This document shows positions 1-64,000 of a stretch of DNA of 64,000 nt, one piece after another. The notes beneath the pieces are model-generated. The model worked only from the letters and a program-made list of their open reading frames with translations. It made no database searches and was not told the origin of the DNA. Position 1 is the stretch's first letter; each line of letters begins with the position of its first letter. The translations under genes and the position numbers were made by a program. Origin of the DNA: Nitrospirota bacterium (GTDB lineage: Bacteria > JACPQY01); contig JACPQY010000063.1 in NCBI GenBank assembly GCA_016190245.1, positions 9,123-73,122 of the forward strand, read 5' to 3'.

Positions 1-1407
1 GACAAGCCGTCCGTGTCCTTCTCCATCTGGCGGGGCGAAGACGTCTCGGATATCGAGTTCCTCGGGCCGTACGTCGTGGCCGCCGTCTCCAACCGCGTCG
101 AAATCATCTCGCCCTCGGAAGCCGGCGCGCCGAAACAGATTTCGAGGTTTCCCCTGCCGCGACGCTCCGCCATCGAACCGATCGATCCTCTCCCCCGAGA
201 CCTCGTCCTGAACCCACCCTACCTCTACGGGGTCAACGGGGCGGACGGCCTGTTCGTCCTCGATCTCTCGGATCCCACCCGACCCCGCCAGGTATCGGAG
301 TTGACGGACCGTGGGTTTCTCGAATCCATCGCCCTCTTTGGCGCGAAGGCCTTCGTGGGCAGGAAAACCGAACACGTGGGAATTGTGGACCTGTCCGACC
401 CCCACCGCCCAACGTGGAAGGGCACGCTCCCCGTCTTCGGTCGCACCTTGAATTCCGGCGCCTCCGCGGACGAACTCCTTCTGGCCGGAGGCGCCAAAGG
501 CTGGTCCATTTTCGACACGCGACGTGACCCACCGGCGAGGGTGGCCTCCTACACCCTCCCGCCCCGGGCCTACGACGTTCTGCCGGACGGGGAGAGAATC
601 TACGTCGCGTCAGGCCCGCTCGGCATCAAAACCCTGCGACGCGAGGCGGACGGGTCGAACACCGAGATCGCCAGGATTGAGACCGCAGGGAACTCTCGGC
701 ATCTCCGCCGGGTGGGACAGGATCTCTGGGTTTCGGACACCAACGGGGGACTCGTCATCGCCTCCCTGGAAGATCCAGACCATCCCGCCGTCCGGACCTA
801 CCTGAACACAGGCAACCACGTCTGGTCGAGCTTGCCGCTGGGCAGCGGACTCCTCATGGCCGGCGGGCGTGGGTTGTCCTTCTTCGTCCCCGCCCCCGGG
901 GGCTTCTCCCTTGCCTCGGAACTCCCCCTCGATGGCTACCCCGTGGACATCGATGCGCATGAAGATCGTGTCTACGCGGCCCTGATCAGCGGCCGCGTAG
1001 CGGTCGGCAGGCTCGAGGGGTCATCCCTCCGCTGGATTCGCGATCTCATCCCCTCCAAGCCGATTCCCCGGCCCTGCACGGCGCTGTCTGTTGCCGAAGG
1101 GCGAATGATCGTGGGAGACGCCAAGGGGAGGGTCTACCTCTACGACCTGCGGAATCCCGAGGAACCCAAGCTGGTCGCGAAGACGCGCGTCGGAGCAACC
1201 GTGTTCGACATCGAGTTCGACGGCCGGGAGGCCTGGGTGGCCGCGCACAAGGCAGGGCTCATCGAGATCGAGGCAATCGAGAACACCCTCAACACCTCGC
1301 ATCGCTTCATGATCGGGCAGACCGTCCTGGGAGTCGGCCTGTCCGATTCGGAGGTCTTCGCTGCGACGGGAGATGGCCGCGTCGTTTCCGTCCCCAGGCC
1401 TCAGTGA
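1..1407 (+). CDS. Beta-propeller protein with LVIVD-type repeats, 5' end cut by the window
   Basis: The frame is open to base 1; the first possible start in view is GTG at 13, so the N-terminus, and any signal peptide, probably lies outside. The visible 464 residues are almost wholly made of repeating blades of about 40-45 residues. Several carry the LVIVD-type signature, for example LFVLDLSDPTRPRQVSEL, VGIVDLSDPHRPTWKG and VYLYDLRNPEEPKLV. No catalytic motif is visible. LVIVD proteins are usually secreted beta-propellers of unknown ligand. The gene stops 36 bases before the membrane propeller gene on the same strand and may share its transcript with that gene and the cytochrome. Propeller assignment is firm; function is unknown. 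Confidence 0.8.
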   Translation, partial: DKPSVSFSIWRGEDVSDIEFLGPYVVAAVSNRVEIISPSEAGAPKQISRFPLPRRSAIEPIDPLPRDLVLNPPYLYGVNGADGLFVLDLSDPTRPRQVSELTDRGFLESIALFGAKAFVGRKTEHVGIVDLSDPHRPTWKGTLPVFGRTLNSGASADELLLAGGAKGWSIFDTRRDPPARVASYTLPPRAYDVLPDGERIYVASGPLGIKTLRREADGSNTEIARIETAGNSRHLRRVGQDLWVSDTNGGLVIASLEDPDHPAVRTYLNTGNHVWSSLPLGSGLLMAGGRGLSFFVPAPGGFSLASELPLDGYPVDIDAHEDRVYAALISGRVAVGRLEGSSLRWIRDLIPSKPIPRPCTALSVAEGRMIVGDAKGRVYLYDLRNPEEPKLVAKTRVGATVFDIEFDGREAWVAAHKAGLIEIEAIENTLNTSHRFMIGQTVLGVGLSDSEVFAATGDGRVVSVPRPQ

Positions 1408-1443
1408 CGATGCTTGCCTTCGTGGTATGATGCCGGCCGACCC

Positions 1444-2934
1444 ATGGTGACAAGGGCCGGTCGGGAAGAGAATCAGCGTGCCGGCGGCCTCCCCATCACC
1501 CCCCGGGTGTTCCACGCCCTCCTCTGCTTGTTTCACACCCTGCCGCTCGGCGTCATCGGCCTCCTCGGTCGGTCTGCGCTCGCTCTCCTGCTCGTACCCG
1601 TGTGCGCCTGGGCCGCGTGGTGGGCCTCGCGCACAATCGATCTCCCTGCCAGGCTCCCCGGATTCCTGCTGGGATTCTACGCCTACGGCGCCGCCGGATT
1701 CTGGCTAGCGTTTGGCTACATCTTCGAGTATCCGTTCAGCCACACCCTCTTCTATCTGCACCTCCTCTTCGTCGCGACCGCGTGGCTTGCGTCCCGGGTG
1801 CCGTGGGCCGAGACTTGGGTCCCCCGCTTTGTCTCCCTGCTCCTAGTGGGCTTTGCATCGGCGGTCGCCACCCTGCCCTTCGGCCGCGCTGGAGGCATCG
1901 TCGCCTTGGCAACCCTCACGTTCCTGTTGTGGAGGGAGCGCGAGGCCTGCCGGCGCGCGTGGTCTCACCTCGGCGCGACCGCGCTTCTCCCCGCCGTCTC
2001 GGCGTTCTTCGCCTTCGTCTTCAGCTTTGCGCTTCAGGCCGCGCCGAGGCCGGGCCTCGCCCGCGAGGTCACTCGCCAAGAGGGCGTGGAAGCGTTGACG
2101 CTCACCGGCCGCTTGCCGAGCACACAACCCCGACTGACCCTGGTGACGGAGTCCTGCCGGGCGGACGGCCTGATCGCCGGTTTCTCGCCGGCCATCTTCC
2201 CATCGCGCCTGACGCTGATCCATCGGGCCACGGGGACCGGCGAAATCACGATCAGCCCCAAGATCAAGGATCCTTCGGCCAACGCGGCGATGGATTGTTC
2301 GCGAGGCACGCTCTACGTCGGCCAAGGGGATCCCCCGGCCGTTCTGGCCTTTCACGACGACAACGTGAAGGAGCCTTGGCACACCATTCCCCTTTCCGGT
2401 GGACGCCCCAAGCTTCTCTTTCCTGCGGAGGACGCCTCGCTCCTCGCCGCCGTTGACGGCGACGGTCAGGCACACGTACTCGACCTTTCCTCGAACCGCG
2501 AGCTTTCCGGGGCCGAGGACCGCGCCGGGCCCTGTGTCCGCCGGTCGGCGACTGGATGGCGCCCTTCCAACCTTCTGGGCCCCGCCCCGACTTGCGCGTA
2601 CGACCCCCGGACCGGTTCCGTGTGGATGGCGGATTTCGAGCGCGGCATCCTGCAGCGATGGGAACACCCGGCGGGTACTCGCAGCCTTCCACTCCACCTC
2701 GAACGAGGGATCCGGGTCGTCCTCCTTGATCCGGTTTCGAGACGCCTCGCCGTCGGCAACTACCTGACGGGCCACGTGACCCTGATCCAGGCCGACACGG
2801 CGTCCGTCCTGCGAACCTTTTGGACAGGACCGCGCATCGAGGCGTTGGCCTTCTCACATGATCATGATCGCCTGTATGCGACGAGTGCGGCCGGCCTCTT
2901 GGAGATCTCTCTGCGGGGGACCCGTGGAGACTGA
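1444..2934 (+). CDS. Membrane-anchored beta-propeller protein (copy 1 of a paralogous pair)
   Basis: About 496 residues. Roughly residues 20-190 hold six or seven hydrophobic helices. The remaining 300 residues form a soluble propeller-like region (LAVGNYLTGHVTLIQAD, CAYDPRTGSVWMADF). I chose ATG 1444; a TTG at 1414 in the same frame is possible but sits almost on the preceding stop. The protein is clearly paralogous to the convergent gene at 5173-6744. Both share VTE-x-C, a following DC, a third cysteine, C-x-YDPR-x-G and LAV-x-NYLTG in the same order, so four cysteines align. The stop overlaps the start of the cytochrome gene by 11 bases, which implies coupled translation. The family is not one I can name; a role with the cytochrome is inferred from position only. 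Confidence 0.75.
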   Translation: MVTRAGREENQRAGGLPITPRVFHALLCLFHTLPLGVIGLLGRSALALLLVPVCAWAAWWASRTIDLPARLPGFLLGFYAYGAAGFWLAFGYIFEYPFSHTLFYLHLLFVATAWLASRVPWAETWVPRFVSLLLVGFASAVATLPFGRAGGIVALATLTFLLWREREACRRAWSHLGATALLPAVSAFFAFVFSFALQAAPRPGLAREVTRQEGVEALTLTGRLPSTQPRLTLVTESCRADGLIAGFSPAIFPSRLTLIHRATGTGEITISPKIKDPSANAAMDCSRGTLYVGQGDPPAVLAFHDDNVKEPWHTIPLSGGRPKLLFPAEDASLLAAVDGDGQAHVLDLSSNRELSGAEDRAGPCVRRSATGWRPSNLLGPAPTCAYDPRTGSVWMADFERGILQRWEHPAGTRSLPLHLERGIRVVLLDPVSRRLAVGNYLTGHVTLIQADTASVLRTFWTGPRIEALAFSHDHDRLYATSAAGLLEISLRGTRGD

Positions 2935-4987
2935 CCACCGACTCTTCCGGTCCCGCTGGGCCGGCATCGTTCACGTCTTCGTGTTCCTGTTCGTGGGGAT
3001 CGCCCTCACCGGATACGTTCTCGCCCTGCGCCAACCCCTCGATCTCTTCGCTCTCTTCGCGCTCAAGACCCACGTCTGGCTGGGCTATTTCGCCACGATC
3101 CCCTTCGCGGTGATCACCGCCGTGCATCTGCGCAAGCTCTACGGGACGGGTGTCATGCTTCTGGGCATGGCGAGCCTGGGCGCGATGGTGTTCGCCTTCT
3201 TCATAGACCTCGGGCCCATCGAGCGTCTCGTCCTCGCGCTGGCCCCCCTGGTGTACGTGACAACGAGGCACTTCTTCGCGGGGGACCAATGGCCCCGCCC
3301 GAGGCTCATTCTGGGCACCCTTAGCTTCGCGGGCCTGGTGATGCTCCTCGGCACAGGTTGGCTCTTGGCGGGCCCTGCCCACACCCTGCGGACGAGCGCG
3401 ATCAGCACCCTGCACGACACGCTCGGTTGGATCCTGCCCCCGCTGGCCCTCATCCATGTCTTCCGCAAGTACGAGCGGGAGGAGGACCCGCACTGGCGGG
3501 CCCGGTGGGGCCTGCTCCTTTGCTGGTGCGCAGCCCTGGGCGCATGGACCGCGATGGAAGTCGCCTCGGCGAAAACCCGTGAACGCCTGCGGCTGGCCCC
3601 CGTGGTGAGCCCCTCGACGGGATCCGATCCGGAAGGTTGCGGCCACGCCGCCTGTCACACCGAGATCTCAAAGCAATGGGGTGCATCGCCCCACCGCTTC
3701 TCATCGTCCAGCCTGCCCTACCTCAAGGTCGCCGCCCTGTTCGAGCAGGAGAAGGGCGAGGGGGCGCGCGACTTCTGCCGGGGTTGCCACGAGCCATCGG
3801 CCCTTCTCGGAGCGCAGGACGCCCCTTACGCCCCCCCCCCGCCGGGAATCCAACCCAGCGTCTCCTGCCGAGTCTGCCATCTGATCGACCGGGTCGCGTC
3901 TCCCGGCGAAAACGGACACTTCGACCTCGCGCCGGAGCGGCTGTTTCTGCCGGGTCACGAAGCGGGAAACAACGCCGTCCGCGATCTCCTCGACGATTTC
4001 ACCCTCCTGGACAAGCGCGACCACCGCGCCGCCTACCGTCGGGAGGCACAGCAGTCCGATGACTTCTGCCGCGCGTGCCACAACTCCCTCGTCCTCTCGC
4101 CCGGCCCCGGAAAACCCGATGTCGTCATCGAGGGCCCGTTCCCTTCCTGGGAGAAGTCCTTCTTTGCGAGGGAAGGGATCGGCTGTGTCCACTGCCACAT
4201 GCAGCTCTTCCGGTTTCCGGATCCGGACTCGATGGATAAGCCGCACCACTCCCGGCCGGACCACCGGATGTTCGGGATCAACGCCTACCTGGCAACCACC
4301 TTGCCTGAGGGGCAGTTCGACGAGACCGCGCTGGACGCCTTCAGGGTCGAAACCCTGGGCTGGCTGGCGGGGACTCTCGACATCTCGACCTACGAACAGC
4401 TCTATCTGCGTCGAACCCGCGACCCCAGGTGGGACGCCTTCCGCACCTATTTTCAGGGCAAGCCTCTGCTCAACCTCAAGCTCCGGGGGGAAGGTGACGG
4501 ATCGTCCCTCGTCCTCACGGCAGAGACGACCAATAGCCGCATCGGTCATAGATTCCCCACAGGTCTCCTGGATCTCAGCGAAGTCTGGCTGGAGGTGCGC
4601 ATCGCCGGGGCGGATGGAAGAACCGTTTACGAGTCCGGCATCCCGCGGCAAGACGGCACGCTGCCGCCCGATACTCGCTCGCTCGCGGCCGACGTGCTCG
4701 ATCGCGATGGGCGACCGGTGACCCGTCACAGGGTCTGGACGGCCGCGAAGATCGAGACGCGCCGCCTCCTCGAACCCGGAGAAACCGTCTACGATCGCTT
4801 CGGTCTTCCCTCCCTTCCCGAGGGAACCTTCCCGTTGACCGCCCGGGTTCGCTGGCTCTACCGAAGGTACAACCCCGAGTTTTCCGCGTGGGTGTTCGGC
4901 CCCGGCCACATCGTCCCCGTGGTGGAACTGGCCTCTGCCGAGCTTCAGTTCGGCGGCAACGCCGCCGGGCCCTCAGCGGAGAGGTGA
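2924..4987 (+). CDS. Fused membrane cytochrome b-like / pentahaem cytochrome c protein
   Basis: 687 residues from GTG 2924, preceded by CGGGGGA as ribosome site; an ATG at 2858 would lie deep inside the upstream gene. Residues about 10-190 hold six hydrophobic helices with histidines placed as in di-haem b-type cytochromes (LKTHVWLGYF, AVHLRKLYG, STLHDTLGW, ALIHVFRKYE). Then come c-type haem sites: CGHAACH at residue 239 (a CX4CH variant), CRGCH at 285, CRVCH at 315, CRACH at 382 and CVHCH at 421. The last 170 residues form a beta-rich domain with IGHRFPTG, a motif of uncharacterised multihaem cytochromes. The likely role is moving electrons between the quinone pool and the cell exterior or periplasm. 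The b-type assignment is inference; the c-type motifs are seen directly. Confidence 0.85.
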   Translation: METDHRLFRSRWAGIVHVFVFLFVGIALTGYVLALRQPLDLFALFALKTHVWLGYFATIPFAVITAVHLRKLYGTGVMLLGMASLGAMVFAFFIDLGPIERLVLALAPLVYVTTRHFFAGDQWPRPRLILGTLSFAGLVMLLGTGWLLAGPAHTLRTSAISTLHDTLGWILPPLALIHVFRKYEREEDPHWRARWGLLLCWCAALGAWTAMEVASAKTRERLRLAPVVSPSTGSDPEGCGHAACHTEISKQWGASPHRFSSSSLPYLKVAALFEQEKGEGARDFCRGCHEPSALLGAQDAPYAPPPPGIQPSVSCRVCHLIDRVASPGENGHFDLAPERLFLPGHEAGNNAVRDLLDDFTLLDKRDHRAAYRREAQQSDDFCRACHNSLVLSPGPGKPDVVIEGPFPSWEKSFFAREGIGCVHCHMQLFRFPDPDSMDKPHHSRPDHRMFGINAYLATTLPEGQFDETALDAFRVETLGWLAGTLDISTYEQLYLRRTRDPRWDAFRTYFQGKPLLNLKLRGEGDGSSLVLTAETTNSRIGHRFPTGLLDLSEVWLEVRIAGADGRTVYESGIPRQDGTLPPDTRSLAADVLDRDGRPVTRHRVWTAAKIETRRLLEPGETVYDRFGLPSLPEGTFPLTARVRWLYRRYNPEFSAWVFGPGHIVPVVELASAELQFGGNAAGPSAER

Positions 4988-5008
4988 CGCGCCCGCCGAA
5001 TCGCGCCG

Positions 5009-5129
5009 GTAAGCGTTCAGCCATCAGCAGTCAGCTTTCAGCTTTCGGACAAGGGACGGAGGTGCTCGTGTCTTGTATTCCCCTCCTGATCCGAGGCTGA
5101 CGGCTGAGAGCTGACCGCTGAACGCTTAC
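5009..5129. repeat. Inverted pair of heptanucleotide arrays with GTAAGCG ends
   Basis: This fills the space between the cytochrome gene and its convergent neighbour. Arm 1 (5009-5050) reads in strict 7-base steps: GTAAGCG, TTCAGCC, ATCAGCA, GTCAGCT, TTCAGCT, TTCGGAC. Arm 2 (5088-5129) is the same design on the other strand: GTAAGCG, TTCAGCG, GTCAGCT, CTCAGCC, GTCAGCC, TCGGATC. The arms are related but not perfect complements, so this is a pair of arrays head to head rather than one hairpin. No T-run follows, so it is not a typical intrinsic terminator. Confidence 0.8.
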
Positions 5130-5172
5130 TCGCGCCGAAAGGGCCGTTCCTGGGTCCCCTCTGCCGATCCTG

Positions 5173-6744
5173 TCATCCGGGTCGTCCCGATCGCACGGCG
5201 GCGAGGTCAATCTCGAACAGCCCGATCGCCGAGAAAACGAGGAGCCGATCGGCGCGATAGCCGGAGAAAACCGGCTTCCCTGCGCGGGGCCCCACGTAGA
5301 ACTGGGCCTTGCCGTCCAGCGTCTCCGCGTCCACGACATCCACGATCCCCGTCAGATAGTTCGTGACGGCGAGTACCTGTCCGGAGGGATCGCGGGAGAG
5401 ATGCCATACACCGCGCCCGAGCTGGACCGCTCTAGGCGGCGTCGAGTCGTCCAGCGCCACGGAGACGAGCCGGCCGGCCCGCATCTCGGCAAAGTACAGG
5501 CGGCCCCGGCGCGGATCGTACTCGCAGTGAACCGGTGTTTGCATCCCCACCCTCCCCCCTCCGAGCTCTCTCACGGGGCTCGCGCTCGTTCCCAAGCTGT
5601 AGGGCACGGCTCGCCCACGCAACGCCCCGCCCGCAAAGCCACCCCACGCGACCCAGAACTCCCCGTCCCCGTCGAACCGGCATGTGCTGCGCGGCAGATC
5701 CTCGATCGTGTCCACGCTCCCACTCCCGAGATCCACCCTCACGACGCGAGCCGTGTCCTCGCCCGCCAACAGCACGACCCGGCGGTCTGCCGACCACAGA
5801 AGCTGGATAGGCCGGAGGTCGGGAAGGTCGTACACCGAACCCGATCGCGTCACCGCCCCCAAGCCGTATTCGAGGATCTCGTTCGTGTCCAGACTCCCCA
5901 CAAGAAACCGACCGCCTTCACAATCTACGAGGACGTTTTCCGAACCACCCATGACGTGCTTCGCGTAGGTTTGCTCACCCGTCGCCCGATTCCAACGCAT
6001 AAGGGAGTACTCTCTCTTGTCGCCTTGGGCCCCCATGATGAGGATATCCGGCGAGCACCCCTCCGTCACAAACCGCAGCCGGCGAGCCAACTCCGGCGGC
6101 CAGCTCGGCCGTCCCACCGCCATGAGGGACGTCACACCGGGCTGTGCCTCGACCCGCTCGATCCACGACGCCACATAGCCGCGCTGAAGGACGAGACCCG
6201 CCGCCGCCACGGGCAGGACGGCAACGGGGACGACGAGGGTACCGACCGCGAAGAGCTCACGCCACCGCGGGCGAAGGAGAAACTCCCTGCACAGGACGAC
6301 CGCCCCCAGGGCGTAGAGCACGAGAACGGACGTGGAGTGCACGTTCCACAACAGGTAGCCCAGGAAACCCCAGTATCCGCCCCAGTAGGCAAGATCGAGC
6401 CAGCGACTCCGGACGAGGTGCACCACCAGAAAAGCCGCGCAGGCCCACCCCGCGATCCCGACCCACACGGGCTCGAACGGACGGATGAACCAGATCACCA
6501 CCAGAAAAGCGACCGCCAGCTCCGTGACCGCGTACCCCCACCGGAGGACCCGTGGCGCGCGCTCCCGCCAACCCCGCGTCACAAGCAACTCCCAGGCGAG
6601 ATAGAGCACCAGGGGGAAAAGCACCGCGGTTGCCGGCCCGAACGCCATCATGAGCGCGATGCCGGGGAGGGCAAGATGAACGGCGTACACGCCGCACGTG
6701 ATCACGAAGCCGGGCCTGACGGCTCTTTCGGACGCGGCGGTCAC
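5173..6744 (-). CDS. Membrane-anchored beta-propeller protein (copy 2 of a paralogous pair)
   Basis: 523 residues from GTG 6744, with GAGGG six bases upstream. The first 185 residues contain six or more hydrophobic helices; the rest is a propeller-like domain. It aligns over its whole soluble part with the gene at 1444-2934: VTEGC, VDCEGG, CEYDPRRGRLYFAEM, LAVTNYLTGIVDVVDAE and VGPR occur in the same order, including four matching cysteines that could form disulphides outside the cytoplasm. It runs convergent to the cytochrome gene and divergent from the spermidine-synthase-like gene, with only 61 bases between the divergent starts. Function is unknown; the conserved pair around a cytochrome suggests a shared process. 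Confidence 0.75.
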   Translation of the reverse strand: MTAASERAVRPGFVITCGVYAVHLALPGIALMMAFGPATAVLFPLVLYLAWELLVTRGWRERAPRVLRWGYAVTELAVAFLVVIWFIRPFEPVWVGIAGWACAAFLVVHLVRSRWLDLAYWGGYWGFLGYLLWNVHSTSVLVLYALGAVVLCREFLLRPRWRELFAVGTLVVPVAVLPVAAAGLVLQRGYVASWIERVEAQPGVTSLMAVGRPSWPPELARRLRFVTEGCSPDILIMGAQGDKREYSLMRWNRATGEQTYAKHVMGGSENVLVDCEGGRFLVGSLDTNEILEYGLGAVTRSGSVYDLPDLRPIQLLWSADRRVVLLAGEDTARVVRVDLGSGSVDTIEDLPRSTCRFDGDGEFWVAWGGFAGGALRGRAVPYSLGTSASPVRELGGGRVGMQTPVHCEYDPRRGRLYFAEMRAGRLVSVALDDSTPPRAVQLGRGVWHLSRDPSGQVLAVTNYLTGIVDVVDAETLDGKAQFYVGPRAGKPVFSGYRADRLLVFSAIGLFEIDLAAVRSGRPG

Positions 6745-6805
6745 CGAATTCCCTCGGGGCCTACCTTGCGCTCGACGGCCGCACCAAGCCCGGACGTGTG
6801 ACTAG

Positions 6806-8998
6806 GTGGCGGGGGGGCCGGCATTTCGCTATTCTTTCCCGGTCGTGATCAGCCGTACGGCCGTCGTCTTCCTCGGCTTCTTGATCCATTTCCAATGGCT
6901 CTCGCTCTACCATGCGGTGCAGACAAAGTTTCCCTTGGACCTCGTGGCGGTTCTCCTGCTCGGCCTCCCGCTCCTTGGCCTTTCCGCGGGGCTTCTGACA
7001 CGTCGCGGGGAGGGCCGCCTCGGGCCGGTCTGGGCGGCCGGCGCCGCTGTCTTCGCATGGAGTCTCTGCTTCTCCCAGGCCCTCAACCTGCACTTTCTCG
7101 TCTCCTCCATCTACTATCCCTACCAGAAACCCGCCGGATATGCCCTCGGTGTCGCGATCTATGTGCTGGCGTGGATCGCCTGCGTCCCCTACTTTGGCGG
7201 CCTCGGAACGGCCTTGAGGACCATGGCCTCGGCTCGCGGGGCCGGGCCCCCGTGGCCCGCGATGGCGCTCGGATTCGCCCTCGCGTACCCCGCCGCTTAC
7301 GCCGCCCGCACGGCGGTCGGTCCCTACCTCGCGCTGCTGCTTGCCTCCGGCATCTCACTTGCATGGCTCGGGCGTGGGGTTCCCCTCCGGGCCGCCGCAC
7401 TCCTCCTGCTGGCCGGGGGATGGTGGGCCTACCACGCGAAGCCCACACAACTCTATCTCTGGCGGGCGAGGACCTACACGGCCTCTGAGGAACGGTGGTC
7501 GCCCTACTATCGCCTGACTCCCGCATTCTTCAACGAGGGGCGCTGCGCGGGGGGCGTCTTCAACCAGTTGATGATCTGGTACTCCTGCTCCGAGTACGAT
7601 CTCTACCCCCGGGAGTCCCGCCTGACCATCGAGGCGATGGGCGCCGGCCGTCGGAAACTCCTCGAACTCGGCAGAACGGACGGCATGACCACGCTCGCCA
7701 CAAGGAACGTCTCGCCTGACGTTCGCTCGGTTACCGTAGAGATAGACCCGCTCGCGGTGCGCCTTTCCCGCACGCTGCTCGGGCCGTTCAACATGAACCT
7801 CTTCCGCACCCAAGGCGCGGACCTGATGGCGGCCGACTGGCGTCACGTCCTCCGGGATGATGGCGAGCGCTACGATTTCATCTATCTTGACGGCCTCGGC
7901 ATCCGCCTGTACACGATCCCGCTGACGATCATCCCGCAGGAGAACTTCCTCTATTCGCGTGAGGCATACTCCGACATCTTCCGCCGCCGCATGGCGCCGG
8001 GCGGTCTTCTCGCGATCAATTGGGGCAGCACGCGCTCCGAGGAGGTCTATCCTCTCGTGGCGAACCTCCCGCCGGAAATCCACGCGAGGGCCTACTGGGG
8101 GACGATGACGACATTCCCCTTCACCGGTCTCCCGCTCTTCTTCGTGATCGCCTCGGAGGACGACACAACGCTGGAGCGCATCGGTCGCGAGTTTCTGGCG
8201 ATGGGAAACCTGCAGGAAGTCCCGTTGCCTCCGGAGCAGGTGGAACAGCATCGGTACACGGACGACCGGCCTCACAACCAAAGGAAACTTCCGCTGATGC
8301 TGCTCGTGCCCACGCTGCCTCTGGCCTTCCTCGTGGCGCTCGCGTTTGCCCGCTGGATGAAGAGAAGCGGTTCGGGCTGGAAGAACCTGTCACCCGGGAT
8401 CTCGGCCGGGTTCCTCAACGGCGTTGCCGAGGCCCTGCTCGTGAGCCGGGCCTCGATCCTGTTTCCGCTCGGCCCAGCTCAGGGGTGGGTGCCTTCGGCG
8501 GTGATGCTTTGGGGAGGTCGCGCTCTCGGCGGGCTGCGCTCTCCCTCAGACCGAGCCTCATGGCTCCCACCGGTGGCCATCTTGGGCTCGTGCCTCGCGG
8601 TGACCGGCACCGTGCCCTATTCCGCCGTCACGGCATCGCTCGCGCTGGCGGGTGTCGCCCTCGGCGCGATGACCTGCCGCGCCCTCCACAACGCAGGAGA
8701 TCACCCCCACCTTCATCCTCCCCCCTCAAGGGGGAGGAATGAGAATATCCCCTCCCCCCTCGCGGGGGAGTCCGCCAGTGGCGGAGAGGGTGGGGGGGAG
8801 GATGGCCACAGGCTCGGGTCGTGGGTGCTTGGCCTTGCGACCGGGATCTATTCTTTCCAGTGGATTCAGTACGCCCTCGGGTTTCGAGGGACGGCAGTGA
8901 TGGTCGGCGTCTTGGGCTTTGTCGTGGCTGGGCGCGCTTCCCTGTTCCCCCTCTCCATAAAAGGCCAGGGTCCTATCCGAAAACGCCGGAGCTCGTAG
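6806..8998 (+). CDS. Membrane-embedded spermidine-synthase-like methyltransferase-fold protein
   Basis: 730 residues from GTG 6806; GTG 6845 is an equally plausible start. Hydrophobic helices flank a soluble centre (about residues 225-480) that resembles the spermidine synthase fold: VTVEIDPLAVRLSRTLL is the acidic cofactor-site strand and YDFIYLDG the following strand. The usual GGGDG loop is not recognisable, so true aminopropyl transfer is doubtful. Fused membrane spermidine synthase-like proteins are common and mostly uncharacterised. Residues about 632-666 are Pro/Gly/Ser-rich and are encoded by a repeat element (8717-8785) lying in frame between membrane helices. The stop codon TAG (8996-8998) is part of the GTAG head of the next repeat element. 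The gene converges on a glycosyltransferase gene. Confidence 0.75.
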   Translation: MAGGPAFRYSFPVVISRTAVVFLGFLIHFQWLSLYHAVQTKFPLDLVAVLLLGLPLLGLSAGLLTRRGEGRLGPVWAAGAAVFAWSLCFSQALNLHFLVSSIYYPYQKPAGYALGVAIYVLAWIACVPYFGGLGTALRTMASARGAGPPWPAMALGFALAYPAAYAARTAVGPYLALLLASGISLAWLGRGVPLRAAALLLLAGGWWAYHAKPTQLYLWRARTYTASEERWSPYYRLTPAFFNEGRCAGGVFNQLMIWYSCSEYDLYPRESRLTIEAMGAGRRKLLELGRTDGMTTLATRNVSPDVRSVTVEIDPLAVRLSRTLLGPFNMNLFRTQGADLMAADWRHVLRDDGERYDFIYLDGLGIRLYTIPLTIIPQENFLYSREAYSDIFRRRMAPGGLLAINWGSTRSEEVYPLVANLPPEIHARAYWGTMTTFPFTGLPLFFVIASEDDTTLERIGREFLAMGNLQEVPLPPEQVEQHRYTDDRPHNQRKLPLMLLVPTLPLAFLVALAFARWMKRSGSGWKNLSPGISAGFLNGVAEALLVSRASILFPLGPAQGWVPSAVMLWGGRALGGLRSPSDRASWLPPVAILGSCLAVTGTVPYSAVTASLALAGVALGAMTCRALHNAGDHPHLHPPPSRGRNENIPSPLAGESASGGEGGGEDGHRLGSWVLGLATGIYSFQWIQYALGFRGTAVMVGVLGFVVAGRASLFPLSIKGQGPIRKRRSS
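8717..8785. repeat. Palindromic repeat cluster inside a coding region
   Basis: Three hairpin-forming palindromes follow each other inside the spermidine-synthase-like gene: CCTCCCCC-ctcaa-GGGGGAGG (8717-8737), a similar C-run/G-run stem near 8752-8770, and TCCGCCA-g-TGGCGGA (8771-8785). The last resembles the GTCCGCC/GGCGGAC palindrome found at five other places in the window. The reading frame stays open and encodes a low-complexity Pro/Gly/Ser segment. Confidence 0.75.
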
Positions 8999-9086
8999 GG
9001 GAGCATCTTCAGATGCTCCCTCCTCATGGGCGGGTCTGCCTGCCCGCCGTCCGCCGCGGCGGACAGGCGGGAAGACCCGCACCTAC
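8995..9086. repeat. GTAG-headed inverted REP pair (BIME-like) joining two convergent genes
   Basis: The plus-strand unit begins GTAG (8995) followed by stem GGGAGCATC, loop TTCA, stem GATGCTCCC. The minus-strand unit begins GTAG (9086 to 9083) followed by stem GCGGG, loop TCTT, stem CCCGC. Between them lies the palindrome GTCCGCCGCGGCGGAC (9049-9064). The two GTAG heads form the outer borders, and both TAG triplets are used as stop codons: 8996-8998 for the plus-strand gene and 9085-9083 for the minus-strand gene. GTAG plus hairpin is the known signature of REP elements moved by RAYT transposases; no such transposase is in the window. Confidence 0.85.
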
Positions 9087-11128
9087 ATCCCGCCCCACCT
9101 CAGCCTGATCCAATCCACCGGCAAAGACCTCTGCTGCTTGCGCAGCAACTCGGCCGTGCCCAGAGAGGCGCGAAGCTCGATCCTGTGGAAGCCGACGCTC
9201 ACGTCCAACACGATCTCACGAACCCTCTCGCCGCTGCCTTCCTCCCATTGCGGGAGCTCCGCGTTCTGCCAAGGCAACTCGTCCAATCTCCAGTCTACCT
9301 CGATAGGCGTCTGCCGTTCTTCGTCCACGTATCGCGTTCCCCTGAACACGTCCTCCCACAAGGACCAGGGGTGTTCGTGCTCGAGAGACAGCCGGTAAGG
9401 ACCGGTTCGCGTAACGTGAATGTACGAACGAAACACCCCCTCGGGTCCGAGGGCCACGGCGTTGCGCCACCCGTTCTCGGGGAGCACAACGAGTCCCTTC
9501 TTGCGGCGCTCGAATCGCGCCACGACGACCTCCTCGCCCACGCCGAACGTCCTCACCTCATCCGCCTGGGCCAGCCAGTCGTTCAGGACGCCCTCCCACG
9601 GCCCTTTCCATCGCGGCGAACCGTCCATTCCACCTTCGACGACCAGCCACCGCGACCCCTCGCCGGCGAGCTCTTCCTCGAGGTCCGACGAGGAGAGTAT
9701 CGGCCGCGTCTCGCGCCTCAGGAACGGCGCTCCGCAGGGCAAGACGAACCGGTCCATGAACTCAAGATGACCTTCCGGGGAAAAGACATGGTAGCGGCAC
9801 GTCGCCTCACGGTCTGGGCCCGGGAGGAGGGACACATCCGCCTCCGCGCCCACGCGGCCCGAGCGCGCCAGGTAGTACGACATCGGGTAGGCCGTGAGTC
9901 CCGTGAAGATCACACCGTCGCCTGGCTCCCATCGCGCGGCGAGCCACTGCGCCGCCCCGCGCCAATCGTCCGTCGGCACGAGGTAGTATCTCCCGAGCGC
10001 GACGAGTTGACCTGTGACGAAGAGCACGATGAGGCCGGCCTCGAACGCTCGTCCGAACCTCGCCCACGCCCGCGGCGCGCCAACGTCAGTCTTCCTCCCC
10101 CGTGCGATGCCCACCGCCATCACAAGCGCCATCGCAGGCAGGAGGTACACCACCATGCGCGACTCGAACATCCACCCCTTCCGAGAGATCCACGCGAGGA
10201 GGGGCAGGATGGAGAGAAGCGTGAGTACCACGTAGCCGGCGAACCGGGGCGAGGACGTCCACAAACGCCGAAGGCCGCGGACGATCCAGAGCGCGGCGAC
10301 GAGGTCCGACGCCGCCACGACAGCCGCTGTCAGCGGGCCGGCCCACCCCTCCTGCCATGGGACCGTCCATTTCTTCAAGAACAGGAAACCGACCAGGAGC
10401 GGCAGCGGGGGCTCGACGCGATAGAAGGTCTGGGAGGAATCGAAGAGGCGTCCCACGAGATGGGCGTAGGGCGCCAGACTTGCGGCGGCAAGCCCGAGGC
10501 TCAGGGCAACGCCCTGCGCGCGTCCGGCCGACCGGATCCCGGGAGCGTTCGTGAACCGCCAGGCCGCGAAAACAAGGATCTGAGCAAGGAGAAAGTAGAG
10601 GCCCAGAAAATGGAGGTGGACAAGCAGGAGGTTGCAGAGGGCGTACCTGAGCCAACCCCGGAATCGTTCCTTTTCCAGAATCCGCCAGAAATCCACCCAC
10701 ACCACGAGCCCCACGAACATCACCAAGGCATACGCCCGCGCCTCTTGGGCGTGGCGAACCCAGAAGACGGACGTCATGAGGAACAAGGCAGCCCATCGCG
10801 AGGCCATCGGGAGGGCGCCCCGCCCGGCCAGCCGCGCCAGATACGCGCAAGCGGCGACGCCCGCCGCCACCGAAGGCAGGCGCATCCAGGCCTCGTCCGT
10901 ACCGGCCCGCGCCCACACTCGCAGAAACAGAAGGTAGAGCGGCGGGCCCGATATCTCGCGCCCCACCAGCGCCTCTCGGAAGTCGGCCCACGGTTGGACC
11001 GCCCAGAACAGGCTCTCGATCTCGTCCAGCCAGTAGGACCGCGTCCACAATCCGACGCATGCCAGGGCCATCGCCGCGGCGGCGGCCAGGCACACACGCC
11101 ACCCACCACCGTCTCGTCCCGCTTCCAT
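9083..11128 (-). CDS. GT39/ArnT-like membrane glycosyltransferase
   Basis: 681 residues from ATG 11128; the frame continues upstream to 11197 but without hydrophobic or family sequence. The N-terminus has the features of dolichyl/undecaprenyl-phosphate-sugar glycosyltransferases of the GT39 (PMT-like) superfamily: a first helix ending in SYWLDEIESL with the acidic pair, and RHAQEARAYAL after the third helix. About ten membrane helices follow, then a C-terminal extracytoplasmic beta-rich region of about 200 residues. Such enzymes transfer sugars from a lipid carrier to lipid A, proteins or glycans on the outer face of the inner membrane. The substrate cannot be read from sequence. Its TAG stop lies inside a repeat head at 9083-9086. 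Confidence 0.8.
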   Translation of the reverse strand: MEAGRDGGGWRVCLAAAAAMALACVGLWTRSYWLDEIESLFWAVQPWADFREALVGREISGPPLYLLFLRVWARAGTDEAWMRLPSVAAGVAACAYLARLAGRGALPMASRWAALFLMTSVFWVRHAQEARAYALVMFVGLVVWVDFWRILEKERFRGWLRYALCNLLLVHLHFLGLYFLLAQILVFAAWRFTNAPGIRSAGRAQGVALSLGLAAASLAPYAHLVGRLFDSSQTFYRVEPPLPLLVGFLFLKKWTVPWQEGWAGPLTAAVVAASDLVAALWIVRGLRRLWTSSPRFAGYVVLTLLSILPLLAWISRKGWMFESRMVVYLLPAMALVMAVGIARGRKTDVGAPRAWARFGRAFEAGLIVLFVTGQLVALGRYYLVPTDDWRGAAQWLAARWEPGDGVIFTGLTAYPMSYYLARSGRVGAEADVSLLPGPDREATCRYHVFSPEGHLEFMDRFVLPCGAPFLRRETRPILSSSDLEEELAGEGSRWLVVEGGMDGSPRWKGPWEGVLNDWLAQADEVRTFGVGEEVVVARFERRKKGLVVLPENGWRNAVALGPEGVFRSYIHVTRTGPYRLSLEHEHPWSLWEDVFRGTRYVDEERQTPIEVDWRLDELPWQNAELPQWEEGSGERVREIVLDVSVGFHRIELRASLGTAELLRKQQRSLPVDWIRLRWGGM

Positions 11129-11291
11129 GTGCCCGACAATACACGAAAACCGGGACTTGGGCGGGTCAAAACACTCGTTCCTTCCTAACTTCGGCAACCT
11201 TTCGCTGAACCTCTTTGGAACAAAACGTGCCTCTCAGGAGTCTAATTAAGTATAGATGTTTTTTCGCGTCAGCGAGGATGGCAGTCGGCAT

Positions 11292-11297
11292 AGGAGG
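11292..11297 (+). promoter_or_regulatory. Strong ribosome binding site deciding the start of the SBBP/DUF11 gene
   Basis: AGGAGG lies seven bases before ATG 11305 and marks that ATG as the start, rather than the upstream in-frame codons at 11215 or 11278. The 11129-11304 intergenic region is AT-rich for this genome, with a possible -10 (TATAGA, 11251-11256), but I see no convincing -35. Confidence 0.8.
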
Positions 11298-11304
11298 TCC
11301 CAAT

Positions 11305-14300
11305 ATGGATCAACGTGATCTCAGAATCGTAGGGTTCGTTCGCGCCAACTGGAGAAAGGCGGCCATCGCTGCCGGGGCAGGCCTCATAGCCTTGGCCATC
11401 ACACGAGCGGTGTATCGATCACAACCTCTTGCCAGTACGTCACAAACCACATCAACAGGCGAACGGAGGCCACGGGAGAATGCTCCCGGGGTCCCCGAAA
11501 AAGCCCGGCAGCAGGCTGCAGCCCTCCAAACCTACTTCCGCTCCCCGATCCTATTCGAACCCAACGTGGGCCAAACGGATCCCCAAGTCCGATACGTAGC
11601 GAGGGGTCCAGGATATTCCATTTTCCTTTCTCCGGTGGGGGCTGCCCTTTCGCTCTCCAGGCCGCGCCCGAACGAGCTCGGCAGGGGCTCGCTTGCATCA
11701 CTCGGCCGGCGTGCTATCCCCTCGGCCCCGTTGGCAATGCCCGAATCCTATGATCGGGCCGCCGTCAAGCTGTCCTTGCTCGGGGCTAATCCCGAGGCAA
11801 CGGTGGAAGGGCGCAACCCGAAGCCCACGAAGGCGCACTACCTGGTCGGCCGAGACCCCTCCCGTTGGCGCCGGGATGTCCCCAGCTTTGGGGAGGTCGT
11901 GTTCGAGAATGTCTACCCGAGCATTTCAATGGTTTTCCATGGGATGCATGGTGAGCTCGAGTTCGATTTCGAGCTCGCCCCAGGCGCAAATCCGGACCTC
12001 ATCCGCATTCGATTCGATGGGGCCGAGTCCGTCTCTATTTCCCCCGAGGGCGACCTTCTGCTGGATACGCGCGTCGGTCAGCTTCGGCAACACAAGCCCA
12101 GCGTATTTCAAGCAGGGCCGCTCGGGCGGGAGATCGTCAATGGGAGACACGTCCTTCGCGCGGACGGTTCCGTCGCATTCGAGTTGGAGGCCCATGACCC
12201 GACACGCGCTACTATCATCGATCCCGTCCTCTCATATGCAACCTATCTCGGAGGGAGCGGGACGGATGGCAGTGGGTTCGGGGTCGTGCGAACGCTGGCG
12301 ACCGCCCTCGACGAGGCGACAGGAGTGCTGATCATCGCAAGCGGCACCACCTCGCTTGATTTCCCCACCACTCCTGGGGCCTTCCAGGAGGTGATGGCCG
12401 GCTATTTCGATGTCTTTGTCACCGCCATGGCGCCCCAAGGAGATGCACCCCTTTTCTCGACGTATCTGGGAGGGTCCGCCGCTGACAGCGCGGCCGGGGT
12501 GGCGTTGGACGCCCAGGGGAATGTCTACGTGGCCGGCTCGACTTGGTCAGCAGACTTCCCCATCGCGGGAAGCCCCTACCAGGACCTCCTATCCGGTCTG
12601 ACCGATGGGTTCGTTAGCAAACTGGATCCAACCGGTTCCTCATTGATCTATTCGACGTACTTCGGAGGAGATGGCTACACATGCATCCCATCCTGTGGCA
12701 GCGAGGTTGTCACTGACCTCGCGGTGTCTTCCACAGGTGAAGCTTTTGCAACCGGATTCACCGACGACCCTACCTTTCCCATCACACCGGGTGCGTTCGA
12801 CGGGCAGGTCGAGTGGCCGGCCGGGGCGGACGGGTTCGTCACGAGGTTGAATGCTACCGGCAGTTCGCTCGTCTACTCCACCTTTCTAGGTGGTTCCGGC
12901 ATTGACGAGATCTTCGGGATCGTGATCGCTCCTGATGGAACGGCCCTCGTGGGCGGATACACTCACTCAGCGGACTTCCCGACGGAAAACGCCTTTCAAG
13001 CGTCCTTGGCCGGCGACACGGATGCTTTTCTCACGAGGGTTTCCGTGAATGGTGACGCTCTTGTCTTCTCGAGTTACCTCGGAGGGGCAGGGGTCGAGGA
13101 GGCTTTGGATGTCGCGGTGGATGAAGCCGACAACATGTATGCCACCGGCATAACGACATCAACCGATTTCCCAGTGACCCCCGGCGCATACCAACAGCAG
13201 TATCTCTCTTCGATCCAATTCCCCACGGCCTTTGTCACAAAAGTCGGGGCGAGCGGGACACTCGCTTACTCCACCTACCTGGGCGGCAGCACCTACGATT
13301 GGGGATTGGCCGTCGCCGTTCATGATGGTGGACACGCGTATGTCGGGGGATGGACTACCTCGGCGGACTTTCCGATTGCCGACCCGTTGGTGGAGACACT
13401 AGGCCAACCAGGCGCGCGATACTTTCTTACCGAGCTCGATACCTCCGGGTGCGGAGTGCGGATGTCTACGTGGCTGGCGACGGGAGGCACGACCAATGCG
13501 TACGACCACGAAATCGACGCATCGTGCAACACCCACGCAGCCGGCGCAGGGCTTTCCTTAGCCGTTCCGACCACTCCCGGCGCCTTCCAGGAGTCCCCAC
13601 CTGGAGGAGTGGACGCATTTGCGATGAGGATCGGGACTAGAAAAGCACCGGGCATGTCCGTGTACATCCTGAGCGGGGGCAACTACGCAGCCGATCAAGC
13701 CGTGGTGAACGCGCTGACCTCTGAGGGACACCTTCCCACCCTTGGCGTGGAACCTTGGCAGTGGGACGGCACTCAAGCAGACTTGGAAAGCTTCGACGCC
13801 GTTCTCTTCCTGAACAACTTCAACGAGGCTCAGGGGGACATGCCGGAGTCCGGCCAAACCGCCATCCTCAATTTCGTCAACGGCGGAGGCGGCCTTGTCA
13901 CCGGGGAGTGGACCCTGTGGAATGCCTCACAGGCCCATTTCGCATTGTTGGAGCCCCTCTTCCCCGCCGTGTCCGAGGACGTCAGCTTGGCGGGGCAGGC
14001 CACGTATTCCAGGGCCGTACCCGACTGCCGAGTCGGCAGCGGCCTCGTGCCGACGTTTGCCTTCGGTCTTACGACGGGCTCCTTCGGTACGGAATCCATC
14101 CTTCAGACCAAGGCCGGCGCGACGGTTTTCTACGGAAACGACCAGGGGGGCGACGGAGTGGTCGGTTGGACGTTCGGTCAGGGCCGCGTGGCCAGTTTCT
14201 CCACGCTCATCGCCGACGTGGAGCTATCCACTTGGTCATATGCCCGGCTTCTAGCGAATGCCGTGGAATGGGCGGCAACCTCCGGGTCCGCCGACGTGGA

Positions 14301-16932
14301 GGTGGCGGGTTGGGTCGCCTCGCCAGATCCCGCCATGCCCGGCCAACCCATCACGTTCACTGCAACCGTGACGAATAGCGGCCCCCGGGAGGCCCTCGGT
14401 GTGGCCCTCTACGACTCGTTTCCGCCGGGGGTCATGTTCCTATCCGCGGACACGAGCCAAGGCTCGTGCAGCTACCTGGCGACGACCGTGTCATGCACTC
14501 TCGGTTCGCTCGCTCCGGGGGCCTCTGCGACCGTAGCGATCACGGTCGTTCCCCTGCCCCTTGGCCAGGAGACCGTCACGAACAGGGTCCACCTCACGGG
14601 CTACCTGGACGATCCCGACCCTTGTAACAACAGCGCATCGGTCACCGTGGAGATCGTGGAAGGCATAGACGTGGCCATCGAGAAAAGCGCCACGTCGGAC
14701 GAGGTGAACTTCGGTGAGCAGCTTGTCTATGGTTTGGCGGTGTTCAATTTCGACAACGAAGATCCGGCCGAGGAGGTCGTGGTCCATGACTACCTGCCCG
14801 CGACCATCGTCGGTTTCCTGGCGGCCAACCCGTCGCAGGGTTCGTGTACTGAAGTCAGCGGCCAAGTCGAGTGCTTGCTCGGGACGATCGAGCCGGGGGG
14901 AGGCGCAACGGTCGAGATCACCGTTGAGGCCATCGCACCGGGAACGGGCACCAACACCGCGACGGTCGAGCATCTCGCGCCGGATCCCGTTCCCAGCAAC
15001 AACACGGACTCCGTGCAGACGACGGTACAATCCATCGATCTGGACGTGAGCCAGTCGGACGCGCCGGACCCAGCGCAAATCGGGCAAGAGGTCACCTACA
15101 CCGTGACGGTCACGAACCTCGGGGCCCAGGCAGCCACGAACACCTTCTTCGGCAGCGGACCCCGAAGCCGCAACGGTACGCCGGACGTGATCTCGGCCAC
15201 CGTCGTGGGCGGCGCCGGCGATGAGTGCCGGATCGTCAGCAGACCGAATGGAGAGGTGGCCCAATGTTCGCTGGGAACCATCGAGGGGGGGAGTGCCAAA
15301 GTGGTGCAGGTGGTCGCAACCCTTCCCGTGGCCGGGACCATGAAGAACAAGGCACAGGTGTCCGCTGTGGAGACGGACCCCTTCCCCACCAACAACGAAT
15401 CCATTGAAGAAACCGTCATCGGCATCGCCGATCTGTCGGTGACGATCGCGGACGCACCCGATCCGGTCGGTGTCGGACAGCCGCTCACGTACACGATAAC
15501 CGTTTCAAACGACGGTCCGGACCCAGTTGCCGACGGAGGCATGATCCACGCCTTCCCGGCCCGCTGGGGCATGGGTACCGTCTCGTGGTCGAACGGGTCT
15601 TGCGATAGCGGCACGGCGGGTCGGGTCATCTGTACGTACATCGTTCTCGGTGCTGGGCAAAGCACCACGGGCACGGTCGTTGTGACCCCCACCTTCGGCC
15701 GCCCTGATCCCATCCCGAGCTCGGTGGCCGTCGGGTCCATGAGTGATCAGTACGATCCGAACTACACAAACAACATGGCTACCACCGAAACGACCGTCAG
15801 CAATGCGAATGCGGCGGATCTCGCCGTCACCCTTGCCGATGCCCCCGACCCCGGCCAGGTCGGCCAGCCGATCACGTATTCAGCCTCTGTGAGCAACCTG
15901 GGTCCGGCGAATGCCACGGACCTGGTTCTGACATTCCAGTACCCCGCCGCTCAGGCGGACTTCGATCCCGAGGCCTCGGATCCCACCTGCTCTTCGCCCA
16001 CGCCGGGCACCGTGGAATGCACCCACGCCTCCCTCGAAAGCGGTGCATCGCGATTGTTCGACATCGTGCTTGTTCCATCTCTGGGTGGGACGCTTCGCAC
16101 CCGCGCACGGGTGCGAAGCGGCGCCCCGGACCCGACCCCCGGCAACAACCTGGCCAGCGCTCAGACGGAGGTCATCGCGACGGCCGACCTGTCGATCACC
16201 AAGACTGCGGATCCCGGCACGGTTGGACTCGGAGAGCAGGTCGTGTTCACGCTCATGGTTTCGAACGCGGGACCCGACCCGGCCGGCGCCGTCCTGAGGG
16301 ACGTGGTCCCGGACGGGCTTTTTTTCCTGAACGTCACCCCCCCGGAGGGCTGCGATACCACGGAGTTGCCCAGCGTCACCTGCAACCTCGGCACCCTCGA
16401 CAGCGGTCAGGGGGAAACTGTCATGCTGACCGTTCGTGCGGACGCCGTTGGAACGGTGCGCAACACGGCCCGCGTCGCCACAAACGCCACCGACCCCCAG
16501 CCGGGAAACAACTCGGCCTCGGCGGTCGTTACCGTGACGGGCTCGGCGGACCTATCCCTCACCCTCAGTGACAGTCCGGACCCCGTTTCTGTCGGGCAGG
16601 CTCTAACCTACACCGCGGCCGTTTCGAACCTGGGACCTGACCCCGCCCTGCCGGACGTTGTGGATCAGCTCCCCGCTTCGGCGGTTTTCGTGTCGGCCGA
16701 GTCTTCGGACGGCGCCTCCTGCACGTACCTCTCGGGGCAGCACTCGGTGAGGTGTTCGCTCAAGCCGCTTGCGGTCGGCTCCATCGTGACGGTGAACATC
16801 GTCGTCACCCCACAGGCTGCGGGGACGATCGAAAGCGTTTCCAGAGTGCTGTTGGAGGCGGATCCGAACAAGCGGAATAACAAGGAGACGGAATCGACCA
16901 CGGTGCTGAGCATGGAGGCGGCTTCGCGCTAG
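11305..16932 (+). CDS. Giant surface protein: DUF7948-like domain, SBBP repeats, ThuA/glutaminase-fold-like domain, seven DUF11 repeats
   Basis: 1875 residues. Residues about 15-35 form one hydrophobic segment after a charged N-terminus (membrane anchor or uncleaved signal). Next is an N-terminal domain typical of SBBP proteins (ILFEPNVGQTDPQVRYVARG), then about eight SBBP propeller repeats (YSTYLGGSG, GNVYVAGSTWSADFP). Around residues 785-980 a separate domain begins MSVYILSGGNYAADQAVVNA and looks like the ThuA/DUF4350 flavodoxin-like fold. The C-terminal 900 residues contain seven DUF11 repeats, recognised by ADLSVTIADAPDPVGVGQ-like starts. No C-terminal sorting signal is obvious. Both repeat types occur in large exported proteins; a role in adhesion or surface layers is inference. 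It is divergent from the GT39 gene. Confidence 0.85.
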   Translation: MDQRDLRIVGFVRANWRKAAIAAGAGLIALAITRAVYRSQPLASTSQTTSTGERRPRENAPGVPEKARQQAAALQTYFRSPILFEPNVGQTDPQVRYVARGPGYSIFLSPVGAALSLSRPRPNELGRGSLASLGRRAIPSAPLAMPESYDRAAVKLSLLGANPEATVEGRNPKPTKAHYLVGRDPSRWRRDVPSFGEVVFENVYPSISMVFHGMHGELEFDFELAPGANPDLIRIRFDGAESVSISPEGDLLLDTRVGQLRQHKPSVFQAGPLGREIVNGRHVLRADGSVAFELEAHDPTRATIIDPVLSYATYLGGSGTDGSGFGVVRTLATALDEATGVLIIASGTTSLDFPTTPGAFQEVMAGYFDVFVTAMAPQGDAPLFSTYLGGSAADSAAGVALDAQGNVYVAGSTWSADFPIAGSPYQDLLSGLTDGFVSKLDPTGSSLIYSTYFGGDGYTCIPSCGSEVVTDLAVSSTGEAFATGFTDDPTFPITPGAFDGQVEWPAGADGFVTRLNATGSSLVYSTFLGGSGIDEIFGIVIAPDGTALVGGYTHSADFPTENAFQASLAGDTDAFLTRVSVNGDALVFSSYLGGAGVEEALDVAVDEADNMYATGITTSTDFPVTPGAYQQQYLSSIQFPTAFVTKVGASGTLAYSTYLGGSTYDWGLAVAVHDGGHAYVGGWTTSADFPIADPLVETLGQPGARYFLTELDTSGCGVRMSTWLATGGTTNAYDHEIDASCNTHAAGAGLSLAVPTTPGAFQESPPGGVDAFAMRIGTRKAPGMSVYILSGGNYAADQAVVNALTSEGHLPTLGVEPWQWDGTQADLESFDAVLFLNNFNEAQGDMPESGQTAILNFVNGGGGLVTGEWTLWNASQAHFALLEPLFPAVSEDVSLAGQATYSRAVPDCRVGSGLVPTFAFGLTTGSFGTESILQTKAGATVFYGNDQGGDGVVGWTFGQGRVASFSTLIADVELSTWSYARLLANAVEWAATSGSADVEVAGWVASPDPAMPGQPITFTATVTNSGPREALGVALYDSFPPGVMFLSADTSQGSCSYLATTVSCTLGSLAPGASATVAITVVPLPLGQETVTNRVHLTGYLDDPDPCNNSASVTVEIVEGIDVAIEKSATSDEVNFGEQLVYGLAVFNFDNEDPAEEVVVHDYLPATIVGFLAANPSQGSCTEVSGQVECLLGTIEPGGGATVEITVEAIAPGTGTNTATVEHLAPDPVPSNNTDSVQTTVQSIDLDVSQSDAPDPAQIGQEVTYTVTVTNLGAQAATNTFFGSGPRSRNGTPDVISATVVGGAGDECRIVSRPNGEVAQCSLGTIEGGSAKVVQVVATLPVAGTMKNKAQVSAVETDPFPTNNESIEETVIGIADLSVTIADAPDPVGVGQPLTYTITVSNDGPDPVADGGMIHAFPARWGMGTVSWSNGSCDSGTAGRVICTYIVLGAGQSTTGTVVVTPTFGRPDPIPSSVAVGSMSDQYDPNYTNNMATTETTVSNANAADLAVTLADAPDPGQVGQPITYSASVSNLGPANATDLVLTFQYPAAQADFDPEASDPTCSSPTPGTVECTHASLESGASRLFDIVLVPSLGGTLRTRARVRSGAPDPTPGNNLASAQTEVIATADLSITKTADPGTVGLGEQVVFTLMVSNAGPDPAGAVLRDVVPDGLFFLNVTPPEGCDTTELPSVTCNLGTLDSGQGETVMLTVRADAVGTVRNTARVATNATDPQPGNNSASAVVTVTGSADLSLTLSDSPDPVSVGQALTYTAAVSNLGPDPALPDVVDQLPASAVFVSAESSDGASCTYLSGQHSVRCSLKPLAVGSIVTVNIVVTPQAAGTIESVSRVLLEADPNKRNNKETESTTVLSMEAASR

Positions 16933-16960
16933 CCCCCTTTGTTCATGAACTCTGCGAGGC

Positions 16961-17027
16961 CATGTTCCATGCGATCCATCCTGGATCGCAACCTATCATG
17001 GCCCCATCCCGTCCTTGGCAAGGGGCC
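16961..17027 (-). repeat. 70-base interspersed repeat, copy 1
   Basis: On the minus strand this reads GCCCCTTGCCAAGGACGG, ATGGGGCCATGATAGG, TTGCGATCCAGGATGG. Two further copies lie at 58257-58312 and 63683-63755 on the plus strand. The conserved core is CCCCTTGCC, then ATGGGGCCATGATA, then GTTG. This copy lacks the GTAGCCGC head seen on the other two. Confidence 0.8.
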
Positions 17028-17118
17028 AAGGAGGCAGGGGCCAGCCCCGCCCCACGCTTCCTGCGCGGGGGCGGCCCGTTGGGGCGAATAATTCATGCAC
17101 TTCATCTCCCTCCCCTGC

Positions 17119-17997
17119 TCATGGCTTCCGCGCGGCCTTCTCCGCCTCCGGGGATGGTCGGGGGGGGCGATTGCGCACCTTCGACTCACCGTACCGGCCG
17201 CGAAGCATGTCCAATGCCTGGCTGCTGGAGATCATTTCAACATTCATGTAGACGAGGGCGGGAGCTACCGTCTCCTTCCACTGGCGCCAATGCGAGTCGA
17301 GTTCCGGACCCTCGCGGTGTTGATCCACGGCCTCTTTGAACGGTGCGAGCGTCTTGTGCAACCGCTCGCCAAAGGCCTTCTGCCAATAGGCCTGGTTCGC
17401 CTCCAGAGCATCGGAGTAGCTCCGTGAAGACATCCGACCCCCCGGCTGGGCCAGGTAGGTCACGAACTCCCTCCCTATCTGGGTACCCGACGCCTCACCG
17501 GCCAGTTGGAACAGTTGGTCCACCAAGCCGGGCTTCTTCATGGCGGTGACAACGTCCAGGTCCCTGAGCGAGCTCTCGCGTACGCGCTTCCGGATCACCT
17601 CGATCAGCGCCTCACGATCGAAAGTAGTCCAACGGGGCCCGGCCGGAGGGGCGAATGGAACCGGTCCCTGCGTCCGCTTCGGCGGGCTCGGTTCTTGTTC
17701 GGAGGGTACGGTCCGTGGAACCGCCGGGAAATTTCCTATGTCCGTGTCCGGCGGGGGCGCGGGCCTTGGGCGCGGGCCCTGAGGCGGCGGGGGAGTGACC
17801 TCTGCGGAGGGAATCGAACGCTTCGGAACATCGAGTCTCTGGGCGGCGAGACGGGCCAACAGAATGAGGCCGGCGAGGAGCGCCACCACCAGAATCCCCA
17901 GCCCGATCCAAACCCACCAGCCCGAGCGTTCCTTCTCCGGCAGCGGGCGTGGGCCCTGCCCCGCGCCACGTCCACGCCCTTCTCCGAAGTTAGCCAT
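17119..17997 (-). CDS. Single-pass membrane protein with proline-rich linker (pilin-cluster associated)
   Basis: 292 residues, not a family I recognise. A charged N-terminus precedes one membrane helix (WWVWIGLGILVVALLAGLIL, about residues 27-47). A proline-rich linker follows to about residue 120, then a helical C-terminal domain. That domain ends in ALVYMNVEMISSSQ, which resembles AMVYLNLVFDGI at the end of the small protein encoded at 20298-20864. The two share the layout helix, Pro-rich linker, helical domain, and are probably related. It lies downstream of the DUF2723 gene on the same strand, with a repeat-filled gap of 271 bases, so co-transcription is uncertain. The helical domain would lie in the periplasm if the N-terminus is cytoplasmic. 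Confidence 0.6.
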   Translation of the reverse strand: MANFGEGRGRGAGQGPRPLPEKERSGWWVWIGLGILVVALLAGLILLARLAAQRLDVPKRSIPSAEVTPPPPQGPRPRPAPPPDTDIGNFPAVPRTVPSEQEPSPPKRTQGPVPFAPPAGPRWTTFDREALIEVIRKRVRESSLRDLDVVTAMKKPGLVDQLFQLAGEASGTQIGREFVTYLAQPGGRMSSRSYSDALEANQAYWQKAFGERLHKTLAPFKEAVDQHREGPELDSHWRQWKETVAPALVYMNVEMISSSQALDMLRGRYGESKVRNRPPRPSPEAEKAARKP

Positions 17998-18068
17998 GCT
18001 ATCCCCAATGCTCGGGAGCCGCGAGTCCGCCCGCCGGCCCTTGATCCGTCGGCAAGCATCCTGTCCGC

Positions 18069-18147
18069 GTAGGGGCGGCGTCCACGCCGCCCGAAATGCG
18101 CGATGACCACGGCGATCTCAGGCGGGCGTCCAGGAGGACGCCCCTAC
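18069..18147. repeat. GTAG-headed inverted REP pair (BIME-like)
   Basis: Plus-strand unit: GTAG (18069), stem GGGCGGCG, loop TCCA, stem CGCCGCCC. Minus-strand unit: GTAG (18147 to 18144), stem GGGCGTCC, loop TCCT, stem GGACGCCC. Both stems are perfect. The pair occupies the middle of the gap 17998-18268 between the Pro-rich protein and the DUF2723 gene; nothing else is evident there. Confidence 0.85.
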
Positions 18148-18268
18148 GTGCTCCACCCGTTGGGTGAGTGCTCCTCCCTCGTCCTGTGAACGTTGTCAAC
18201 GGATTACGGCCGGCGGAGAGCCCGGATCCGCTTGCGATCGCGCCCACCTGCTGCCTGCTTCCCATGAC

Positions 18269-20260
18269 CTATGGCAGAATACAGGCCGGCTCGAAGGACC
18301 GCGAGCACCGTCTTTCGAGCTGCGTCATCGCTCTCATCGCGTCCCCCGCGGCCCTGTAGTCCCGGGCTGCCTCCTCGAACCGCCCATCGGCCATCTCAAA
18401 CGCGCCCCACTCCAGCAACCGCGAACCGAGAACCTCCAGATCCCCCCGCCCCAACTCCTCCTTCTCGTCCCACGGCCGAAGCAGATAGGATCTGGAAGGC
18501 GGCTCTCCGGAGGAGTTGAGGCCAAACAGCAGTCCGCTGTTCCATTTCGGGCGGCCGTAGGCCGGTTCGACCGCGGAGAACCGACGCTCGAGGTTCCCCG
18601 CATCCAGTCCGCTCGCCGCAGCGATGATGTAGGAATGGTACAAGCTTCCTGCCACCCAGTTTTCCGGCCGGAGACTCCCCGCGAGGGCCGGATCCGCCTT
18701 GCGCGGCGGGGCGAAATGGGCGAACTGGTCGGAGAAGACCGGTCTCTCCCCGATGTTCGCCTTCGCCAACCTTCCCGCATACCGGAGCGAGGAACTCATC
18801 CATGAGGGGGCAGGCGGGGACTCCGTCTGGCGATCGGGAGGCGGGACCAGCGCGGAGTACAGATCGAGGAAACGCCGCCTCCCCCACTCCGTAGTGAAGA
18901 TCGGCACGAACGCCAGGGCCACATCGGGGCGCCTCCGCTCCACCCATGTCGCCTCCTGAAGCGCGAACGCATTCCTCTCATTCAGGCAGACCAGAAGCGA
19001 GCCCGGACTCAGCTCGCTGAAAACCTGGTTCACCAAGCTCCGCGGCACGCGGTTCTCCACACTCCCCCTGGCGAGCCGGCCCCAGCCCTGCGAGCCCGCG
19101 AGCCAGAGCGCGTATCCGCCGGCGAGGGCCAGACCCGCCACGGCCCATCGCCTCGCCTCTCGCGTGGCCAGCCAGCAAAGCCCGAGTCCGCACAGCCACG
19201 TGGTTGAAATCGACAGAAACAAGCCGTAGCCGCCCCTCTCCTGGGAAGGGCTCGTTCCGGCAAGGAGCAAGAGCACCGCGGCAACCGGCACGGCGCCCAG
19301 GATCCGGTAGCGGAGGCGCACGGCCAGCCAGGCGACGCCCATGGCCCCCAGTGCCAGCAGCGGCCACGCGCCGGGCGGAGCCAGCGCCGCCGCAGCCCGC
19401 TGCTTCATCGGCCCCGTGAGCTCGCTCCCGACCTTCACCCCCCGCAGTTTCTCTCCGCCGAACTCGAGCGTGGTCCTCACGTCGGCCCAGGATTCGCCTC
19501 CCGCGTGGGTGAGCGGGATGGCACGCCCGGATCGAAGGACAAGGAAAAGGTTGATGCCCTGGCAGGCGATGGGAATAAGCAGCAGCAGGACGGCTGCGCC
19601 CCGGGCAGGAAGAGCGCCGCGAACGAGGAGCATCACGGGCAGGATGACGGCGGGAGCGATGAGGAAGGCCGGATGGTAGGCCGCGAGGAGACAGGCAACC
19701 CCGTAGGCTTTCCAGAGGCGAGGAGGCCGGGCGGCGCTGAGCGCAAACCAAATGGCCGAGCACAGGAAAAGGGCCGGCATCGTATTCTCGGCGGAAGCCG
19801 CCTCCTGCAGAAACGCTCCCTGGGAGCCGAACCTCACGACAACGGCGACAAGGCCGACTCCAACCAGAAAGCGGGCCAACCTCCGGTCTGCCCGACCGAT
19901 GCCCAGCCTGGCCACCCAGGCCATGGATCCAAGGAACGTGAACGTCAGGGTCAACGCACCCAGCACGGTGTTCATCCAGTTGACCCTGAGCGGGATGCTC
20001 CCGACGGGAACCAGACTCGCCAGCTTGGCCGGCATCACGTACATCGGATACCCGAGGAAATGCGCCGGGCTGAGGTGATAGGACGCCGCGATCAGCTCCC
20101 CGGCGTCCCTCCATCCCACGTCCGCCGCCAGGAAGCGCAGGAGCAAGAGGTAGGACGCTGCGAACGCTACGACGCCGTGGAGGATGGACCCCCGACGAGC
20201 GAGGAGTGCGACCCCGGTCACGTCCTCCCGCGAAAGCGCCCGGTCCGGCACGACCTCCAC
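18269..20260 (-). CDS. DUF2723-family membrane glycosyltransferase-like protein
   Basis: About 663 residues. The start is uncertain: GTG 20260 follows a G-rich stretch, GTG 20251 is close by, and the frame extends to ATG 20344 inside the preceding gene. The family mark is DAGELIAASYHLSPAHFLGY after the first helix, the acidic/His loop typical of DUF2723 (TMEM260-like protein O-mannosyltransferases of the GT-C fold). About ten membrane helices follow, then a soluble C-terminus with a TPR-like helix pair (EWGAFEMADGRFEEAARDY). The gene follows the minor pilin genes on the same strand, so pilin or surface-protein glycosylation is a reasonable but untested inference. Confidence 0.7.
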   Translation of the reverse strand: MEVVPDRALSREDVTGVALLARRGSILHGVVAFAASYLLLLRFLAADVGWRDAGELIAASYHLSPAHFLGYPMYVMPAKLASLVPVGSIPLRVNWMNTVLGALTLTFTFLGSMAWVARLGIGRADRRLARFLVGVGLVAVVVRFGSQGAFLQEAASAENTMPALFLCSAIWFALSAARPPRLWKAYGVACLLAAYHPAFLIAPAVILPVMLLVRGALPARGAAVLLLLIPIACQGINLFLVLRSGRAIPLTHAGGESWADVRTTLEFGGEKLRGVKVGSELTGPMKQRAAAALAPPGAWPLLALGAMGVAWLAVRLRYRILGAVPVAAVLLLLAGTSPSQERGGYGLFLSISTTWLCGLGLCWLATREARRWAVAGLALAGGYALWLAGSQGWGRLARGSVENRVPRSLVNQVFSELSPGSLLVCLNERNAFALQEATWVERRRPDVALAFVPIFTTEWGRRRFLDLYSALVPPPDRQTESPPAPSWMSSSLRYAGRLAKANIGERPVFSDQFAHFAPPRKADPALAGSLRPENWVAGSLYHSYIIAAASGLDAGNLERRFSAVEPAYGRPKWNSGLLFGLNSSGEPPSRSYLLRPWDEKEELGRGDLEVLGSRLLEWGAFEMADGRFEEAARDYRAAGDAMRAMTQLERRCSRSFEPACILP

Positions 20261-20297
20261 ACCCCCCAAGCGGGCACGGCCTAACCGGCCCTCGCCT

Positions 20298-20864
20298 CTA
20301 ACCGCCCCGCACGCCCCGGCACATCTGACGGTGGATGCCGTCAAAAACCAGGTTCAGGTACACCATCGCCTTGGCCTTCTCGGCTTCGCTTCGGTTGGAC
20401 AGTTCCATGTCCTGTATGCGTTGCCGCTGATCGAAATACCAATCATCCACTTTCTTGCGCTGTTCGTCCGCCTGCTTGCAGAAGGCCTCAAACTCCCCGC
20501 GTTTCTTCGGATTCCCCGCCAGGGCCTGCGCCGCCATCTCTCCGATCCCCCTCCCCTTCGCGTTCCGGTAGACCCCATCCATGACTTGGCTGAGCACTTT
20601 CATCGCCTCTCCGGGACTCTCGGGCATGGGTTTTCCCATCATCTGCTTGACGATCTCCCGCCCCACCTCGGGCGGCACGAGCGGCTGGCCTTCGGGCGTG
20701 GCACCGGGCGCGGGCGTGAAGGCCGGCTCCTCGGCCGGCGGCGCGGCAACTTCCGCCGGCGGCTTGGGCGGAGGCACTTTCGAGATCCACCGCTCCACCG
20801 CGTACAAGCCGACCAGAACGACAAGGACGACGCCGACAGCCAGCAACAGTCGCTTCAGCAGCAT
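20298..20864 (-). CDS. Small single-pass membrane protein in the minor-pilin operon
   Basis: 188 residues from ATG 20864, five bases after the stop of the PilX-like gene, so almost certainly co-transcribed with it. The frame is open further upstream but inside the PilX-like gene. The N-terminal helix is RLLLAVGVVLVVLVGLYAV; a Pro-rich linker of about 45 residues follows, then a charged helical domain. The C-terminal AMVYLNLVFDGI resembles the end of the 17119-17997 product. No known family is recognised. A helper of pilus assembly acting in the periplasm is possible from context only. Confidence 0.65.
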   Translation of the reverse strand: MLLKRLLLAVGVVLVVLVGLYAVERWISKVPPPKPPAEVAAPPAEEPAFTPAPGATPEGQPLVPPEVGREIVKQMMGKPMPESPGEAMKVLSQVMDGVYRNAKGRGIGEMAAQALAGNPKKRGEFEAFCKQADEQRKKVDDWYFDQRQRIQDMELSNRSEAEKAKAMVYLNLVFDGIHRQMCRGVRGG

Positions 20865-20869
20865 GGGTC

Positions 20870-23800
20870 CTACATCGGCGAGTTGAAGACGACCGAGACA
20901 AGTTGCGTCAGTTGGTGAACCGGGAACCCGAGCTGCTTGAGCTTGTCGTCGTAGCGACACATCTTGCCCTGGCACAGCTGCGTATTGATCTTCCAGCAGG
21001 GTTGCATGGTGATCGCGCACGAGAACCCGAAGAACTGACAGAACGGATCCAGCCAGTCCCACACCTCCTCCGGCGCCACCACGTGCCTCACCATGACGTT
21101 CCCGTTGTTCACGATGGCGTTGGCATCGAGGAAATTCGACTCCTCGTAGCCCGCCTTGCCGTTCGAGTACACCACGCCGTAGTTGGGGTTCCCGTCGAAC
21201 AGACCGGTGTTCCAGCAGAAGAGCGTGAGGGCAAACGCGCAGACACCGTTCCAGTCCGTCGTGCCGCACAGGAAACTCTCCAGGCCGAGGCCTTGGGCCG
21301 AGAAGAGATCGGTGCCCGATATGACGTTAAAGCTGTGGTCCTCGTCCTTCGTGAAACTGTATCCGTCGTCGCAGATGTCGGTGGTGTCCACGAGGAGCGA
21401 AGTCAGATGTTCGGGATAGACCTGCGGCCCCATGCTCACGATATTGCCGAGGCCCACGACCGTCTGGTTCGTAGCGAAGCTCCCCATGGAAAAGACGGTG
21501 CCGTTGATCATGGCATTCTGCCAGGGCATCCCGACCACGCAAGGCGCTCCGTAGCTCCACAGCTCGAGGTCCGCATGCCCCTTGAAGACAGGCTGTGTGT
21601 AGCCCCAGTAGTCCTCGTCGTGCGGATCCGTGTCGCAGCCCCCCTGGAGGTTGGCCGCGTTGACCCAACTCGTGCCGTCCCAGTACGCGAACCGGGTGTT
21701 GTTGGACTCGGCGAAGAACTGCTCCGCGTAGCGGTCCTGGTAGTTGGCCTGGCAGTTGGCATTGGCGGCCGGCTCGCTGATCGCCGCACAGGCGTTGGAG
21801 TCGTCGCAGTTGTTGTTCCCGGGATCCTCGTCGAACGCGTGATAGTGCACATGGCCCGGCTCGCTGGGAACTTCGATGGGCGTCATGTTGATCGCCGTGG
21901 AAAGCGACAGCGCGGAGTCGTCCGCGAAGTCGTACGGGGTCGTGGTGCCCGTACCCTTGTCGCACGGCGCATGGCAGCACAGATCGCCGCGCTTGCTGGG
22001 ATTGCTGTAGGCCGCGCTCGCATCCGGGTCGCGTCCCTCGTGCAGGTCCACGCGCGTGAGGCCGCCCGCCTTGACCACGAGATCGTTGAGGTCGTCCGTC
22101 CGCCAATCGTAGTGGCGGATGCCGTGCCAGGTGGACTTGTGCGGGTCGGTATCCGGGTCGCCGATGTAGCCGTCCACGTTGACGTCCATCTGGCCGTCAC
22201 AGGAAAACCCCGAATCGTCCGGAGACGCACAGTCGAAGGGGCCTCGATCGTATCCGCCCGTGTCGTTGTTCTCGCTCGCCGTCACGTTTTCGTCGGCCAA
22301 TTGACCGTTGGTATTGGTGTCCCGAATCGTGGGCCTGAGGCCCCGCACGAGGATGAGAGAATCGTCAAGGATCGTCCCGGCCACGTTGGTTTCGCCGCCG
22401 AAATCGGGCCTCGGCCCCAGCAGGAGCAAGGGAGCCGGCGTCGGGCAGCTCAGGCCGAACAGATCAAGGATCCAGTCGAGAACCGAGCACAGCTCGTTCA
22501 CCACGCCCAGGGTGAACTCGGTGGCCGTTCCTATGTCCGCTCCCTTGATGAACGCATCGCCCCGTACGTAAATAGTGCTGTTCTCCTTGGTCCAAACGCC
22601 GAACTTCCTCGATGACACATCGAGCAACATCATCTCCCCCTCGGTAATCAGCAGGGCCAGAAAGAACGACCCCAGGCGGTCGGAGAGGTTGGCGTCAAGG
22701 ATTTCCATGTCCCCCATGACGTAGAGCTTCGCGCCGGGCCGCAGGTAGAACCGGTTCCGGAAGGTCGCGTTTCCTTTGACGACCACCGTGCCGTCGATCT
22801 CGAAACCGCAGTAGGCGGTCTTCCCGCAAGACCAGAAGCACGGCACCCAGCAGCATTCCGTCACCGGCGAGCAGTCCAATTCGCAACCGTCCGCCCCGCA
22901 GTCGGTGCAGGGCTCGCAGACACAGTTACCAATACCAACCCCCTGGCAATTCCACCCCCCCCAGAGACACACGCACTCGTCGGCGCGGCCGCTGAGGTCC
23001 AGATTGCCGTTGATGATCACGTCCTTGAGGACATTCGTGCCGGTGGCCACCCCGTCATCCGTGGCCCAGCAGATGTTCAAGGGAGGGGGCAGAATCTCTG
23101 TGAGGTTCAACGCCATGGTCGCCCATTCGTCCACGTTGCAGCCCAAGACGATGTTCGGCACGGCGCTCGCGTCGCTGTCCGTCAACGTGCCCGTTGGCGG
23201 CGTGTAGGTGGGGTACACCGCCGTCCAGGCCCACCCGGCACCGATGGCGCTGACGTCCGTGTCGTCCGTGTAGGGCTCGGTGCTGTCGATCGTGGTGTTC
23301 CCGTTGTCGTCCCACGAGCACGAAAGCTTCCCGTCCGCGCCGCCCTCGTCGAACTTGATCGTGCAGCCCGGTGGATCCTTGCAGTTGTCAATGCAGTTCA
23401 TGCGGTCCGCAAACGGTTTGTAGCACTCCCTGCCGGTGTTGCCCGGCGGCTCCTCACCCGGAAGGAACTTGCAGGCCTCCGGGAAAGGGATTCTCAGCGT
23501 GTGGTTGTCAATGTCATGCTGCGCGGTGTTGTTGAGCACCTCGGGCCAGTCGCCCCCATGCACGTCCGGATCCCCGCCTTCCTTATCGAGGACGCAGTTG
23601 GCGTTGCTGCCTGCCGCCGGACACTGGACGTCCTGCTCCTTCGGCGTGTAGAAGACATCGTCAATATCGATGATGTCGTTCGGGTCGTAGGCCCCTTTCC
23701 CGAAATAGGCGAACCCTTCGTCGATCTCCATGGTCCCCGCGGCGATATTGACTGAACCGGCCGGCCCCCAATTGAGGTAGTCGTCCACGAAGATCGGGAA

Positions 23801-24535
23801 GTCAAAAGGGGACATGAAGGTCATCGTGAAGACCACGTCGCATGTCTCCGGATCCACGCTGGTGTCGCATCCGGTCGGTCCCGGCGGCACCCGGCAGACC
23901 TCGACCGTGAGACCCATGTCCAGGATGGTGCGCTCGATATTGCCTTCCTCCGGGTCCAGCGGCAGAGCGGGGTCCTTCGGAATGCGAACATCCACGGAGT
24001 TCCGGACCCGATAGGTGCCGGTGGAGTAGTTGTCCGCGTTCACGTCGCAGCGGATGAGAAAACCCTTGCCGATATTCTCCGTTGAGCCATCGGCGGCGAT
24101 CTTCACGGTCAGGTCGGTGAACACCTCCCCGCTCCCCTGCGTCACCATCTGGGCCCAGTAGTCATCCTTCGTGGGGTCGTCCCCTTTGATGTAAGCCAGG
24201 GCCGACTCGTAACCCGTCACTTGGATTCCCCCCGTGAGTTCGTGCGTGGCGATGAACTGGCTGTAGAGGCGGCTGACCGTGCTGTACAGGATCTGTTTTT
24301 GGTCCATGGTCTTGGCCTGATTGGCCACGGCCCTCGACCACTGAACGGCCTCCCCGCCCACCGCGGCGATCATCGCGCTGGCCACGACGATCAGGAGCAT
24401 GGCAAGGACGAGGGCGATGCCGCGGCGGCCTCGCAGGCGGTGAAGCGTGAAGGGTGAAGAGTGAAGCGAAAGGCGGGAATCCGGAGCGGCCGGCGCGCTG
24501 TGCGATGGAGAGGCGAGAGGCGGGTGCGTGCCCAT
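20870..24535 (-). CDS. Giant PilX-like pilus-associated protein
   Basis: 1221 residues, far longer than the roughly 150-250 of ordinary PilX. The N-terminus carries RRGIALVLAMLLIVVASAMI (about residues 37-56), the PilX-type start of a minor pilin helix. The body contains polymer-forming, beta-helix-like stretches (IINGNLDLSG, VVVKGNATFRNRFYLRPGA, KLYVMGDMEI), a cluster of cysteines around CVCEPCTDCGADGCELDC, and acidic loops that may bind calcium (DVNVDGYIGDPDTDP). The leader (residues 1-36) is partly encoded by a heptamer array at 24440-24481. The gene starts three bases after the PilW-like stop. It may play the tip or adhesin part that PilY1 plays elsewhere; that is inference. Confidence 0.75.
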   Translation of the reverse strand: MGTHPPLASPSHSAPAAPDSRLSLHSSPFTLHRLRGRRGIALVLAMLLIVVASAMIAAVGGEAVQWSRAVANQAKTMDQKQILYSTVSRLYSQFIATHELTGGIQVTGYESALAYIKGDDPTKDDYWAQMVTQGSGEVFTDLTVKIAADGSTENIGKGFLIRCDVNADNYSTGTYRVRNSVDVRIPKDPALPLDPEEGNIERTILDMGLTVEVCRVPPGPTGCDTSVDPETCDVVFTMTFMSPFDFPIFVDDYLNWGPAGSVNIAAGTMEIDEGFAYFGKGAYDPNDIIDIDDVFYTPKEQDVQCPAAGSNANCVLDKEGGDPDVHGGDWPEVLNNTAQHDIDNHTLRIPFPEACKFLPGEEPPGNTGRECYKPFADRMNCIDNCKDPPGCTIKFDEGGADGKLSCSWDDNGNTTIDSTEPYTDDTDVSAIGAGWAWTAVYPTYTPPTGTLTDSDASAVPNIVLGCNVDEWATMALNLTEILPPPLNICWATDDGVATGTNVLKDVIINGNLDLSGRADECVCLWGGWNCQGVGIGNCVCEPCTDCGADGCELDCSPVTECCWVPCFWSCGKTAYCGFEIDGTVVVKGNATFRNRFYLRPGAKLYVMGDMEILDANLSDRLGSFFLALLITEGEMMLLDVSSRKFGVWTKENSTIYVRGDAFIKGADIGTATEFTLGVVNELCSVLDWILDLFGLSCPTPAPLLLLGPRPDFGGETNVAGTILDDSLILVRGLRPTIRDTNTNGQLADENVTASENNDTGGYDRGPFDCASPDDSGFSCDGQMDVNVDGYIGDPDTDPHKSTWHGIRHYDWRTDDLNDLVVKAGGLTRVDLHEGRDPDASAAYSNPSKRGDLCCHAPCDKGTGTTTPYDFADDSALSLSTAINMTPIEVPSEPGHVHYHAFDEDPGNNNCDDSNACAAISEPAANANCQANYQDRYAEQFFAESNNTRFAYWDGTSWVNAANLQGGCDTDPHDEDYWGYTQPVFKGHADLELWSYGAPCVVGMPWQNAMINGTVFSMGSFATNQTVVGLGNIVSMGPQVYPEHLTSLLVDTTDICDDGYSFTKDEDHSFNVISGTDLFSAQGLGLESFLCGTTDWNGVCAFALTLFCWNTGLFDGNPNYGVVYSNGKAGYEESNFLDANAIVNNGNVMVRHVVAPEEVWDWLDPFCQFFGFSCAITMQPCWKINTQLCQGKMCRYDDKLKQLGFPVHQLTQLVSVVFNSPM
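24440..24481. repeat. Heptanucleotide array inside the PilX-like gene
   Basis: The plus strand reads GTGAAGC, GTGAAGG, GTGAAGA, GTGAAGC, GAAAGGC, GGGAATC in strict 7-base register. A second short patch near 24504-24525 contains GAGAGGC twice. The array encodes part of the protein leader (LSLHSSPFTLH) before the hydrophobic helix. Confidence 0.85.
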
Positions 24536-24538
24536 GAC

Positions 24539-25417
24539 TCAATACGGCCTCGAATACGTCGAGGTCCCCGAGGGACCTGCAATGCTCTGCATGAGCACCT
24601 CGGAGGCCGAGAAGGTCTGGTAGAACCAGTCGGCGGCCGTCGCGGCATTGCACCCGTTTTTCAGGCAGGTACGCGCCGTGATCACGAGCTGAACCCGCTT
24701 GAGCGTGATGCTCCCGCAGGTTCCGGGCATGTTCTGATCGTCGTAGCAGATGAACTGGATGTCCGCGAACTGGACCGTCCCGTTCTGGACGGTTCCGCTC
24801 TCCCGCAGGTCCCCCCGACACCAGGAGTCGCCCGTGAGTGGGGCGCAATTCGCGCCCGTATCGCACTGTGCAGCGTAGCCCGCGCCCTTTCCGCGCGAGA
24901 GGCACCATGTATTCCCCGAAGCCGTCTCACCGCCCACCCAGTATTTGTCCTGACTGGTAACCGTGTGGAACGTGCCCGTGTCGCCCGCTTGCCCCGCCGT
25001 CTGCGTGGCCGTCAGCGTCAACCCGAGCAGACGGCAAGGCGACCCGCCGCAGGAGGCGACGTCCACTGCGGCCGCCCCGCCCGACAGGCCCGTCATGGCC
25101 GCACGGAGCCACGAAGTGACCTGATCGCCGTACAAACCCACGGTCATCTGGTTGCGGCGGACTGCATTCTGGGCGGAGTAGGAGCTGACGAAACTGGTGT
25201 ACAGGCCCAGCGTGCCGGCCGCGACCACGCCCATGATCCCCATGACGACCAGCAATTCGACCAGGGACATGCCACGGGAGGAATCGCGCGCCGCGAGTCC
25301 GCCATCGGGCGCAGAGCCGGGAGCCGAGAAACGAGAACCGAGAACGGAGAACACGGAACAGCGGGAAGGGCGGGGCTCATGACTCATGACACATGACTCA
25401 TGGCTCACCATCAGCAT
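24539..25417 (-). CDS. PilW-like minor pilin
   Basis: About 292 residues. SSRGMSLVELLVVMGIMGVV is a type III prepilin signal, with cleavage expected after the glycine and glutamate at mature position +5. ATG 25417 and ATG 25411 both overlap the upstream PilV-like stop; ATG 25411 gives a TGATG junction. The leader is unusually long (about 50 residues) and is encoded by a 98-base heptamer array that starts at the second ATG. The mature domain has paired cysteines typical of PilW-like proteins (CGGSPCRLLGL, CYDDQNMPGTCG). It would prime or cap the type IV pilus in the inner membrane. Confidence 0.8.
   Translation of the reverse strand: MLMVSHESCVMSHEPRPSRCSVFSVLGSRFSAPGSAPDGGLAARDSSRGMSLVELLVVMGIMGVVAAGTLGLYTSFVSSYSAQNAVRRNQMTVGLYGDQVTSWLRAAMTGLSGGAAAVDVASCGGSPCRLLGLTLTATQTAGQAGDTGTFHTVTSQDKYWVGGETASGNTWCLSRGKGAGYAAQCDTGANCAPLTGDSWCRGDLRESGTVQNGTVQFADIQFICYDDQNMPGTCGSITLKRVQLVITARTCLKNGCNAATAADWFYQTFSASEVLMQSIAGPSGTSTYSRPY
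25314..25411. repeat. Fourteen-unit heptanucleotide array forming the PilW-like leader
   Basis: Fourteen consecutive 7-base units in perfect register: GAGCCGG, GAGCCGA, GAAACGA, GAACCGA, GAACGGA, GAACACG, GAACAGC, GGGAAGG, GCGGGGC, TCATGAC, TCATGAC, ACATGAC, TCATGGC, TCACCAT. Two word types (GAACCGA-like and TCATGAC-like) sit side by side. The last unit contains the minus-strand start codon ATG (25411-25409). Confidence 0.9.
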
Positions 25418-26271
25418 CCCACCCTGATGCTCCGAGTGATGCTGACCTCCTGGCCACGCTCCATCCACCTGAGCTTGATGCTCACATTCTTCATCAGCAC
25501 ATCCGTCAGCAACCCCGCGCACTCAATGCCGGCGCCCTTCTGGACGCTCCCGATACCCGCCATGTCATCCCTGATGTCCGTGATGGTCCACTCGATCCGG
25601 TACACGGTTGGATCGTCATCCGCGGGATCGGGATCGAAACAGGTGGTAGTGAGCTGGGGGCTGGAGGGGCAAGGGAACGAGTCGCTCCCGTTCTTGATGT
25701 TCTCCACGTTGCCCGTGTTCCTGTTGTAGAACTTGAAGAGACAGTTCTGGGTGCTCGGGTTCACATTGGTGCAGTTCTGACCCGTGTTGTCCACCCGGGG
25801 GTTCAAGGTCTTAGTGCCCGTCTGGGAAAAGAAGTTGTCCACGATAGGCACGCCCGCCTCCCCATAGAGACCGACGCCGGACTGTGCCGCGATGTAGCCC
25901 ATGCGTACCTGGTTGAGGAGCTCTTCCATGATGTGGTTGCCCTCACTGAGGTGGAAGGCGCGGTGGATGGACTGTTGGACGTTCACCATCGCGCCGGCCG
26001 TAGCCGCCAAGCCGATGGCCAAGATAGACATCGCCACGAGGAGTTCAATGAGAGTGGCGCCAGGGGAGCGGGAGTCGGCAGGCGCCCATTGGGCGGATAG
26101 GCGCGAGGCGGAACCCAAGGGTCGGGATGCTCGCCCTTCAACTGCGGCCATCGTGGCCGCTCTTGGCATGGCGAGTACCGCCTGCCTGCCGCGGCTCGGC
26201 GCAGGCACGGCGCCGTCCATGGCTGGGTCGGAAGCCGGATGCCTCGGAAAAAGATCCATCACAATGGGCAT
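25411..26271 (-). CDS. PilV-like minor pilin
   Basis: About 286 residues from ATG 26271; the true start is uncertain because the frame is open to 26346 and the sequence before the pilin helix is unlike any normal leader. SPGATLIELLVAMSILAIGL is the prepilin helix; its glycine-alanine junction and +5 glutamate match type IV prepilins, and the rest resembles PilV. The leader of about 70 residues is Ala/Arg-rich and may come from inserted repeat DNA (GC-rich palindromic stretch near 26190-26215). The mature part has several cysteines (NCTNVNPSTQNCLFKF). It overlaps the PilW-like start, so the two are translationally coupled. Confidence 0.75.
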   Translation of the reverse strand: MPIVMDLFPRHPASDPAMDGAVPAPSRGRQAVLAMPRAATMAAVEGRASRPLGSASRLSAQWAPADSRSPGATLIELLVAMSILAIGLAATAGAMVNVQQSIHRAFHLSEGNHIMEELLNQVRMGYIAAQSGVGLYGEAGVPIVDNFFSQTGTKTLNPRVDNTGQNCTNVNPSTQNCLFKFYNRNTGNVENIKNGSDSFPCPSSPQLTTTCFDPDPADDDPTVYRIEWTITDIRDDMAGIGSVQKGAGIECAGLLTDVLMKNVSIKLRWMERGQEVSITRSIRVGC

Positions 26272-26402
26272 ATTCTCAAGAAGCGTGCCAGATTGTCGAG
26301 GCCCCACCTCAAAAATCACAACACTACAATACGATAGAGACCCCACCCTGACTGGATCAGCCCGCCTGGAAAAGGATTGCTAGTTTGGACTAAAAAGTTC
26401 CG

Positions 26403-26894
26403 TCAGAAACAGGGGTTGTTCGCCACCGGGGGGCAGGTGCAAGTGTTGTTCGGCGGGATACACTGATTCGGAGTCGGACACACGTTGTTCGTGCAATTAA
26501 GTGCCGCAGGCGAAGATTGCCCGGAGGAGGCATTGTAGATCGCGCTGCCGTTCTGGTGAGCGAACCGCGCGGACCAACCATTGACATTGACGGCGTAGTT
26601 CGTGAGTGTCGTCCAGTTCGGGGGGGAGAAGGAAAGCATGAAACCACGCTGGCAGAGCAAGTTGCACATCTGAGCATTGCTGGGAATGTAGCCGAGGGTT
26701 TCCGAGAAGTAGGACTCTTGCGCCACGGAGAACTTGATCGCATCGGACAAGGCCACGGAGTTCCGCGCGCGGGCCTTGTATCCGATGTAGTTGGGGACGG
26801 CAACTGCGACGAGAACCCCCATGATGGCCACCACGGTCAGCAACTCGATCAGGCTGAACCCCCGTCTTCCGCCCACGATGGCAAGATACACCAC
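26403..26894 (-). CDS. PilE/PilA-like prepilin
   Basis: About 163 residues from GTG 26894; GTG 26876 would give a six-residue leader (MGGRRG) typical of type IVa prepilins and may be the real start. GRRGFSLIELLTVVAIMGVL is a textbook prepilin signal with glutamate at +5. The mature domain has YIGYKARARNSVALSDAIKF, as in major pilins, and an unusual cysteine-rich tail (CPTPNQCIPPNNTCTCPP). It is the first gene of the minor-pilin cluster on the minus strand, 56 to 131 bases before the PilV-like gene depending on the start chosen there. Confidence 0.85.
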   Translation of the reverse strand: MVYLAIVGGRRGFSLIELLTVVAIMGVLVAVAVPNYIGYKARARNSVALSDAIKFSVAQESYFSETLGYIPSNAQMCNLLCQRGFMLSFSPPNWTTLTNYAVNVNGWSARFAHQNGSAIYNASSGQSSPAALNCTNNVCPTPNQCIPPNNTCTCPPVANNPCF

Positions 26895-26955
26895 GTGCGT
26901 TTTTGATGCAAGTATCCCGGCGAGAGCCCAAGTCGGTTGATCGCAACCCTCCGGT

Positions 26956-27011
26956 GTAGGGGCGCATTCTTCTGCGTCCGGAAACACGGACCGATCAGAA
27001 TCGGTCCCTAC
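26956..27011. repeat. GTAG-headed inverted REP pair (BIME-like), copy a
   Basis: Plus unit: GTAG (26956), stem GGGCGCA, loop TTCTTC, arm TGCGTCC with one G-T pair. Minus unit: GTAG (27011 to 27008), stem GGACCGAT, loop TCTG, stem ATCGGTCC. The pair lies upstream of the prepilin gene in the roughly 290-base gap 26895-27186, which otherwise holds only a second copy. Confidence 0.85.
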
Positions 27012-27036
27012 GAAACAGACACTCCAAAGAACTCCC

Positions 27037-27112
27037 GTAGGGGCGCATTCTCATGCGTCCGGAAAGCCGGACCGAGGGCGTGAAACGCCCCGCGGTCGGA
27101 ATCGGTGCCTAT
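27037..27112. repeat. GTAG-headed inverted REP pair (BIME-like), copy b
   Basis: The plus unit GTAG (27037) with stem GGGCGCAT, loop TCTC, arm ATGCGTCC is nearly identical to the copy at 26956. The minus unit is longer and decayed: GGACCGA pairs with TCGG across an internal hairpin GGGCGT-gaa-ACGCCC, and the end reads CTAT instead of CTAC. Confidence 0.75.
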
Positions 27113-27186
27113 GAAGACGTGGGATCCGTGGCGGAGGGAAGAAAAGGTTGCGGGGACCGGGCACGCGGCATAGACTCTCACGTTTC

Positions 27187-29508
27187 GTGGAACCCCGATC
27201 CCCTGCCACGCCGTCCTCCGCCTGGCTTGCGCTGACCGGCATCAATCTCCTCATGCTGGTCTTCGGAGTCCAGGGCCTTCACTCGGGCGATTCGGATACA
27301 TTCTACCACCTTGCGGGGGGCCGCTGGATGTTCGAGCACCGGGCCGTCCTCGATCGCGAGGTCTTCTCGTTCACGATCCCGGACCGGCCGTGGCTCAACT
27401 ACTACTGGCTCTTCGAGGCGCTCCTCTACGGCCTGCACCGCCTCGGCGGCTACCCGGCCGTGATCGGGCTTCGCGCGGCCGTCCTCGTCGCCCTCTCCAC
27501 CTCGCTTTTCCTCCTCACCTGGCGGCTCACGCACCGGAGGCTGGGCCTGACCGTCACTTTCACGCTCCTCGCTCTTGGCCTCGTGATGCCCCGTTCGCTC
27601 AACATCCGGCCGCATCTTTTCTCCTACCTGTTTCTTGCCGTCACCTTGCTCTCCCTGGAGTGGATGCGCGGCGGACCCCGGCGTTTCCCCTGGTGGCTCG
27701 TGCCGCTGTGCGCCCTCTGGGCCAACCTGCACGGTGTGGAATACCCCGTCGCCCTCGCGGTCATGGCCTTCGCGGCCGCGGATGCCCTCCGACCCGTCGC
27801 CCGCGAGCAGGTGGCCGATCTCGTCCGACGATGGGACATCATGCGCTGGGTGGCGCTCCCCGCCGCCTGCGCCCTCGCCCTGGCCGCCAACCCCTTCGGC
27901 CTCTCCGTCTTCGAAGCGCCGCGGATTGCCACACGCCGGGAGGTCATGTCCTACATCGGCGAGATGGCGGGTATCCCTTGGTCCGGCCTCTTCAAGCTCG
28001 ACCCGGCCGCTTCCGTTTTCGCCCTCTCCACCATCCATATCGCCCTGCTGCTTGCGCTGGTCGCCCTCCCCGCCTGGTGGCGCGCCCGGGACCTCAGGGC
28101 GCTCGTCACGGTCCCGTTTGCTCTCCTCATGGTTCACGACAAGGTCCGCTTCGTGGCGGAGTTCGGTGTCATCGCGGTGCCCTTCATCGCCTCGGGCTGG
28201 GCCGCTCTCCGGCCCGGCCACGCCGCCCTCCGGTTCCTCACCCCGCTGGTTTTCCTCTACCTCACCGTCGGCTACGCCGCGCCCATAGGGGAACAGTTCC
28301 ATGCCGGGGCCTACGAGATGGTGGACAGGTACGCGTATCCCCTGGGCGCCGTTCGCGCCATCCAGCAGGCCAAGATCACCGGCAACCTCCTGTGCAACCC
28401 CACCTATGCAGGCTACATCAGTTGGATACTTCACCCGGAGGTGAAGACCTCGATGGACATGCGCACCCCCGAGCCCTTTGACGCGCAAACCTACTGGATG
28501 GTCCGGTCGGTCGGCGGCTCCATCCCCCTCGAGAAATTCCGCGAACGCTGGCCCGTTGACATGATGCTCCTCAACCGCGGTTCGTCGATGGCCGCCAAGC
28601 TTGCCGCGGAGGAGAAGCCCGAGTACGTTTTTCTGTACGCCGATCCGTCCTATGACCTGTTCGTGAGGCGCGATCGCATCGAAAACCGCCCCGACCTCGT
28701 ACCACTCAAGGTCATGAAACCCTACGAGGACCCGGCGGAAAACATCAAGAAACTCAGCAAGGAGGAGCGGGACCTCCTGGAGCGGGAGCTGGCGTCGCTC
28801 CTCGCGAGTTGGGATGAGAACACCCTCGCCCATCTCTGGCGAAATCTCCTGTTACTCCAATCAGACCGGCCGCAGGAGGCGCTGACGCTCTCGCTCGACC
28901 TCGAGAAGCGATTCCCCCGCGAGGCCACGTATCCCTACCACACCGGCCTGGCCCACCTCGACCTGGAGGACACCGCCGGCGCGATCGAGGACTTCGAGCG
29001 GGCCGTGCGAATAACCCCGCACTACCTGCCGCCCTATCCCGCGCTGGCCGATGCTCTCTACAAGCGCGGGGAATACGACCGCGGGCTCCGGGTGATGGGG
29101 CGATACCTGCCTCGAAAAGCCTTCGACCTGAACGGCAAGGAGTACTTCCTGCTCGGGAACCTGCGCTACCGCCGGGGGACGTTGGAGGGGGCGGCCGACG
29201 CGTTCGAAAGGGCGCTCTGGCTGGTGGATGAGAAGGATGAGCTGCGCGCCTGGGTCGAGAACAACCTCGGGGGGATCTACGTGGATCTGGGCGAGCCCGA
29301 GCGGGCCCTCCGGCTGCTGGAGACCGCGTCGGGGAGGGTGTCACCCTTCCCCGAGGCCGATTTCAACAAGGCCCGCGCCTTGGCCGGGCTGGGCCGATGG
29401 GACGAAGCACGCGTCCTGCTCGAAGGTCTCCTCGCGGGGGAGGGAGTAAACGAAGAGCTCCAGGAGAAAGCAAAAGCGGAGTTGGGGCGGGGGCCAGGGG
29501 GACCCTGA
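27187..29508 (+). CDS. GT-C-like polytopic membrane protein with C-terminal TPR repeats
   Basis: About 773 residues from GTG 27187; the frame opens at GTG 27148 inside repeat-derived sequence. The N-terminal 420 residues have about ten membrane helices. The first loop, GDSDTFYHLAGGRWMFEHR, has the acidic DSD in the place of the catalytic loop of GT-C glycosyltransferases, and RPHLFSYLFLAV with LWANLHGVEY is a recurrent pattern of this uncharacterised family. From about residue 560 there are four or five TPR-like repeats (YPYHTGLAHLDLEDTAGAIE, FLLGNLRYRRGTLEGAADAF). It precedes the two pilA-like genes on the same strand. A sugar-transfer role is inferred from fold-level resemblance only. Confidence 0.65.
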   Translation: MEPRSPATPSSAWLALTGINLLMLVFGVQGLHSGDSDTFYHLAGGRWMFEHRAVLDREVFSFTIPDRPWLNYYWLFEALLYGLHRLGGYPAVIGLRAAVLVALSTSLFLLTWRLTHRRLGLTVTFTLLALGLVMPRSLNIRPHLFSYLFLAVTLLSLEWMRGGPRRFPWWLVPLCALWANLHGVEYPVALAVMAFAAADALRPVAREQVADLVRRWDIMRWVALPAACALALAANPFGLSVFEAPRIATRREVMSYIGEMAGIPWSGLFKLDPAASVFALSTIHIALLLALVALPAWWRARDLRALVTVPFALLMVHDKVRFVAEFGVIAVPFIASGWAALRPGHAALRFLTPLVFLYLTVGYAAPIGEQFHAGAYEMVDRYAYPLGAVRAIQQAKITGNLLCNPTYAGYISWILHPEVKTSMDMRTPEPFDAQTYWMVRSVGGSIPLEKFRERWPVDMMLLNRGSSMAAKLAAEEKPEYVFLYADPSYDLFVRRDRIENRPDLVPLKVMKPYEDPAENIKKLSKEERDLLERELASLLASWDENTLAHLWRNLLLLQSDRPQEALTLSLDLEKRFPREATYPYHTGLAHLDLEDTAGAIEDFERAVRITPHYLPPYPALADALYKRGEYDRGLRVMGRYLPRKAFDLNGKEYFLLGNLRYRRGTLEGAADAFERALWLVDEKDELRAWVENNLGGIYVDLGEPERALRLLETASGRVSPFPEADFNKARALAGLGRWDEARVLLEGLLAGEGVNEELQEKAKAELGRGPGGP

Positions 29509-29638
29509 GCCACCCGACAAGCGGAACGGTCCGCGAACGCGCCGGAGCGCTTGACAGCCTCGGAACCCTGTGCCAGCATTTGCGATGAGAAGAAAGTCGG
29601 TCAGTTGGGAAACCCTATGCATTGGGGGAGGTGTTCAA

Positions 29639-30175
29639 ATGGAGTCGATGTGGGTGTTGGGTAGTAAGGTTCGGGCGTCCGCTCTGAAGGCGCGGGCGCG
29701 GGTCTTCGAATCGGAGCGGCGGGCGAAGGCTGGGTTCACGTTGATCGAGCTGCTTGTGGTCGTCGCCATCCTGGGCACGCTCATGGCCATCGCCATTCCG
29801 AACTACCTCGGCTACAAAGAGAGAGCGAGACGCAATGCCACCATCGGCAACGCCGACCAGGCGGTCAAGTGGGTCACCGGCTGCCTCGACGCCCAGCGCG
29901 AGCTGGCGCGGCTGGACTACACGTGCGACGGCGTCATCGACAGCTACGTGGCGACGAATTGCGTCACCGCCTATATCAACGGCATCGATTGCGGCAACAA
30001 CGTCAAGAACCCCTATAACTCGTCGCAAAACGCCTTCGCGTCGGCCAACAACAACGTTCCCGGCATCGTATCCATGGTGGGGAACGGCAACGTGGGGCCG
30101 GTCACGGTCGTTTGGACGTACAAGAACGACACCGGCGGCAACCAGACCGACGTAAGTTCGGCATCGGCCGACTAG
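29639..30175 (+). CDS. PilA-like major prepilin, copy 1
   Basis: 178 residues from ATG 29639, chosen because GGGGGAGG lies just upstream. The leader is long (32 residues, containing SALKARARVFES) and ends AKAG before [20 protein letters not shown], the conserved pilin helix with +5 glutamate. [20 protein letters not shown] follows, as in PilA. Cysteine pairs lie at [17 protein letters not shown] and [13 protein letters not shown]. The gene at 30607 encodes an almost identical mature pilin. It is 130 bases after the GT-C/TPR gene; TTGACA (29551) with CAGCAT 17 bases on is only a weak promoter candidate. Confidence 0.9.
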   Translation: MESMWVLGSKVRASALKARARVFESERRAKAGFTLIELLVVVAILGTLMAIAIPNYLGYKERARRNATIGNADQAVKWVTGCLDAQRELARLDYTCDGVIDSYVATNCVTAYINGIDCGNNVKNPYNSSQNAFASANNNVPGIVSMVGNGNVGPVTVVWTYKNDTGGNQTDVSSASAD

Positions 30176-30606
30176 CCTGACCCTCGCCCACTCTTTCGGC
30201 GCCCGGCCTCGATTGGAGGCGGGTGTGGGCGCGGCCCGTGCCGCAGGCGGCCGTCACTCAGGCTGTGCGGGCCGCCTGCGGGCGGCAGGAGGCCCCTGCG
30301 CGGAGGAGTGAGTCTCGCGACCAAGGTGGTCCGGCGATTGACAACCCCTACACCAATGTGTCAAGGTGGGGAGGCTGTGGGGAGAAGTAGACAACTTGCA
30401 TCATGGGGGGGTGCCTTCCCCCGTAGCGCCCGATTTTGCATCGGGCGAAAACCGTCCGGCGTAAAGCCGGACGCTGCGAAGATATTCACCGGATCGGTGC
30501 CCCCCCCCGCGAGGCGCAACACCTGTTGTCTACGGATTAAGGGCTGTGGGGAGAAGGGTCGGAAGGATGGTCGCCTGGTATGACTAGCACCGGGGGAGGT
30601 GATCGA
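30176..30606. other. 431-base region between the two pilA-like genes
   Basis: No gene is evident. The region contains a GTAG repeat pair (30423-30478), a GC-rich palindromic stretch near 30245-30295 (GCCGCCTGCGGGCGGC), and a direct repeat GGCTGTGGGGAGAAG at about 30374 and 30542. A TTGACA at 30338 lacks a fitting -10. I found no TGGCAC-N5-TTGC sigma54 element. Confidence 0.6.
30423..30478. repeat. GTAG-headed inverted REP pair, partly decayed
   Basis: Plus unit: GTAG (30423), stem CGCCCGAT, loop TTTGC, stem ATCGGGCG. Minus unit: stem GTCCGGC, loop TTTAC, stem GCCGGAC, with head GCAG where GTAG is expected. Confidence 0.8.
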
Positions 30607-31143
30607 ATGGGAGCGATGCGGGTGGTTGGCAGCGGAATTCGTCTATCAGCCCTGAAGGCACGGTGTCGGGTCTTCGAATCGGGGCGGACGGGCAGGGGCG
30701 GCTTCACGTTGATCGAGTTGCTTGTGGTCGTCGCCATCCTGGGCACGCTCATGGCCATCGCCATTCCGAACTACCTCGGCTACAAAGAGAGAGCGAGACG
30801 CAATGCCACCATAGGGAACGCGGACCAAGCCTTGAAGTGGATCACCGGCTGCCTCGACGCCCAGCGCGAATTGGCACGTATCGACTACACGTGCGACGGC
30901 GTCATCGACAGCTACGTGGCGACGAATTGCGTCACCGCCTATATCAACGGCCTCGATTGCGGCAACAACGTCAAGAACCCCTATAACTCGTCGCAAAACG
31001 CCTTCGCGTCGGCAAACAACAACGTCCCCGGCCTGGTCTCCTTTGTGGGGAACGGCAACGTGGGGCCGGTCACCATCGTTTGGACGTACAAGAACGACAC
31101 GGGTGGCAATGAGACGAAAGTGAGCTCTGCGTCGGCCGACTGA
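30607..31143 (+). CDS. PilA-like major prepilin, copy 2
   Basis: 178 residues from ATG 30607, with GGGGGAGG upstream as in copy 1. It has the same 32-residue leader layout ([13 protein letters not shown]) and the same [20 protein letters not shown] helix. The mature sequence differs from copy 1 at only a handful of positions, such as QALKWI for QAVKWV, ARIDYT for ARLDYT and LVSFVG for IVSMVG. Long blocks are identical at the DNA level, for example the block from the helix codons through RRNATI. This points to recent duplication or gene conversion. The leader and the extreme C-terminus differ more. It probably encodes an alternative or co-assembled pilus subunit. Confidence 0.9.
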
Positions 31144-31182
31144 ACTGACTGCGGCAGACCTGCGGGCGCAGTCGCAGGGTTT

Positions 31183-31836
31183 CTATTCGGTCTCGCGGAC
31201 GATCATCCCGCGGATGCCCTGCTCGGCGGCCAGCCGCCGGTATGTGGCCTGGGCGTCCGACTCGCCTGAATAGCGTCCAACGCGAACCCGGTACCACGTC
31301 CCTCCCCTGAGTTGCGCCGCCACCACGAAGGCATCCAGGCCCTTGGCCTTCAGTGACTTGGCCATCCGTTCCGCGGACGCGCGGTCCTGGAAGGCGCCCA
31401 CCTGCACGGCATAGTGAGCGCCGCTGGAGACGGGCGCGGGGCGAGCCGGGGGGATCACCCGGGCCTGGGGTCTGGCGACCGGAGGGGGTGGGGGGGGCGG
31501 AGCTGCCGGCGCCACGGCCGGGGCGGTCGGTTCGGGCTGAACGGGAACCGGCGGGGCTGGCGGACGCTCGGACGGTGTCGGCGCCGCTGCGGACTCCCCG
31601 GCCAAGTTGGGAGGTTCACTCTCTGCCGAGGGAGGCTCTTGAAGGGCCGCTTCGAAGTCCTGCGAGACCGCGGGCGTGGGGGCCTTCCCCTGCCGCTTGA
31701 CGATGAGGTTTCCCACAAGAACACCTGAGAAAAAGACGACGACCACGAAGAGTGCCGCCACACCCAGTAGAAGAGCAAACTGCCTGGAGTCTGCGGAGAA
31801 CTCGTAGCGGGTCGTCCCGCGGCGGAGATCCGTCAT
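31183..31836 (-). CDS. SPOR-domain membrane protein
   Basis: 217 residues. One membrane helix (about residues 20-45, ALLLGVAALFVVVVFFSGVL) is followed by a long Pro/Ala/Glu linker and a C-terminal SPOR domain of about 75 residues (YAVQVGAFQDRASAERMAKS, then TWYRVRVGRYSG). SPOR domains bind denuded septal peptidoglycan, so the protein likely acts in cell division or envelope maintenance from the periplasmic side. It lies 36 bases after argS on the same strand; argS next to a SPOR gene is a frequent arrangement in deltaproteobacteria. Confidence 0.9.
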   Translation of the reverse strand: MTDLRRGTTRYEFSADSRQFALLLGVAALFVVVVFFSGVLVGNLIVKRQGKAPTPAVSQDFEAALQEPPSAESEPPNLAGESAAAPTPSERPPAPPVPVQPEPTAPAVAPAAPPPPPPPVARPQARVIPPARPAPVSSGAHYAVQVGAFQDRASAERMAKSLKAKGLDAFVVAAQLRGGTWYRVRVGRYSGESDAQATYRRLAAEQGIRGMIVRETE

Positions 31837-31872
31837 GGGCGAGACTCTAGCATAGGCGGGGCGACGTGTGAA

Positions 31873-33552
31873 TCACATTTTGTCCGGCGCGGAGACGCCG
31901 ATGAGGTCGAGGCCGCGGCGGACCACGGTGCCGAAGACGCGGCACAAAACCAGCCTCCCCAGCGAGGCGGCGCGGTCCTCAGTAACGATGCGCTGCAGGT
32001 TGTAGTACTGGTGGAAGAGGCGGACCAACTCGATGAGATAGAACGGGATACGGTGGGGTTCGCGGGCGCGCGCCGCGCCGGCCACGACCCAGGGGAAGTA
32101 CGTGGCCTGACGGATCAGCTCCAGTTCCTCCTCCAATTGCAAGGTCTCGAGGTGACGCGGCTCCGCTTCGTTGAGCACCAATCCCTTTTCGCCGGCATGG
32201 GCCATCAGGCTGGCCACGCGGGCGTGGGCATACTGAACATAGTAGACGGGGTTCTTCTCAGACTGCGTGCGCGCGAGATCGAGATCGAAATCGAGGTGGC
32301 TGGACGGCTCGCGCATCAGGTAGAAGAAACGGGCAACGTCCGGTCCTACCTCGTCCAGGATCTCCCTGAGGGTCACGTAGGTGCCCTTGCGCTTGGACAT
32401 CTCGACACGCTGTCCATCCCTCAGGAGCGAGACCATCTGGACGAGGATCACGTCGAGCCGACGCGGGTCCGCGTCCAGCGCGGCCAGCGCCCCGCGGACC
32501 CGGGGGATGTAGCCGTGGTGGTCCGCGCCCCAGATGTTGATCAGCGCGTCCCAACCGCCCGCCGCCTTGAGGGCGTGGTAGGCCGCATCGGAGGCGAAAT
32601 AAGTCGGTGCGCCGGTCTCGCGAACGAGGACGCGATCCTTCTCGTCTCCGAATTGGGTGGAGCGGAACCAGAGTGCGCCTTCGTTCTCGTACGCGAGTCC
32701 GCGTTCCTTGAGTTTCTCGATCGTGCCCTCGATCTTTCCCTCGGCCTTGAGCCGGCTCTCGTGGAACCACGAGTGGAACCCCACCCGGAAATCGGCAAGG
32801 TCGTGGCGGATGGCTTCGAGCATGCGCCCGGCGAGGAAGGGCGATACCTGATCCACGAAGGACGGCCAGGGCAAGTCCGCGCCTCTCAATTCATCAATCC
32901 GTCGGGCCATGGACGGCTCGCCCTTCAGCACCTCTGCCAAGGAATCGACGTACTCGCCCGCGTACATCTCGCCGTCCTCCCTCTGTGCCATGCCCTTTGC
33001 TTCGGCCACGCCCAGTGCCTTGGCCACCGAGGCGCACAGGGTCTCCATCTGCCCACCGACGTCGTTTACGTAGTATTCGGTGCGGACCTCCGCGCCGGCC
33101 TCGGCCAACGCCCGGCCCAGGGCATCGCCGATGGCGGCGTTGCGACCGTGCCCCACATGGAGCGGGCCCGTGGGGTTGGCGCTGACAAACTCCAGGAGGA
33201 CGCGCCGGCCGGCCAACGTCTCGGTGTGGCCAACACGATCTCCCTGTGCGTAGGCGCGCCACAGCTCCTGGTGCCAGGCCTTCCGAGGCAGTCGCAGGTT
33301 GAGGAAACCCGCACCGGCGATTTCGGCCTTCTCGGCGCCGATCCTGCGGGACACCCCCTCGGCGAGTTTGGAGGCGACTTCGCGCGGGTTCTTGCGCGCA
33401 GCCTTGGCGAGATGAAACGCGGCGTTGGACGACCAATCGCCGAACTTGCGGTCGCGACTCAGATCGACCAGATCGAGAGGGTCCGCTTCGGGGCGCGGGA
33501 AACCCGCCTCCTCGATGGCCTCGATCAGCGCAGCGGCGAGTTTGTCCTTCAC
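31873..33552 (-). CDS. argS: Arginine--tRNA ligase
   Basis: 559 residues, normal for class Ia ArgRS. The frame is open upstream to 34116, but that part is the wrong frame of recO, so I chose GTG 33552. The N-terminal additional domain is followed by SANPTGPLHVGHGRNA, with the HIGH-type motif HVGH at residues 132-135. VEMSKRKGTYVT, near residue 370, stands for the KMSKS loop. A C-terminal anticodon-binding helical domain ends the protein. It charges tRNA-Arg in the cytoplasm. It follows recO after 22 bases, so the two are probably co-transcribed. Confidence 0.95.
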   Translation of the reverse strand: MKDKLAAALIEAIEEAGFPRPEADPLDLVDLSRDRKFGDWSSNAAFHLAKAARKNPREVASKLAEGVSRRIGAEKAEIAGAGFLNLRLPRKAWHQELWRAYAQGDRVGHTETLAGRRVLLEFVSANPTGPLHVGHGRNAAIGDALGRALAEAGAEVRTEYYVNDVGGQMETLCASVAKALGVAEAKGMAQREDGEMYAGEYVDSLAEVLKGEPSMARRIDELRGADLPWPSFVDQVSPFLAGRMLEAIRHDLADFRVGFHSWFHESRLKAEGKIEGTIEKLKERGLAYENEGALWFRSTQFGDEKDRVLVRETGAPTYFASDAAYHALKAAGGWDALINIWGADHHGYIPRVRGALAALDADPRRLDVILVQMVSLLRDGQRVEMSKRKGTYVTLREILDEVGPDVARFFYLMREPSSHLDFDLDLARTQSEKNPVYYVQYAHARVASLMAHAGEKGLVLNEAEPRHLETLQLEEELELIRQATYFPWVVAGAARAREPHRIPFYLIELVRLFHQYYNLQRIVTEDRAASLGRLVLCRVFGTVVRRGLDLIGVSAPDKM

Positions 33553-33574
33553 GGCGATGGCTCGACGAAAAAGG

Positions 33575-34345
33575 TCAGGCGTCGATGAGCCGCTGCCACC
33601 AGCGCCACGAGGCCGGCTGGACGTCCAAGTGGTATTGGGTGAACCGATGCAGGAAGTGCCGGAGGGCGGGCCAGTCCGCCGCGGCGGACCAATCCTCCAG
33701 GGCATGGTCGGTGGGGCGGCGGTCGCCTTGCGCGCGTATCTCGACGAGAGAACGCACGGCCCGGCCGGGGAGGCGCAGGTTGACCTCCGCCGAGGGTACG
33801 CAGGCCGGGCAGAGAACACCCCCGGCGCGGTAGCTGATGGCGACTTCGGCGGCAACGGCCAGCGGCGCGTGGCACAAGGCACAGGCGTCCAACTTGGGAC
33901 GGTAGCCGAGGGCCTGCTGGTACCGCAAAAGAAACTCGGCCAGGGTGCGGGGCATGGGACCGTCCGATGCGACTCGATCCAAGGCCTGCACGAAGGCTTC
34001 GTAGAGCTCGATGAGCCGCACCCCCGGCTTGGTCCCACGCCACACCAGCTCTCCCATGTAGTACGCGATGGCGACGCGATCGAGGCTCGAACGAAGTCCC
34101 AGTCCGAAATCCACAAGGGACGCCCCGGCCAGAAGGGGAATCGCGTTCGCGCGCCTCGTTTCGATCAGCACGTTGAGTCTCGCCAGCGTGTCCAGGATCC
34201 CGCCGAAGCGTTTCCGGCTCCGGCGGGCCCCTTTTGCGATGGTGGTGAGGACGCCCAAGTCCCGCGTGAAGAGACCCACCAGCAGATCGCTCTCGCCAAA
34301 GGGGGTCCTGCGGAGTACGACGGCTTCCGTGGCGATGGATTTCAT
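33575..34345 (-). CDS. recO: DNA repair protein RecO
   Basis: 256 residues. The N-terminal OB-fold is recognisable (TEAVVLRRTPFGESDLLVGL, KGARRSRKRFGG), followed by a helical part and a zinc site CALCH with a second pair CPAC. RecO loads RecA with RecR in gap repair. ATG 34345 overlaps the stop of mtaB by four bases (ATGA), so translation is coupled. Near the C-terminus the coding sequence contains the palindrome GTCCGCCGCGGCGGAC (33674-33689), which recurs elsewhere in the window. Confidence 0.93.
   Translation of the reverse strand: MKSIATEAVVLRRTPFGESDLLVGLFTRDLGVLTTIAKGARRSRKRFGGILDTLARLNVLIETRRANAIPLLAGASLVDFGLGLRSSLDRVAIAYYMGELVWRGTKPGVRLIELYEAFVQALDRVASDGPMPRTLAEFLLRYQQALGYRPKLDACALCHAPLAVAAEVAISYRAGGVLCPACVPSAEVNLRLPGRAVRSLVEIRAQGDRRPTDHALEDWSAAADWPALRHFLHRFTQYHLDVQPASWRWWQRLIDA
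33674..33689. repeat. 16-base palindrome GTCCGCC-GC-GGCGGAC inside recO
   Basis: Identical to 9049-9064 and one base different from 35885-35900, 46911-46926 and 48309-48324. Here it encodes part of the RecO C-terminus (EDWSAAADW). Confidence 0.75.
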
Positions 34346-35973
34346 GACATCGCGTGTGGGCGCTCCGTGCCGGAGGCGGCCTCACCCCCCTCCCCTGCCC
34401 CGATGAGCATTCCCCTCAGACGAGAGCCTTCGATGGCGTCCGCGCGAAGGCGAACCACGGTTCCCCGCGGTCGCCCATCGGCCCTAAACACCATTCGGAC
34501 GTAGTCGCGGGTGGTGGCGGTCCACTCGCCGGGGTCCCGGTGCGACGGGGCCTCGGCGATCGCCTCGAAAACGCCGCCGACATGCCCCGCCAAGAACTTG
34601 TCCCTCCGGGTTCGGGAAAGATCGAGAAGCCTTCCCGCGCGGCGCCGCTTCGCCGCCTCGCCCACGTGGTCCGGCAGGCGTGAGGCGCGCGTGTGCGGGC
34701 GCGGCGAATACGGAAACACGTGAAGATAGGTGAAGGGGAAAAACTCGATGAAGCGCAGCGTCCGCTCGAACGCGTCCTCGGTCTCGCCGGGGAAACCCAC
34801 GAGGACGTCGGCTCCGAGGTTGAGGCTCGGCATGCGCTCGCACAGGGCGGAAATCCGGGCCCGCATCGCCTCCACGGTGTAGGGTCGGCGCATGATGCGC
34901 AACACCTCGGGATCGGCGCTCTGAACGGCGACGTGGAAGTGGGGGCAGATTTTCTTTGACCCGGCCACCACCTGAAGGAGATCGTCGGTCAAGGCGCTCG
35001 GATCGAGCGAGCTGAGACGAAGCCGGACTCCGTCGTCCTCGGCACAGAGGGTCTCGAGCAGGCGCGAGAACGGGACCGGCGGATCGAGATCCCTGCCGTA
35101 GGCGGCCAGATGGACGCCGGAGAGGACAACTTCCCGCGCGCCGCCGCGAACAAGTGCCCGGTAGGCGGCCACGGCCTCGGCCGGGGGCAGGCTGCGGGAG
35201 CGGCCGCGCGTGAAGGGGATCACGCAGAAGGAGCAGCATTGATCGCAGCCGTCGTGAACCTTGAGAACGGGCCGGGCGCGATCTTGAACGTCAGTGGGCG
35301 CGGCCCCGTATGCAGCCCCGAATCCCATTCGGGGCCATGCACGGGGCGCGGCCGTGGAAGCGGCTGGGGACGCACCCTGAAGGGTGCGGCTACGGGCTGA
35401 GAGGATCGGACCGTGGTAGCCGCAGGCTTCCCCCCTGTGCCGCGTCGGCGGGCAGGCAGCCTGCGTCTCGAGTGCGCCCGGACGGGCGAGCAGACCGGAC
35501 AGGACTTCCGCCAGGCGACCGGTCTCCCTCGCGCCCACCACCAGATCCGCCCCCTCCGCCCGGAGCTGTTTCGCCGCCATCTGTGCATAGCACCCCGTGG
35601 CCAGAACGAACGCCGAGGGGTTCCACGATTTCACGCGGCGGATCCAGGCACGCGCATCGAAGTCCGCTTGCGCGGTGACCGTGCAGGTATTCACGACGTA
35701 CACGTCGGCCTCGGTGCGGCCCTGCATCGGCCGGTAGGCAAGGCCGGCCTCCTCGAGTTGGCGGCGCACGGCCTGTCCGTCGGCATAGTTGACGCGGCAG
35801 CCAAGGGAGATGAGAGAGAAGGTGCCCGCGAGCCGGCACCCGCGCAAGTCCTGTGCTGCATCGAGCTTGCTTCTCCGCCGGCTGGTCCGCCACGGCGGAC
35901 TGGCGGATCGCCATGACACCCCTTCTGTCATCGCGAGGGCCAAGGCGTCCGGTGGTGTCATCCTCGGATCCAT
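34342..35973 (-). CDS. mtaB: tRNA threonylcarbamoyladenosine methylthiotransferase MtaB
   Basis: About 543 residues, roughly 100 longer than usual. The start is ATG 35973 or ATG 35961; the latter overlaps the mnmA stop as ATGA. The UPF0004 domain (FSLISLGCRVNYADGQAV, NTCTVTAQADFDAR, ATGCYAQ) is followed by the radical-SAM motif CDQCCSFC and a C-terminal TRAM-like domain. It adds the methylthio group of ms2t6A37 in tRNA. Two segments are foreign-looking. The N-terminal 50 residues include WRSASPPWRTS, encoded by a palindromic repeat. A stretch of about 65 residues before the radical-SAM motif is encoded by REP-like hairpins at 35310-35460. Catalytic motifs are intact. Confidence 0.9.
   Translation of the reverse strand: MDPRMTPPDALALAMTEGVSWRSASPPWRTSRRRSKLDAAQDLRGCRLAGTFSLISLGCRVNYADGQAVRRQLEEAGLAYRPMQGRTEADVYVVNTCTVTAQADFDARAWIRRVKSWNPSAFVLATGCYAQMAAKQLRAEGADLVVGARETGRLAEVLSGLLARPGALETQAACPPTRHRGEACGYHGPILSARSRTLQGASPAASTAAPRAWPRMGFGAAYGAAPTDVQDRARPVLKVHDGCDQCCSFCVIPFTRGRSRSLPPAEAVAAYRALVRGGAREVVLSGVHLAAYGRDLDPPVPFSRLLETLCAEDDGVRLRLSSLDPSALTDDLLQVVAGSKKICPHFHVAVQSADPEVLRIMRRPYTVEAMRARISALCERMPSLNLGADVLVGFPGETEDAFERTLRFIEFFPFTYLHVFPYSPRPHTRASRLPDHVGEAAKRRRAGRLLDLSRTRRDKFLAGHVGGVFEAIAEAPSHRDPGEWTATTRDYVRMVFRADGRPRGTVVRLRADAIEGSRLRGMLIGAGEGGEAASGTERPHAMS
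35310..35460. repeat. REP-like hairpin cluster in frame inside mtaB
   Basis: The cluster contains CCCCGAAT-ccc-ATTCGGGG near 35315-35335. A minus-strand unit has GTAG (35393 to 35390), then CCG and stem CACCC-TTCA-GGGTG. A plus-strand unit has GTAG (35416) with CCGCAGGCTTC. Heads face each other here, unlike the other pairs. The segment keeps mtaB open and falls between the UPF0004 and radical-SAM domains. Confidence 0.75.
35885..35900. repeat. 16-base palindrome GTCCGCC-AC-GGCGGAC inside the mtaB N-terminus
   Basis: Same family as the palindromes at 9049, 33674, 46911 and 48309. It encodes part of the atypical N-terminal extension of MtaB. Confidence 0.75.
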
Positions 35974-37076
35974 GCGCCTCCCACCACCTCGTCGCCATCG
36001 TAGAACACGGCGGCCTGGCCGGGCGCGATGGCCCGCACAGGGCGCTCGAAGTCGACGCGGAGTCCCGAGCCCTCGCGCCGCACGCGTGCCCATTCACCTT
36101 CGTGACGGTACCGGACCCGGGCGCGCACCCGGCCCAGATCGTCCCAGGTCTCGTACCCGATGAGGTTGGGATCGCCCGCCTCGAGCCGATCCGCGTAGAG
36201 GTCGGGGGCGCTGCCGACGGACACCCGGCGCGTGGCGGCCTCGACGCGCGTCACATAGTGTGGGCCTCCCGTCAGCCCAAGGCCCCGCCGCTGGCCGACG
36301 GTGAAGGCGAAGTAGCCGTTGTGCCGGCCCAGGGTGCGGCCCTCGACATCCACGATCTCTCCTTCGGCCTGGAGGGCCGGCGCAAGGGAACGGACGGTGT
36401 CCGCGTAGCGACCTTCCGACACAAAACATAGCTCCTGGCTGTCCGGCTTGTCCGCGACGCAGAGGCCAAGCTCGGCCGCCCGACCCCTCACTTCTTCCTT
36501 CGTCAGGTCCCCCAGTGGGAAACAGGCGCGCGCGAGCTGCTGCTGCGTCAGACCGAAGAGGAAGTAGGACTGATCCTTGGACCGATCGCGCGCCCGGAGC
36601 AGGACGAATCGCCCGCGGCCGGGGCGCCACTCCACTCGCGCGTAGTGGCCGGTGGCGATAATGTTGGCCCCCAACTCCTGCGCCCTCTCCATCATGTGGC
36701 CCCACTTGATCCGGGTGTTGCACTGGGCGCAGGGGAGGGGCGTCTCGCCCGCCAGATAGCTGTCGAGGAAGTTCCCGATGACATCCGTGCGAAACCTGTC
36801 CGACACATTGATGACGTAGTGGGGGATGCCCAATCGGTGGGCAACGGCCGCCGCATCGTGAGCATCCTCGATGCCGCAGCACCGACCGGTGGATCGTCCT
36901 CCTGCCTTCTCGACTCCCGACCCCGGGGTTCCCACTCCCGACTGCCGACTGCCGACTGCCGATCCAATGTTGTACGTCAACCCCACCACCTCGTGCCCCT
37001 GCTGCACCAGCAGGGCGGCGGCCACGGAGCTGTCCACTCCTCCGCTCATGAGCACGGCGATCCGGTCGTCAGTCAT
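35958..37076 (-). CDS. mnmA: tRNA-specific 2-thiouridylase MnmA
   Basis: 372 residues from ATG 37076. The PP-loop SGGVDSS is at residues 11-17. The catalytic cysteine is in LPCAQCN (C116 by my count), and its partner in SQELCFV. The enzyme thiolates U34 of Lys, Glu and Gln tRNAs. Residues about 38-60 (SAVGSRQSGVGTPGSGVEK) are not part of the normal fold: they replace a variable loop before the CCGIEDAHDA element and are encoded by a heptamer array at 36907-36962. The reading frame and motifs are intact, so the enzyme is probably active. It follows lolD after 50 bases and overlaps mtaB. Confidence 0.95.
   Translation of the reverse strand: MTDDRIAVLMSGGVDSSVAAALLVQQGHEVVGLTYNIGSAVGSRQSGVGTPGSGVEKAGGRSTGRCCGIEDAHDAAAVAHRLGIPHYVINVSDRFRTDVIGNFLDSYLAGETPLPCAQCNTRIKWGHMMERAQELGANIIATGHYARVEWRPGRGRFVLLRARDRSKDQSYFLFGLTQQQLARACFPLGDLTKEEVRGRAAELGLCVADKPDSQELCFVSEGRYADTVRSLAPALQAEGEIVDVEGRTLGRHNGYFAFTVGQRRGLGLTGGPHYVTRVEAATRRVSVGSAPDLYADRLEAGDPNLIGYETWDDLGRVRARVRYRHEGEWARVRREGSGLRVDFERPVRAIAPGQAAVFYDGDEVVGGAWIRG
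36907..36962. repeat. Eight-unit heptanucleotide array in frame inside mnmA
   Basis: Plus strand in 7-base register: TTCTCGA, CTCCCGA, CCCCGGG, GTTCCCA, CTCCCGA, CTGCCGA, CTGCCGA, CTGCCGA. On the coding strand it encodes the SAVGSRQSGVG segment of MnmA. Confidence 0.9.
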
Positions 37077-37126
37077 GGAGAGAGTATACACGAGCGCCTG
37101 CGGCACCCTCTACGGGTGGCCGGATC

Positions 37127-37798
37127 TCAAATCCGATGCAGCGTGCCGCCCTCCAGCCGGTACACCTCGTCCACCTGTTCGGCGAGGCGGGGATTGTGCG
37201 TCGCCAGGAGCATCGTCATCCCCCTCTCCCTCTGGAGGCCGTGGAGGAGGTCGAACACCTCCCCGCCCGTTCGCTGGTCGAGGTTGCCGGTGGGCTCGTC
37301 CGCCAGGAGCACCCGGGGACAGAGCATCACGGCGCGCGCGATGGCCACCCGCTGCTGCTCCCCGCCGGACAGTTCGCCCGGCCGATGCAGGAGGCGCTCC
37401 CCCAGGCCGACCCGCGTGAGGACCTCGCCCGCCTGCTCGCGGGCCTTCTCGCGCGACAGCCCGTGAATCAGCGCGGGCATCATCACATTCTCGACCGCCG
37501 TGAACTCCGGCAGGAGGTGGAAGGCCTGGAACACGAAACCGACGTATTCGTTCCGGAAGCGTGCGAGCTCCACCCCGTTGTGTCGGAACACATCCACCGC
37601 GTCGTACCACACGGTCCCGGAGCTCGGCCGTTCGAGGGTGCCGATGATGTGCAAGAGCGTGCTCTTGCCGGCTCCCGAGGCGCCCACCAAGGCCGCGGAC
37701 CTGCCCGTCGCCAGCGAGAGATCCAAGCCGGACAGGACCTCGATCTCCCCCGACTTGTGGAGGAAGTTCTTGCGGAGACCTTCAACGCGAACGTTCAA
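37127..37798 (-). CDS. lolD: LolD-type ABC transporter ATPase
   Basis: 223 residues, a complete ABC ATPase: Walker A GASGAGKST, signature LSGGEQQRVAIARA, Walker B VLLADEPTGNLD, switch His in LLATHNP. The overall sequence is of the LolD/MacB subgroup, which powers release of lipoproteins from the inner membrane. No LolC/E permease gene is adjacent; the neighbours are a lipoprotein gene upstream and mnmA downstream. LolD is therefore the best match, but the partner, and with it the exact role, is not shown by this window. Confidence 0.85.
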   Translation of the reverse strand: MNVRVEGLRKNFLHKSGEIEVLSGLDLSLATGRSAALVGASGAGKSTLLHIIGTLERPSSGTVWYDAVDVFRHNGVELARFRNEYVGFVFQAFHLLPEFTAVENVMMPALIHGLSREKAREQAGEVLTRVGLGERLLHRPGELSGGEQQRVAIARAVMLCPRVLLADEPTGNLDQRTGGEVFDLLHGLQRERGMTMLLATHNPRLAEQVDEVYRLEGGTLHRI

Positions 37799-37843
37799 GG
37801 GCGGAGGGTGACGAGAAGGAGGACCGGGGGCCTGGCCTTTCCT

Positions 37844-38536
37844 TCAGAGGGTCTGCGTCCCGCAAACCGTGCTGGCATCCGACGGGCCTTGGAACGCCAC
37901 AGAAGAATCCCCGGCCATCGCGAGCATCTTCACAAAGAAGCTCTGGAGTGTGGACGTCGGGTCGGGATCGGTGAGCCGGAGCAGGAGATGGATCTGCCCA
38001 TTGGGGCCGGTTCGCCCCAGGAAGGGCTTGCCGTTATCCGCCGGGCTGAGTCCCGACAGCAGGCACGTCACGTCCTGTGTCGTCTTGGACGAATCCGGCT
38101 TCAGCAGACTCACCTGATCGGCCGGAAGCTGCACGGCACAGTCGGACGGATCGACGCCCACTTGGAGGACTTGCCAGTACTCCTCCTTGCTGAGGGACGC
38201 ATCCTGTGGATAGAGCGTGCAATCGGCCACGAAGAAGTACTCCAAGTAGAACTGGACGAGGATCCCGGGGAGTACCTGGATAATCTGACCTCTCCGATTC
38301 GTGACGGGAACCGGGTTTACCGAGCGCTCCGCGCTCTCGACTTCGCGATAGGCGGTGATGGCCACGGGGTAGACCCAGCCGTCGTAGAGGGCGATGGCGC
38401 CGCCGCCGACATCGTCCGCCGTCACGTCCGACACCTGAACGCTGTCCGCCTCCAACTGGACATCCGGAGGTCCATATGTATCCGTGCAGCCCGCTGCCGC
38501 CGTTGCCGCGGCGAGCCAAAGCATCTTCTTCATCAT
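37844..38536 (-). CDS. Predicted lipoprotein of unknown function
   Basis: 230 residues. The signal peptide ends in a lipobox (ATAAAGCTDTYG, with cysteine at residue 17). The mature part has no family I recognise; it is hydrophilic with a predicted beta-rich core and four further cysteines (ADCTLYPQD, SDCAVQL, VTCLLSG, TVCGTQTL) that could form two disulphides. It starts four bases after the aroC stop and precedes lolD by 45 bases, so it is likely part of the long pilM-to-recO transcription unit. Confidence 0.75.
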   Translation of the reverse strand: MMKKMLWLAAATAAAGCTDTYGPPDVQLEADSVQVSDVTADDVGGGAIALYDGWVYPVAITAYREVESAERSVNPVPVTNRRGQIIQVLPGILVQFYLEYFFVADCTLYPQDASLSKEEYWQVLQVGVDPSDCAVQLPADQVSLLKPDSSKTTQDVTCLLSGLSPADNGKPFLGRTGPNGQIHLLLRLTDPDPTSTLQSFFVKMLAMAGDSSVAFQGPSDASTVCGTQTL

Positions 38537-38540
38537 CCCA

Positions 38541-39728
38541 CTAGGCTCCTTTCAACCCATATTCCCTGAGCGCTTTCCTGTACCCCTCGTAGTTGCGCCC
38601 GATCTCTTCCATGCTGTCGCCCCCAAATTTCTCAACGAACGCGGCGGCTACCTCGAAGGCCACCACCGCCTCCGCCACCACGGCGGCGGCGGGCACGGCG
38701 CACACGTCCGAGCGCTCCACCTGCGCTCGGAAGGGCTCCTTGGTCCGGATATCCACGCTGGCCAGCGGTTTCATGAGCGTCGAAAGCGGCTTCATGACGC
38801 CGCGGACGACGATCTCCTCGCCCGTGCTCATCCCTCCTTCGATCCCCCCCCCCCGGTTCGTGGTGCGGAAGAACCCCCAGGGCCGCCCCGGGTCGTAGCC
38901 GATCTCGTCATGCACTTCCGATCCCGGCCGCCGGGCGCAGTCGAACCCCAGACCGAATTCCACGCCCTTGACGGCCTGAATGCTGAGCAGGGCCAGGGCG
39001 ATCCGCGCGTCGAGCTTGCGGTCCCAATGCACGTGGCTCCCGAGCCCCGGCGGCGCACCGAGGACCACGACCTCGAAAACCCCTCCCAGCGTCTCCCCCT
39101 TGCGCCGCGCCTCATCGATCTTGGCCTTGATCGCGCCTTCCACCTCCGCATCGTACACGCGCACCTCCGATGCCTCGGCGCGCGTCCTCCTCTCGGCGGG
39201 TGTCATCTGCCCGTCCCTCGCCCGCTCGCCTCCGATCTCCACGACGCACCCAAGCACATCGATCCCGAAACGCGCAAGGAGTTGGCGCACCACGGCCCCC
39301 ACGGCGACACGGGCCGCCGTTTCCCGCGCGGACGCCCGTTCCAGCACGTTGCGCAGGTCCTCATGACCGTACTTCATGCCCCCCGCGAGGTCCGCGTGCC
39401 CGGGCCGAGGCCTGGTGAACGCCCTGTGGCGGGGGGGCGGCCCCTGGTAAGGGTCCATCTCATCCTTCCAATTCTCCCAGTCGCGATTGCGGACCACCAT
39501 CGCCAAGGGCGAGCCGAGCGTCCGCCCGAACCGCAATCCCGAGACCACGTCCACTTCATCCGACTCGATCTTCATTCTCCCGCCGCGGCCATAACCGGCC
39601 TGCCTCCTCTTGAGCTCCAGGTCGATGTCGGCCTTTGAGATCTCGAGCCCGGCGGGCAACCCCTCAAGGATGGCCGTGACCTGCGGACCGTGGGACTCGC
39701 CGGCCGTCAGGTAACGCAGCGTGCTCAC
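38541..39728 (-). CDS. aroC: Chorismate synthase
   Basis: 395 residues from GTG 39728, which overlaps the pilQ stop (GTGA). The FMN/EPSP-binding signatures are clear: RYLTAGESHGPQVTAILEG, RRQAGYGRGGRM, RPRPGHADLAGGMKYGHEDL and RASARETAARVAVGAV. It makes chorismate from 5-enolpyruvylshikimate-3-phosphate, the last common step of aromatic synthesis. aroC directly after pilQ is an arrangement I recall from Geobacter-like deltaproteobacteria, which supports the placement of the organism. Confidence 0.95.
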   Translation of the reverse strand: MSTLRYLTAGESHGPQVTAILEGLPAGLEISKADIDLELKRRQAGYGRGGRMKIESDEVDVVSGLRFGRTLGSPLAMVVRNRDWENWKDEMDPYQGPPPRHRAFTRPRPGHADLAGGMKYGHEDLRNVLERASARETAARVAVGAVVRQLLARFGIDVLGCVVEIGGERARDGQMTPAERRTRAEASEVRVYDAEVEGAIKAKIDEARRKGETLGGVFEVVVLGAPPGLGSHVHWDRKLDARIALALLSIQAVKGVEFGLGFDCARRPGSEVHDEIGYDPGRPWGFFRTTNRGGGIEGGMSTGEEIVVRGVMKPLSTLMKPLASVDIRTKEPFRAQVERSDVCAVPAAAVVAEAVVAFEVAAAFVEKFGGDSMEEIGRNYEGYRKALREYGLKGA

Positions 39729-41833
39729 TTCTTTCCACCCGACTCCCGGGTCTTGCGCGCCTCCTGCTCCGCCTCCTCCTGGGTCTGCTGGGCAATCGTC
39801 TCCACCGTTTCGATGGTCTTGAAGTTGAGGATGCGCGGCGTCAGGAACATGATCAACTCGTCCGTTTGCTCCCTCCGGCTCGAGCTCCTGAAGAGCATAC
39901 CAATAATCGGGATGTCTGACAAAATGGGCACCCCCGACTTGCTGCGCCTCAGGATCTGCGTCTGCACCCCGCCGATCACGACCGTCTCGCCGTTCTTGAC
40001 CAGCAATTCCGTTTCCGCCTCCCGTTTGAGTTGGGTGGGGATTCCGCCCACCACGCGGCTGAAATCCAGCTCGTTGCGTTCGAGCTTGATGTTCAGGAGC
40101 ACGCTACCGTCCCACGTGATGTGAGGCGTGACCGTCAGGCGCAGATAAGCTTCGATCGTGGTCGTGCTGCTCCCCTGTGCGGTCTGCGTCACCACCACGA
40201 TGGATTCGCCCTGCAGGATGAGGGCTTTCTTGTTGTCGAGGGCGGTGACTCTCGGGCTGGCCACGATGCGCCCCTGTCCGGATTCCTTCAGGGCGGACAG
40301 CACGTAGTTCACCGTGGCGAAGTTTCCGATCGTGCCCAGGGAAAGCCCCACGCCCACGCCGCGCCCGGCGGCCACCTCCGTGGCGGGGAAATCCACCACG
40401 AAGTTGTTGTTGAACGCGGGGGACGTCGCGCCCGTCACCCCCGTCCCGCCGACTTGGATCGCCGCGATGGGACCCGTGTTCACGCCCCTGGCTTGGTCAA
40501 TCTGCAGCATGGTGCCGATCTGACTGCCCAGCGTTCGCAGGAAACTCTTGTTGGCTTCCACCACCTTCGCGTCGATCATCACCTGGGGGGTCTGCACGTC
40601 CAAACGTCGCACCAAGGCCGCCACCTCGTCCACGTTGCGCTGAACGTCCTTGACGATGAGGCTGTTGGACCTCTCCTCTACCTTGATCTTGCCCCGCTCG
40701 CTCAGCAGAGAATCCTTGACGATGGGCTCGAACTCGGCGGCATTGGCGTAGTTGACCTGAATCACCTTCGTGACCAGCGGCTCGGCTCTCTCGGCAACCT
40801 TCTTGATCTCCGCCTCTTTGGCCTGCTCCTCCTGAACGCGCCCCCTCGGGGCGATCCGGAAGATGCGGTCGCCGATCTCCACCCTGGCCAGACCCTTCGT
40901 CTGGAGGATCACGTCCAGCGCCTGATCCGACGGGACATCCGCCAATCGGAGCGTGACCTTCCCCGTCACGTCCTCGTCCGCCACGACGTTGATCCCGGTC
41001 ACTTCCGCAAGCAGGCGCAGGACGTTGTCGATGTCGATCTCCTTGAAATCGAGCGAGACGCGCGGCCCCGTGTAGATCTTTCCGGCGCCCATCGCCTCAG
41101 CCGAAATATCGATCTCGCGTTCGGCCCCGAGACTGCCTTGACCCGCGGCACTCGGCTCTTGGAAAGACACGAGCAGCGTGTGGCCCACGGCCTTGACCTC
41201 CGGGGTTGCCGCCTGGGTGAGGGACACGAGGATCCGCACGGACGGCACGGGCGTGGTCGCGTTCTGCGTGGGCGTGATCGCGCCCACCACGCTCCGGTAG
41301 GCCGATACATCCATCACCGCCTGCAGTTCCGGCTTCAGCAGGGCGGGTTCCAGGTCGATCGCCACGGCGTTGGTCTCAAGAGTGGAGGTGCGGTACGCGA
41401 GGGGCGCCGAGGCCTGAATCGTCAGATTGGCCCGGCCTGCCTCCGTCGCAAAGGCGATGCCCTCGACGCGCGGCGCGCCGGGGACCGCAGCCGGCGCGGG
41501 GGCGGGCACGGCATCCCCTGCCTCTTCCACCTCCTCGACTTCCTCCTCCACCTCAGCCTCTCCAGGCTCCTCGGGCTCCGGCTCGGGTTCCGCCTCGGGT
41601 TTCGCTTCGGGCGCCTTCCTGGCCGTGGGCTCGGCCGCCGGCGGAGGAGCGGGGGCCTCCTCCTCGATCTCCTCCAAGAAATCGATCTCCTCTTCGTCCC
41701 CGGCCGGTTCCTCGATCTCCTCGATTTCTTCAAGCTCCTCCTCCTGCGCCCGCGGCAAGGGAACAAAACCAAAGAGGGCGAGCGCCAAAGCCGCCGGACC
41801 CAGGAAGCGCAGTGGAGCGGGGACGAGACTCAT
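39725..41833 (-). CDS. pilQ: Type IV pilus secretin PilQ
   Basis: 702 residues from ATG 41833 (the frame opens at 41977 inside pilP). A signal peptide ends near PLPRAQ. Next is a strongly acidic low-complexity region (residues about 27-115, EEELEEIEEIEEP and many more), then an AMIN-type domain. An N1 domain follows (VSLDFKEIDIDNVLRLLAEV), then an NolW domain (VIQVNYANAAEFEPIVKD), and the secretin core (SPRVTALDNKKALILQGES, VPILSDIPIIGMLF). It forms the outer-membrane gate for the pilus. ATG overlaps the pilP stop by four bases. The acidic region is much longer than in typical PilQ. Confidence 0.95.
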   Translation of the reverse strand: MSLVPAPLRFLGPAALALALFGFVPLPRAQEEELEEIEEIEEPAGDEEEIDFLEEIEEEAPAPPPAAEPTARKAPEAKPEAEPEPEPEEPGEAEVEEEVEEVEEAGDAVPAPAPAAVPGAPRVEGIAFATEAGRANLTIQASAPLAYRTSTLETNAVAIDLEPALLKPELQAVMDVSAYRSVVGAITPTQNATTPVPSVRILVSLTQAATPEVKAVGHTLLVSFQEPSAAGQGSLGAEREIDISAEAMGAGKIYTGPRVSLDFKEIDIDNVLRLLAEVTGINVVADEDVTGKVTLRLADVPSDQALDVILQTKGLARVEIGDRIFRIAPRGRVQEEQAKEAEIKKVAERAEPLVTKVIQVNYANAAEFEPIVKDSLLSERGKIKVEERSNSLIVKDVQRNVDEVAALVRRLDVQTPQVMIDAKVVEANKSFLRTLGSQIGTMLQIDQARGVNTGPIAAIQVGGTGVTGATSPAFNNNFVVDFPATEVAAGRGVGVGLSLGTIGNFATVNYVLSALKESGQGRIVASPRVTALDNKKALILQGESIVVVTQTAQGSSTTTIEAYLRLTVTPHITWDGSVLLNIKLERNELDFSRVVGGIPTQLKREAETELLVKNGETVVIGGVQTQILRRSKSGVPILSDIPIIGMLFRSSSRREQTDELIMFLTPRILNFKTIETVETIAQQTQEEAEQEARKTRESGGKK

Positions 41834-42339
41834 TCCTTCCCCTCGTACAGCCACATCTCGTGCTGGATGGCGGCACCCATTCCGAACGGCTTCTCCACGG
41901 CCACGACATGGTCGTACAGCACCTCTCGGATCACCGCCTTCTCCTTCCCGATCAAGTCTCCCACGCGGAGGAAGCACCCGTCGCCTGCCTCATCCTCAAA
42001 CGCGGCCACGGCAACCTCGCCCCAGAGGATGCCGACCAACCGGTAGTTTTCCCGCGGGTACTTGAGGCCGCAATCGCGCGCGCTCACCACCGCGGGCACC
42101 TCCTGGTAGGGCTGAAATGGATCCCGTTTCTCCACCGGGTTGTACCGATACGTCGGCAGGGGCGGGGGCGCCGCGGCCGACGGAAGCGACTCCGCGGGGC
42201 TCTCCGGCGCAGCGGCGGGCTCCGGGGGGGGGCCGGCCTTCTTGCACCCCGGCAAGAACGGGGCAAGCCCCAGGATCAGGGCAAGGGTTCGGCTAGAGGC
42301 CTTCCGGAGCACCTTGCGTCCCTGCAGGGTTGCCCTCAT
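41830..42339 (-). CDS. pilP: Type IV pilus alignment lipoprotein PilP
   Basis: About 169 residues from ATG 42339; GTG 42312 is an alternative. The lipobox is LAPFLPGCKKAG. A Pro/Ala-rich linker follows, then YNPVEKRDPFQPY, the PilP hallmark, and a beta domain (YRLVGILWGEVAVAAFED, GDLIGKEKAVIREV). PilP links the PilN/PilO inner-membrane ring to the PilQ secretin. The start overlaps the pilO 3' end by 47 bases if ATG 42339 is used. Confidence 0.92.
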   Translation of the reverse strand: MRATLQGRKVLRKASSRTLALILGLAPFLPGCKKAGPPPEPAAAPESPAESLPSAAAPPPLPTYRYNPVEKRDPFQPYQEVPAVVSARDCGLKYPRENYRLVGILWGEVAVAAFEDEAGDGCFLRVGDLIGKEKAVIREVLYDHVVAVEKPFGMGAAIQHEMWLYEGKE

Positions 42340-42979
42340 CGTTCGCGGTGCCGGCGTCCGGAGTCCCGGCCCCCGGCGCCGCCACATCGCTCGGGAGGTA
42401 CCGGTAGGTTGTCGCGCGGCACGAGGTCGTGACCAGCGAACCGCCTTCCTTGTCCGCCGTCACGTCCCCGATCTTGACACCCGCGATACTGATGATCCGC
42501 GCGAACCGGCTGATCTCGTCGAAGAAAATGGCCGTGTTGTGGTAGGCCCCACGGATCTTCACGTCCACAGGAACCTCCGCATAGAAATCGCGCGGAATCT
42601 CGGCCTGAAGTTTCAGGAAAAAGACCTTCATGCGCAGCTTCTCGGCGAGCGCCTCGAGATCCTTGATGAGTTGGGGAATCTCCTGCTCGTTGGGCAACTC
42701 GGACAGTCCCGCCCGAATCTGGGACCGGAGCTCCTCGACCCGGCGTTTGAGACGCGGCAACTCCTGCTCCACATGCCGGTTCATGAGGTTCGCCTGCTGC
42801 TTCTCGGAGAGCGCCGCCTCGAGCTGCCCGATCTTCCGGACCTGACCGTAGAACACCGGAAGGACGAACAACCCGAAGAGCAGGACAGGCAGCGCCACCG
42901 CCACCAAGTAGCGGACCACGGGCGTCGCCTTGAAGAAGACGTCCTTCAGGTTGACGCTGAGGCTGAGTTTGAGAGCCAT
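42293..42979 (-). CDS. pilO: Type IV pilus inner-membrane protein PilO
   Basis: 228 residues. One N-terminal membrane helix (VAVALPVLLFGLFVLPVFYG), a coiled-coil (residues about 50-110), and the ferredoxin-like PilO domain (FYAEVPVDVKIRGAYHNTAI). It pairs with PilN in the periplasm as part of the alignment complex. Six bases separate it from pilN. Confidence 0.93.
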   Translation of the reverse strand: MALKLSLSVNLKDVFFKATPVVRYLVAVALPVLLFGLFVLPVFYGQVRKIGQLEAALSEKQQANLMNRHVEQELPRLKRRVEELRSQIRAGLSELPNEQEIPQLIKDLEALAEKLRMKVFFLKLQAEIPRDFYAEVPVDVKIRGAYHNTAIFFDEISRFARIISIAGVKIGDVTADKEGGSLVTTSCRATTYRYLPSDVAAPGAGTPDAGTANDEGNPAGTQGAPEGL

Positions 42980-42985
42980 GAATCT

Positions 42986-43654
42986 CTATCCTGATTTCTC
43001 GCTGACAATGACGCCTTTGAGGGCAAACTCCAGGAACCTCCCCTGAGGCCCCTGCGCCTGCTCCTGAACCTCCTCCAACTCGACGTTCTCGAACGAGGGG
43101 GTCTTCCGGAGGTTGATCATGAACTCGGCGATGGAGCGATAGTCCGTGGTGCGCCCCCTCACCCGAAACGAGCGGAGCGGGTCCACGGCCGGCGGCGGAG
43201 GGGCCGGCGCCGTTCCCTCGTCCCTGTCCACATCCTTCTTTCGCTTGCCCTTGGAGTCGGCCGGGGGCGGTGCCGGGGCCGGCTCGGACACGGTCTCCTG
43301 AAACTCCAGCACCCACAGCCGCTCCGGGGCGCTCGCGGCCAGGTCATCGAGGAAGTGGGCCGGACCCCGCCGACTGCTCCTCAGATGCTCGAGCACGTCG
43401 AGTCTCGTCCTCAGATCCGCCTCCACCACCTTGAACTGCTGAACCTCCCGGCGGATTCCCGCCAGCCTCTCCTCCTCCTGCTCTTCGGTGCGGATCTGGG
43501 CCTGAACCTCGCTGCTGCGGACCACCACCCATGTCTCCATGAGCACGCTGGCGAAGCCGACGCCCAGGAGAGAGGCCAGGAGCACCACCACGACGCGCCG
43601 AACCTCCGCCTTGCGCTTGACGTCACGGTAGGGCAGAAGGTTGATCCGGATCAC
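42986..43654 (-). CDS. pilN: Type IV pilus inner-membrane protein PilN
   Basis: 222 residues. It begins MIRINLLPYRDVKRKAEVRR, the conserved PilM-binding INLLP motif, followed by one membrane helix, a coiled-coil and a PilN ferredoxin-like domain with the FRVRGRTTDYRSIAEFM region. A Pro/Ala/Lys-rich insert (residues about 125-160) interrupts the domain and is longer than usual. It follows pilM after 64 bases. Confidence 0.93.
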   Translation of the reverse strand: MIRINLLPYRDVKRKAEVRRVVVVLLASLLGVGFASVLMETWVVVRSSEVQAQIRTEEQEEERLAGIRREVQQFKVVEADLRTRLDVLEHLRSSRRGPAHFLDDLAASAPERLWVLEFQETVSEPAPAPPPADSKGKRKKDVDRDEGTAPAPPPPAVDPLRSFRVRGRTTDYRSIAEFMINLRKTPSFENVELEEVQEQAQGPQGRFLEFALKGVIVSEKSG

Positions 43655-43718
43655 GACGGACCCCCTCGCCGACGGTCCACGGCCTGCCGTCGAGTTGCGT
43701 TCGGAAGTTCGTCAGGTC

Positions 43719-44801
43719 TCATTTCGTCATCGCATCCTGTGGCTGCCGAAGAGCCAAACCGACCCCGATGGCGGAGACGGCGGAAAGCTCATCGAGCGTC
43801 GTCTTCGAGTACTTTGCGCCCACCTGCGCCCTCGCAAACGGGTTGAGCGGATCCACCGAAGCCCCGCCCATGCGGGCCCGAAGCACGTCAAGTAGGTGCG
43901 GCGTGCGCGTCGCTCCGCCCGTCACGAAGTAGCGCTGAATGCCCTCCTCACCGGCCGTGCCCAGGTAGAATTCCGCCGTCCGCTGAATCTCCGCCACCAC
44001 GCCCTCGAGCGCCGCCCGAACCACCTCCTCGAACCGCGCCCGCTGCGCCTCCGGCACCTCCGAGCGCCCGGTCTTAACAGCCTCCGCCTCGTCAAAACTG
44101 AGTCCGAGGCCCTTCTGAATCTCCGTGGTCATGCCGTGGCCCGCCGTCGGCACGTCCCGCAGAAACATCGGCACGCCGGCCCTCACGATCACAATGTTCG
44201 TCATCGAGGCCCCCACGTTCACCAACCCCACCAGCGCCTGTTCCAACTCAAGACGATTGGGCAGTAAGTGGTTCGCGTAGAAGCAGTTGAACAGGGCCAA
44301 GGCATCCACGTCCACCACCGCAAGCTGAAGCCCCGCCTCCGTCACGATGTTCTGGTAGTCGGCCAGCACGTCCTTCTTGGCCGCCACGAGGAGTACCGAC
44401 ATCTCACCCTCGCGCTTGGACAGGATCTGGTAGTCCAAGTTCACGTCGTCAATGCTGAACGGAATGTGCTGCCCCGCCTCCCAGTGAATCTGCTCCTCGG
44501 CTTCGGAGGGACTCATCGCCGGCATCGTGACCACCTTGGCGATCACGGCGTTTCCCGAAAGCGAACACGTCACCTTCTTCGCCTTCACGCCGCCGCTCTC
44601 GGCGAGGGAACGCACCGCCTGCGAAACCGCAGAGTAGTTCATCAGCGCGCCGTCCACGATCGCCTCGGCCGGAATCGGGGTGGCGGATACATGCTGAACC
44701 TCAAAGCCGTCCCTTTTCGACTGGACCTGCACCAGCTTGATGGCGGACGAGCCGATATCGAGTCCGACTACGGCCTCCCGACCCCCGAACAGAGAAAACA
44801 T
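43719..44801 (-). CDS. pilM: Type IV pilus cytoplasmic ATPase-fold protein PilM
   Basis: 360 residues, FtsA/actin-like. VVGLDIGSSAIKLVQVQ is the first nucleotide-binding strand; VNVGASMTNIVIV and YFVTGGATRTPHL are the second phosphate loop and adenosine motifs. PilM binds the cytoplasmic tail of PilN. First gene of pilMNOPQ; AAGGT lies nine bases before ATG 44801, and a strong promoter is visible at 44836-44864. Confidence 0.95.
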   Translation of the reverse strand: MFSLFGGREAVVGLDIGSSAIKLVQVQSKRDGFEVQHVSATPIPAEAIVDGALMNYSAVSQAVRSLAESGGVKAKKVTCSLSGNAVIAKVVTMPAMSPSEAEEQIHWEAGQHIPFSIDDVNLDYQILSKREGEMSVLLVAAKKDVLADYQNIVTEAGLQLAVVDVDALALFNCFYANHLLPNRLELEQALVGLVNVGASMTNIVIVRAGVPMFLRDVPTAGHGMTTEIQKGLGLSFDEAEAVKTGRSEVPEAQRARFEEVVRAALEGVVAEIQRTAEFYLGTAGEEGIQRYFVTGGATRTPHLLDVLRARMGGASVDPLNPFARAQVGAKYSKTTLDELSAVSAIGVGLALRQPQDAMTK

Positions 44802-44835
44802 AGAGTTAGACCTTCAACCTGCTCACTGGCCCAAA

Positions 44836-44864
44836 ACTTTATCACCTGTGGCCACCACTGTCAA
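44836..44864 (-). promoter_or_regulatory. Sigma70-type promoter of pilMNOPQ
   Basis: On the minus strand: -35 TTGACA (44864-44859), spacer of exactly 17 bases, -10 TAAAGT (44841-44836). Transcription would start near 44829, giving a leader of about 28 bases. The surroundings are markedly AT-richer than the genome. Confidence 0.75.
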
Positions 44865-44956
44865 GCCAAAACCACAATATTTAGTACTACTTAGGCTCGA
44901 CCTACCATTAGCGGTACCCGTTAAAAAACAGCGATGGTTAGGGATGTTGCATTGCC

Positions 44957-44985
44957 TTGACTTTCGAATGCCGACCTTTTATTAA
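44957..44985 (+). promoter_or_regulatory. Sigma70-type promoter of the lipoprotein-lysA operon
   Basis: -35 TTGACT (44957-44962), spacer of exactly 17 bases, -10 TATTAA (44980-44985). Transcription would start near 44992, only a few bases before the likely TTG start at 44996, so the mRNA would be nearly leaderless. It diverges from the pilM promoter within a 195-base region. Confidence 0.65.
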
Positions 44986-44995
44986 CTTCTTCCTC

Positions 44996-45532
44996 TTGAT
45001 TTCCCCGAGGCGCCACGCTCTTTCCCGGACCCTTCACACGGGATCCGCCGCGCTCGTCTGCCTCCTGGTGTTCTCCGCCTGCGGGCGAAAAGAGAGGCCC
45101 TTCCCCCCTGAGGACGTCGTGCCCGCACCCATCTCCGATCTTACGCTCTTCGAGGAAGCCGACGCCATCCTGCTCACGTGGTCGGTCCCCAGCCGAAACA
45201 TCAACCGTTGGCGCCTGAACGACCTCGCCGGCTTCAAGGTCCTGCGCAAGGTCGATGTGGGCGAATTCGAAGTCGTGGCCGACGTCCCCTTTGACGAGGA
45301 ACTCGACCGCCTCGCGATCAAGAGGATCCGGTACCGGGAACCGAAGACCAGAAGCGTGTCCGGACCGACCGAAACGGCCCCGGATTCGCAGGCCGGCGTT
45401 CCCGCCACGGGCGAGGCGCCCGCGAAGGAGGTGGTCCTCCGCTACAAGGTGGTCTCGATCAACGAATCCGGATACGCGAGCGCCGATTCGAACATCGTGT
45501 CACTCACGCTCCCCCCCCCTGCACATCCATGA
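44996..45532 (+). CDS. LptM-like lipoprotein with fibronectin-like domain
   Basis: About 178 residues from TTG 44996; a TTG at 44957 is in frame but lies on the -35 box. The signal peptide ends in lipobox LVFSACGRKERPFPPEDVV. The C-G-x-K start and the place just before lysA recall LptM/YifL, the small lipoprotein that helps mature the LPS translocon LptD. This protein is longer: about 140 residues follow, with fibronectin-III-like strands (DAILLTWSVPS, FKVLRKVDVGEFEVVADV, LRYKVVSINESGYAS). The LptM link is inference. The stop overlaps lysA by four bases. Confidence 0.65.
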   Translation: MISPRRHALSRTLHTGSAALVCLLVFSACGRKERPFPPEDVVPAPISDLTLFEEADAILLTWSVPSRNINRWRLNDLAGFKVLRKVDVGEFEVVADVPFDEELDRLAIKRIRYREPKTRSVSGPTETAPDSQAGVPATGEAPAKEVVLRYKVVSINESGYASADSNIVSLTLPPPAHP

Positions 45533-46797
45533 CTCCACACATGGCCTACGCGGGCAACGATCTGGGTCTCGAAGGCGTTCGACTGTCCGATCTGGCCGCT
45601 CGGTACGGCACACCCCTCTACGTGTATTCGCATTCCGAGATGGAGGATCGCTACCGCGCCTTCAAGCTCCCCGATCGCGAAAACCGCCTCACCGTCTGCT
45701 TCTCGGTGAAAGCGAACCCGAATCCGGCGATTCTCAGAACCTTCTTCGATCTGGGCGCGGGGTTCGATGTGACCTCCGCCGGAGAGTTGTTTCTCGCGGG
45801 GCGCGCGGCTCAGGCGGCGGGGAACTCTCGAACGCCCGCGATCGTCTTCTCGGGAGCGGGGAAGTCCTCGGCCGAAATCGAGATGGCGCTCAAAGACGGG
45901 ATCACGATGCTCAACCTCGAATCCGGGGCCGAAATGGAGCGCGTGGCGGGGATCGCCGCACGCCTCGGCGTCCGGGCCCCCGTCTCATTCCGCGTCAACC
46001 CCGACGTCGACCCCAAAACCCATCCGTACATCGCCACCGGCCTGAGAAAACACAAGTTCGGAGTTCCTTGGAAAGAGTGCCTCGCCCTCTACGAGGCCGC
46101 CCGGCAACGGCCGGAGCTGGAGGTGGTCGGCGTCTCGTGCCACATCGGATCTCAGATGCTCTCGATCAGACCTGTCACGGATGCGGTGCGCCGGATCCTC
46201 CGTCTCGCGGACGACCTGCGCCGCTCGGGTTTCACACTGCGCTACATCGACGTCGGCGGCGGCCTCGGCATCCGCTACCATCGCGAGCATCCGCCCTCGC
46301 CCGAGCAGTATGCCGCCCGGCTGCTCGGTCTCACGCGGCGATCCAGCCTCCACGTCATAGCCGAACCGGGCCGCAGCCTTGTTGGGAACGCGGGCCTCCT
46401 CCTCACGCGCGTGCTGGACCGGAAGACCAACCGTGCCAGGCGGTTCGTCATCGTGGACGCGGCGATGACGGATCTCATCAGGCCCACCCTCTATGGCGCT
46501 TACCACGAAATCCTTCCCGTTCGCCTGGCTGCTCGCGGTCGGGAACGCGTGGATGTGGTGGGCCCGGTCTGCGAATCCGGAGACTATCTCGCGCTCAACC
46601 GCCAACTGCCCCGCGCGAACGAAGGGGATCTCCTCGCCGTCCTTTCCTCGGGGGCCTACGGCTACGCGATGGCGTCCAACTACAACGGCCGACTCCGCCC
46701 CGCGGAGGTCATGGTCAACCGTGGCGAAGTGGAGTTGATCCGCCCCCGCGAGCGCCTCGAAGACCTCCTGCCGTTCCCCCCTGATCCCGCCCGGTAG
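45529..46797 (+). CDS. lysA: Diaminopimelate decarboxylase
   Basis: 422 residues, fold-type III PLP enzyme. The PLP lysine is in FSVKANPNPAIL. VDVGGGLGIRYH stands for the phosphate-binding glycine loop (IDVGGGLGI in sequence), HIGSQ and EPGRSLVGNAG are present, and the catalytic cysteine lies in GPVCESGDYLA. It makes L-lysine from meso-diaminopimelate. The ATG overlaps the preceding lipoprotein stop (ATGA). Its own stop TAG is part of a GTAG repeat head at 46794-46797. Confidence 0.95.
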   Translation: MTPHMAYAGNDLGLEGVRLSDLAARYGTPLYVYSHSEMEDRYRAFKLPDRENRLTVCFSVKANPNPAILRTFFDLGAGFDVTSAGELFLAGRAAQAAGNSRTPAIVFSGAGKSSAEIEMALKDGITMLNLESGAEMERVAGIAARLGVRAPVSFRVNPDVDPKTHPYIATGLRKHKFGVPWKECLALYEAARQRPELEVVGVSCHIGSQMLSIRPVTDAVRRILRLADDLRRSGFTLRYIDVGGGLGIRYHREHPPSPEQYAARLLGLTRRSSLHVIAEPGRSLVGNAGLLLTRVLDRKTNRARRFVIVDAAMTDLIRPTLYGAYHEILPVRLAARGRERVDVVGPVCESGDYLALNRQLPRANEGDLLAVLSSGAYGYAMASNYNGRLRPAEVMVNRGEVELIRPRERLEDLLPFPPDPAR

Positions 46798-46942
46798 CCG
46801 CAGGCTTCAGCCGGAGGCGGCCCGACTCGGCATCGCGGATCGTGATCCCGCCCGGTAGCCGCAGGCTTCAGCCTGCGCCCCTGACGCGGGCTGCCTGCCC
46901 ACCGAAGTCCGTCCGCCACGGCGGACAGGCGGGAGGCCCGCG
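46794..46942. repeat. Compound GTAG repeat, copy 1, one side of truD
   Basis: Starts GTAGCCGC at 46794 (its TAG ends lysA). It contains a second GTAGCCGC at 46855 with stem GCAGGC-TTCA-GCCTGC, then the palindrome GTCCGCCACGGCGGAC (46911-46926), and ends GGCCCGCG. It is nearly identical to 48191-48346 in the same orientation; the two flank truD as direct repeats. Confidence 0.88.
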
Positions 46943-46945
46943 CCA

Positions 46946-48148
46946 TCACATCAACAGCCGCCTCAGTAGAACCGTCGCGTAGCTCCCCGGCGGGAGCGTG
47001 AACCTCATCGCGACCTTGCGTCGCCTCTCGTAGACCTCGTCGTCGCCCGGCGGGTCGATCTCGAAATCCTCCGGAACGACCACCATTCTCCTCGAGACCG
47101 ACTTGAAAAAGGCTCCGCGCAGCCACGGGAGGGCGAAATCCCTTTGCTGCACGCCCTCCTCCGCCAGCACAGACCGCATGACCTCGCCGGCGGCTCCCTC
47201 CGGCAGCTCCACGCGCCGGTCGATCGACGGCAGCACCTCGCCGCGCAACTCCTCGAACACCGTATCGGGCATCACGCGATAGAACGCCCACCTCACGAGT
47301 TCGTTTCGAAACGGGAAGAGCGCCATGCGAGGACCGTAGGCGACCGTCAGGTACCGGCGGAGCGTCTCATTCCAGAGGTGGCTCTGGTAGGCGGAGAGGA
47401 AAAGGGAGAGGAGGGAACGCGGAACATGTTGTACCGCACCCCTGAAATCTTTTGGGTGGTTCCTAAGGTAAAGGATGAGGTTTCTCTCGGGCGCTCGAGG
47501 GGCGCCGGCGAGACAGGCATCCCAGTCGCCCCAGCGTGCGCGGACGCGGTTCTTGAAGGCCTTGAGCCGCGACCGGTCCTTCCGGCTGGGCGTCGCGAGG
47601 AAGAGCCGCAACGCCTCCTCCTCGCGCCCGCGCACCAACTCGCGGGCGAAGAACCCCCGCCCGTGTCGGGCTGAGCCGAAGCGCTGCTCGCCGAAGTAGT
47701 TCACGAATCCAAGATTGAGCACCTCGGTGTAGGCCCGGGCGAGCTTCTCCGTTTCCATGGGGGGGATGTCCCGAATCACCACCTCGAACCGGTTTCCCTC
47801 GAGAAGATCGGGGCCCACGGGCCGCTCGGCCCGGGAGAGGTAGGCGACCCGCAGGCGACCGTCAGGCTGCGATTCGGGACGCTCGGGGCCCACGGGCAAC
47901 CGGATCCGTCCGGCATCCGTGTCCACGGAGATGACCTGCTCGGTGACGGCATACTTGTCCTTCTGCCCTGCCACGTGGATGCGCCCCGCCGGCACTCTCC
48001 AGAGACGCGCCAGCACCTGCACCGCCTCCAAGGTCGAGAGCCCTTGCTTGCTTAGCCGCAGGACGGCGTGAGCACTCCCCGCGCAGGCAGGCGGCACGCG
48101 GATCAGCTCGCGAACAACGAAGTCCGCGGGCTTGACCTTGATTTTCAA
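46946..48148 (-). CDS. truD: tRNA pseudouridine synthase D
   Basis: 400 residues. The catalytic motif is GQKDKYAVTEQ with the nucleophilic aspartate. Other TruD marks are NYFGEQRFGSARHG, SAYQSHLWNETLRRYL, and the TRUD insertion domain between them. It makes pseudouridine 13 in tRNA-Glu-type tRNAs. It lies on the minus strand between two plus-strand transcription units and is flanked by direct repeats of about 150 bases, only three bases from the first copy. It may have been acquired or rearranged as a unit; codon use looks like the neighbours. Confidence 0.93.
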   Translation of the reverse strand: MKIKVKPADFVVRELIRVPPACAGSAHAVLRLSKQGLSTLEAVQVLARLWRVPAGRIHVAGQKDKYAVTEQVISVDTDAGRIRLPVGPERPESQPDGRLRVAYLSRAERPVGPDLLEGNRFEVVIRDIPPMETEKLARAYTEVLNLGFVNYFGEQRFGSARHGRGFFARELVRGREEEALRLFLATPSRKDRSRLKAFKNRVRARWGDWDACLAGAPRAPERNLILYLRNHPKDFRGAVQHVPRSLLSLFLSAYQSHLWNETLRRYLTVAYGPRMALFPFRNELVRWAFYRVMPDTVFEELRGEVLPSIDRRVELPEGAAGEVMRSVLAEEGVQQRDFALPWLRGAFFKSVSRRMVVVPEDFEIDPPGDDEVYERRRKVAMRFTLPPGSYATVLLRRLLM

Positions 48149-48190
48149 TCGGTGCCTGGCGCTTTCAAGACTCGGACCTCACGCCTGCTC

Positions 48191-48346
48191 GGTGGCCGCA
48201 GGCTTCAGTCGGAGGCGGCCCGACTCGGCATCGCGGATCGTGATCCCGCCCGGTAGCCGCAGGCTTCAGCCTGCGCCCCTGACGCGGGCTGCCTGCCCGC
48301 CGAAGTCCGTCCGCCGTGGCGGACTGGACAGGCGGGAAGCCCGCGG
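48191..48346. repeat. Compound GTAG repeat, copy 2, other side of truD
   Basis: Begins GTGGCCGC (a decayed GTAGCCGC head). An intact GTAGCCGC at 48253 has stem GCAGGC-TTCA-GCCTGC. GTCCGCCGTGGCGGAC is at 48309-48324. It is followed by GCGGCCAC, a decayed inverse head. Direct repeat of 46794-46942, in the same order with a few substitutions and one short insertion. Confidence 0.88.
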
Positions 48347-48496
48347 CCACCACAGGCTTCATGCGGTTCGCCCCGTCTGCGAAGGGTGGTTCATCGGCGG
48401 CGCATCATCCCGCCTTCGCGGTCCGAAAGGAAGTGCCAACCCCCCCGAGAAGCGGGGACAAAATAAGTCCCCAAACCACACGTCAAGGGCGTCGTT

Positions 48497-48512
48497 CGTG
48501 ATATTTGTCACA
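48497..48512. promoter_or_regulatory. CRP/FNR-family-like operator upstream of the giant lipoprotein gene
   Basis: CGTGA-TATTTG-TCACA matches the CRP consensus TGTGA-N6-TCACA at nine of ten fixed positions. Its centre (48504.5) is 41.5 bases before a start point that would follow the weak -10 TACTCT at 48534-48539, the geometry of a class II activator site. No regulator gene is in the window, so this is a sequence match only. Confidence 0.4.
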
Positions 48513-48567
48513 TACTTGTTTGCGCACCTGGACTACTCTCAGTTAGACTATCCGGCGGTTGATCGCG

Positions 48568-51500
48568 ATGCCGGTCGTGGGGGAAATCACTACGCGCACA
48601 CAAGTGGGGTCTGGCGAGAGACGCGGCAAGGCACTGATCCTCAGTGCCTATCTCATGCTGAGCTCCCTCACCGTGCCTGCCTGCGATTTTCTGAGCCCCG
48701 GCGGATCTGACGAGGAAAAGACAAGCGGAAGCTCCTCCGAGCCGCTCCCCACCAAGACCGACATCGTTCAAGACGCCGTCACGGGCGTCGCCTTCGACGC
48801 GGGCGCCGCAGCCGGACAGACCGGTGGGATCCGCGGCTCCGTCCAGGCAGACGGCATCCGGGGCGCGGACATGTCGGGCGCAGACCAGGGAATCCGGGGC
48901 GGCATCCGCGGGGGGATCCGCGGGGTCTCGCCTCACGACCTCACGACCTCACGCTCCGTTCGTCGCCAGTCCGGTGAAATCCCGATCGCGGGCGTGCGTG
49001 TGCGCATCGAAGGCACGTCCTTCACCACGATCTCCGACGACAAGGGAAACTACGCCTTCGACTACGTCCCCCCCGGGAACTACCTCCTCGTCTCGGAGAA
49101 GCAGGGCGGCAGCGGCGAGATGTACGCCGCGTCCCAACCCATCTCGGTCGCCGCGGGCTCGGTGGCGGACACCGGACCGATGTCGCTGGCCGAAACCGGC
49201 TCGATCGGCGGCTCGGTCCGCCGGACGGACGCCTCCAGTCATCTCGGCACGGACGTCTTCATCCCCGGCACAAGCTTCACCGCCAAAACCGACGACGAAG
49301 GCAAGTTTGTCATCACGTACATCCCCGCCGGCACGTACGACCTTGCGGCCATGTTCCCCGGCTTCGAGATTCAACGATGGAAAGGCCTCGAGGTGCGCTC
49401 CCGCGAAGTTACGAGCGTAGCCGACGCGACGCTGGCCCGTGCCCCTCCGGAACGCGCGAAGGCCGGCATGATCCTCGGCCGCGTGACCGCAGCGGGTGGA
49501 GGGGCGGTCCAGGACGCCGTCATCACCACCCTCCCGGAGACGCAGACCGGACGCACGGACTCCTCGGGCTCCTACGTCCTTTCCAACCTGCCCCCCGGCG
49601 CGTACCTTGTGAAGGCCTCGCGCGGCGGCTTCTCGGCCAACTCGAAATTCGCCGATCTCTCGGAATCCCTCTTTGCCGAGGTCAACCTCACACTCGCACC
49701 AAGCGCGCAGGTCCTCGCCGCGGGGACCGGCGGCTCCTCCGTGGGGGCCGCCCCAAGCGTCACGATTGATGCCCCGGCCACGGCCTCGCCCGGCTCCTCC
49801 GTCCATCTCGCGGCCCAAGCCACGGATCCCGACAGCGAGACGATCTTCCTGACCTGGAAGGCCAACGGCGGCTCCCTCTCCAGCACGTGGAGCGCCGAGG
49901 TGGATTGGACCGCTCCCGGCTCGAACGGCGTGTTCATCATCGAGGTCACCGCGACGGACGGCACGCTCAGCGAGCGGGCGCTGGCCGCCATCTCGGTCTC
50001 CGCCACGGGCCAGACGCTGACCATAGATACTACCCCGCCCTTCCCGCCGCGCCCCGACCGCCTCACGCTCACCACGCGCCCGCCCGGTCAGACGGATGAG
50101 ATCGCCGGCAGCGCGGGGGCCGTCGAAGCCGCCGCCACCGTCAAGGCCTTCGGCGACGACCTCCTCACCACGCTCCTCGGCACCGCCGTGGCGACGGGCG
50201 ACGGCTCCTTCGGCCCGCTGTCACTCGGCGACAACAAAGGCGATGCGAACGACCTTGTCCACCTCGTCGTCATCGATGCCGTGGGCAACCTCGGCATCCC
50301 CTACGCCGTCCTCAACGACAAGACGGCTCCGGACACGGCCCTGACCAAGACGGTCTGCGCAGCGAGCGTCATGATCTGCCAGACCAACTCCTCGTCCGCC
50401 ACGTTCGAGTTCATCGCCGCCGAGACGGACGCGACGTTCGAGTGCAGCGTGGACACGGCCGCCTTCTCGACCTGCACCTCACCTCACACCGCCACCGGCC
50501 TCACCGAAGGCGCGCACACGTTTAGGGTCCGCGCCCTCGACTCCGCCGGCAATGCCGACGCCTCACCCGCCTCGACCACGTGGACGGTGGATCTGACCGC
50601 CCCCGATACCTCGATCACCTCCAACCCGACGAACCCCACCGGGCTCACCTCCGCGACGTTCGGCTTCTCTTCGCCCGACGGCACCGCCACCTTCGAGTGC
50701 AAGCTGGATGCCGGGGCTTTCGCCGCCTGCGCCTCGCCCAAAGTCCTCACCGCTCTCTCCGAAGGCTCCCACGCGTTCTCCGTGCGCGCCGTGGATCCCG
50801 TCGGCAACGCGGACGCCTCCCCCGCCTCGTTCACCTGGACGGTGGATCTCACCGCGCCGGACACGACCATCACAACACAACCGGCCACGCCCACGAGCGC
50901 CACGTCGGCATCCTTCTCGTTCACTTCACCCGATGCCGGCGCGACGTTCGAATGTTCCCTCGACAGCTCCGCGTTCGCCGCGTGCAGCGCCCCCTACGCC
51001 CTCACGAGCCTGACCGGCGGCTCGCACTCGTTCTCCGTGCGCGCCAAAGACGCCGCCGGGAACGCCGATGCCACGCCGGCAACGTACGCATGGGTGGTGG
51101 ACATTACGGCCCCCACGCCCGGCACGCTCACGGCAACCAACACGTCCTACGGCGGCACGCACGTGGACGCGACGTTCGACCTCTCCGTCAGCTTCACCGA
51201 CGGCACCGGATCGGGCGTCGTCTCCTGCCAGTCCTGCAAGAGCACGGACGGGACGTGCGATTTCGAATGGGTCGCGGCCACGTTCTCGTCGGGCACCTGC
51301 TCCGTGACAGGGCTCGCCTGCACGGACGGTCAATCGCTTACTCTGAGCATGCGTGGGACGGACGCGGCCGGGAACGTCGGCCAGGCGGCGCCGATCACGC
51401 GGACGTGCGACGCCACGGCCCCCACGGCGGCCAGCGCCGTCACCCTCTCCAACGGCACCACCAGCACGCACGTGGATGGGAACTACGACATCCAGACTAA

Positions 51501-54072
51501 TTTCTCCGATGCGAGCGGGGCCGGGATCGCGAGTTGCGAGTACTGCCAGGCGACGGATGGCACCTGCGACTCCGAGTGGACGGCCGCAAACTTCTTCGGT
51601 GGGAGCTGCACGAAGACGGGCGTCACGTGCACGAATGCCCAGTCCCTCACCATCAACATGCGCGCCACGGACAACGTCGGCAACATCGGCGCCGCCACGG
51701 CCATCACTCGAACCTGCGACACGGCCGCACCGGTCATCGGGACCGTTACCACCCCCGCCCCGTCAACGGCAAACTACGTCCCGAACAGCTTCACGCTCCA
51801 GGCCTCGTTCTCGGATGCCGCCGGGTTGGGCACCTGCGAGTATTGCAAGGCCACCGACGGCGCCTGCAATACCGAGTGGGCCTCCGCCACCATCAACGGC
51901 TCGAACTGCGAGAAAACGGGCATCACCTGCACCACGAGCGATTCCCTCACGCTCAACATCCGGGCTACAGACACGTTCGGAAATGTCGGCACCGGAACGC
52001 CCGTGTCGCGCACGTGCGACGCGACGGCCCCCACGACCACGGACAATGCCTCCACCACGTGGACGGCGAGCGACACGGTCGTCACTCTCTCGCCCACGGA
52101 CAACGGCGGCGGCTCGGGAGTGGCGAGCACCGTCTACTGCGTGGATACCTCGGCCTCGTGCACGCCCGGCACATCGGGCACCTCGGTCAATGTCACCTGC
52201 GCCTCCGGGAACACCTGCCAGCAGTACGTGCGATATCAATCCACGGACAACGTGGGCAACGTGGAAACGGTGCGGACGAGCGTGGTGATCCGAATCGACA
52301 AGCAGGCGCCCACCACATCGGGCTCCGTCTCGATCTCACCGGTGGGCGGCTCCTACATGGGCACGAGCTACACGATCCAGGCCACCTTCACGGAGTCCGG
52401 CTCGGGCATCTCCACCTCCACGTGCGACTACTGCGCGGCGACCTCTTCACAGGGTGCCGGGTCTTGCGGCCCGGGCTGGACTGCCGTGGCCTCCGTCATC
52501 GGTACCCAGTGCTCGAGCACGGGCCTCTCCTGCACGAACAACCAGCTCTACTACTTTAAGATCCGCGCCAAGGACACCGTCAACAACGGCTACACCGAAT
52601 TCAGTCAGGTCAACTACACCTGCGACGCCACCGATCCGTCGGCCGGCAACGTGTTTGACGGTCCGACCACCGCGGTGGACGTGGACCTCTGGACGCACCC
52701 CAGCGAGTTCAAGGCGAACTGGAGTGGGTTCACCGACGCCGTGAGCGGCCTGAGCTACTACGAATACGCCATGGGGACGACCATCTGCACGGGCGGCAAC
52801 CCCAACAATCTGAAGGGCTGGACCAACATAGGCACGGCGACCTCCGTCGCCGTCACCGGCCTGTCGCCCACCGCTTGGAACACGTACTACTTCAACGTGA
52901 AGTTCTACGATCAGGTCGGCCGGACGGTTTGCTCATCGTCGGATGGTTATCTGCTGGTCGACCGGCTCATCCAGTCCTCCTATCAAGCGGGCCAGGACGC
53001 CACCGTGGTCCTCGACTCCAGCGGCCGCGACAACGTCCTCTTTGGACAGTACGACACATCCACCAGCGACTGGGATCTCAAGTTCGCCACCGACTCGGGC
53101 GGCTCATGGGCGATCGCCTCCGCGGCCTCCACGAACTCCGTGGGCGAGTATTCCTCCCTGGCCCGCAAGAGCAGCGACGGCTCTTTCCACGTGCTTTACA
53201 AGGACAAGACGAACTACGATCTGCGCTACGCGACGTGCACCTCCGGGTGCGGCTCGGACCCCGGCTGGACGAATGACGTCTTGATAGACGGCAACTCAAG
53301 CCCCGGCACGGGCTGTTCGGCTACAGGGAGCATCGGCGACTACCCCCATGTCGTGTTCCAGGGGACCACGATGTACGCCGCGTACCGCGATGCCACCAAC
53401 GCCTCCCTCAAGTACGCCACCTGCGCCGGGACCTGCACCACGAATACCAACTGGACCTGCGCCACCGTGAACGACGTGGCGAACCCGGTCGGCCTGTACC
53501 CCGATCTCCTGGTCACGGCGGGCGGCGTCCACCACGCGGTGCACTACGATTCCACCTCACAGGATCTGCTCTACTCAGAGTGCACCGCCACCTGCACCAC
53601 GGGCGGCAACTGGACGACCGCCGCCATCCAGACCTCGAACAACTCGGGACGGTGGCCAAAAATCCAGCGCACGACCGGCGGAGTCCTGCGGGTGGTCTAC
53701 CAGTTCGAAGACGGCGTGCCGACGCGGGAGTTGCGCTACACCACCTGCTCGGGCACATGCACAAACCCCGCGAACTGGAGCGCGCCCACGACGGTGGAGA
53801 CCTGCGATTTCACCGACCGGTGCGGACATCTCGGCTATGCGCTGGACTCCAACGACAAGAATCACGTGAGCTACTACGGCAGCGGCGGCAGCCTGGGCTA
53901 TGCGAACGACACGGGTGGATCCTGGACCACCACCAGCTTCAGTTCCGGAGTGACGGGCGCGTCGTGGAACGGCAACTGGACGAGCCTCGCTCTTGAAGGC
54001 AACCGGACTCCGCACATTGTTCACATGGACTACGCCAGCTACGACATCCGCCTCTTGGTTCCCTACCCATAG
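48568..54072 (+). CDS. Giant multidomain surface lipoprotein
   Basis: 1834 residues from ATG 48568. Lipobox LTVPACDFLS (cysteine 39). A short Gly-Ile-Arg-Gly repeat zone follows (GIRGGIRGGIRG), then three carboxypeptidase-regulatory-like beta domains (DDKGNYAFDYVPPGNYLLV, DDEGKFVITYIPAGTYDL, SSGSYVLSNLPPGAYLV). A PKD-like domain comes next, then three Ig-like repeats with TFECSLDSSAFAACSAPYAL. Four cysteine-rich repeats of the type CEYCKATDGACNTEW follow, then a fibronectin-like stretch. The last 350 residues have five or six blades, each ending in a pattern such as LKYATCAGTCTTNTNW. It is likely exposed on the outer membrane; adhesion or substrate binding is a guess from domain types. Confidence 0.85.
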   Translation: MPVVGEITTRTQVGSGERRGKALILSAYLMLSSLTVPACDFLSPGGSDEEKTSGSSSEPLPTKTDIVQDAVTGVAFDAGAAAGQTGGIRGSVQADGIRGADMSGADQGIRGGIRGGIRGVSPHDLTTSRSVRRQSGEIPIAGVRVRIEGTSFTTISDDKGNYAFDYVPPGNYLLVSEKQGGSGEMYAASQPISVAAGSVADTGPMSLAETGSIGGSVRRTDASSHLGTDVFIPGTSFTAKTDDEGKFVITYIPAGTYDLAAMFPGFEIQRWKGLEVRSREVTSVADATLARAPPERAKAGMILGRVTAAGGGAVQDAVITTLPETQTGRTDSSGSYVLSNLPPGAYLVKASRGGFSANSKFADLSESLFAEVNLTLAPSAQVLAAGTGGSSVGAAPSVTIDAPATASPGSSVHLAAQATDPDSETIFLTWKANGGSLSSTWSAEVDWTAPGSNGVFIIEVTATDGTLSERALAAISVSATGQTLTIDTTPPFPPRPDRLTLTTRPPGQTDEIAGSAGAVEAAATVKAFGDDLLTTLLGTAVATGDGSFGPLSLGDNKGDANDLVHLVVIDAVGNLGIPYAVLNDKTAPDTALTKTVCAASVMICQTNSSSATFEFIAAETDATFECSVDTAAFSTCTSPHTATGLTEGAHTFRVRALDSAGNADASPASTTWTVDLTAPDTSITSNPTNPTGLTSATFGFSSPDGTATFECKLDAGAFAACASPKVLTALSEGSHAFSVRAVDPVGNADASPASFTWTVDLTAPDTTITTQPATPTSATSASFSFTSPDAGATFECSLDSSAFAACSAPYALTSLTGGSHSFSVRAKDAAGNADATPATYAWVVDITAPTPGTLTATNTSYGGTHVDATFDLSVSFTDGTGSGVVSCQSCKSTDGTCDFEWVAATFSSGTCSVTGLACTDGQSLTLSMRGTDAAGNVGQAAPITRTCDATAPTAASAVTLSNGTTSTHVDGNYDIQTNFSDASGAGIASCEYCQATDGTCDSEWTAANFFGGSCTKTGVTCTNAQSLTINMRATDNVGNIGAATAITRTCDTAAPVIGTVTTPAPSTANYVPNSFTLQASFSDAAGLGTCEYCKATDGACNTEWASATINGSNCEKTGITCTTSDSLTLNIRATDTFGNVGTGTPVSRTCDATAPTTTDNASTTWTASDTVVTLSPTDNGGGSGVASTVYCVDTSASCTPGTSGTSVNVTCASGNTCQQYVRYQSTDNVGNVETVRTSVVIRIDKQAPTTSGSVSISPVGGSYMGTSYTIQATFTESGSGISTSTCDYCAATSSQGAGSCGPGWTAVASVIGTQCSSTGLSCTNNQLYYFKIRAKDTVNNGYTEFSQVNYTCDATDPSAGNVFDGPTTAVDVDLWTHPSEFKANWSGFTDAVSGLSYYEYAMGTTICTGGNPNNLKGWTNIGTATSVAVTGLSPTAWNTYYFNVKFYDQVGRTVCSSSDGYLLVDRLIQSSYQAGQDATVVLDSSGRDNVLFGQYDTSTSDWDLKFATDSGGSWAIASAASTNSVGEYSSLARKSSDGSFHVLYKDKTNYDLRYATCTSGCGSDPGWTNDVLIDGNSSPGTGCSATGSIGDYPHVVFQGTTMYAAYRDATNASLKYATCAGTCTTNTNWTCATVNDVANPVGLYPDLLVTAGGVHHAVHYDSTSQDLLYSECTATCTTGGNWTTAAIQTSNNSGRWPKIQRTTGGVLRVVYQFEDGVPTRELRYTTCSGTCTNPANWSAPTTVETCDFTDRCGHLGYALDSNDKNHVSYYGSGGSLGYANDTGGSWTTTSFSSGVTGASWNGNWTSLALEGNRTPHIVHMDYASYDIRLLVPYP
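48931..48954. repeat. Three-unit octanucleotide array in the giant lipoprotein gene
   Basis: CCTCACGA, CCTCACGA, CCTCACGC in tandem, just after the Gly-Ile-Arg-Gly zone. It encodes PHDLTTSR between the lipoprotein N-terminus and the first beta domain. Confidence 0.7.
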
Positions 54073-54185
54073 TAGCGCGCGCTGTCGACAAGCGACCGGC
54101 CACCCGCGCTTCGGGGTCAGGTCTTGCGATGCAACATGCGCTCGATCGCAGGACATGCGCCCGGAATGCCGGACAGGGAGAGGCT

Positions 54186-57065
54186 TCAGAAACTCGCCCC
54201 GATCCGGAGATAGAGATCCCAGAGGTCCCGCTCGGTGACCGCCTTGGCATACCCCAGGTGGAACGCCGTCGGGACGCCGTAGAACAGCACGACGTCGGTC
54301 CCGAGTTCGGCCCCCGCCCCAATCTCCACCAGATCAAGGGCATAGCGTTCGTCGTGGGCCAGCCCGCCGTCCAGGAAGGCCAGTGCGTGCAATTGCTGGA
54401 CAAAAACGGGCCAGAGACGCACGCCGCGTTCGATGCGGGCGACAGGGAAACGATACTCCAGACTCCCCAGGGTGAACCGCCGGCCTTCGAGGTAGTTGAA
54501 CGGCAGCCCGCGCAGCATGTAGTTGCGATCGGGAAGGCTCACGATCGGACTCTCGTCGAGAAACCCGCCCAGCGCGAAAGCGCGTCTCGATCCCTCGCCC
54601 AGGGCCGCCCCCCCGGCGAGACGCCAGGCCACCACGTGGTGCGGCAGGGGTGCAATCCGGTGGAAGCGCCTGTAGTCCGCTCGAAGCACCTGCTGGTCCA
54701 GGTCACCCCCGAAGACACCGTGCGCGATCTCCCATGACGAATGAAAGAACGCGCCGCGTTCCGGGCTGATCGAATAGCGATAGAACTTGCGATTGCCGTA
54801 CCCCAGGCCGACCCGAAGTCCCGCCCGGTGCCCCGCCGCGAGATACTCCTCCGCCTTGTCCTTTCCGAAATTGTCGCGATCCTCAAAGAAATAGCCGGTC
54901 GAGACCGTGTACGACCCATCCTCGAAAAGGGCGTCCACTTCTCCGCGGTGCCGGCGTTGGTAGAACTCGCGCTCCAGCGGGCCCGCCGAGAAAATGGATC
55001 GCCGCACTTCAGCGAGAAGGGTCGGCTCGAAAAGATCCGTCTGATAGGTCGCCAAGCCGCCGGCCCGCCCGACGTCCGGCCTGTAGTTGGCCTCCACCAT
55101 CCAGGCGTGCTGCAAGATCGGATCCACGCTGAACGTGACCACGCCGTACTGCGCCCCTCGCTCGTTGAAGAATATCTCGGGAATCCAGAATCGGGGGATC
55201 AAGAGCGTCGGCAGGGGCGAGTACGGCCGGGAGACCGGCTCGCTCGCCGCCGCAGACTCTGCCGCGGGCCCCGTGTGCACTTGACGCTCCGCCGCTTGCG
55301 GGGGTGCCAGGGGCCAGGATTCCGGCGCCCACTCGACCACGTACACATCGTGCCCCTCCGGCTGATACCTCAGATACGCAATTTTCCATCCCTCTTCTCG
55401 ATTCCCGATTCTCGATTCGCGATTCGCGACCACCACGGCCTGAAACGCCCCCGTCTCAACGTTGGTCACCTGCCTGATCTCACCCGTGCTCCGGTCCCAT
55501 GCAAAGATGTTGGGAATCCCGGTTCGATCCGAATCGAACAGAAGCCACCGGCCATCCGGCGAGTAGGACGGGTTGAAGTCCACCGCTCGGTCCGCGGTGA
55601 CCCTGCCGATCTCCCGACCCTCGCGGTCGAGGCGAACCACGTCCCATCGCCCGTCCTTCCACCTGGAGACGGCGATCTCCCTGCCGTCGGGTGAAACGGC
55701 CGAGGGACCGTAGTAGGCGTCGGTGACGGCGGAACCCGGCAGGGAGGTGATCGTACCCGACTCGACCTCGAATTCCACCAGCCGCCAGACCCGATCCCGA
55801 TACTGGACGGCAATCACCCGGTCCCCATTGGGCTCGAAGGTGGGGAAGCACAGCCGGCCGCCGCGGGTGCGCCTGCGGGCCTTGCCCGTCTCCAGGTCCA
55901 TTTCAAACAGCTCCGAAACCGTGTCGAACCGATCGTGCGTGTCCTCATCGGAGTAGACAAGAATCGGTTTCGACGGGTGCGCGGCCAGTGCGCTGGCGCT
56001 GAAGTCCCGGGCGAGTGCCCGCAGGCCGGGATCCGTCCCACCGGTCTCCGCATCGAGCGCCATCCTGAACAGGCGTGGGGGATCCTCGAGCGAGCGCGTG
56101 GCGACCAGCAACTCGCCGGGACTCGCTCCCCTGCTCAGGAGCAGGGCCGCCTCCGTGCTCCGGTAGACCGCTCTCCCCTCTCGCAGGCCCTCGCGGCGAA
56201 CTGCCTCTACCCGCGACCCCACCTCCTCCCGCACCTCGAACTCCCACTCCCTCCAGAGGGACTCGAAGGAGCGCCCGTACACCTTCCGACCGGTGCTCTT
56301 CACGCGATACGGGATCACGTTCGTCCCGAACGAATCAGTAAAGGCGCGGAACTCTCCCTCCCCGCGGCTGGTGCGAAGATGGTCGAGGAACTTCCCCCCA
56401 AACAGGTAGCCCGCATTCCCGGCGAGGCCCTGGAGGAGTCCGCCGCCGACCTGGTCGATCCGCGGGAAGCGATCATAGAGAACCGCGGTCCGGAGCACCA
56501 TGTCCGTGTACGGGGCGTTCCCTCGCCCCCCCTCCGTGAGGAGGCTCTCTTCCATGACGGCGTAGCCCTCCACCAACCACTGAGGCGCCATCGCGTTCGG
56601 GACCCACCACCGGCCGAAAATGTTGCGGAGGACCGCAGGCGCGCCGCCGATCTTGTCCGTATGCACGATGTGCGCGTACTCGTGCCCGATCAACTCCCGG
56701 AGCCAGTCGGTGAAATCGTTCATGAAGCGGATCGCCACTGGAGGCGCGACGTTGAGGACGATGAGATTGTAGGGGAACGGCGTGGCAAGCCCCGCCGGCA
56801 CGTCCAAACGGTCTCCGATCACCAGATGCGTCTTCCCCCTGGGGACCCACCCAAGGCGCTCAGTCACCTGGGCATGCGCTTCCTCCGCGATCCGAGCGAT
56901 CCGCCCGGCCAACGGATCGAGCGTGTGCTCGTAGTGGACGAGGAAATGCTCCGTCTCCACCGTCCGCCATTGCGCCTTCGGATTCCACTTGGCCCAGGCG
57001 GTCTGTGTGCCGGCGAAAATCAGCCCCACGGCGAGACCAAACCGAAGCCACAGTGAGTCTTTCAT
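54186..57065 (-). CDS. Peptidase-MA / TolB-propeller / BamA-barrel fusion protein
   Basis: 959 residues. Signal peptide ends TQTAWA. Residues about 30-250 are a peptidase-MA-like zinc domain with IGHEYAHIVH and the downstream WLVEGYAVMEES glutamate. Residues about 300-600 hold PD40/TolB blades (AVSPDGREIAVSRWKDGRWD, YSPDGRWLLFDSD). The last 330 residues are a BamA-like outer-membrane barrel ending in LYLRIGASF, with the terminal phenylalanine of barrel proteins. Fusions of these parts are known in deltaproteobacteria and related groups but uncharacterised. A heptamer array (55395-55429) lies in frame between propeller and barrel. The start is divergent from the epimerase gene with 37 bases between. 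Confidence 0.88.
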   Translation of the reverse strand: MKDSLWLRFGLAVGLIFAGTQTAWAKWNPKAQWRTVETEHFLVHYEHTLDPLAGRIARIAEEAHAQVTERLGWVPRGKTHLVIGDRLDVPAGLATPFPYNLIVLNVAPPVAIRFMNDFTDWLRELIGHEYAHIVHTDKIGGAPAVLRNIFGRWWVPNAMAPQWLVEGYAVMEESLLTEGGRGNAPYTDMVLRTAVLYDRFPRIDQVGGGLLQGLAGNAGYLFGGKFLDHLRTSRGEGEFRAFTDSFGTNVIPYRVKSTGRKVYGRSFESLWREWEFEVREEVGSRVEAVRREGLREGRAVYRSTEAALLLSRGASPGELLVATRSLEDPPRLFRMALDAETGGTDPGLRALARDFSASALAAHPSKPILVYSDEDTHDRFDTVSELFEMDLETGKARRRTRGGRLCFPTFEPNGDRVIAVQYRDRVWRLVEFEVESGTITSLPGSAVTDAYYGPSAVSPDGREIAVSRWKDGRWDVVRLDREGREIGRVTADRAVDFNPSYSPDGRWLLFDSDRTGIPNIFAWDRSTGEIRQVTNVETGAFQAVVVANRESRIGNREEGWKIAYLRYQPEGHDVYVVEWAPESWPLAPPQAAERQVHTGPAAESAAASEPVSRPYSPLPTLLIPRFWIPEIFFNERGAQYGVVTFSVDPILQHAWMVEANYRPDVGRAGGLATYQTDLFEPTLLAEVRRSIFSAGPLEREFYQRRHRGEVDALFEDGSYTVSTGYFFEDRDNFGKDKAEEYLAAGHRAGLRVGLGYGNRKFYRYSISPERGAFFHSSWEIAHGVFGGDLDQQVLRADYRRFHRIAPLPHHVVAWRLAGGAALGEGSRRAFALGGFLDESPIVSLPDRNYMLRGLPFNYLEGRRFTLGSLEYRFPVARIERGVRLWPVFVQQLHALAFLDGGLAHDERYALDLVEIGAGAELGTDVVLFYGVPTAFHLGYAKAVTERDLWDLYLRIGASF
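55395..55429. repeat. Five-unit heptanucleotide array in frame inside the MA-peptidase fusion gene
   Basis: TTCTCGA, TTCCCGA, TTCTCGA, TTCGCGA, TTCGCGA in perfect 7-base register. On the coding strand it encodes ANRESRIGNREE at a loop in the propeller. Confidence 0.92.
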
Positions 57066-57102
57066 TGCAACGCGAAAGCCCGCACGCTATCATGCGCCGA
57101 CC

Positions 57103-58185
57103 GTGACCTCCAACGCGCCACAGGAGTCTGCACTTGTCACCGGCGCCAGCGGCTTCGTGGGCTCCCATCTCGTGGACGCTCTCGTGGACGCCGGCTGGGC
57201 CGTCACCGCAACCTGCCGCCGACGTCCGTCCTATCTGAGCAGGCAGAAATACGCGGGCGTGCGCTATGTGGCCGGAGACCTCAACACCAGTGACGGACTC
57301 GGTGACGCGGCGGCGGGCCAGGGGACCGTGTTCCATGCCGGCGCGCTGTTCGACTTCTTTGCCAGTCGAAAAGACTTGGAAACGACCAACGTGGAGGGCA
57401 CTCGGCGACTGGTGGAGACCGCGCGAAGAGCCGGCGCGAAAAAGTTCCTCTACATCTCCAGCGGGGCGATCTACGGCACGGGCTACGAGAACCGCCTGGT
57501 GGCGGAGAAGGATCCGCCCCTCCCCACCGACAAGTACGCCCAAACCAAGTGGGCAGGCGAGCAGGTGGTGTTCGAGGCCAACGGGAAAGATGGACTCGCC
57601 GTCCTCAGCGTCCGCCCCGGCGCGATCTATGGCCCGGGCAGCCGCTACGGCGACGCGAAGGCGCTCTATCTCCTCAAGCGCGGCCTCCTCTTCGGCAAAC
57701 CGGGCCTGCGGGAGATGATTTCCTCACACGTCCACGTCCACGATGTCGCCCGTGCAAGCCTCCACCTCGCCCGCCACGAGGCGTGCTGGCAACCCGCCGC
57801 GCGGGACCTTCACGAGGTGGCCTACAACCTCTGCGACAACTCACCCACCTTCAACGGGGCCCTCCTCGAACGCGCCAGCGCGCTGATGCCCGAGAAGGGA
57901 CTCCTCGGCTTCTTCAACGTCCGCATCCCCGCCTGGATCCTGAAGCTCTCGGCCCATGCCGTTGAAACCGGAGCGCGCCTGATCCGCAAGCGCCCCTGGT
58001 TCGAGGTGGATTCGATCGACTACATCACCTGCGGCCACGGCCTCTCCAACGAGAAGTTGAAGGCCACCGGCTACACCTTTGAGTACCCGAGCATCTTGGA
58101 CGCCCTCGAGGACGTGATCCGGTGGTACGAATCCACCGGCTGGGCGGTCTTCGAGTCCGACGGAACAGTCTGGAACGAGGCGTAG
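57103..58185 (+). CDS. NAD(P)-dependent epimerase/dehydratase (extended SDR)
   Basis: 360 residues from GTG 57103; the frame opens at 56989 inside the divergent gene. Rossmann motif TGASGFVGSHL, then VFHAGALFDF, SSGAIYGTGYE and the catalytic pair in YAQTKWAGE (YxxxK). This is an extended SDR resembling nucleotide-sugar epimerases, dihydroflavonol reductases and 3-beta-HSD-like enzymes; the substrate is not readable. The C-terminal part (WYESTGWAVFESDG) is variable. It stands alone between divergent and convergent neighbours. Its stop TAG lies in GTAGCGGAG, which may be a decayed repeat head. Confidence 0.85.
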   Translation: MTSNAPQESALVTGASGFVGSHLVDALVDAGWAVTATCRRRPSYLSRQKYAGVRYVAGDLNTSDGLGDAAAGQGTVFHAGALFDFFASRKDLETTNVEGTRRLVETARRAGAKKFLYISSGAIYGTGYENRLVAEKDPPLPTDKYAQTKWAGEQVVFEANGKDGLAVLSVRPGAIYGPGSRYGDAKALYLLKRGLLFGKPGLREMISSHVHVHDVARASLHLARHEACWQPAARDLHEVAYNLCDNSPTFNGALLERASALMPEKGLLGFFNVRIPAWILKLSAHAVETGARLIRKRPWFEVDSIDYITCGHGLSNEKLKATGYTFEYPSILDALEDVIRWYESTGWAVFESDGTVWNEA

Positions 58186-58246
58186 CGGAGCCGGGGCGCG
58201 TCTTGCGCACCCGCCAAAGCGGCAAGGTTGTTTCGACCCAATTCGG

Positions 58247-58312
58247 GTAGCCGCAGCCCCTTGCCCAGGAGGGTATGGGGCCATGATAAGTTGTGGCCCA
58301 GGATGGGCTTGG
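58247..58312 (+). repeat. 70-base interspersed repeat, copy 2, with GTAGCCGC head
   Basis: GTAGCCGCAG, then CCCCTTGCCCAGGAGG, ATGGGGCCATGATAAG, TTGTGGCCCAGGATGG. It matches the copies at 16961-17027 (minus) and 63677-63755 (plus). Confidence 0.85.
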
Positions 58313-58324
58313 CCTCCCTCTTTC

Positions 58325-58352
58325 GCTGATACCTGACCGCTGACCGCTCAAC
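58325..58352. repeat. Heptanucleotide array overlapping the 3' end of the LOG gene
   Basis: GCTGATA, CCTGACC, GCTGACC, GCTCAAC. The words are of the same type as the array at 5009-5129. The TGA stop of the minus-strand LOG gene (58350-58348) lies inside it. Confidence 0.75.
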
Positions 58353-59373
58353 AGCGATTGATCTCGTCCACCAGGACCCGCACCGGCCCCATCCCGCCCT
58401 CGTAGGCAAAGGCCAGGCGAAGCAGGCCCGAAAGCTCCGGCTCGTCCTTTTCCTCGGCCAACGGACCCAACTGCTCGGGCGGGCCGTCCCGGAAAAGCTG
58501 CGGGAACCTCGACGGTAGCGTCCGCACCGTCTCGTCAGGAAGGGGCCTCAGGTACCTCAGGATGAGCCGCTGGCCCACGTACCGCATCGAGTGGAAGTTC
58601 CCATAGAAGGACGTGATCTCCTTCACCGCCTCGTCCACCGATCTCACGAGCTTGAAGAGATGGAGATCCTCGGCGGCGATCATGCCGCGCGAGAGCACCT
58701 CCGCTCGGAGCCACTCGACCAAGCGAGACCAATACGTCCCGCCCGGCGTGTCCATGAGCACGAGCGGCATGACCGGCGAGCGCCCCGTCTGCAGCAGCGT
58801 GAACAGCTCGAATCCCTCGTCGAGCGTTCCCATCCCTCCCGGAAAGAGCGCCATCGCGCTCGACTCGCGCACGAAGAAAAGCTTGCGCACAAAAAAATAC
58901 TTGAAATGGATAAGCTTGGGATCCTCCTCGATGAAGCGGTTGGGCTCGTCCTCCATCGGGAGCATGATCTTGAGACCGAACGATTGATCCCGCCCCGCCC
59001 CTTCGTGCCCGGCCGCCATGATGCCCTGGCCGGCTCCCGTGATGACCATCCAGCCGCGCCGCGCCATCGCCCGCCCGAGGTCCCGGGCCAGCCCGTAGAT
59101 GGGCTCGGAGGGATCGGTTCGGGCCGATCCCCAGATCGAGACCTTCCGCTGCGTTCGGTACGGGGCAAACACGCGGAACGCGTAGCGCATCTCCTTGATC
59201 GCCGCGGTGGCGATCTTGAAGTCCAGCACGTCGTGGGTCTCTTCCATCATCTTCAGGGCGGCGACGACCATCTGAAAGACGTAGTCGTCCGTCGCGTTCG
59301 GAGAGCTCGATCGCGCGACATGCGCCGCTTGAATGAGCCCCCGGATCATTTCGTTGAGCTCGGGCGCGGACAT
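58348..59373 (-). CDS. LOG-family protein (cytokinin-riboside phosphoribohydrolase-like)
   Basis: 341 residues from ATG 59373; the frame extends to 59550 in low-complexity Arg-rich sequence. Family marks: VSIWGSARTDPSEPIY, VITGAGQGIMAAGHEGAG and the PGGMGTLDEGFE motif that binds the nucleotide monophosphate. LOG proteins cleave nucleotide 5'-monophosphates to base and ribose phosphate; bacterial members have uncertain physiological roles. It is longer than simple LOGs by an N-terminal helical part and a C-terminal extension, as in the larger TIGR00730-type subgroup. Confidence 0.85.
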   Translation of the reverse strand: MSAPELNEMIRGLIQAAHVARSSSPNATDDYVFQMVVAALKMMEETHDVLDFKIATAAIKEMRYAFRVFAPYRTQRKVSIWGSARTDPSEPIYGLARDLGRAMARRGWMVITGAGQGIMAAGHEGAGRDQSFGLKIMLPMEDEPNRFIEEDPKLIHFKYFFVRKLFFVRESSAMALFPGGMGTLDEGFELFTLLQTGRSPVMPLVLMDTPGGTYWSRLVEWLRAEVLSRGMIAAEDLHLFKLVRSVDEAVKEITSFYGNFHSMRYVGQRLILRYLRPLPDETVRTLPSRFPQLFRDGPPEQLGPLAEEKDEPELSGLLRLAFAYEGGMGPVRVLVDEINRC

Positions 59374-59568
59374 CTGGAAATGCCCCGCATGGGTACCGCC
59401 CGCGTCTCGTCGCGCGGGACCCCTGCCGCGAGCTCGTGGAAGGCTCCTATTCGGGGAACGCGCGAGTCGCATCAGAACCGGGTTTGTCGATGTCGTGGAA
59501 GACGCATGGAACCAGCGGAACTTCCAGTGTACGCCGCCGGGCCCGAACAATCCAGCGCGCCGCGCCGC

Positions 59569-60858
59569 TCACCCCCGCAACACGGGCCGCCCGGTCTTTC
59601 CCAGGGCCTCGATGAGATCCGCGGCCCGACCGGGGGTGGCCGAGGGGTCCAATCGCGCGCCAACGTCCCTCGCCCGCTCCCGATAGCTCGGCTCCCCGAG
59701 CACCCGCCGCACCCAACGCCGCAACCGCCCCCGCGTGAGCAGGTGGGGCCTGAGCATGACCCCGGCGCCCAACTCCTGCACGCGGCGCGCGTTGTCCGGC
59801 TGATCCCAGTTGAAGGGGACGATCACCATGGGCACGCCGTGGCACAGCCCTCCCATGCACGTTGAGAACCCGCCGTGATGCACCATCACGCCAACGCGGC
59901 TCAGGAAGAAACTGTGCGGCACAAAACGCTCCAAAATGACATGCGGCGGCGGAGTCCCGAGCCGCCCCAGATCCACGGCGTTGCCCGTCGTGACGATCAA
60001 CTGGACGTCTTCTCCGGCAAGGGCCTCCATCGCGAAATTGAAAAACTCGGTCCGGAGCGGTCCCACCGCGGTGCCTTGCGTGACATAAACGACAGGCCTG
60101 CCGTCCAGTGTCTCCAGCCAGGAGGGAGGGACCTGGTCGATTCTGTGATCCCACTGGCTGACGCCCACAAAATGAAACTGAGGGGGAAAATCCGCTCGCG
60201 GATACTCGAACTCGCGCGTGGAAAAAGCGAGGTACAGGTAGGGGGAATGGGTGCTCGAGAAAAAACCGTCTCGGATGGAGGGCAGGCCGATCCGCCGCCG
60301 AACCTCGTTGAAAATCGGATCGTACTGCCGCGCGAAGATCTTCCCTCCCCACCAGATGAACCGGTTCAGCCAGAACTGCCACGCGGTCGTGGGAGGACCC
60401 AAGCCCAGGCCCGGCGGGCACGAGCCCTTCCCCTCGACGAGCGGGAGAAAGAGTCCTGACGTGGCCCAGGGGATGCCGAGCCGCTCCGCCGCCATCGCGC
60501 TGCCGAACGTGATGGTGTCCACGATCACCACGTCCGGCCGGTATTCGGAAATGATCCGCAGCGACTGCTCGGCGATCTCCCCGACGAGCGGTCCCACGAC
60601 GCGCTTCATCAGATAGTGGGTCTGGAACATCCCCCGCTTGGTGCGAAGGCCCGGATGCAGCGAAGGCCAATCGCGATACCGAACCCGCGGGCCTGCGAGG
60701 AACCCGTCCATGCCAAGGCGCGCGACGGTTTCGAGCACGCCCACGTCGGCCTCGCTCAGGAACGCCACGTCGTGTCCGCGGCGGCGCATCTCCAAGGCCA
60801 CCGGCACCACAGGAAAGAAATGGCCCGCAGGCGCCGGCACGCAGAATAGAACCCGCAT
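59569..60858 (-). CDS. GT1-family (MGT/UGT-like) glycosyltransferase
   Basis: 429 residues, GT-B fold. The N-terminal domain begins RVLFCVPAPAGHFFPVVPVA. The donor-binding signature is HHGGFSTCMGGLCHGVPMV followed by VPFNWDQPDNARRVQELGAG, as in macrolide and sterol glucosyltransferases. It is cytosolic and transfers a sugar from an NDP-sugar to a small hydrophobic acceptor; the acceptor is unknown. No polyketide or lipid gene is adjacent. It is divergent from the DUF4416 gene. The gap before the LOG gene (59374-59568) holds GC-rich palindromes but no gene. Confidence 0.85.
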   Translation of the reverse strand: MRVLFCVPAPAGHFFPVVPVALEMRRRGHDVAFLSEADVGVLETVARLGMDGFLAGPRVRYRDWPSLHPGLRTKRGMFQTHYLMKRVVGPLVGEIAEQSLRIISEYRPDVVIVDTITFGSAMAAERLGIPWATSGLFLPLVEGKGSCPPGLGLGPPTTAWQFWLNRFIWWGGKIFARQYDPIFNEVRRRIGLPSIRDGFFSSTHSPYLYLAFSTREFEYPRADFPPQFHFVGVSQWDHRIDQVPPSWLETLDGRPVVYVTQGTAVGPLRTEFFNFAMEALAGEDVQLIVTTGNAVDLGRLGTPPPHVILERFVPHSFFLSRVGVMVHHGGFSTCMGGLCHGVPMVIVPFNWDQPDNARRVQELGAGVMLRPHLLTRGRLRRWVRRVLGEPSYRERARDVGARLDPSATPGRAADLIEALGKTGRPVLRG

Positions 60859-60960
60859 CGAGCCATTCTACTCGACCCTGCCCGGTTCGCCACCCCGGGG
60901 CGCCTGCAACAGCACCGCTTTGTGGAGCCGCGTGCGTCGGGATACACTGGCGCCCAGACC

Positions 60961-61500
60961 GTGGCACGCGACCATCCGGCCCCCCCAGAACCCCTCGCAC
61001 GCCCCTTCATCAGCGTCTTTGCCGCGTCCGATCCCCCCATCCACACCGCGCTCGAACGCGCGGAGGCGGCCCTCGGACCGGCGCTTTTCGTGAGCCAACT
61101 TGTCCCCTTCGGCCCCACACGATACTACGAGGAGGAATTCGGCCCCCGCATCGTTCGGCGATTCGCGCTGTTCGAGGGCTGGATCCCCGAAACCGACCTC
61201 GTCCGGATCAAGGCTGCGCTCATGCAGATCGAGGACGGGACACGGGAAGCTAACCGCCGTCGTGTCAACCTCGATGCCGGCCTCCTCACTCTCTCCCGGC
61301 TCATCCTCGCCTCCCACAAGCCGGCACCCCACCGCCTCCTCCTCTCCTCCGGCGTGTGGGCGGAACTCACGCTCGTGTACGAGAGCGGCGAATACCGGCC
61401 ACTCCGGTGGACCTATCCCGATTACGCCTCCCAGACCGTTCGGGATCTCCTCCGCGCGCTTCGCTCGGAACACCTTTCGCACCGGCACTCCACAAGATAG
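60961..61500 (+). CDS. DUF4416-family protein
   Basis: 179 residues from GTG 60961; GTG 60922 is also possible. It matches the DUF4416 pattern: FGPTRYYEEEFGPRIVRRF, NRRRVNLDAGLLTLSRLILA, ASHKPAPHRLLLSSGVWAE and WTYPDYAS. The function is unknown. The gene stops 10 bases before the peptide deformylase start and probably opens the def-fmt-rpe operon, which may hint at a link with translation or sugar-phosphate metabolism. Confidence 0.85.
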   Translation: MARDHPAPPEPLARPFISVFAASDPPIHTALERAEAALGPALFVSQLVPFGPTRYYEEEFGPRIVRRFALFEGWIPETDLVRIKAALMQIEDGTREANRRRVNLDAGLLTLSRLILASHKPAPHRLLLSSGVWAELTLVYESGEYRPLRWTYPDYASQTVRDLLRALRSEHLSHRHSTR

Positions 61501-61510
61501 AATAGAGATC

Positions 61511-62065
61511 GTGAAGGATGTGGTGTACTTCCCGGACCCGCGCCTCCAGAAAGAGTCCGCTCCGATCGAGCGCTTCGATGCGGAGATCAAGGCACTGGCC
61601 CGCGAGTTACTCGATACGATGTACGCCCACTCGGGCGTCGGACTGGCCGCCCCCCAGATCGGAGTACACCGCCGAATGATCGTCATCGACACCGGATGGC
61701 CCCAGGGGGAGGAGCGGCCGAGGGTCGTCGCAAATCCCGTGATTGCGCAGAAACGCGGGTCCATCTCCTACGAGGAAGGCTGCCTCAGTCTCCCGGGCTA
61801 CACGGCAAAAGTCACCCGCGCGCGCTGGATCAAGATGCGCGGCTTCGATGCCGAAGGCGCACCCCTCGAACTCGAAGCCGAAGAGCTGGACGCCATCGCC
61901 CTCCAACACGAGACGGATCACCTCGACGGCGTCCTCTTCATCGATCGCGTCGCCCGGAGCGTGCGCGACCTGTACCGCAAGCGTCTCAAGAAATGGCAGT
62001 CCGAGTTTTACGGGACGTCTGCCCAGCGGCAGAAACTGTTGGACGGGCAGGGGGCCATGTTATGA
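61511..62065 (+). CDS. def: Peptide deformylase
   Basis: 184 residues from GTG 61511 (the frame opens far upstream inside DUF4416). All three PDF motifs are present: GVGLAAPQIG, EGCLSLPG and QHETDHLDG, giving the metal ligands cysteine and two histidines and the catalytic glutamate. It removes the formyl group from nascent proteins. Stop and fmt start overlap as ATGA. Confidence 0.96.
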   Translation: MKDVVYFPDPRLQKESAPIERFDAEIKALARELLDTMYAHSGVGLAAPQIGVHRRMIVIDTGWPQGEERPRVVANPVIAQKRGSISYEEGCLSLPGYTAKVTRARWIKMRGFDAEGAPLELEAEELDAIALQHETDHLDGVLFIDRVARSVRDLYRKRLKKWQSEFYGTSAQRQKLLDGQGAML

Positions 62066-63015
62066 CACACGATGGCCCGCCGCTCCGCGTCGTCTTCGCG
62101 GGAAGCAGTACGTTCTCGGTCCCTGTCCTCGAGGCACTGCTGAAGGGACCGGACTCGGTGGCTGCCGTGGTGACCACTCCGGATCGCCCGAGGGGCCGCG
62201 GCCTGCACCCGGAACCCTCCGCCGTGAAATCCGCCGCCGAACGGTACGGGATCGCCGTATTCACCCCGGAGCGATTGTCCGACCCGGCCTTCCTCGAAGC
62301 CCTCAGCACGCTCAGCCCCGCGGTGGGCGTGGTGGTCGCCTACGGCAAGATCATTCCTTCCCCCGCCCTCACCCTGCCGGCCCTCGGTTGGGTCAACATC
62401 CACGCTTCTCTCCTTCCTCTTTATCGAGGCGCGGCGCCCATTCAGTGGGCCCTCATCAACGGAGAGCGGGAAACCGGCGTGACCCTTTTTCTGCTCGACC
62501 GCGAGGTGGACCACGGGCCCGTGCTCGCCAAGACGCGCGTGCCGATCCGGCCCGGGGAGACCGCCGCCACACTGCACGACCGCCTCGCCGAGGTGGGTGC
62601 CGAGCTTCTGAGCGAAACGCTCCCGCGGTGGGCCGACGGAAAGATCCGCCCGCGGCCGCAGGACCACGCCCGCGCCACCTATGCCCCGAAAATCACGAAA
62701 GAGGACGGCCGGATCGCGTGGAAGGACCCCGCTGATGTCATCGAGAGGAAAATCCGCGCTCTCCACCCTTGGCCGGGGGCCTACGCGCGGCTGGACTCCC
62801 TCAACCTCCGGATTCTCGCCGGCACGACACGCGCCGACTCGACCGGCGCCGCCCCACCCGGTTCGATCACGCGCACGGACCCCCACGGAATCGAGGTCGC
62901 TTGCGGGGAGGGCCGGCTGGTCATCACCCGCGTGCAGCCCGAGAGCCGCCGCCCGATGAGCGCCGGCGACTTCCTCCACGGCCACGCGATCGCCCCGGGA
63001 ACGTTCTTCGCATGA
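62062..63015 (+). CDS. fmt: Methionyl-tRNA formyltransferase
   Basis: 317 residues from ATG 62062. VVFAGSSTFSVPVLEALL opens the N-terminal domain; NIHASLLPLYRGAAPIQWAL contains the folate-site signature with the catalytic His and the following GAAPI; GVTLFLLDREVDHGPVL completes it. The C-terminal OB domain binds the tRNA. Paired with def in the formylation cycle. Its stop overlaps the rpe start (ATGA). Confidence 0.96.
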   Translation: MTHDGPPLRVVFAGSSTFSVPVLEALLKGPDSVAAVVTTPDRPRGRGLHPEPSAVKSAAERYGIAVFTPERLSDPAFLEALSTLSPAVGVVVAYGKIIPSPALTLPALGWVNIHASLLPLYRGAAPIQWALINGERETGVTLFLLDREVDHGPVLAKTRVPIRPGETAATLHDRLAEVGAELLSETLPRWADGKIRPRPQDHARATYAPKITKEDGRIAWKDPADVIERKIRALHPWPGAYARLDSLNLRILAGTTRADSTGAAPPGSITRTDPHGIEVACGEGRLVITRVQPESRRPMSAGDFLHGHAIAPGTFFA

Positions 63016-63680
63016 ATCGTCCCGGGAAAATCGCCCCGTCCATCGCGGCGGGGGACTACCTCCGAATGGGCGATGAGCTGCGCGCCGTCACGGAAGCGGG
63101 AGCCGACTACATCCACGTGGACGTGATGGACGGCCACTTCGTGCCCAATCTCACTTTCGGCCCCGAGGTCATTTCGTACATCAAGAAAGGGACGCCCCTG
63201 CCCCTCGACGTTCATCTCATGATCGAAAACGCCGAAGACACCTTCGCGGACTACATCAGCGCCGGCGCTTCCATCGTCACAGTCCACATCGAGGCCGTCC
63301 GCCATCTCCACCGGCTGATCCACGAGATGAAGAGGCGGAACGTCAAAGTCGGCGTGGCGATCAACCCCTCGACGCCCGTGGAGACCCTCGCGGAAATCCT
63401 CCCGGACCTCGACCTCGTGAACGTGATGAGCGTCAACCCGGGCTTCTACGGTCAGGCCTTCATCCCGGGCACGCTCGATAAGGTCGCGCGACTCCGGCGC
63501 CTGGCTGCCGGGCGTGGCGAGGCCCTGGAGATCGAGGTGGATGGCGGAATCAAACTCGACAACATCGCCCCGGTGGCGGCGGCGGGGGCCGATGTCTTCG
63601 TCTCGGGCTCGGGCGTGTTCAAGAACCCGCCCTACGCGGCCACGATCCGCAAGATGCGCGACGCCCTCCGACCGAGGTAG
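63012..63680 (+). CDS. rpe: Ribulose-phosphate 3-epimerase
   Basis: 222 residues from ATG 63012. TIM-barrel with metal ligands and catalytic residues in HVDVMDGHFVPNLTFGP, LDVHLMIENAED, MSVNPGFYGQAF and EVDGGIKLDN. It interconverts ribulose-5-phosphate and xylulose-5-phosphate. The stop TAG (63678-63680) is part of the GTAG head of the repeat that follows. Confidence 0.96.
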   Translation: MNRPGKIAPSIAAGDYLRMGDELRAVTEAGADYIHVDVMDGHFVPNLTFGPEVISYIKKGTPLPLDVHLMIENAEDTFADYISAGASIVTVHIEAVRHLHRLIHEMKRRNVKVGVAINPSTPVETLAEILPDLDLVNVMSVNPGFYGQAFIPGTLDKVARLRRLAAGRGEALEIEVDGGIKLDNIAPVAAAGADVFVSGSGVFKNPPYAATIRKMRDALRPR

Positions 63681-63755
63681 CCGCACCCCCTTGCCCAGGA
63701 TGGCATGGGGCCATGATAGGTTGCGGCCCAGGAAGGGCCGCATGGAACATGGCCT
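63677..63755 (+). repeat. 70-base interspersed repeat, copy 3, whose GTAG head ends rpe
   Basis: GTAGCCGCAC, then CCCCTTGCCCAGGATGG, ATGGGGCCATGATAGG, TTGCGGCCCAGGAAGG, GCCGCATGGAACATGG. This is the fullest copy; its tail CATGGAACATGG is also found in reverse at 16961-16972. Downstream to 63830 there is a GCAGGC-tcaaa-GCCTGC hairpin and no gene. Confidence 0.88.
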
Positions 63756-63832
63756 TCACGGGTGCGCCCCGCAGGCTCAAAGCCTGCTGTGCCCCGTTCC
63801 ACGGGTGCGCCTACCTCGCATTCTCGGTCCGG

Positions 63833-64000
63833 GTAGCCGCGGGCCTTAGCCCGCTGAAAGAAAGCTCCTCTGCGCTCACATTCAGGGCACTCGCATTCTC
63901 GGTCCCGGTAGCCGCGGGCTTTAACCCGCTGAAAGGAAGCTCCTCTGCGCTCACATTCAGGGCACTCGCATTCTCGGTCCCGGTAGCCGCGGGCTTTAAC
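63833..64000 (+). repeat. 75-base tandem repeat with GTAG-headed hairpin, running past the window end
   Basis: Units start GTAGCCGCGGGC at 63833, 63908 and 63983, exactly 75 bases apart. Each has stem GCGGGC, loop CTTA or TTTA, and arm GCCCGC or ACCCGC. The rest of the unit (AAGCTCCTCTGCGCTCACAT and on) is repeated too, with very few differences. It therefore has no spacers and is not a CRISPR array. The 320 bases after rpe hold no gene. Confidence 0.9.

Follow-up and report, generated by a model that had tools for sequence, protein, structure and literature searches.

The window studied here, a continuous stretch of 64,000 nucleotides from an uncultured bacterium, carries GTAG-headed hairpins that we read, at a probability of about 85%, as several coexisting families of GTAG-REPs, non-autonomous elements that are, or once were, mobilised by Y1 HUH enzymes of the RAYT/TnpAREP type. 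The hairpins show an unpaired GTAG 5' of a stem-loop, are repeated and often dimeric, and keep their stems by compensatory changes. This reading, already put forward in a first-pass annotation of the window, is supported by a RAYT of the same genome that sits between hairpins of one of the families and by an enrichment of GTAG beside hairpins. The REPs are a new occurrence of a known system, which they extend into a poorly sampled lineage. What matters more, and carries most of the interest, is a second and apparently undescribed element, here called X, that interrupts some of them.

All 16 GTAG heads that the first-pass annotation had placed in the window were recovered in position and strand when the sequence was checked, and its view that a hairpin can be read in most of them holds for ten units with an intact, short-loop hairpin, the others being long-looped, shortened, truncated or interrupted. 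The intact units have a stem of 7-9 bp that starts 0-1 nt 3' of GTAG and a loop of 4-5 nt. They comprise a family C unit at 8995-9020 (forward strand; perfect 9-bp stem, TTCA loop), a head-to-head pair of family D units at 18069-18092 (forward; GTAGGGGCGGCGTCCACGCCGCCC) and 18124-18147 (reverse), three family A units at 26956-26979 (forward), 26988-27011 (reverse, head-to-head with the former, 8 bp apart) and 27037-27060 (forward), with imperfect stems in the first and third of these, a family E unit at 30423-30447 (forward; GTAGCGCCCGATTTTGCATCGGGCG) that has a near-identical counterpart in the sister genome G001, and three family B units at 35371-35393 (reverse; GTAGCCGCACCCTTCAGGGTGCG), 46855-46877 and 48253-48275 (both forward). 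The family E unit is partnered by a reverse-strand hairpin at 30453-30477 with a GCAG head and a perfect 8-bp stem.

Two further units have real stems around GC-rich, palindromic loops of about 29-33 nt: the head-to-head partner of unit 8995 (9028-9086, reverse strand), for which the GTAG head and a stem of GCGGGTCT/AGACCCGC were read directly from the sequence, and a family B unit at 35416-35465 (forward). The latter had been taken, together with 58247 and 63677, for a head with only part of a hairpin; the other two are REPs interrupted by X. The remaining family B units, both on the forward strand, are a truncated one at 46794-46812 and a variant with a shortened stem at 63833-63854. The majority of the GTAG hairpins fall outside any long open frame, and several directly adjoin a stop codon. 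At three places (8995, 46794 and 63677), the TAG of GTAG is itself the stop codon of the preceding open frame, an arrangement already described for REPs (PMC3733652).

The enrichment of GTAG over other tetranucleotides beside hairpins, whose absence would have spoken against the earlier reading, was assessed in 446 kb comprising the window plus 382 kb taken from seven further contigs of this genome. Among all tetranucleotides, GTAG showed the strongest enrichment immediately 5' of perfect stems of 8 bp or more, with 14 occurrences against 0.59 expected (about 24-fold, Poisson P 4e-15). With a looser definition of hairpins in the window alone, it was enriched 2.6-fold and ranked behind TAGG and TAGC, so the larger sample matters.

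Several subfamilies do coexist, as had been proposed: at least four families (A, B, C and D, the last of these less strictly defined), and in addition a minor family E. The accompanying claim that stems differ completely holds between families, whereas within a family stems vary by compensatory change. Family A follows the pattern GTAG-GGA[CG]NNAT-TCNN-ATNN[CG]TCC, with 43 matches genome-wide at up to two mismatches, and family B the pattern GTAG-Y-CGCNNNC-TTYA-GNNNGCG, with 25 matches genome-wide using one pattern; the same patterns read backwards gave zero matches genome-wide. Family C consists of GTAGGGGAGCATCTTCAGATGCTCCC, the sequence of unit 8995, and its relatives, and the remaining two families, D and E, are smaller. 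Head-to-head dimers, with about 8 bp between the partners, are frequent among the units. In family A, three variable stem positions change together (GC, CG, AT and TA), giving a covariation score of 0.358; shuffles gave 0.113, with none of 500 attaining the observed value, and slid controls gave at most 0.036. The free stem position of family B is complementary in 92% of loci from many phyla, compared with 61% when its bases are dealt out anew.

The patterns of families A and B were also searched in other genomes. The set searched contains one relative from the same family as the host, G001, all other genomes sharing only the domain. Family A was found only in the window's genome (G000) and in G001, which has at least four copies; neither 84,980 species genomes nor viral contigs contained a match to its pattern, although these collections may omit records very near the window's genome. 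The family B pattern, in turn, was found in at least 118 stretches of species genomes from many phyla, which by record titles include, among the matches listed, Planctomycetota, Nitrospirota, Acidobacteriota, Verrucomicrobiota, "Deltaproteobacteria", Chloroflexota, Armatimonadota, Omnitrophota and others.

The window itself encodes no RAYT, as had been stated. A search for RAYT genes flanked by matching hairpins, which the annotation had suggested, yielded a RAYT for family B within the own genome, one for family C within G001 and none for families A, D and E. The RAYT of the own genome (G000:C37:41130-41588) has family B dimers on both sides, and its sister-genome counterpart (G001:C5:105734-106192) is likewise bracketed by family B units. 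A RAYT of 162-171 aa also lies between family B units in two unrelated genomes (L109 and L144); with the L144 protein as query, the own-genome and sister-genome RAYTs are 50% and 54% identical, respectively. Around a second RAYT of the sister genome (C5:35044-35478) we found at least 13 units of the GTAGGGG type, several of them identical to unit 8995 of the window; a RAYT for this family C was found in G001 and none in G000, which is 84.8% complete. The remaining REP-type RAYT of G001, on C7, carries its own GTAGGGGCGAAA-type unit. That no RAYT for families A, D and E was found in G000 or G001 (97% complete) is weak evidence because the G000 assembly is fragmented into 86 contigs and 84.8% complete.

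Together, six RAYTs match the E. coli TnpAREP structure 4er8 (E 2e-16), and the alignment includes the WQ..F..H..R block that holds the GTAG-contact residues named for TnpAREP (PMC6006769). The HUH motif, the catalytic tyrosine in Y..NP and the contact residues W Q, D/E H and R are all present in the aligned proteins. In the family B RAYT of the own genome, HAH stands in place of HLH or HMH, and an arginine replaces the conserved glycine after NP, so that this enzyme, judged by its residues, may be decaying. From position and homology, we infer that the REPs are moved, or formerly were, by RAYTs.

A search by Pfam model would have led elsewhere. PF01797 finds eight Y1 genes in G000, encoding proteins of 277-343 aa with a C-terminal extension, and its cut-off misses the C37 RAYT, the true partner of family B. 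Most of the eight match subclass 2.1 in length and in their F[QSER]-type motif; the gene at C79:86370 encodes a 299-aa protein of the WQG type; in the six that were scanned, the NCBIfam model for REP-associated tyrosine transposases matched below its cut-off. Terminal inverted repeats of the GGGGTCAR or GGGACGTT type border seven of the eight genes, and genes of this kind with the motif GGGGWSAS are known as TIRYT, subclass 2.1 being reported without adjacent REPs (PMC3733652, PMC6006769). No convincing GTAG-REP was seen beside any Y1 gene whose frame was picked up in the flank scan; the Y1 gene on C22 (L006) was absent from that scan, and the nearest family B unit on C22 is more than 7 kb away. 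Given the inverted repeats, the subclass 2.1 features and the published lack of REPs beside this subclass, we rejected the eight genes as partners of the REPs. A scan with Pfam alone can thus overlook the real partner enzyme and report eight decoys instead, and PF01797 alone, without the cross-genome scan for family B, would have amounted to an apparent refutation.

The REPs would move, or would have moved, as single-stranded hairpins through RAYT/TnpAREP-type Y1 HUH enzymes, the C37 RAYT of the same genome being the candidate enzyme for family B and the sister-genome RAYT that for family C. In other systems, TnpAREP was shown to cut REPs in single-stranded form at a CT located on the 5' or 3' side of the hairpin (PMC8266576). 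By analogy, the GTAG at the foot of the hairpin would be recognised by the enzyme and act as a guide that selects the CT cleavage dinucleotide. Compensatory changes alter the stems over time, whereas head and loop are retained. Some REPs are in turn targets for the second element, X.

Units 58247 and 63677 start as family B units and then run into the sequence CCTTGCCCAGGATGGCATGGGGCCATGATA of X. The first (58247-58308, forward strand) joins the 5' half of a family B unit (58247-58258) to an X that is truncated at its 3' end (58259-58308); the second (63677-63766, forward) is a family B GTAG-REP with a complete X of 66 bp at 63689-63754 (forward), whose two abutting hairpins come with guide GG and with CC as flank and end. 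A further X of the GG/CC type lies outside any GTAG-REP at 16958-17023 (reverse). X is a precise double-hairpin block of 66-69 bp that is spread across G000 and G001, with about 70 copies per genome by its first hairpin and 35 and 44 copies, respectively, by its core pattern; reversed patterns had no matches in either genome. A covariance model found X in 2 of 290 genomes, again G000 and G001. No copy was found in plasmids, and a match to the core in a viral contig was dismissed as chance because the hairpins are absent there.

The two hairpins of X abut, and their outer ends coincide exactly with the ends of the insertion. The first hairpin reads CCNTGCC-NNGGAN-GGNANGG; the second follows directly with an outer 7-bp stem (GGCCATG...CATGGCC) that encloses an inner stem and again a GGA loop. 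Stem covariation scored 0.095 versus 0.061, with no shuffle as high and lower values in slid controls. Among the 47 copies with clear ends, CC precedes 46 and forms the end of 45, a T follows 44, and 32 lie within B-type REPs, whose stem can still close around the inserted X. Occupied and empty versions of a site with shared flanks were found (for example, L257 versus L061, and L263 versus L012), and an X nested in another X has a matching empty site in L256. Across 32 distinct host sites, 56% form hairpins of at least 6 bp across the junction, compared with 5% of random CC^T sites and 14% after swapping flanks.

The dinucleotide after the first hairpin of X predicts both its flank and its end, in the combinations GG/CC/CC, TG/CA/CA and TA/TA/TA. 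Automatic detection of the ends with a 5-nt core produced false ends and counted second hairpins as first ones, and the subtypes were therefore curated by eye before Fisher tests were made. In these curated counts, the flank is CC in 46 of 47 GG-type copies (the majority), TA in 13 of 14 TA-type copies and CA in 5 of 8 TG-type copies (P 7e-13 for GG versus TA, 4e-13 for TA versus the rest and 5e-6 for TG versus the rest, with entries that share a host repeat not being fully independent). The match between guide and end is partly built in by requiring the outer stem, while that between guide and flank is free of this effect. The positions of TA-type copies include REP heads, as GTA^G, and other places, whereas CA-type copies lie in family A as GCA^TTCC or within TA-type copies of X.

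This guide rule has precedents. In one TnpAREP system, GTGG retargets cleavage to CC, and the T and G of GTAG choose CA (PMC8266576), while IS608 inserts 3' of a target that remains in its left flank and is selected by guide bases, with an influence of the next base (PMC5934647). X obeys the same arithmetic (GG to CC, TG to CA), which is why we infer a Y1 enzyme for it; on these sequence patterns, we put the odds that X moves by Y1-type, guide-directed single-strand transposition at roughly even. No Y1 gene is consistently flanked by X or X-like ends. A link to TIRYT genes was considered and rejected: in G001, two copies of X are found 0.75-1.2 kb away from a tandem pair, all other Y1 genes are without an X within 1.5 kb, and a comparison of X with TIRYT inverted repeats showed no likeness.

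A CC, CA or TA flank reads alike for guide-type insertion and for a 2-bp target duplication, and X could accordingly be a short MITE of a DDE transposase whose matching dinucleotides on both sides are target-site duplications. Flank and terminal dinucleotide are indeed identical in nearly all copies, as this explanation expects; a plain duplication does not predict, however, that the internal dinucleotide complements the flank in each subtype, and X lacks terminal inverted repeats of the usual kind, so that we regard a MITE as unlikely. We also consider it improbable that X represents a structured RNA, such as a CsrA/RsmA decoy carrying ANGGA loops, that spread as a by-product of copying. The NNGGAN loops of both hairpins and the compensatory changes in their stems would suit such an RNA, but a hairpin-seeking DNA element would predict the identical structure, X occurs within REPs in both orientations and within other copies of itself, and no Rfam family reached its cut-off in the window. 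Still less probable is mobilisation by a REP-targeting recombinase of the IS110/IS1111 type using a bridge RNA with a 2-bp core: REPs are known targets of insertion sequences (PMC1525189; for IS110, PMC11208160) and G001 has two Transposase_20 genes, yet G000 has no Transposase_20 match despite carrying as many copies of X, and the host sites share little past the dinucleotide, while bridge RNAs read longer targets. As for the GTAG hairpins themselves, their location mostly outside long open frames and in several cases against stop codons would fit terminators or mRNA-stability hairpins that became alike by convergence, an origin that we consider very improbable in view of the GTAG-specific enrichment, the head-to-head dimers, the family-specific loops and the REPtrons, which contradict it, although a secondary RNA role is possible.

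X seems to add a new form to the single-strand mobile DNA that is directed by guide bases. We tentatively propose, at odds somewhat short of even, that it is a new, minimal and geneless single-strand transposon whose central dinucleotide programs the target by base pairing, which has diversified into at least three such programs (CC, CA and TA) in one lineage, and which lives as a passenger in REP hairpins and in its own relatives. Engineering of IS608 and in vitro work on one TnpAREP have established that targets can be reprogrammed through guide bases. If our proposal is true, X would offer a naturally occurring set of elements within a single genome, with a few guide bases and the selected targets altered in step, and it is short enough to be synthesised and tested as an oligonucleotide.

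Compared with known systems, the REPs of the window resemble published GTAG-REPs and REPtrons (Di Nocera et al. 2013, PMC3733652; Nunvar et al. 2010, PMC2817692) in the GTAG head, the 7-9-bp stem, the short loop and the head-to-head dimers, as well as in being mostly intergenic, in having a RAYT between copies and several families per genome, and in the TAG stop. Unlike these, they come from a host lineage without close relatives in the set searched, include a family (A) that was seen in only two genomes, and in some units carry a second mobile element inside the hairpin. The RAYTs share the WQ..F..H..R block and the [ND]H.H and Y..NP motifs with TnpAREP subclasses (PMC6006769, PMC8266576), and the TTYA loops of families B and C are similar to the TTTA loop of REPMb, where GTAG chooses the CT cleavage (PMC8266576). 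The eight Y1 genes of G000 are akin to TIRYT and subclass 2.1, their GGGGTCAR repeats being close to the published GGGGWSAS, and are not partners of the REPs in the window. X, finally, is like IS608 and other members of IS200/IS605 (PMC5934647) in having hairpins at both ends, in what may be insertion 3' of a short target kept in the left flank, in element-coded bases complementary to that target and in a preference for the next base; unlike IS608, it is 66-69 bp long, contains no gene and has as its guide a dinucleotide between two abutting hairpins that serves both ends.

GC-rich palindromes of the form CCCGCCTGTCC...GGCGGGCAGG, which are distinct from the 66-69-bp double-hairpin element X, are located in REP loops of the window at TT^CA (9028-9086, 35416-35465, and 48253-48350) and possibly represent a second class of loop passenger. 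The family-A unit at 27037 has a partner that seems to be interrupted, at 27061-27110, by a GGGCGTGAAACGCCCCGCGG block, and a similar block follows a family-A unit in another stretch, L256. Element X itself also occurs in longer forms (L010:9919-10020, L023:7996 on the minus strand, and L314:1132), where an extra hairpin module within the element generates nested structures of roughly 130-175 bp.

Elsewhere in the window's own genome, a repeat of ca. 200 bp with the ends TTCAACGACGCG...CGCGTTGTTGAA contains a head-to-head dimer of family-B units (L011:1-200, L058:1-200, L059:1-200, and the ends of L060 and L062; contigs C79, C75, C45, C31, and C22). Because it carries this dimer and contig breaks fall within or close to it, the repeat appears to be a MITE in which a REP travels as a passenger. 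The genome's own family-B-flanked RAYT (C37:41130-41588) displays HAH in place of its relatives' HLH or HMH, and R replaces the conserved G after NP, so that this gene may be decaying.

A family-B REPtron is also present in a MAG record titled Klebsiella pneumoniae (L109 and L112; CALQJI020000091.1 and CALQJI020000013.1). This kind of REPtron has otherwise been observed in unrelated phyla, and the title looks like a mislabel.

In the sister genome, the RAYT on contig C7 (L253:2031-2771) resembles subclass 2.4 RAYTs and harbors the double-foot REP GTAGGGGCGAAAAATATTTCGCCCCTAC in-frame within the gene; an in-frame double-foot REP inside the gene has likewise been described for subclass 2.4 (PMC6006769).
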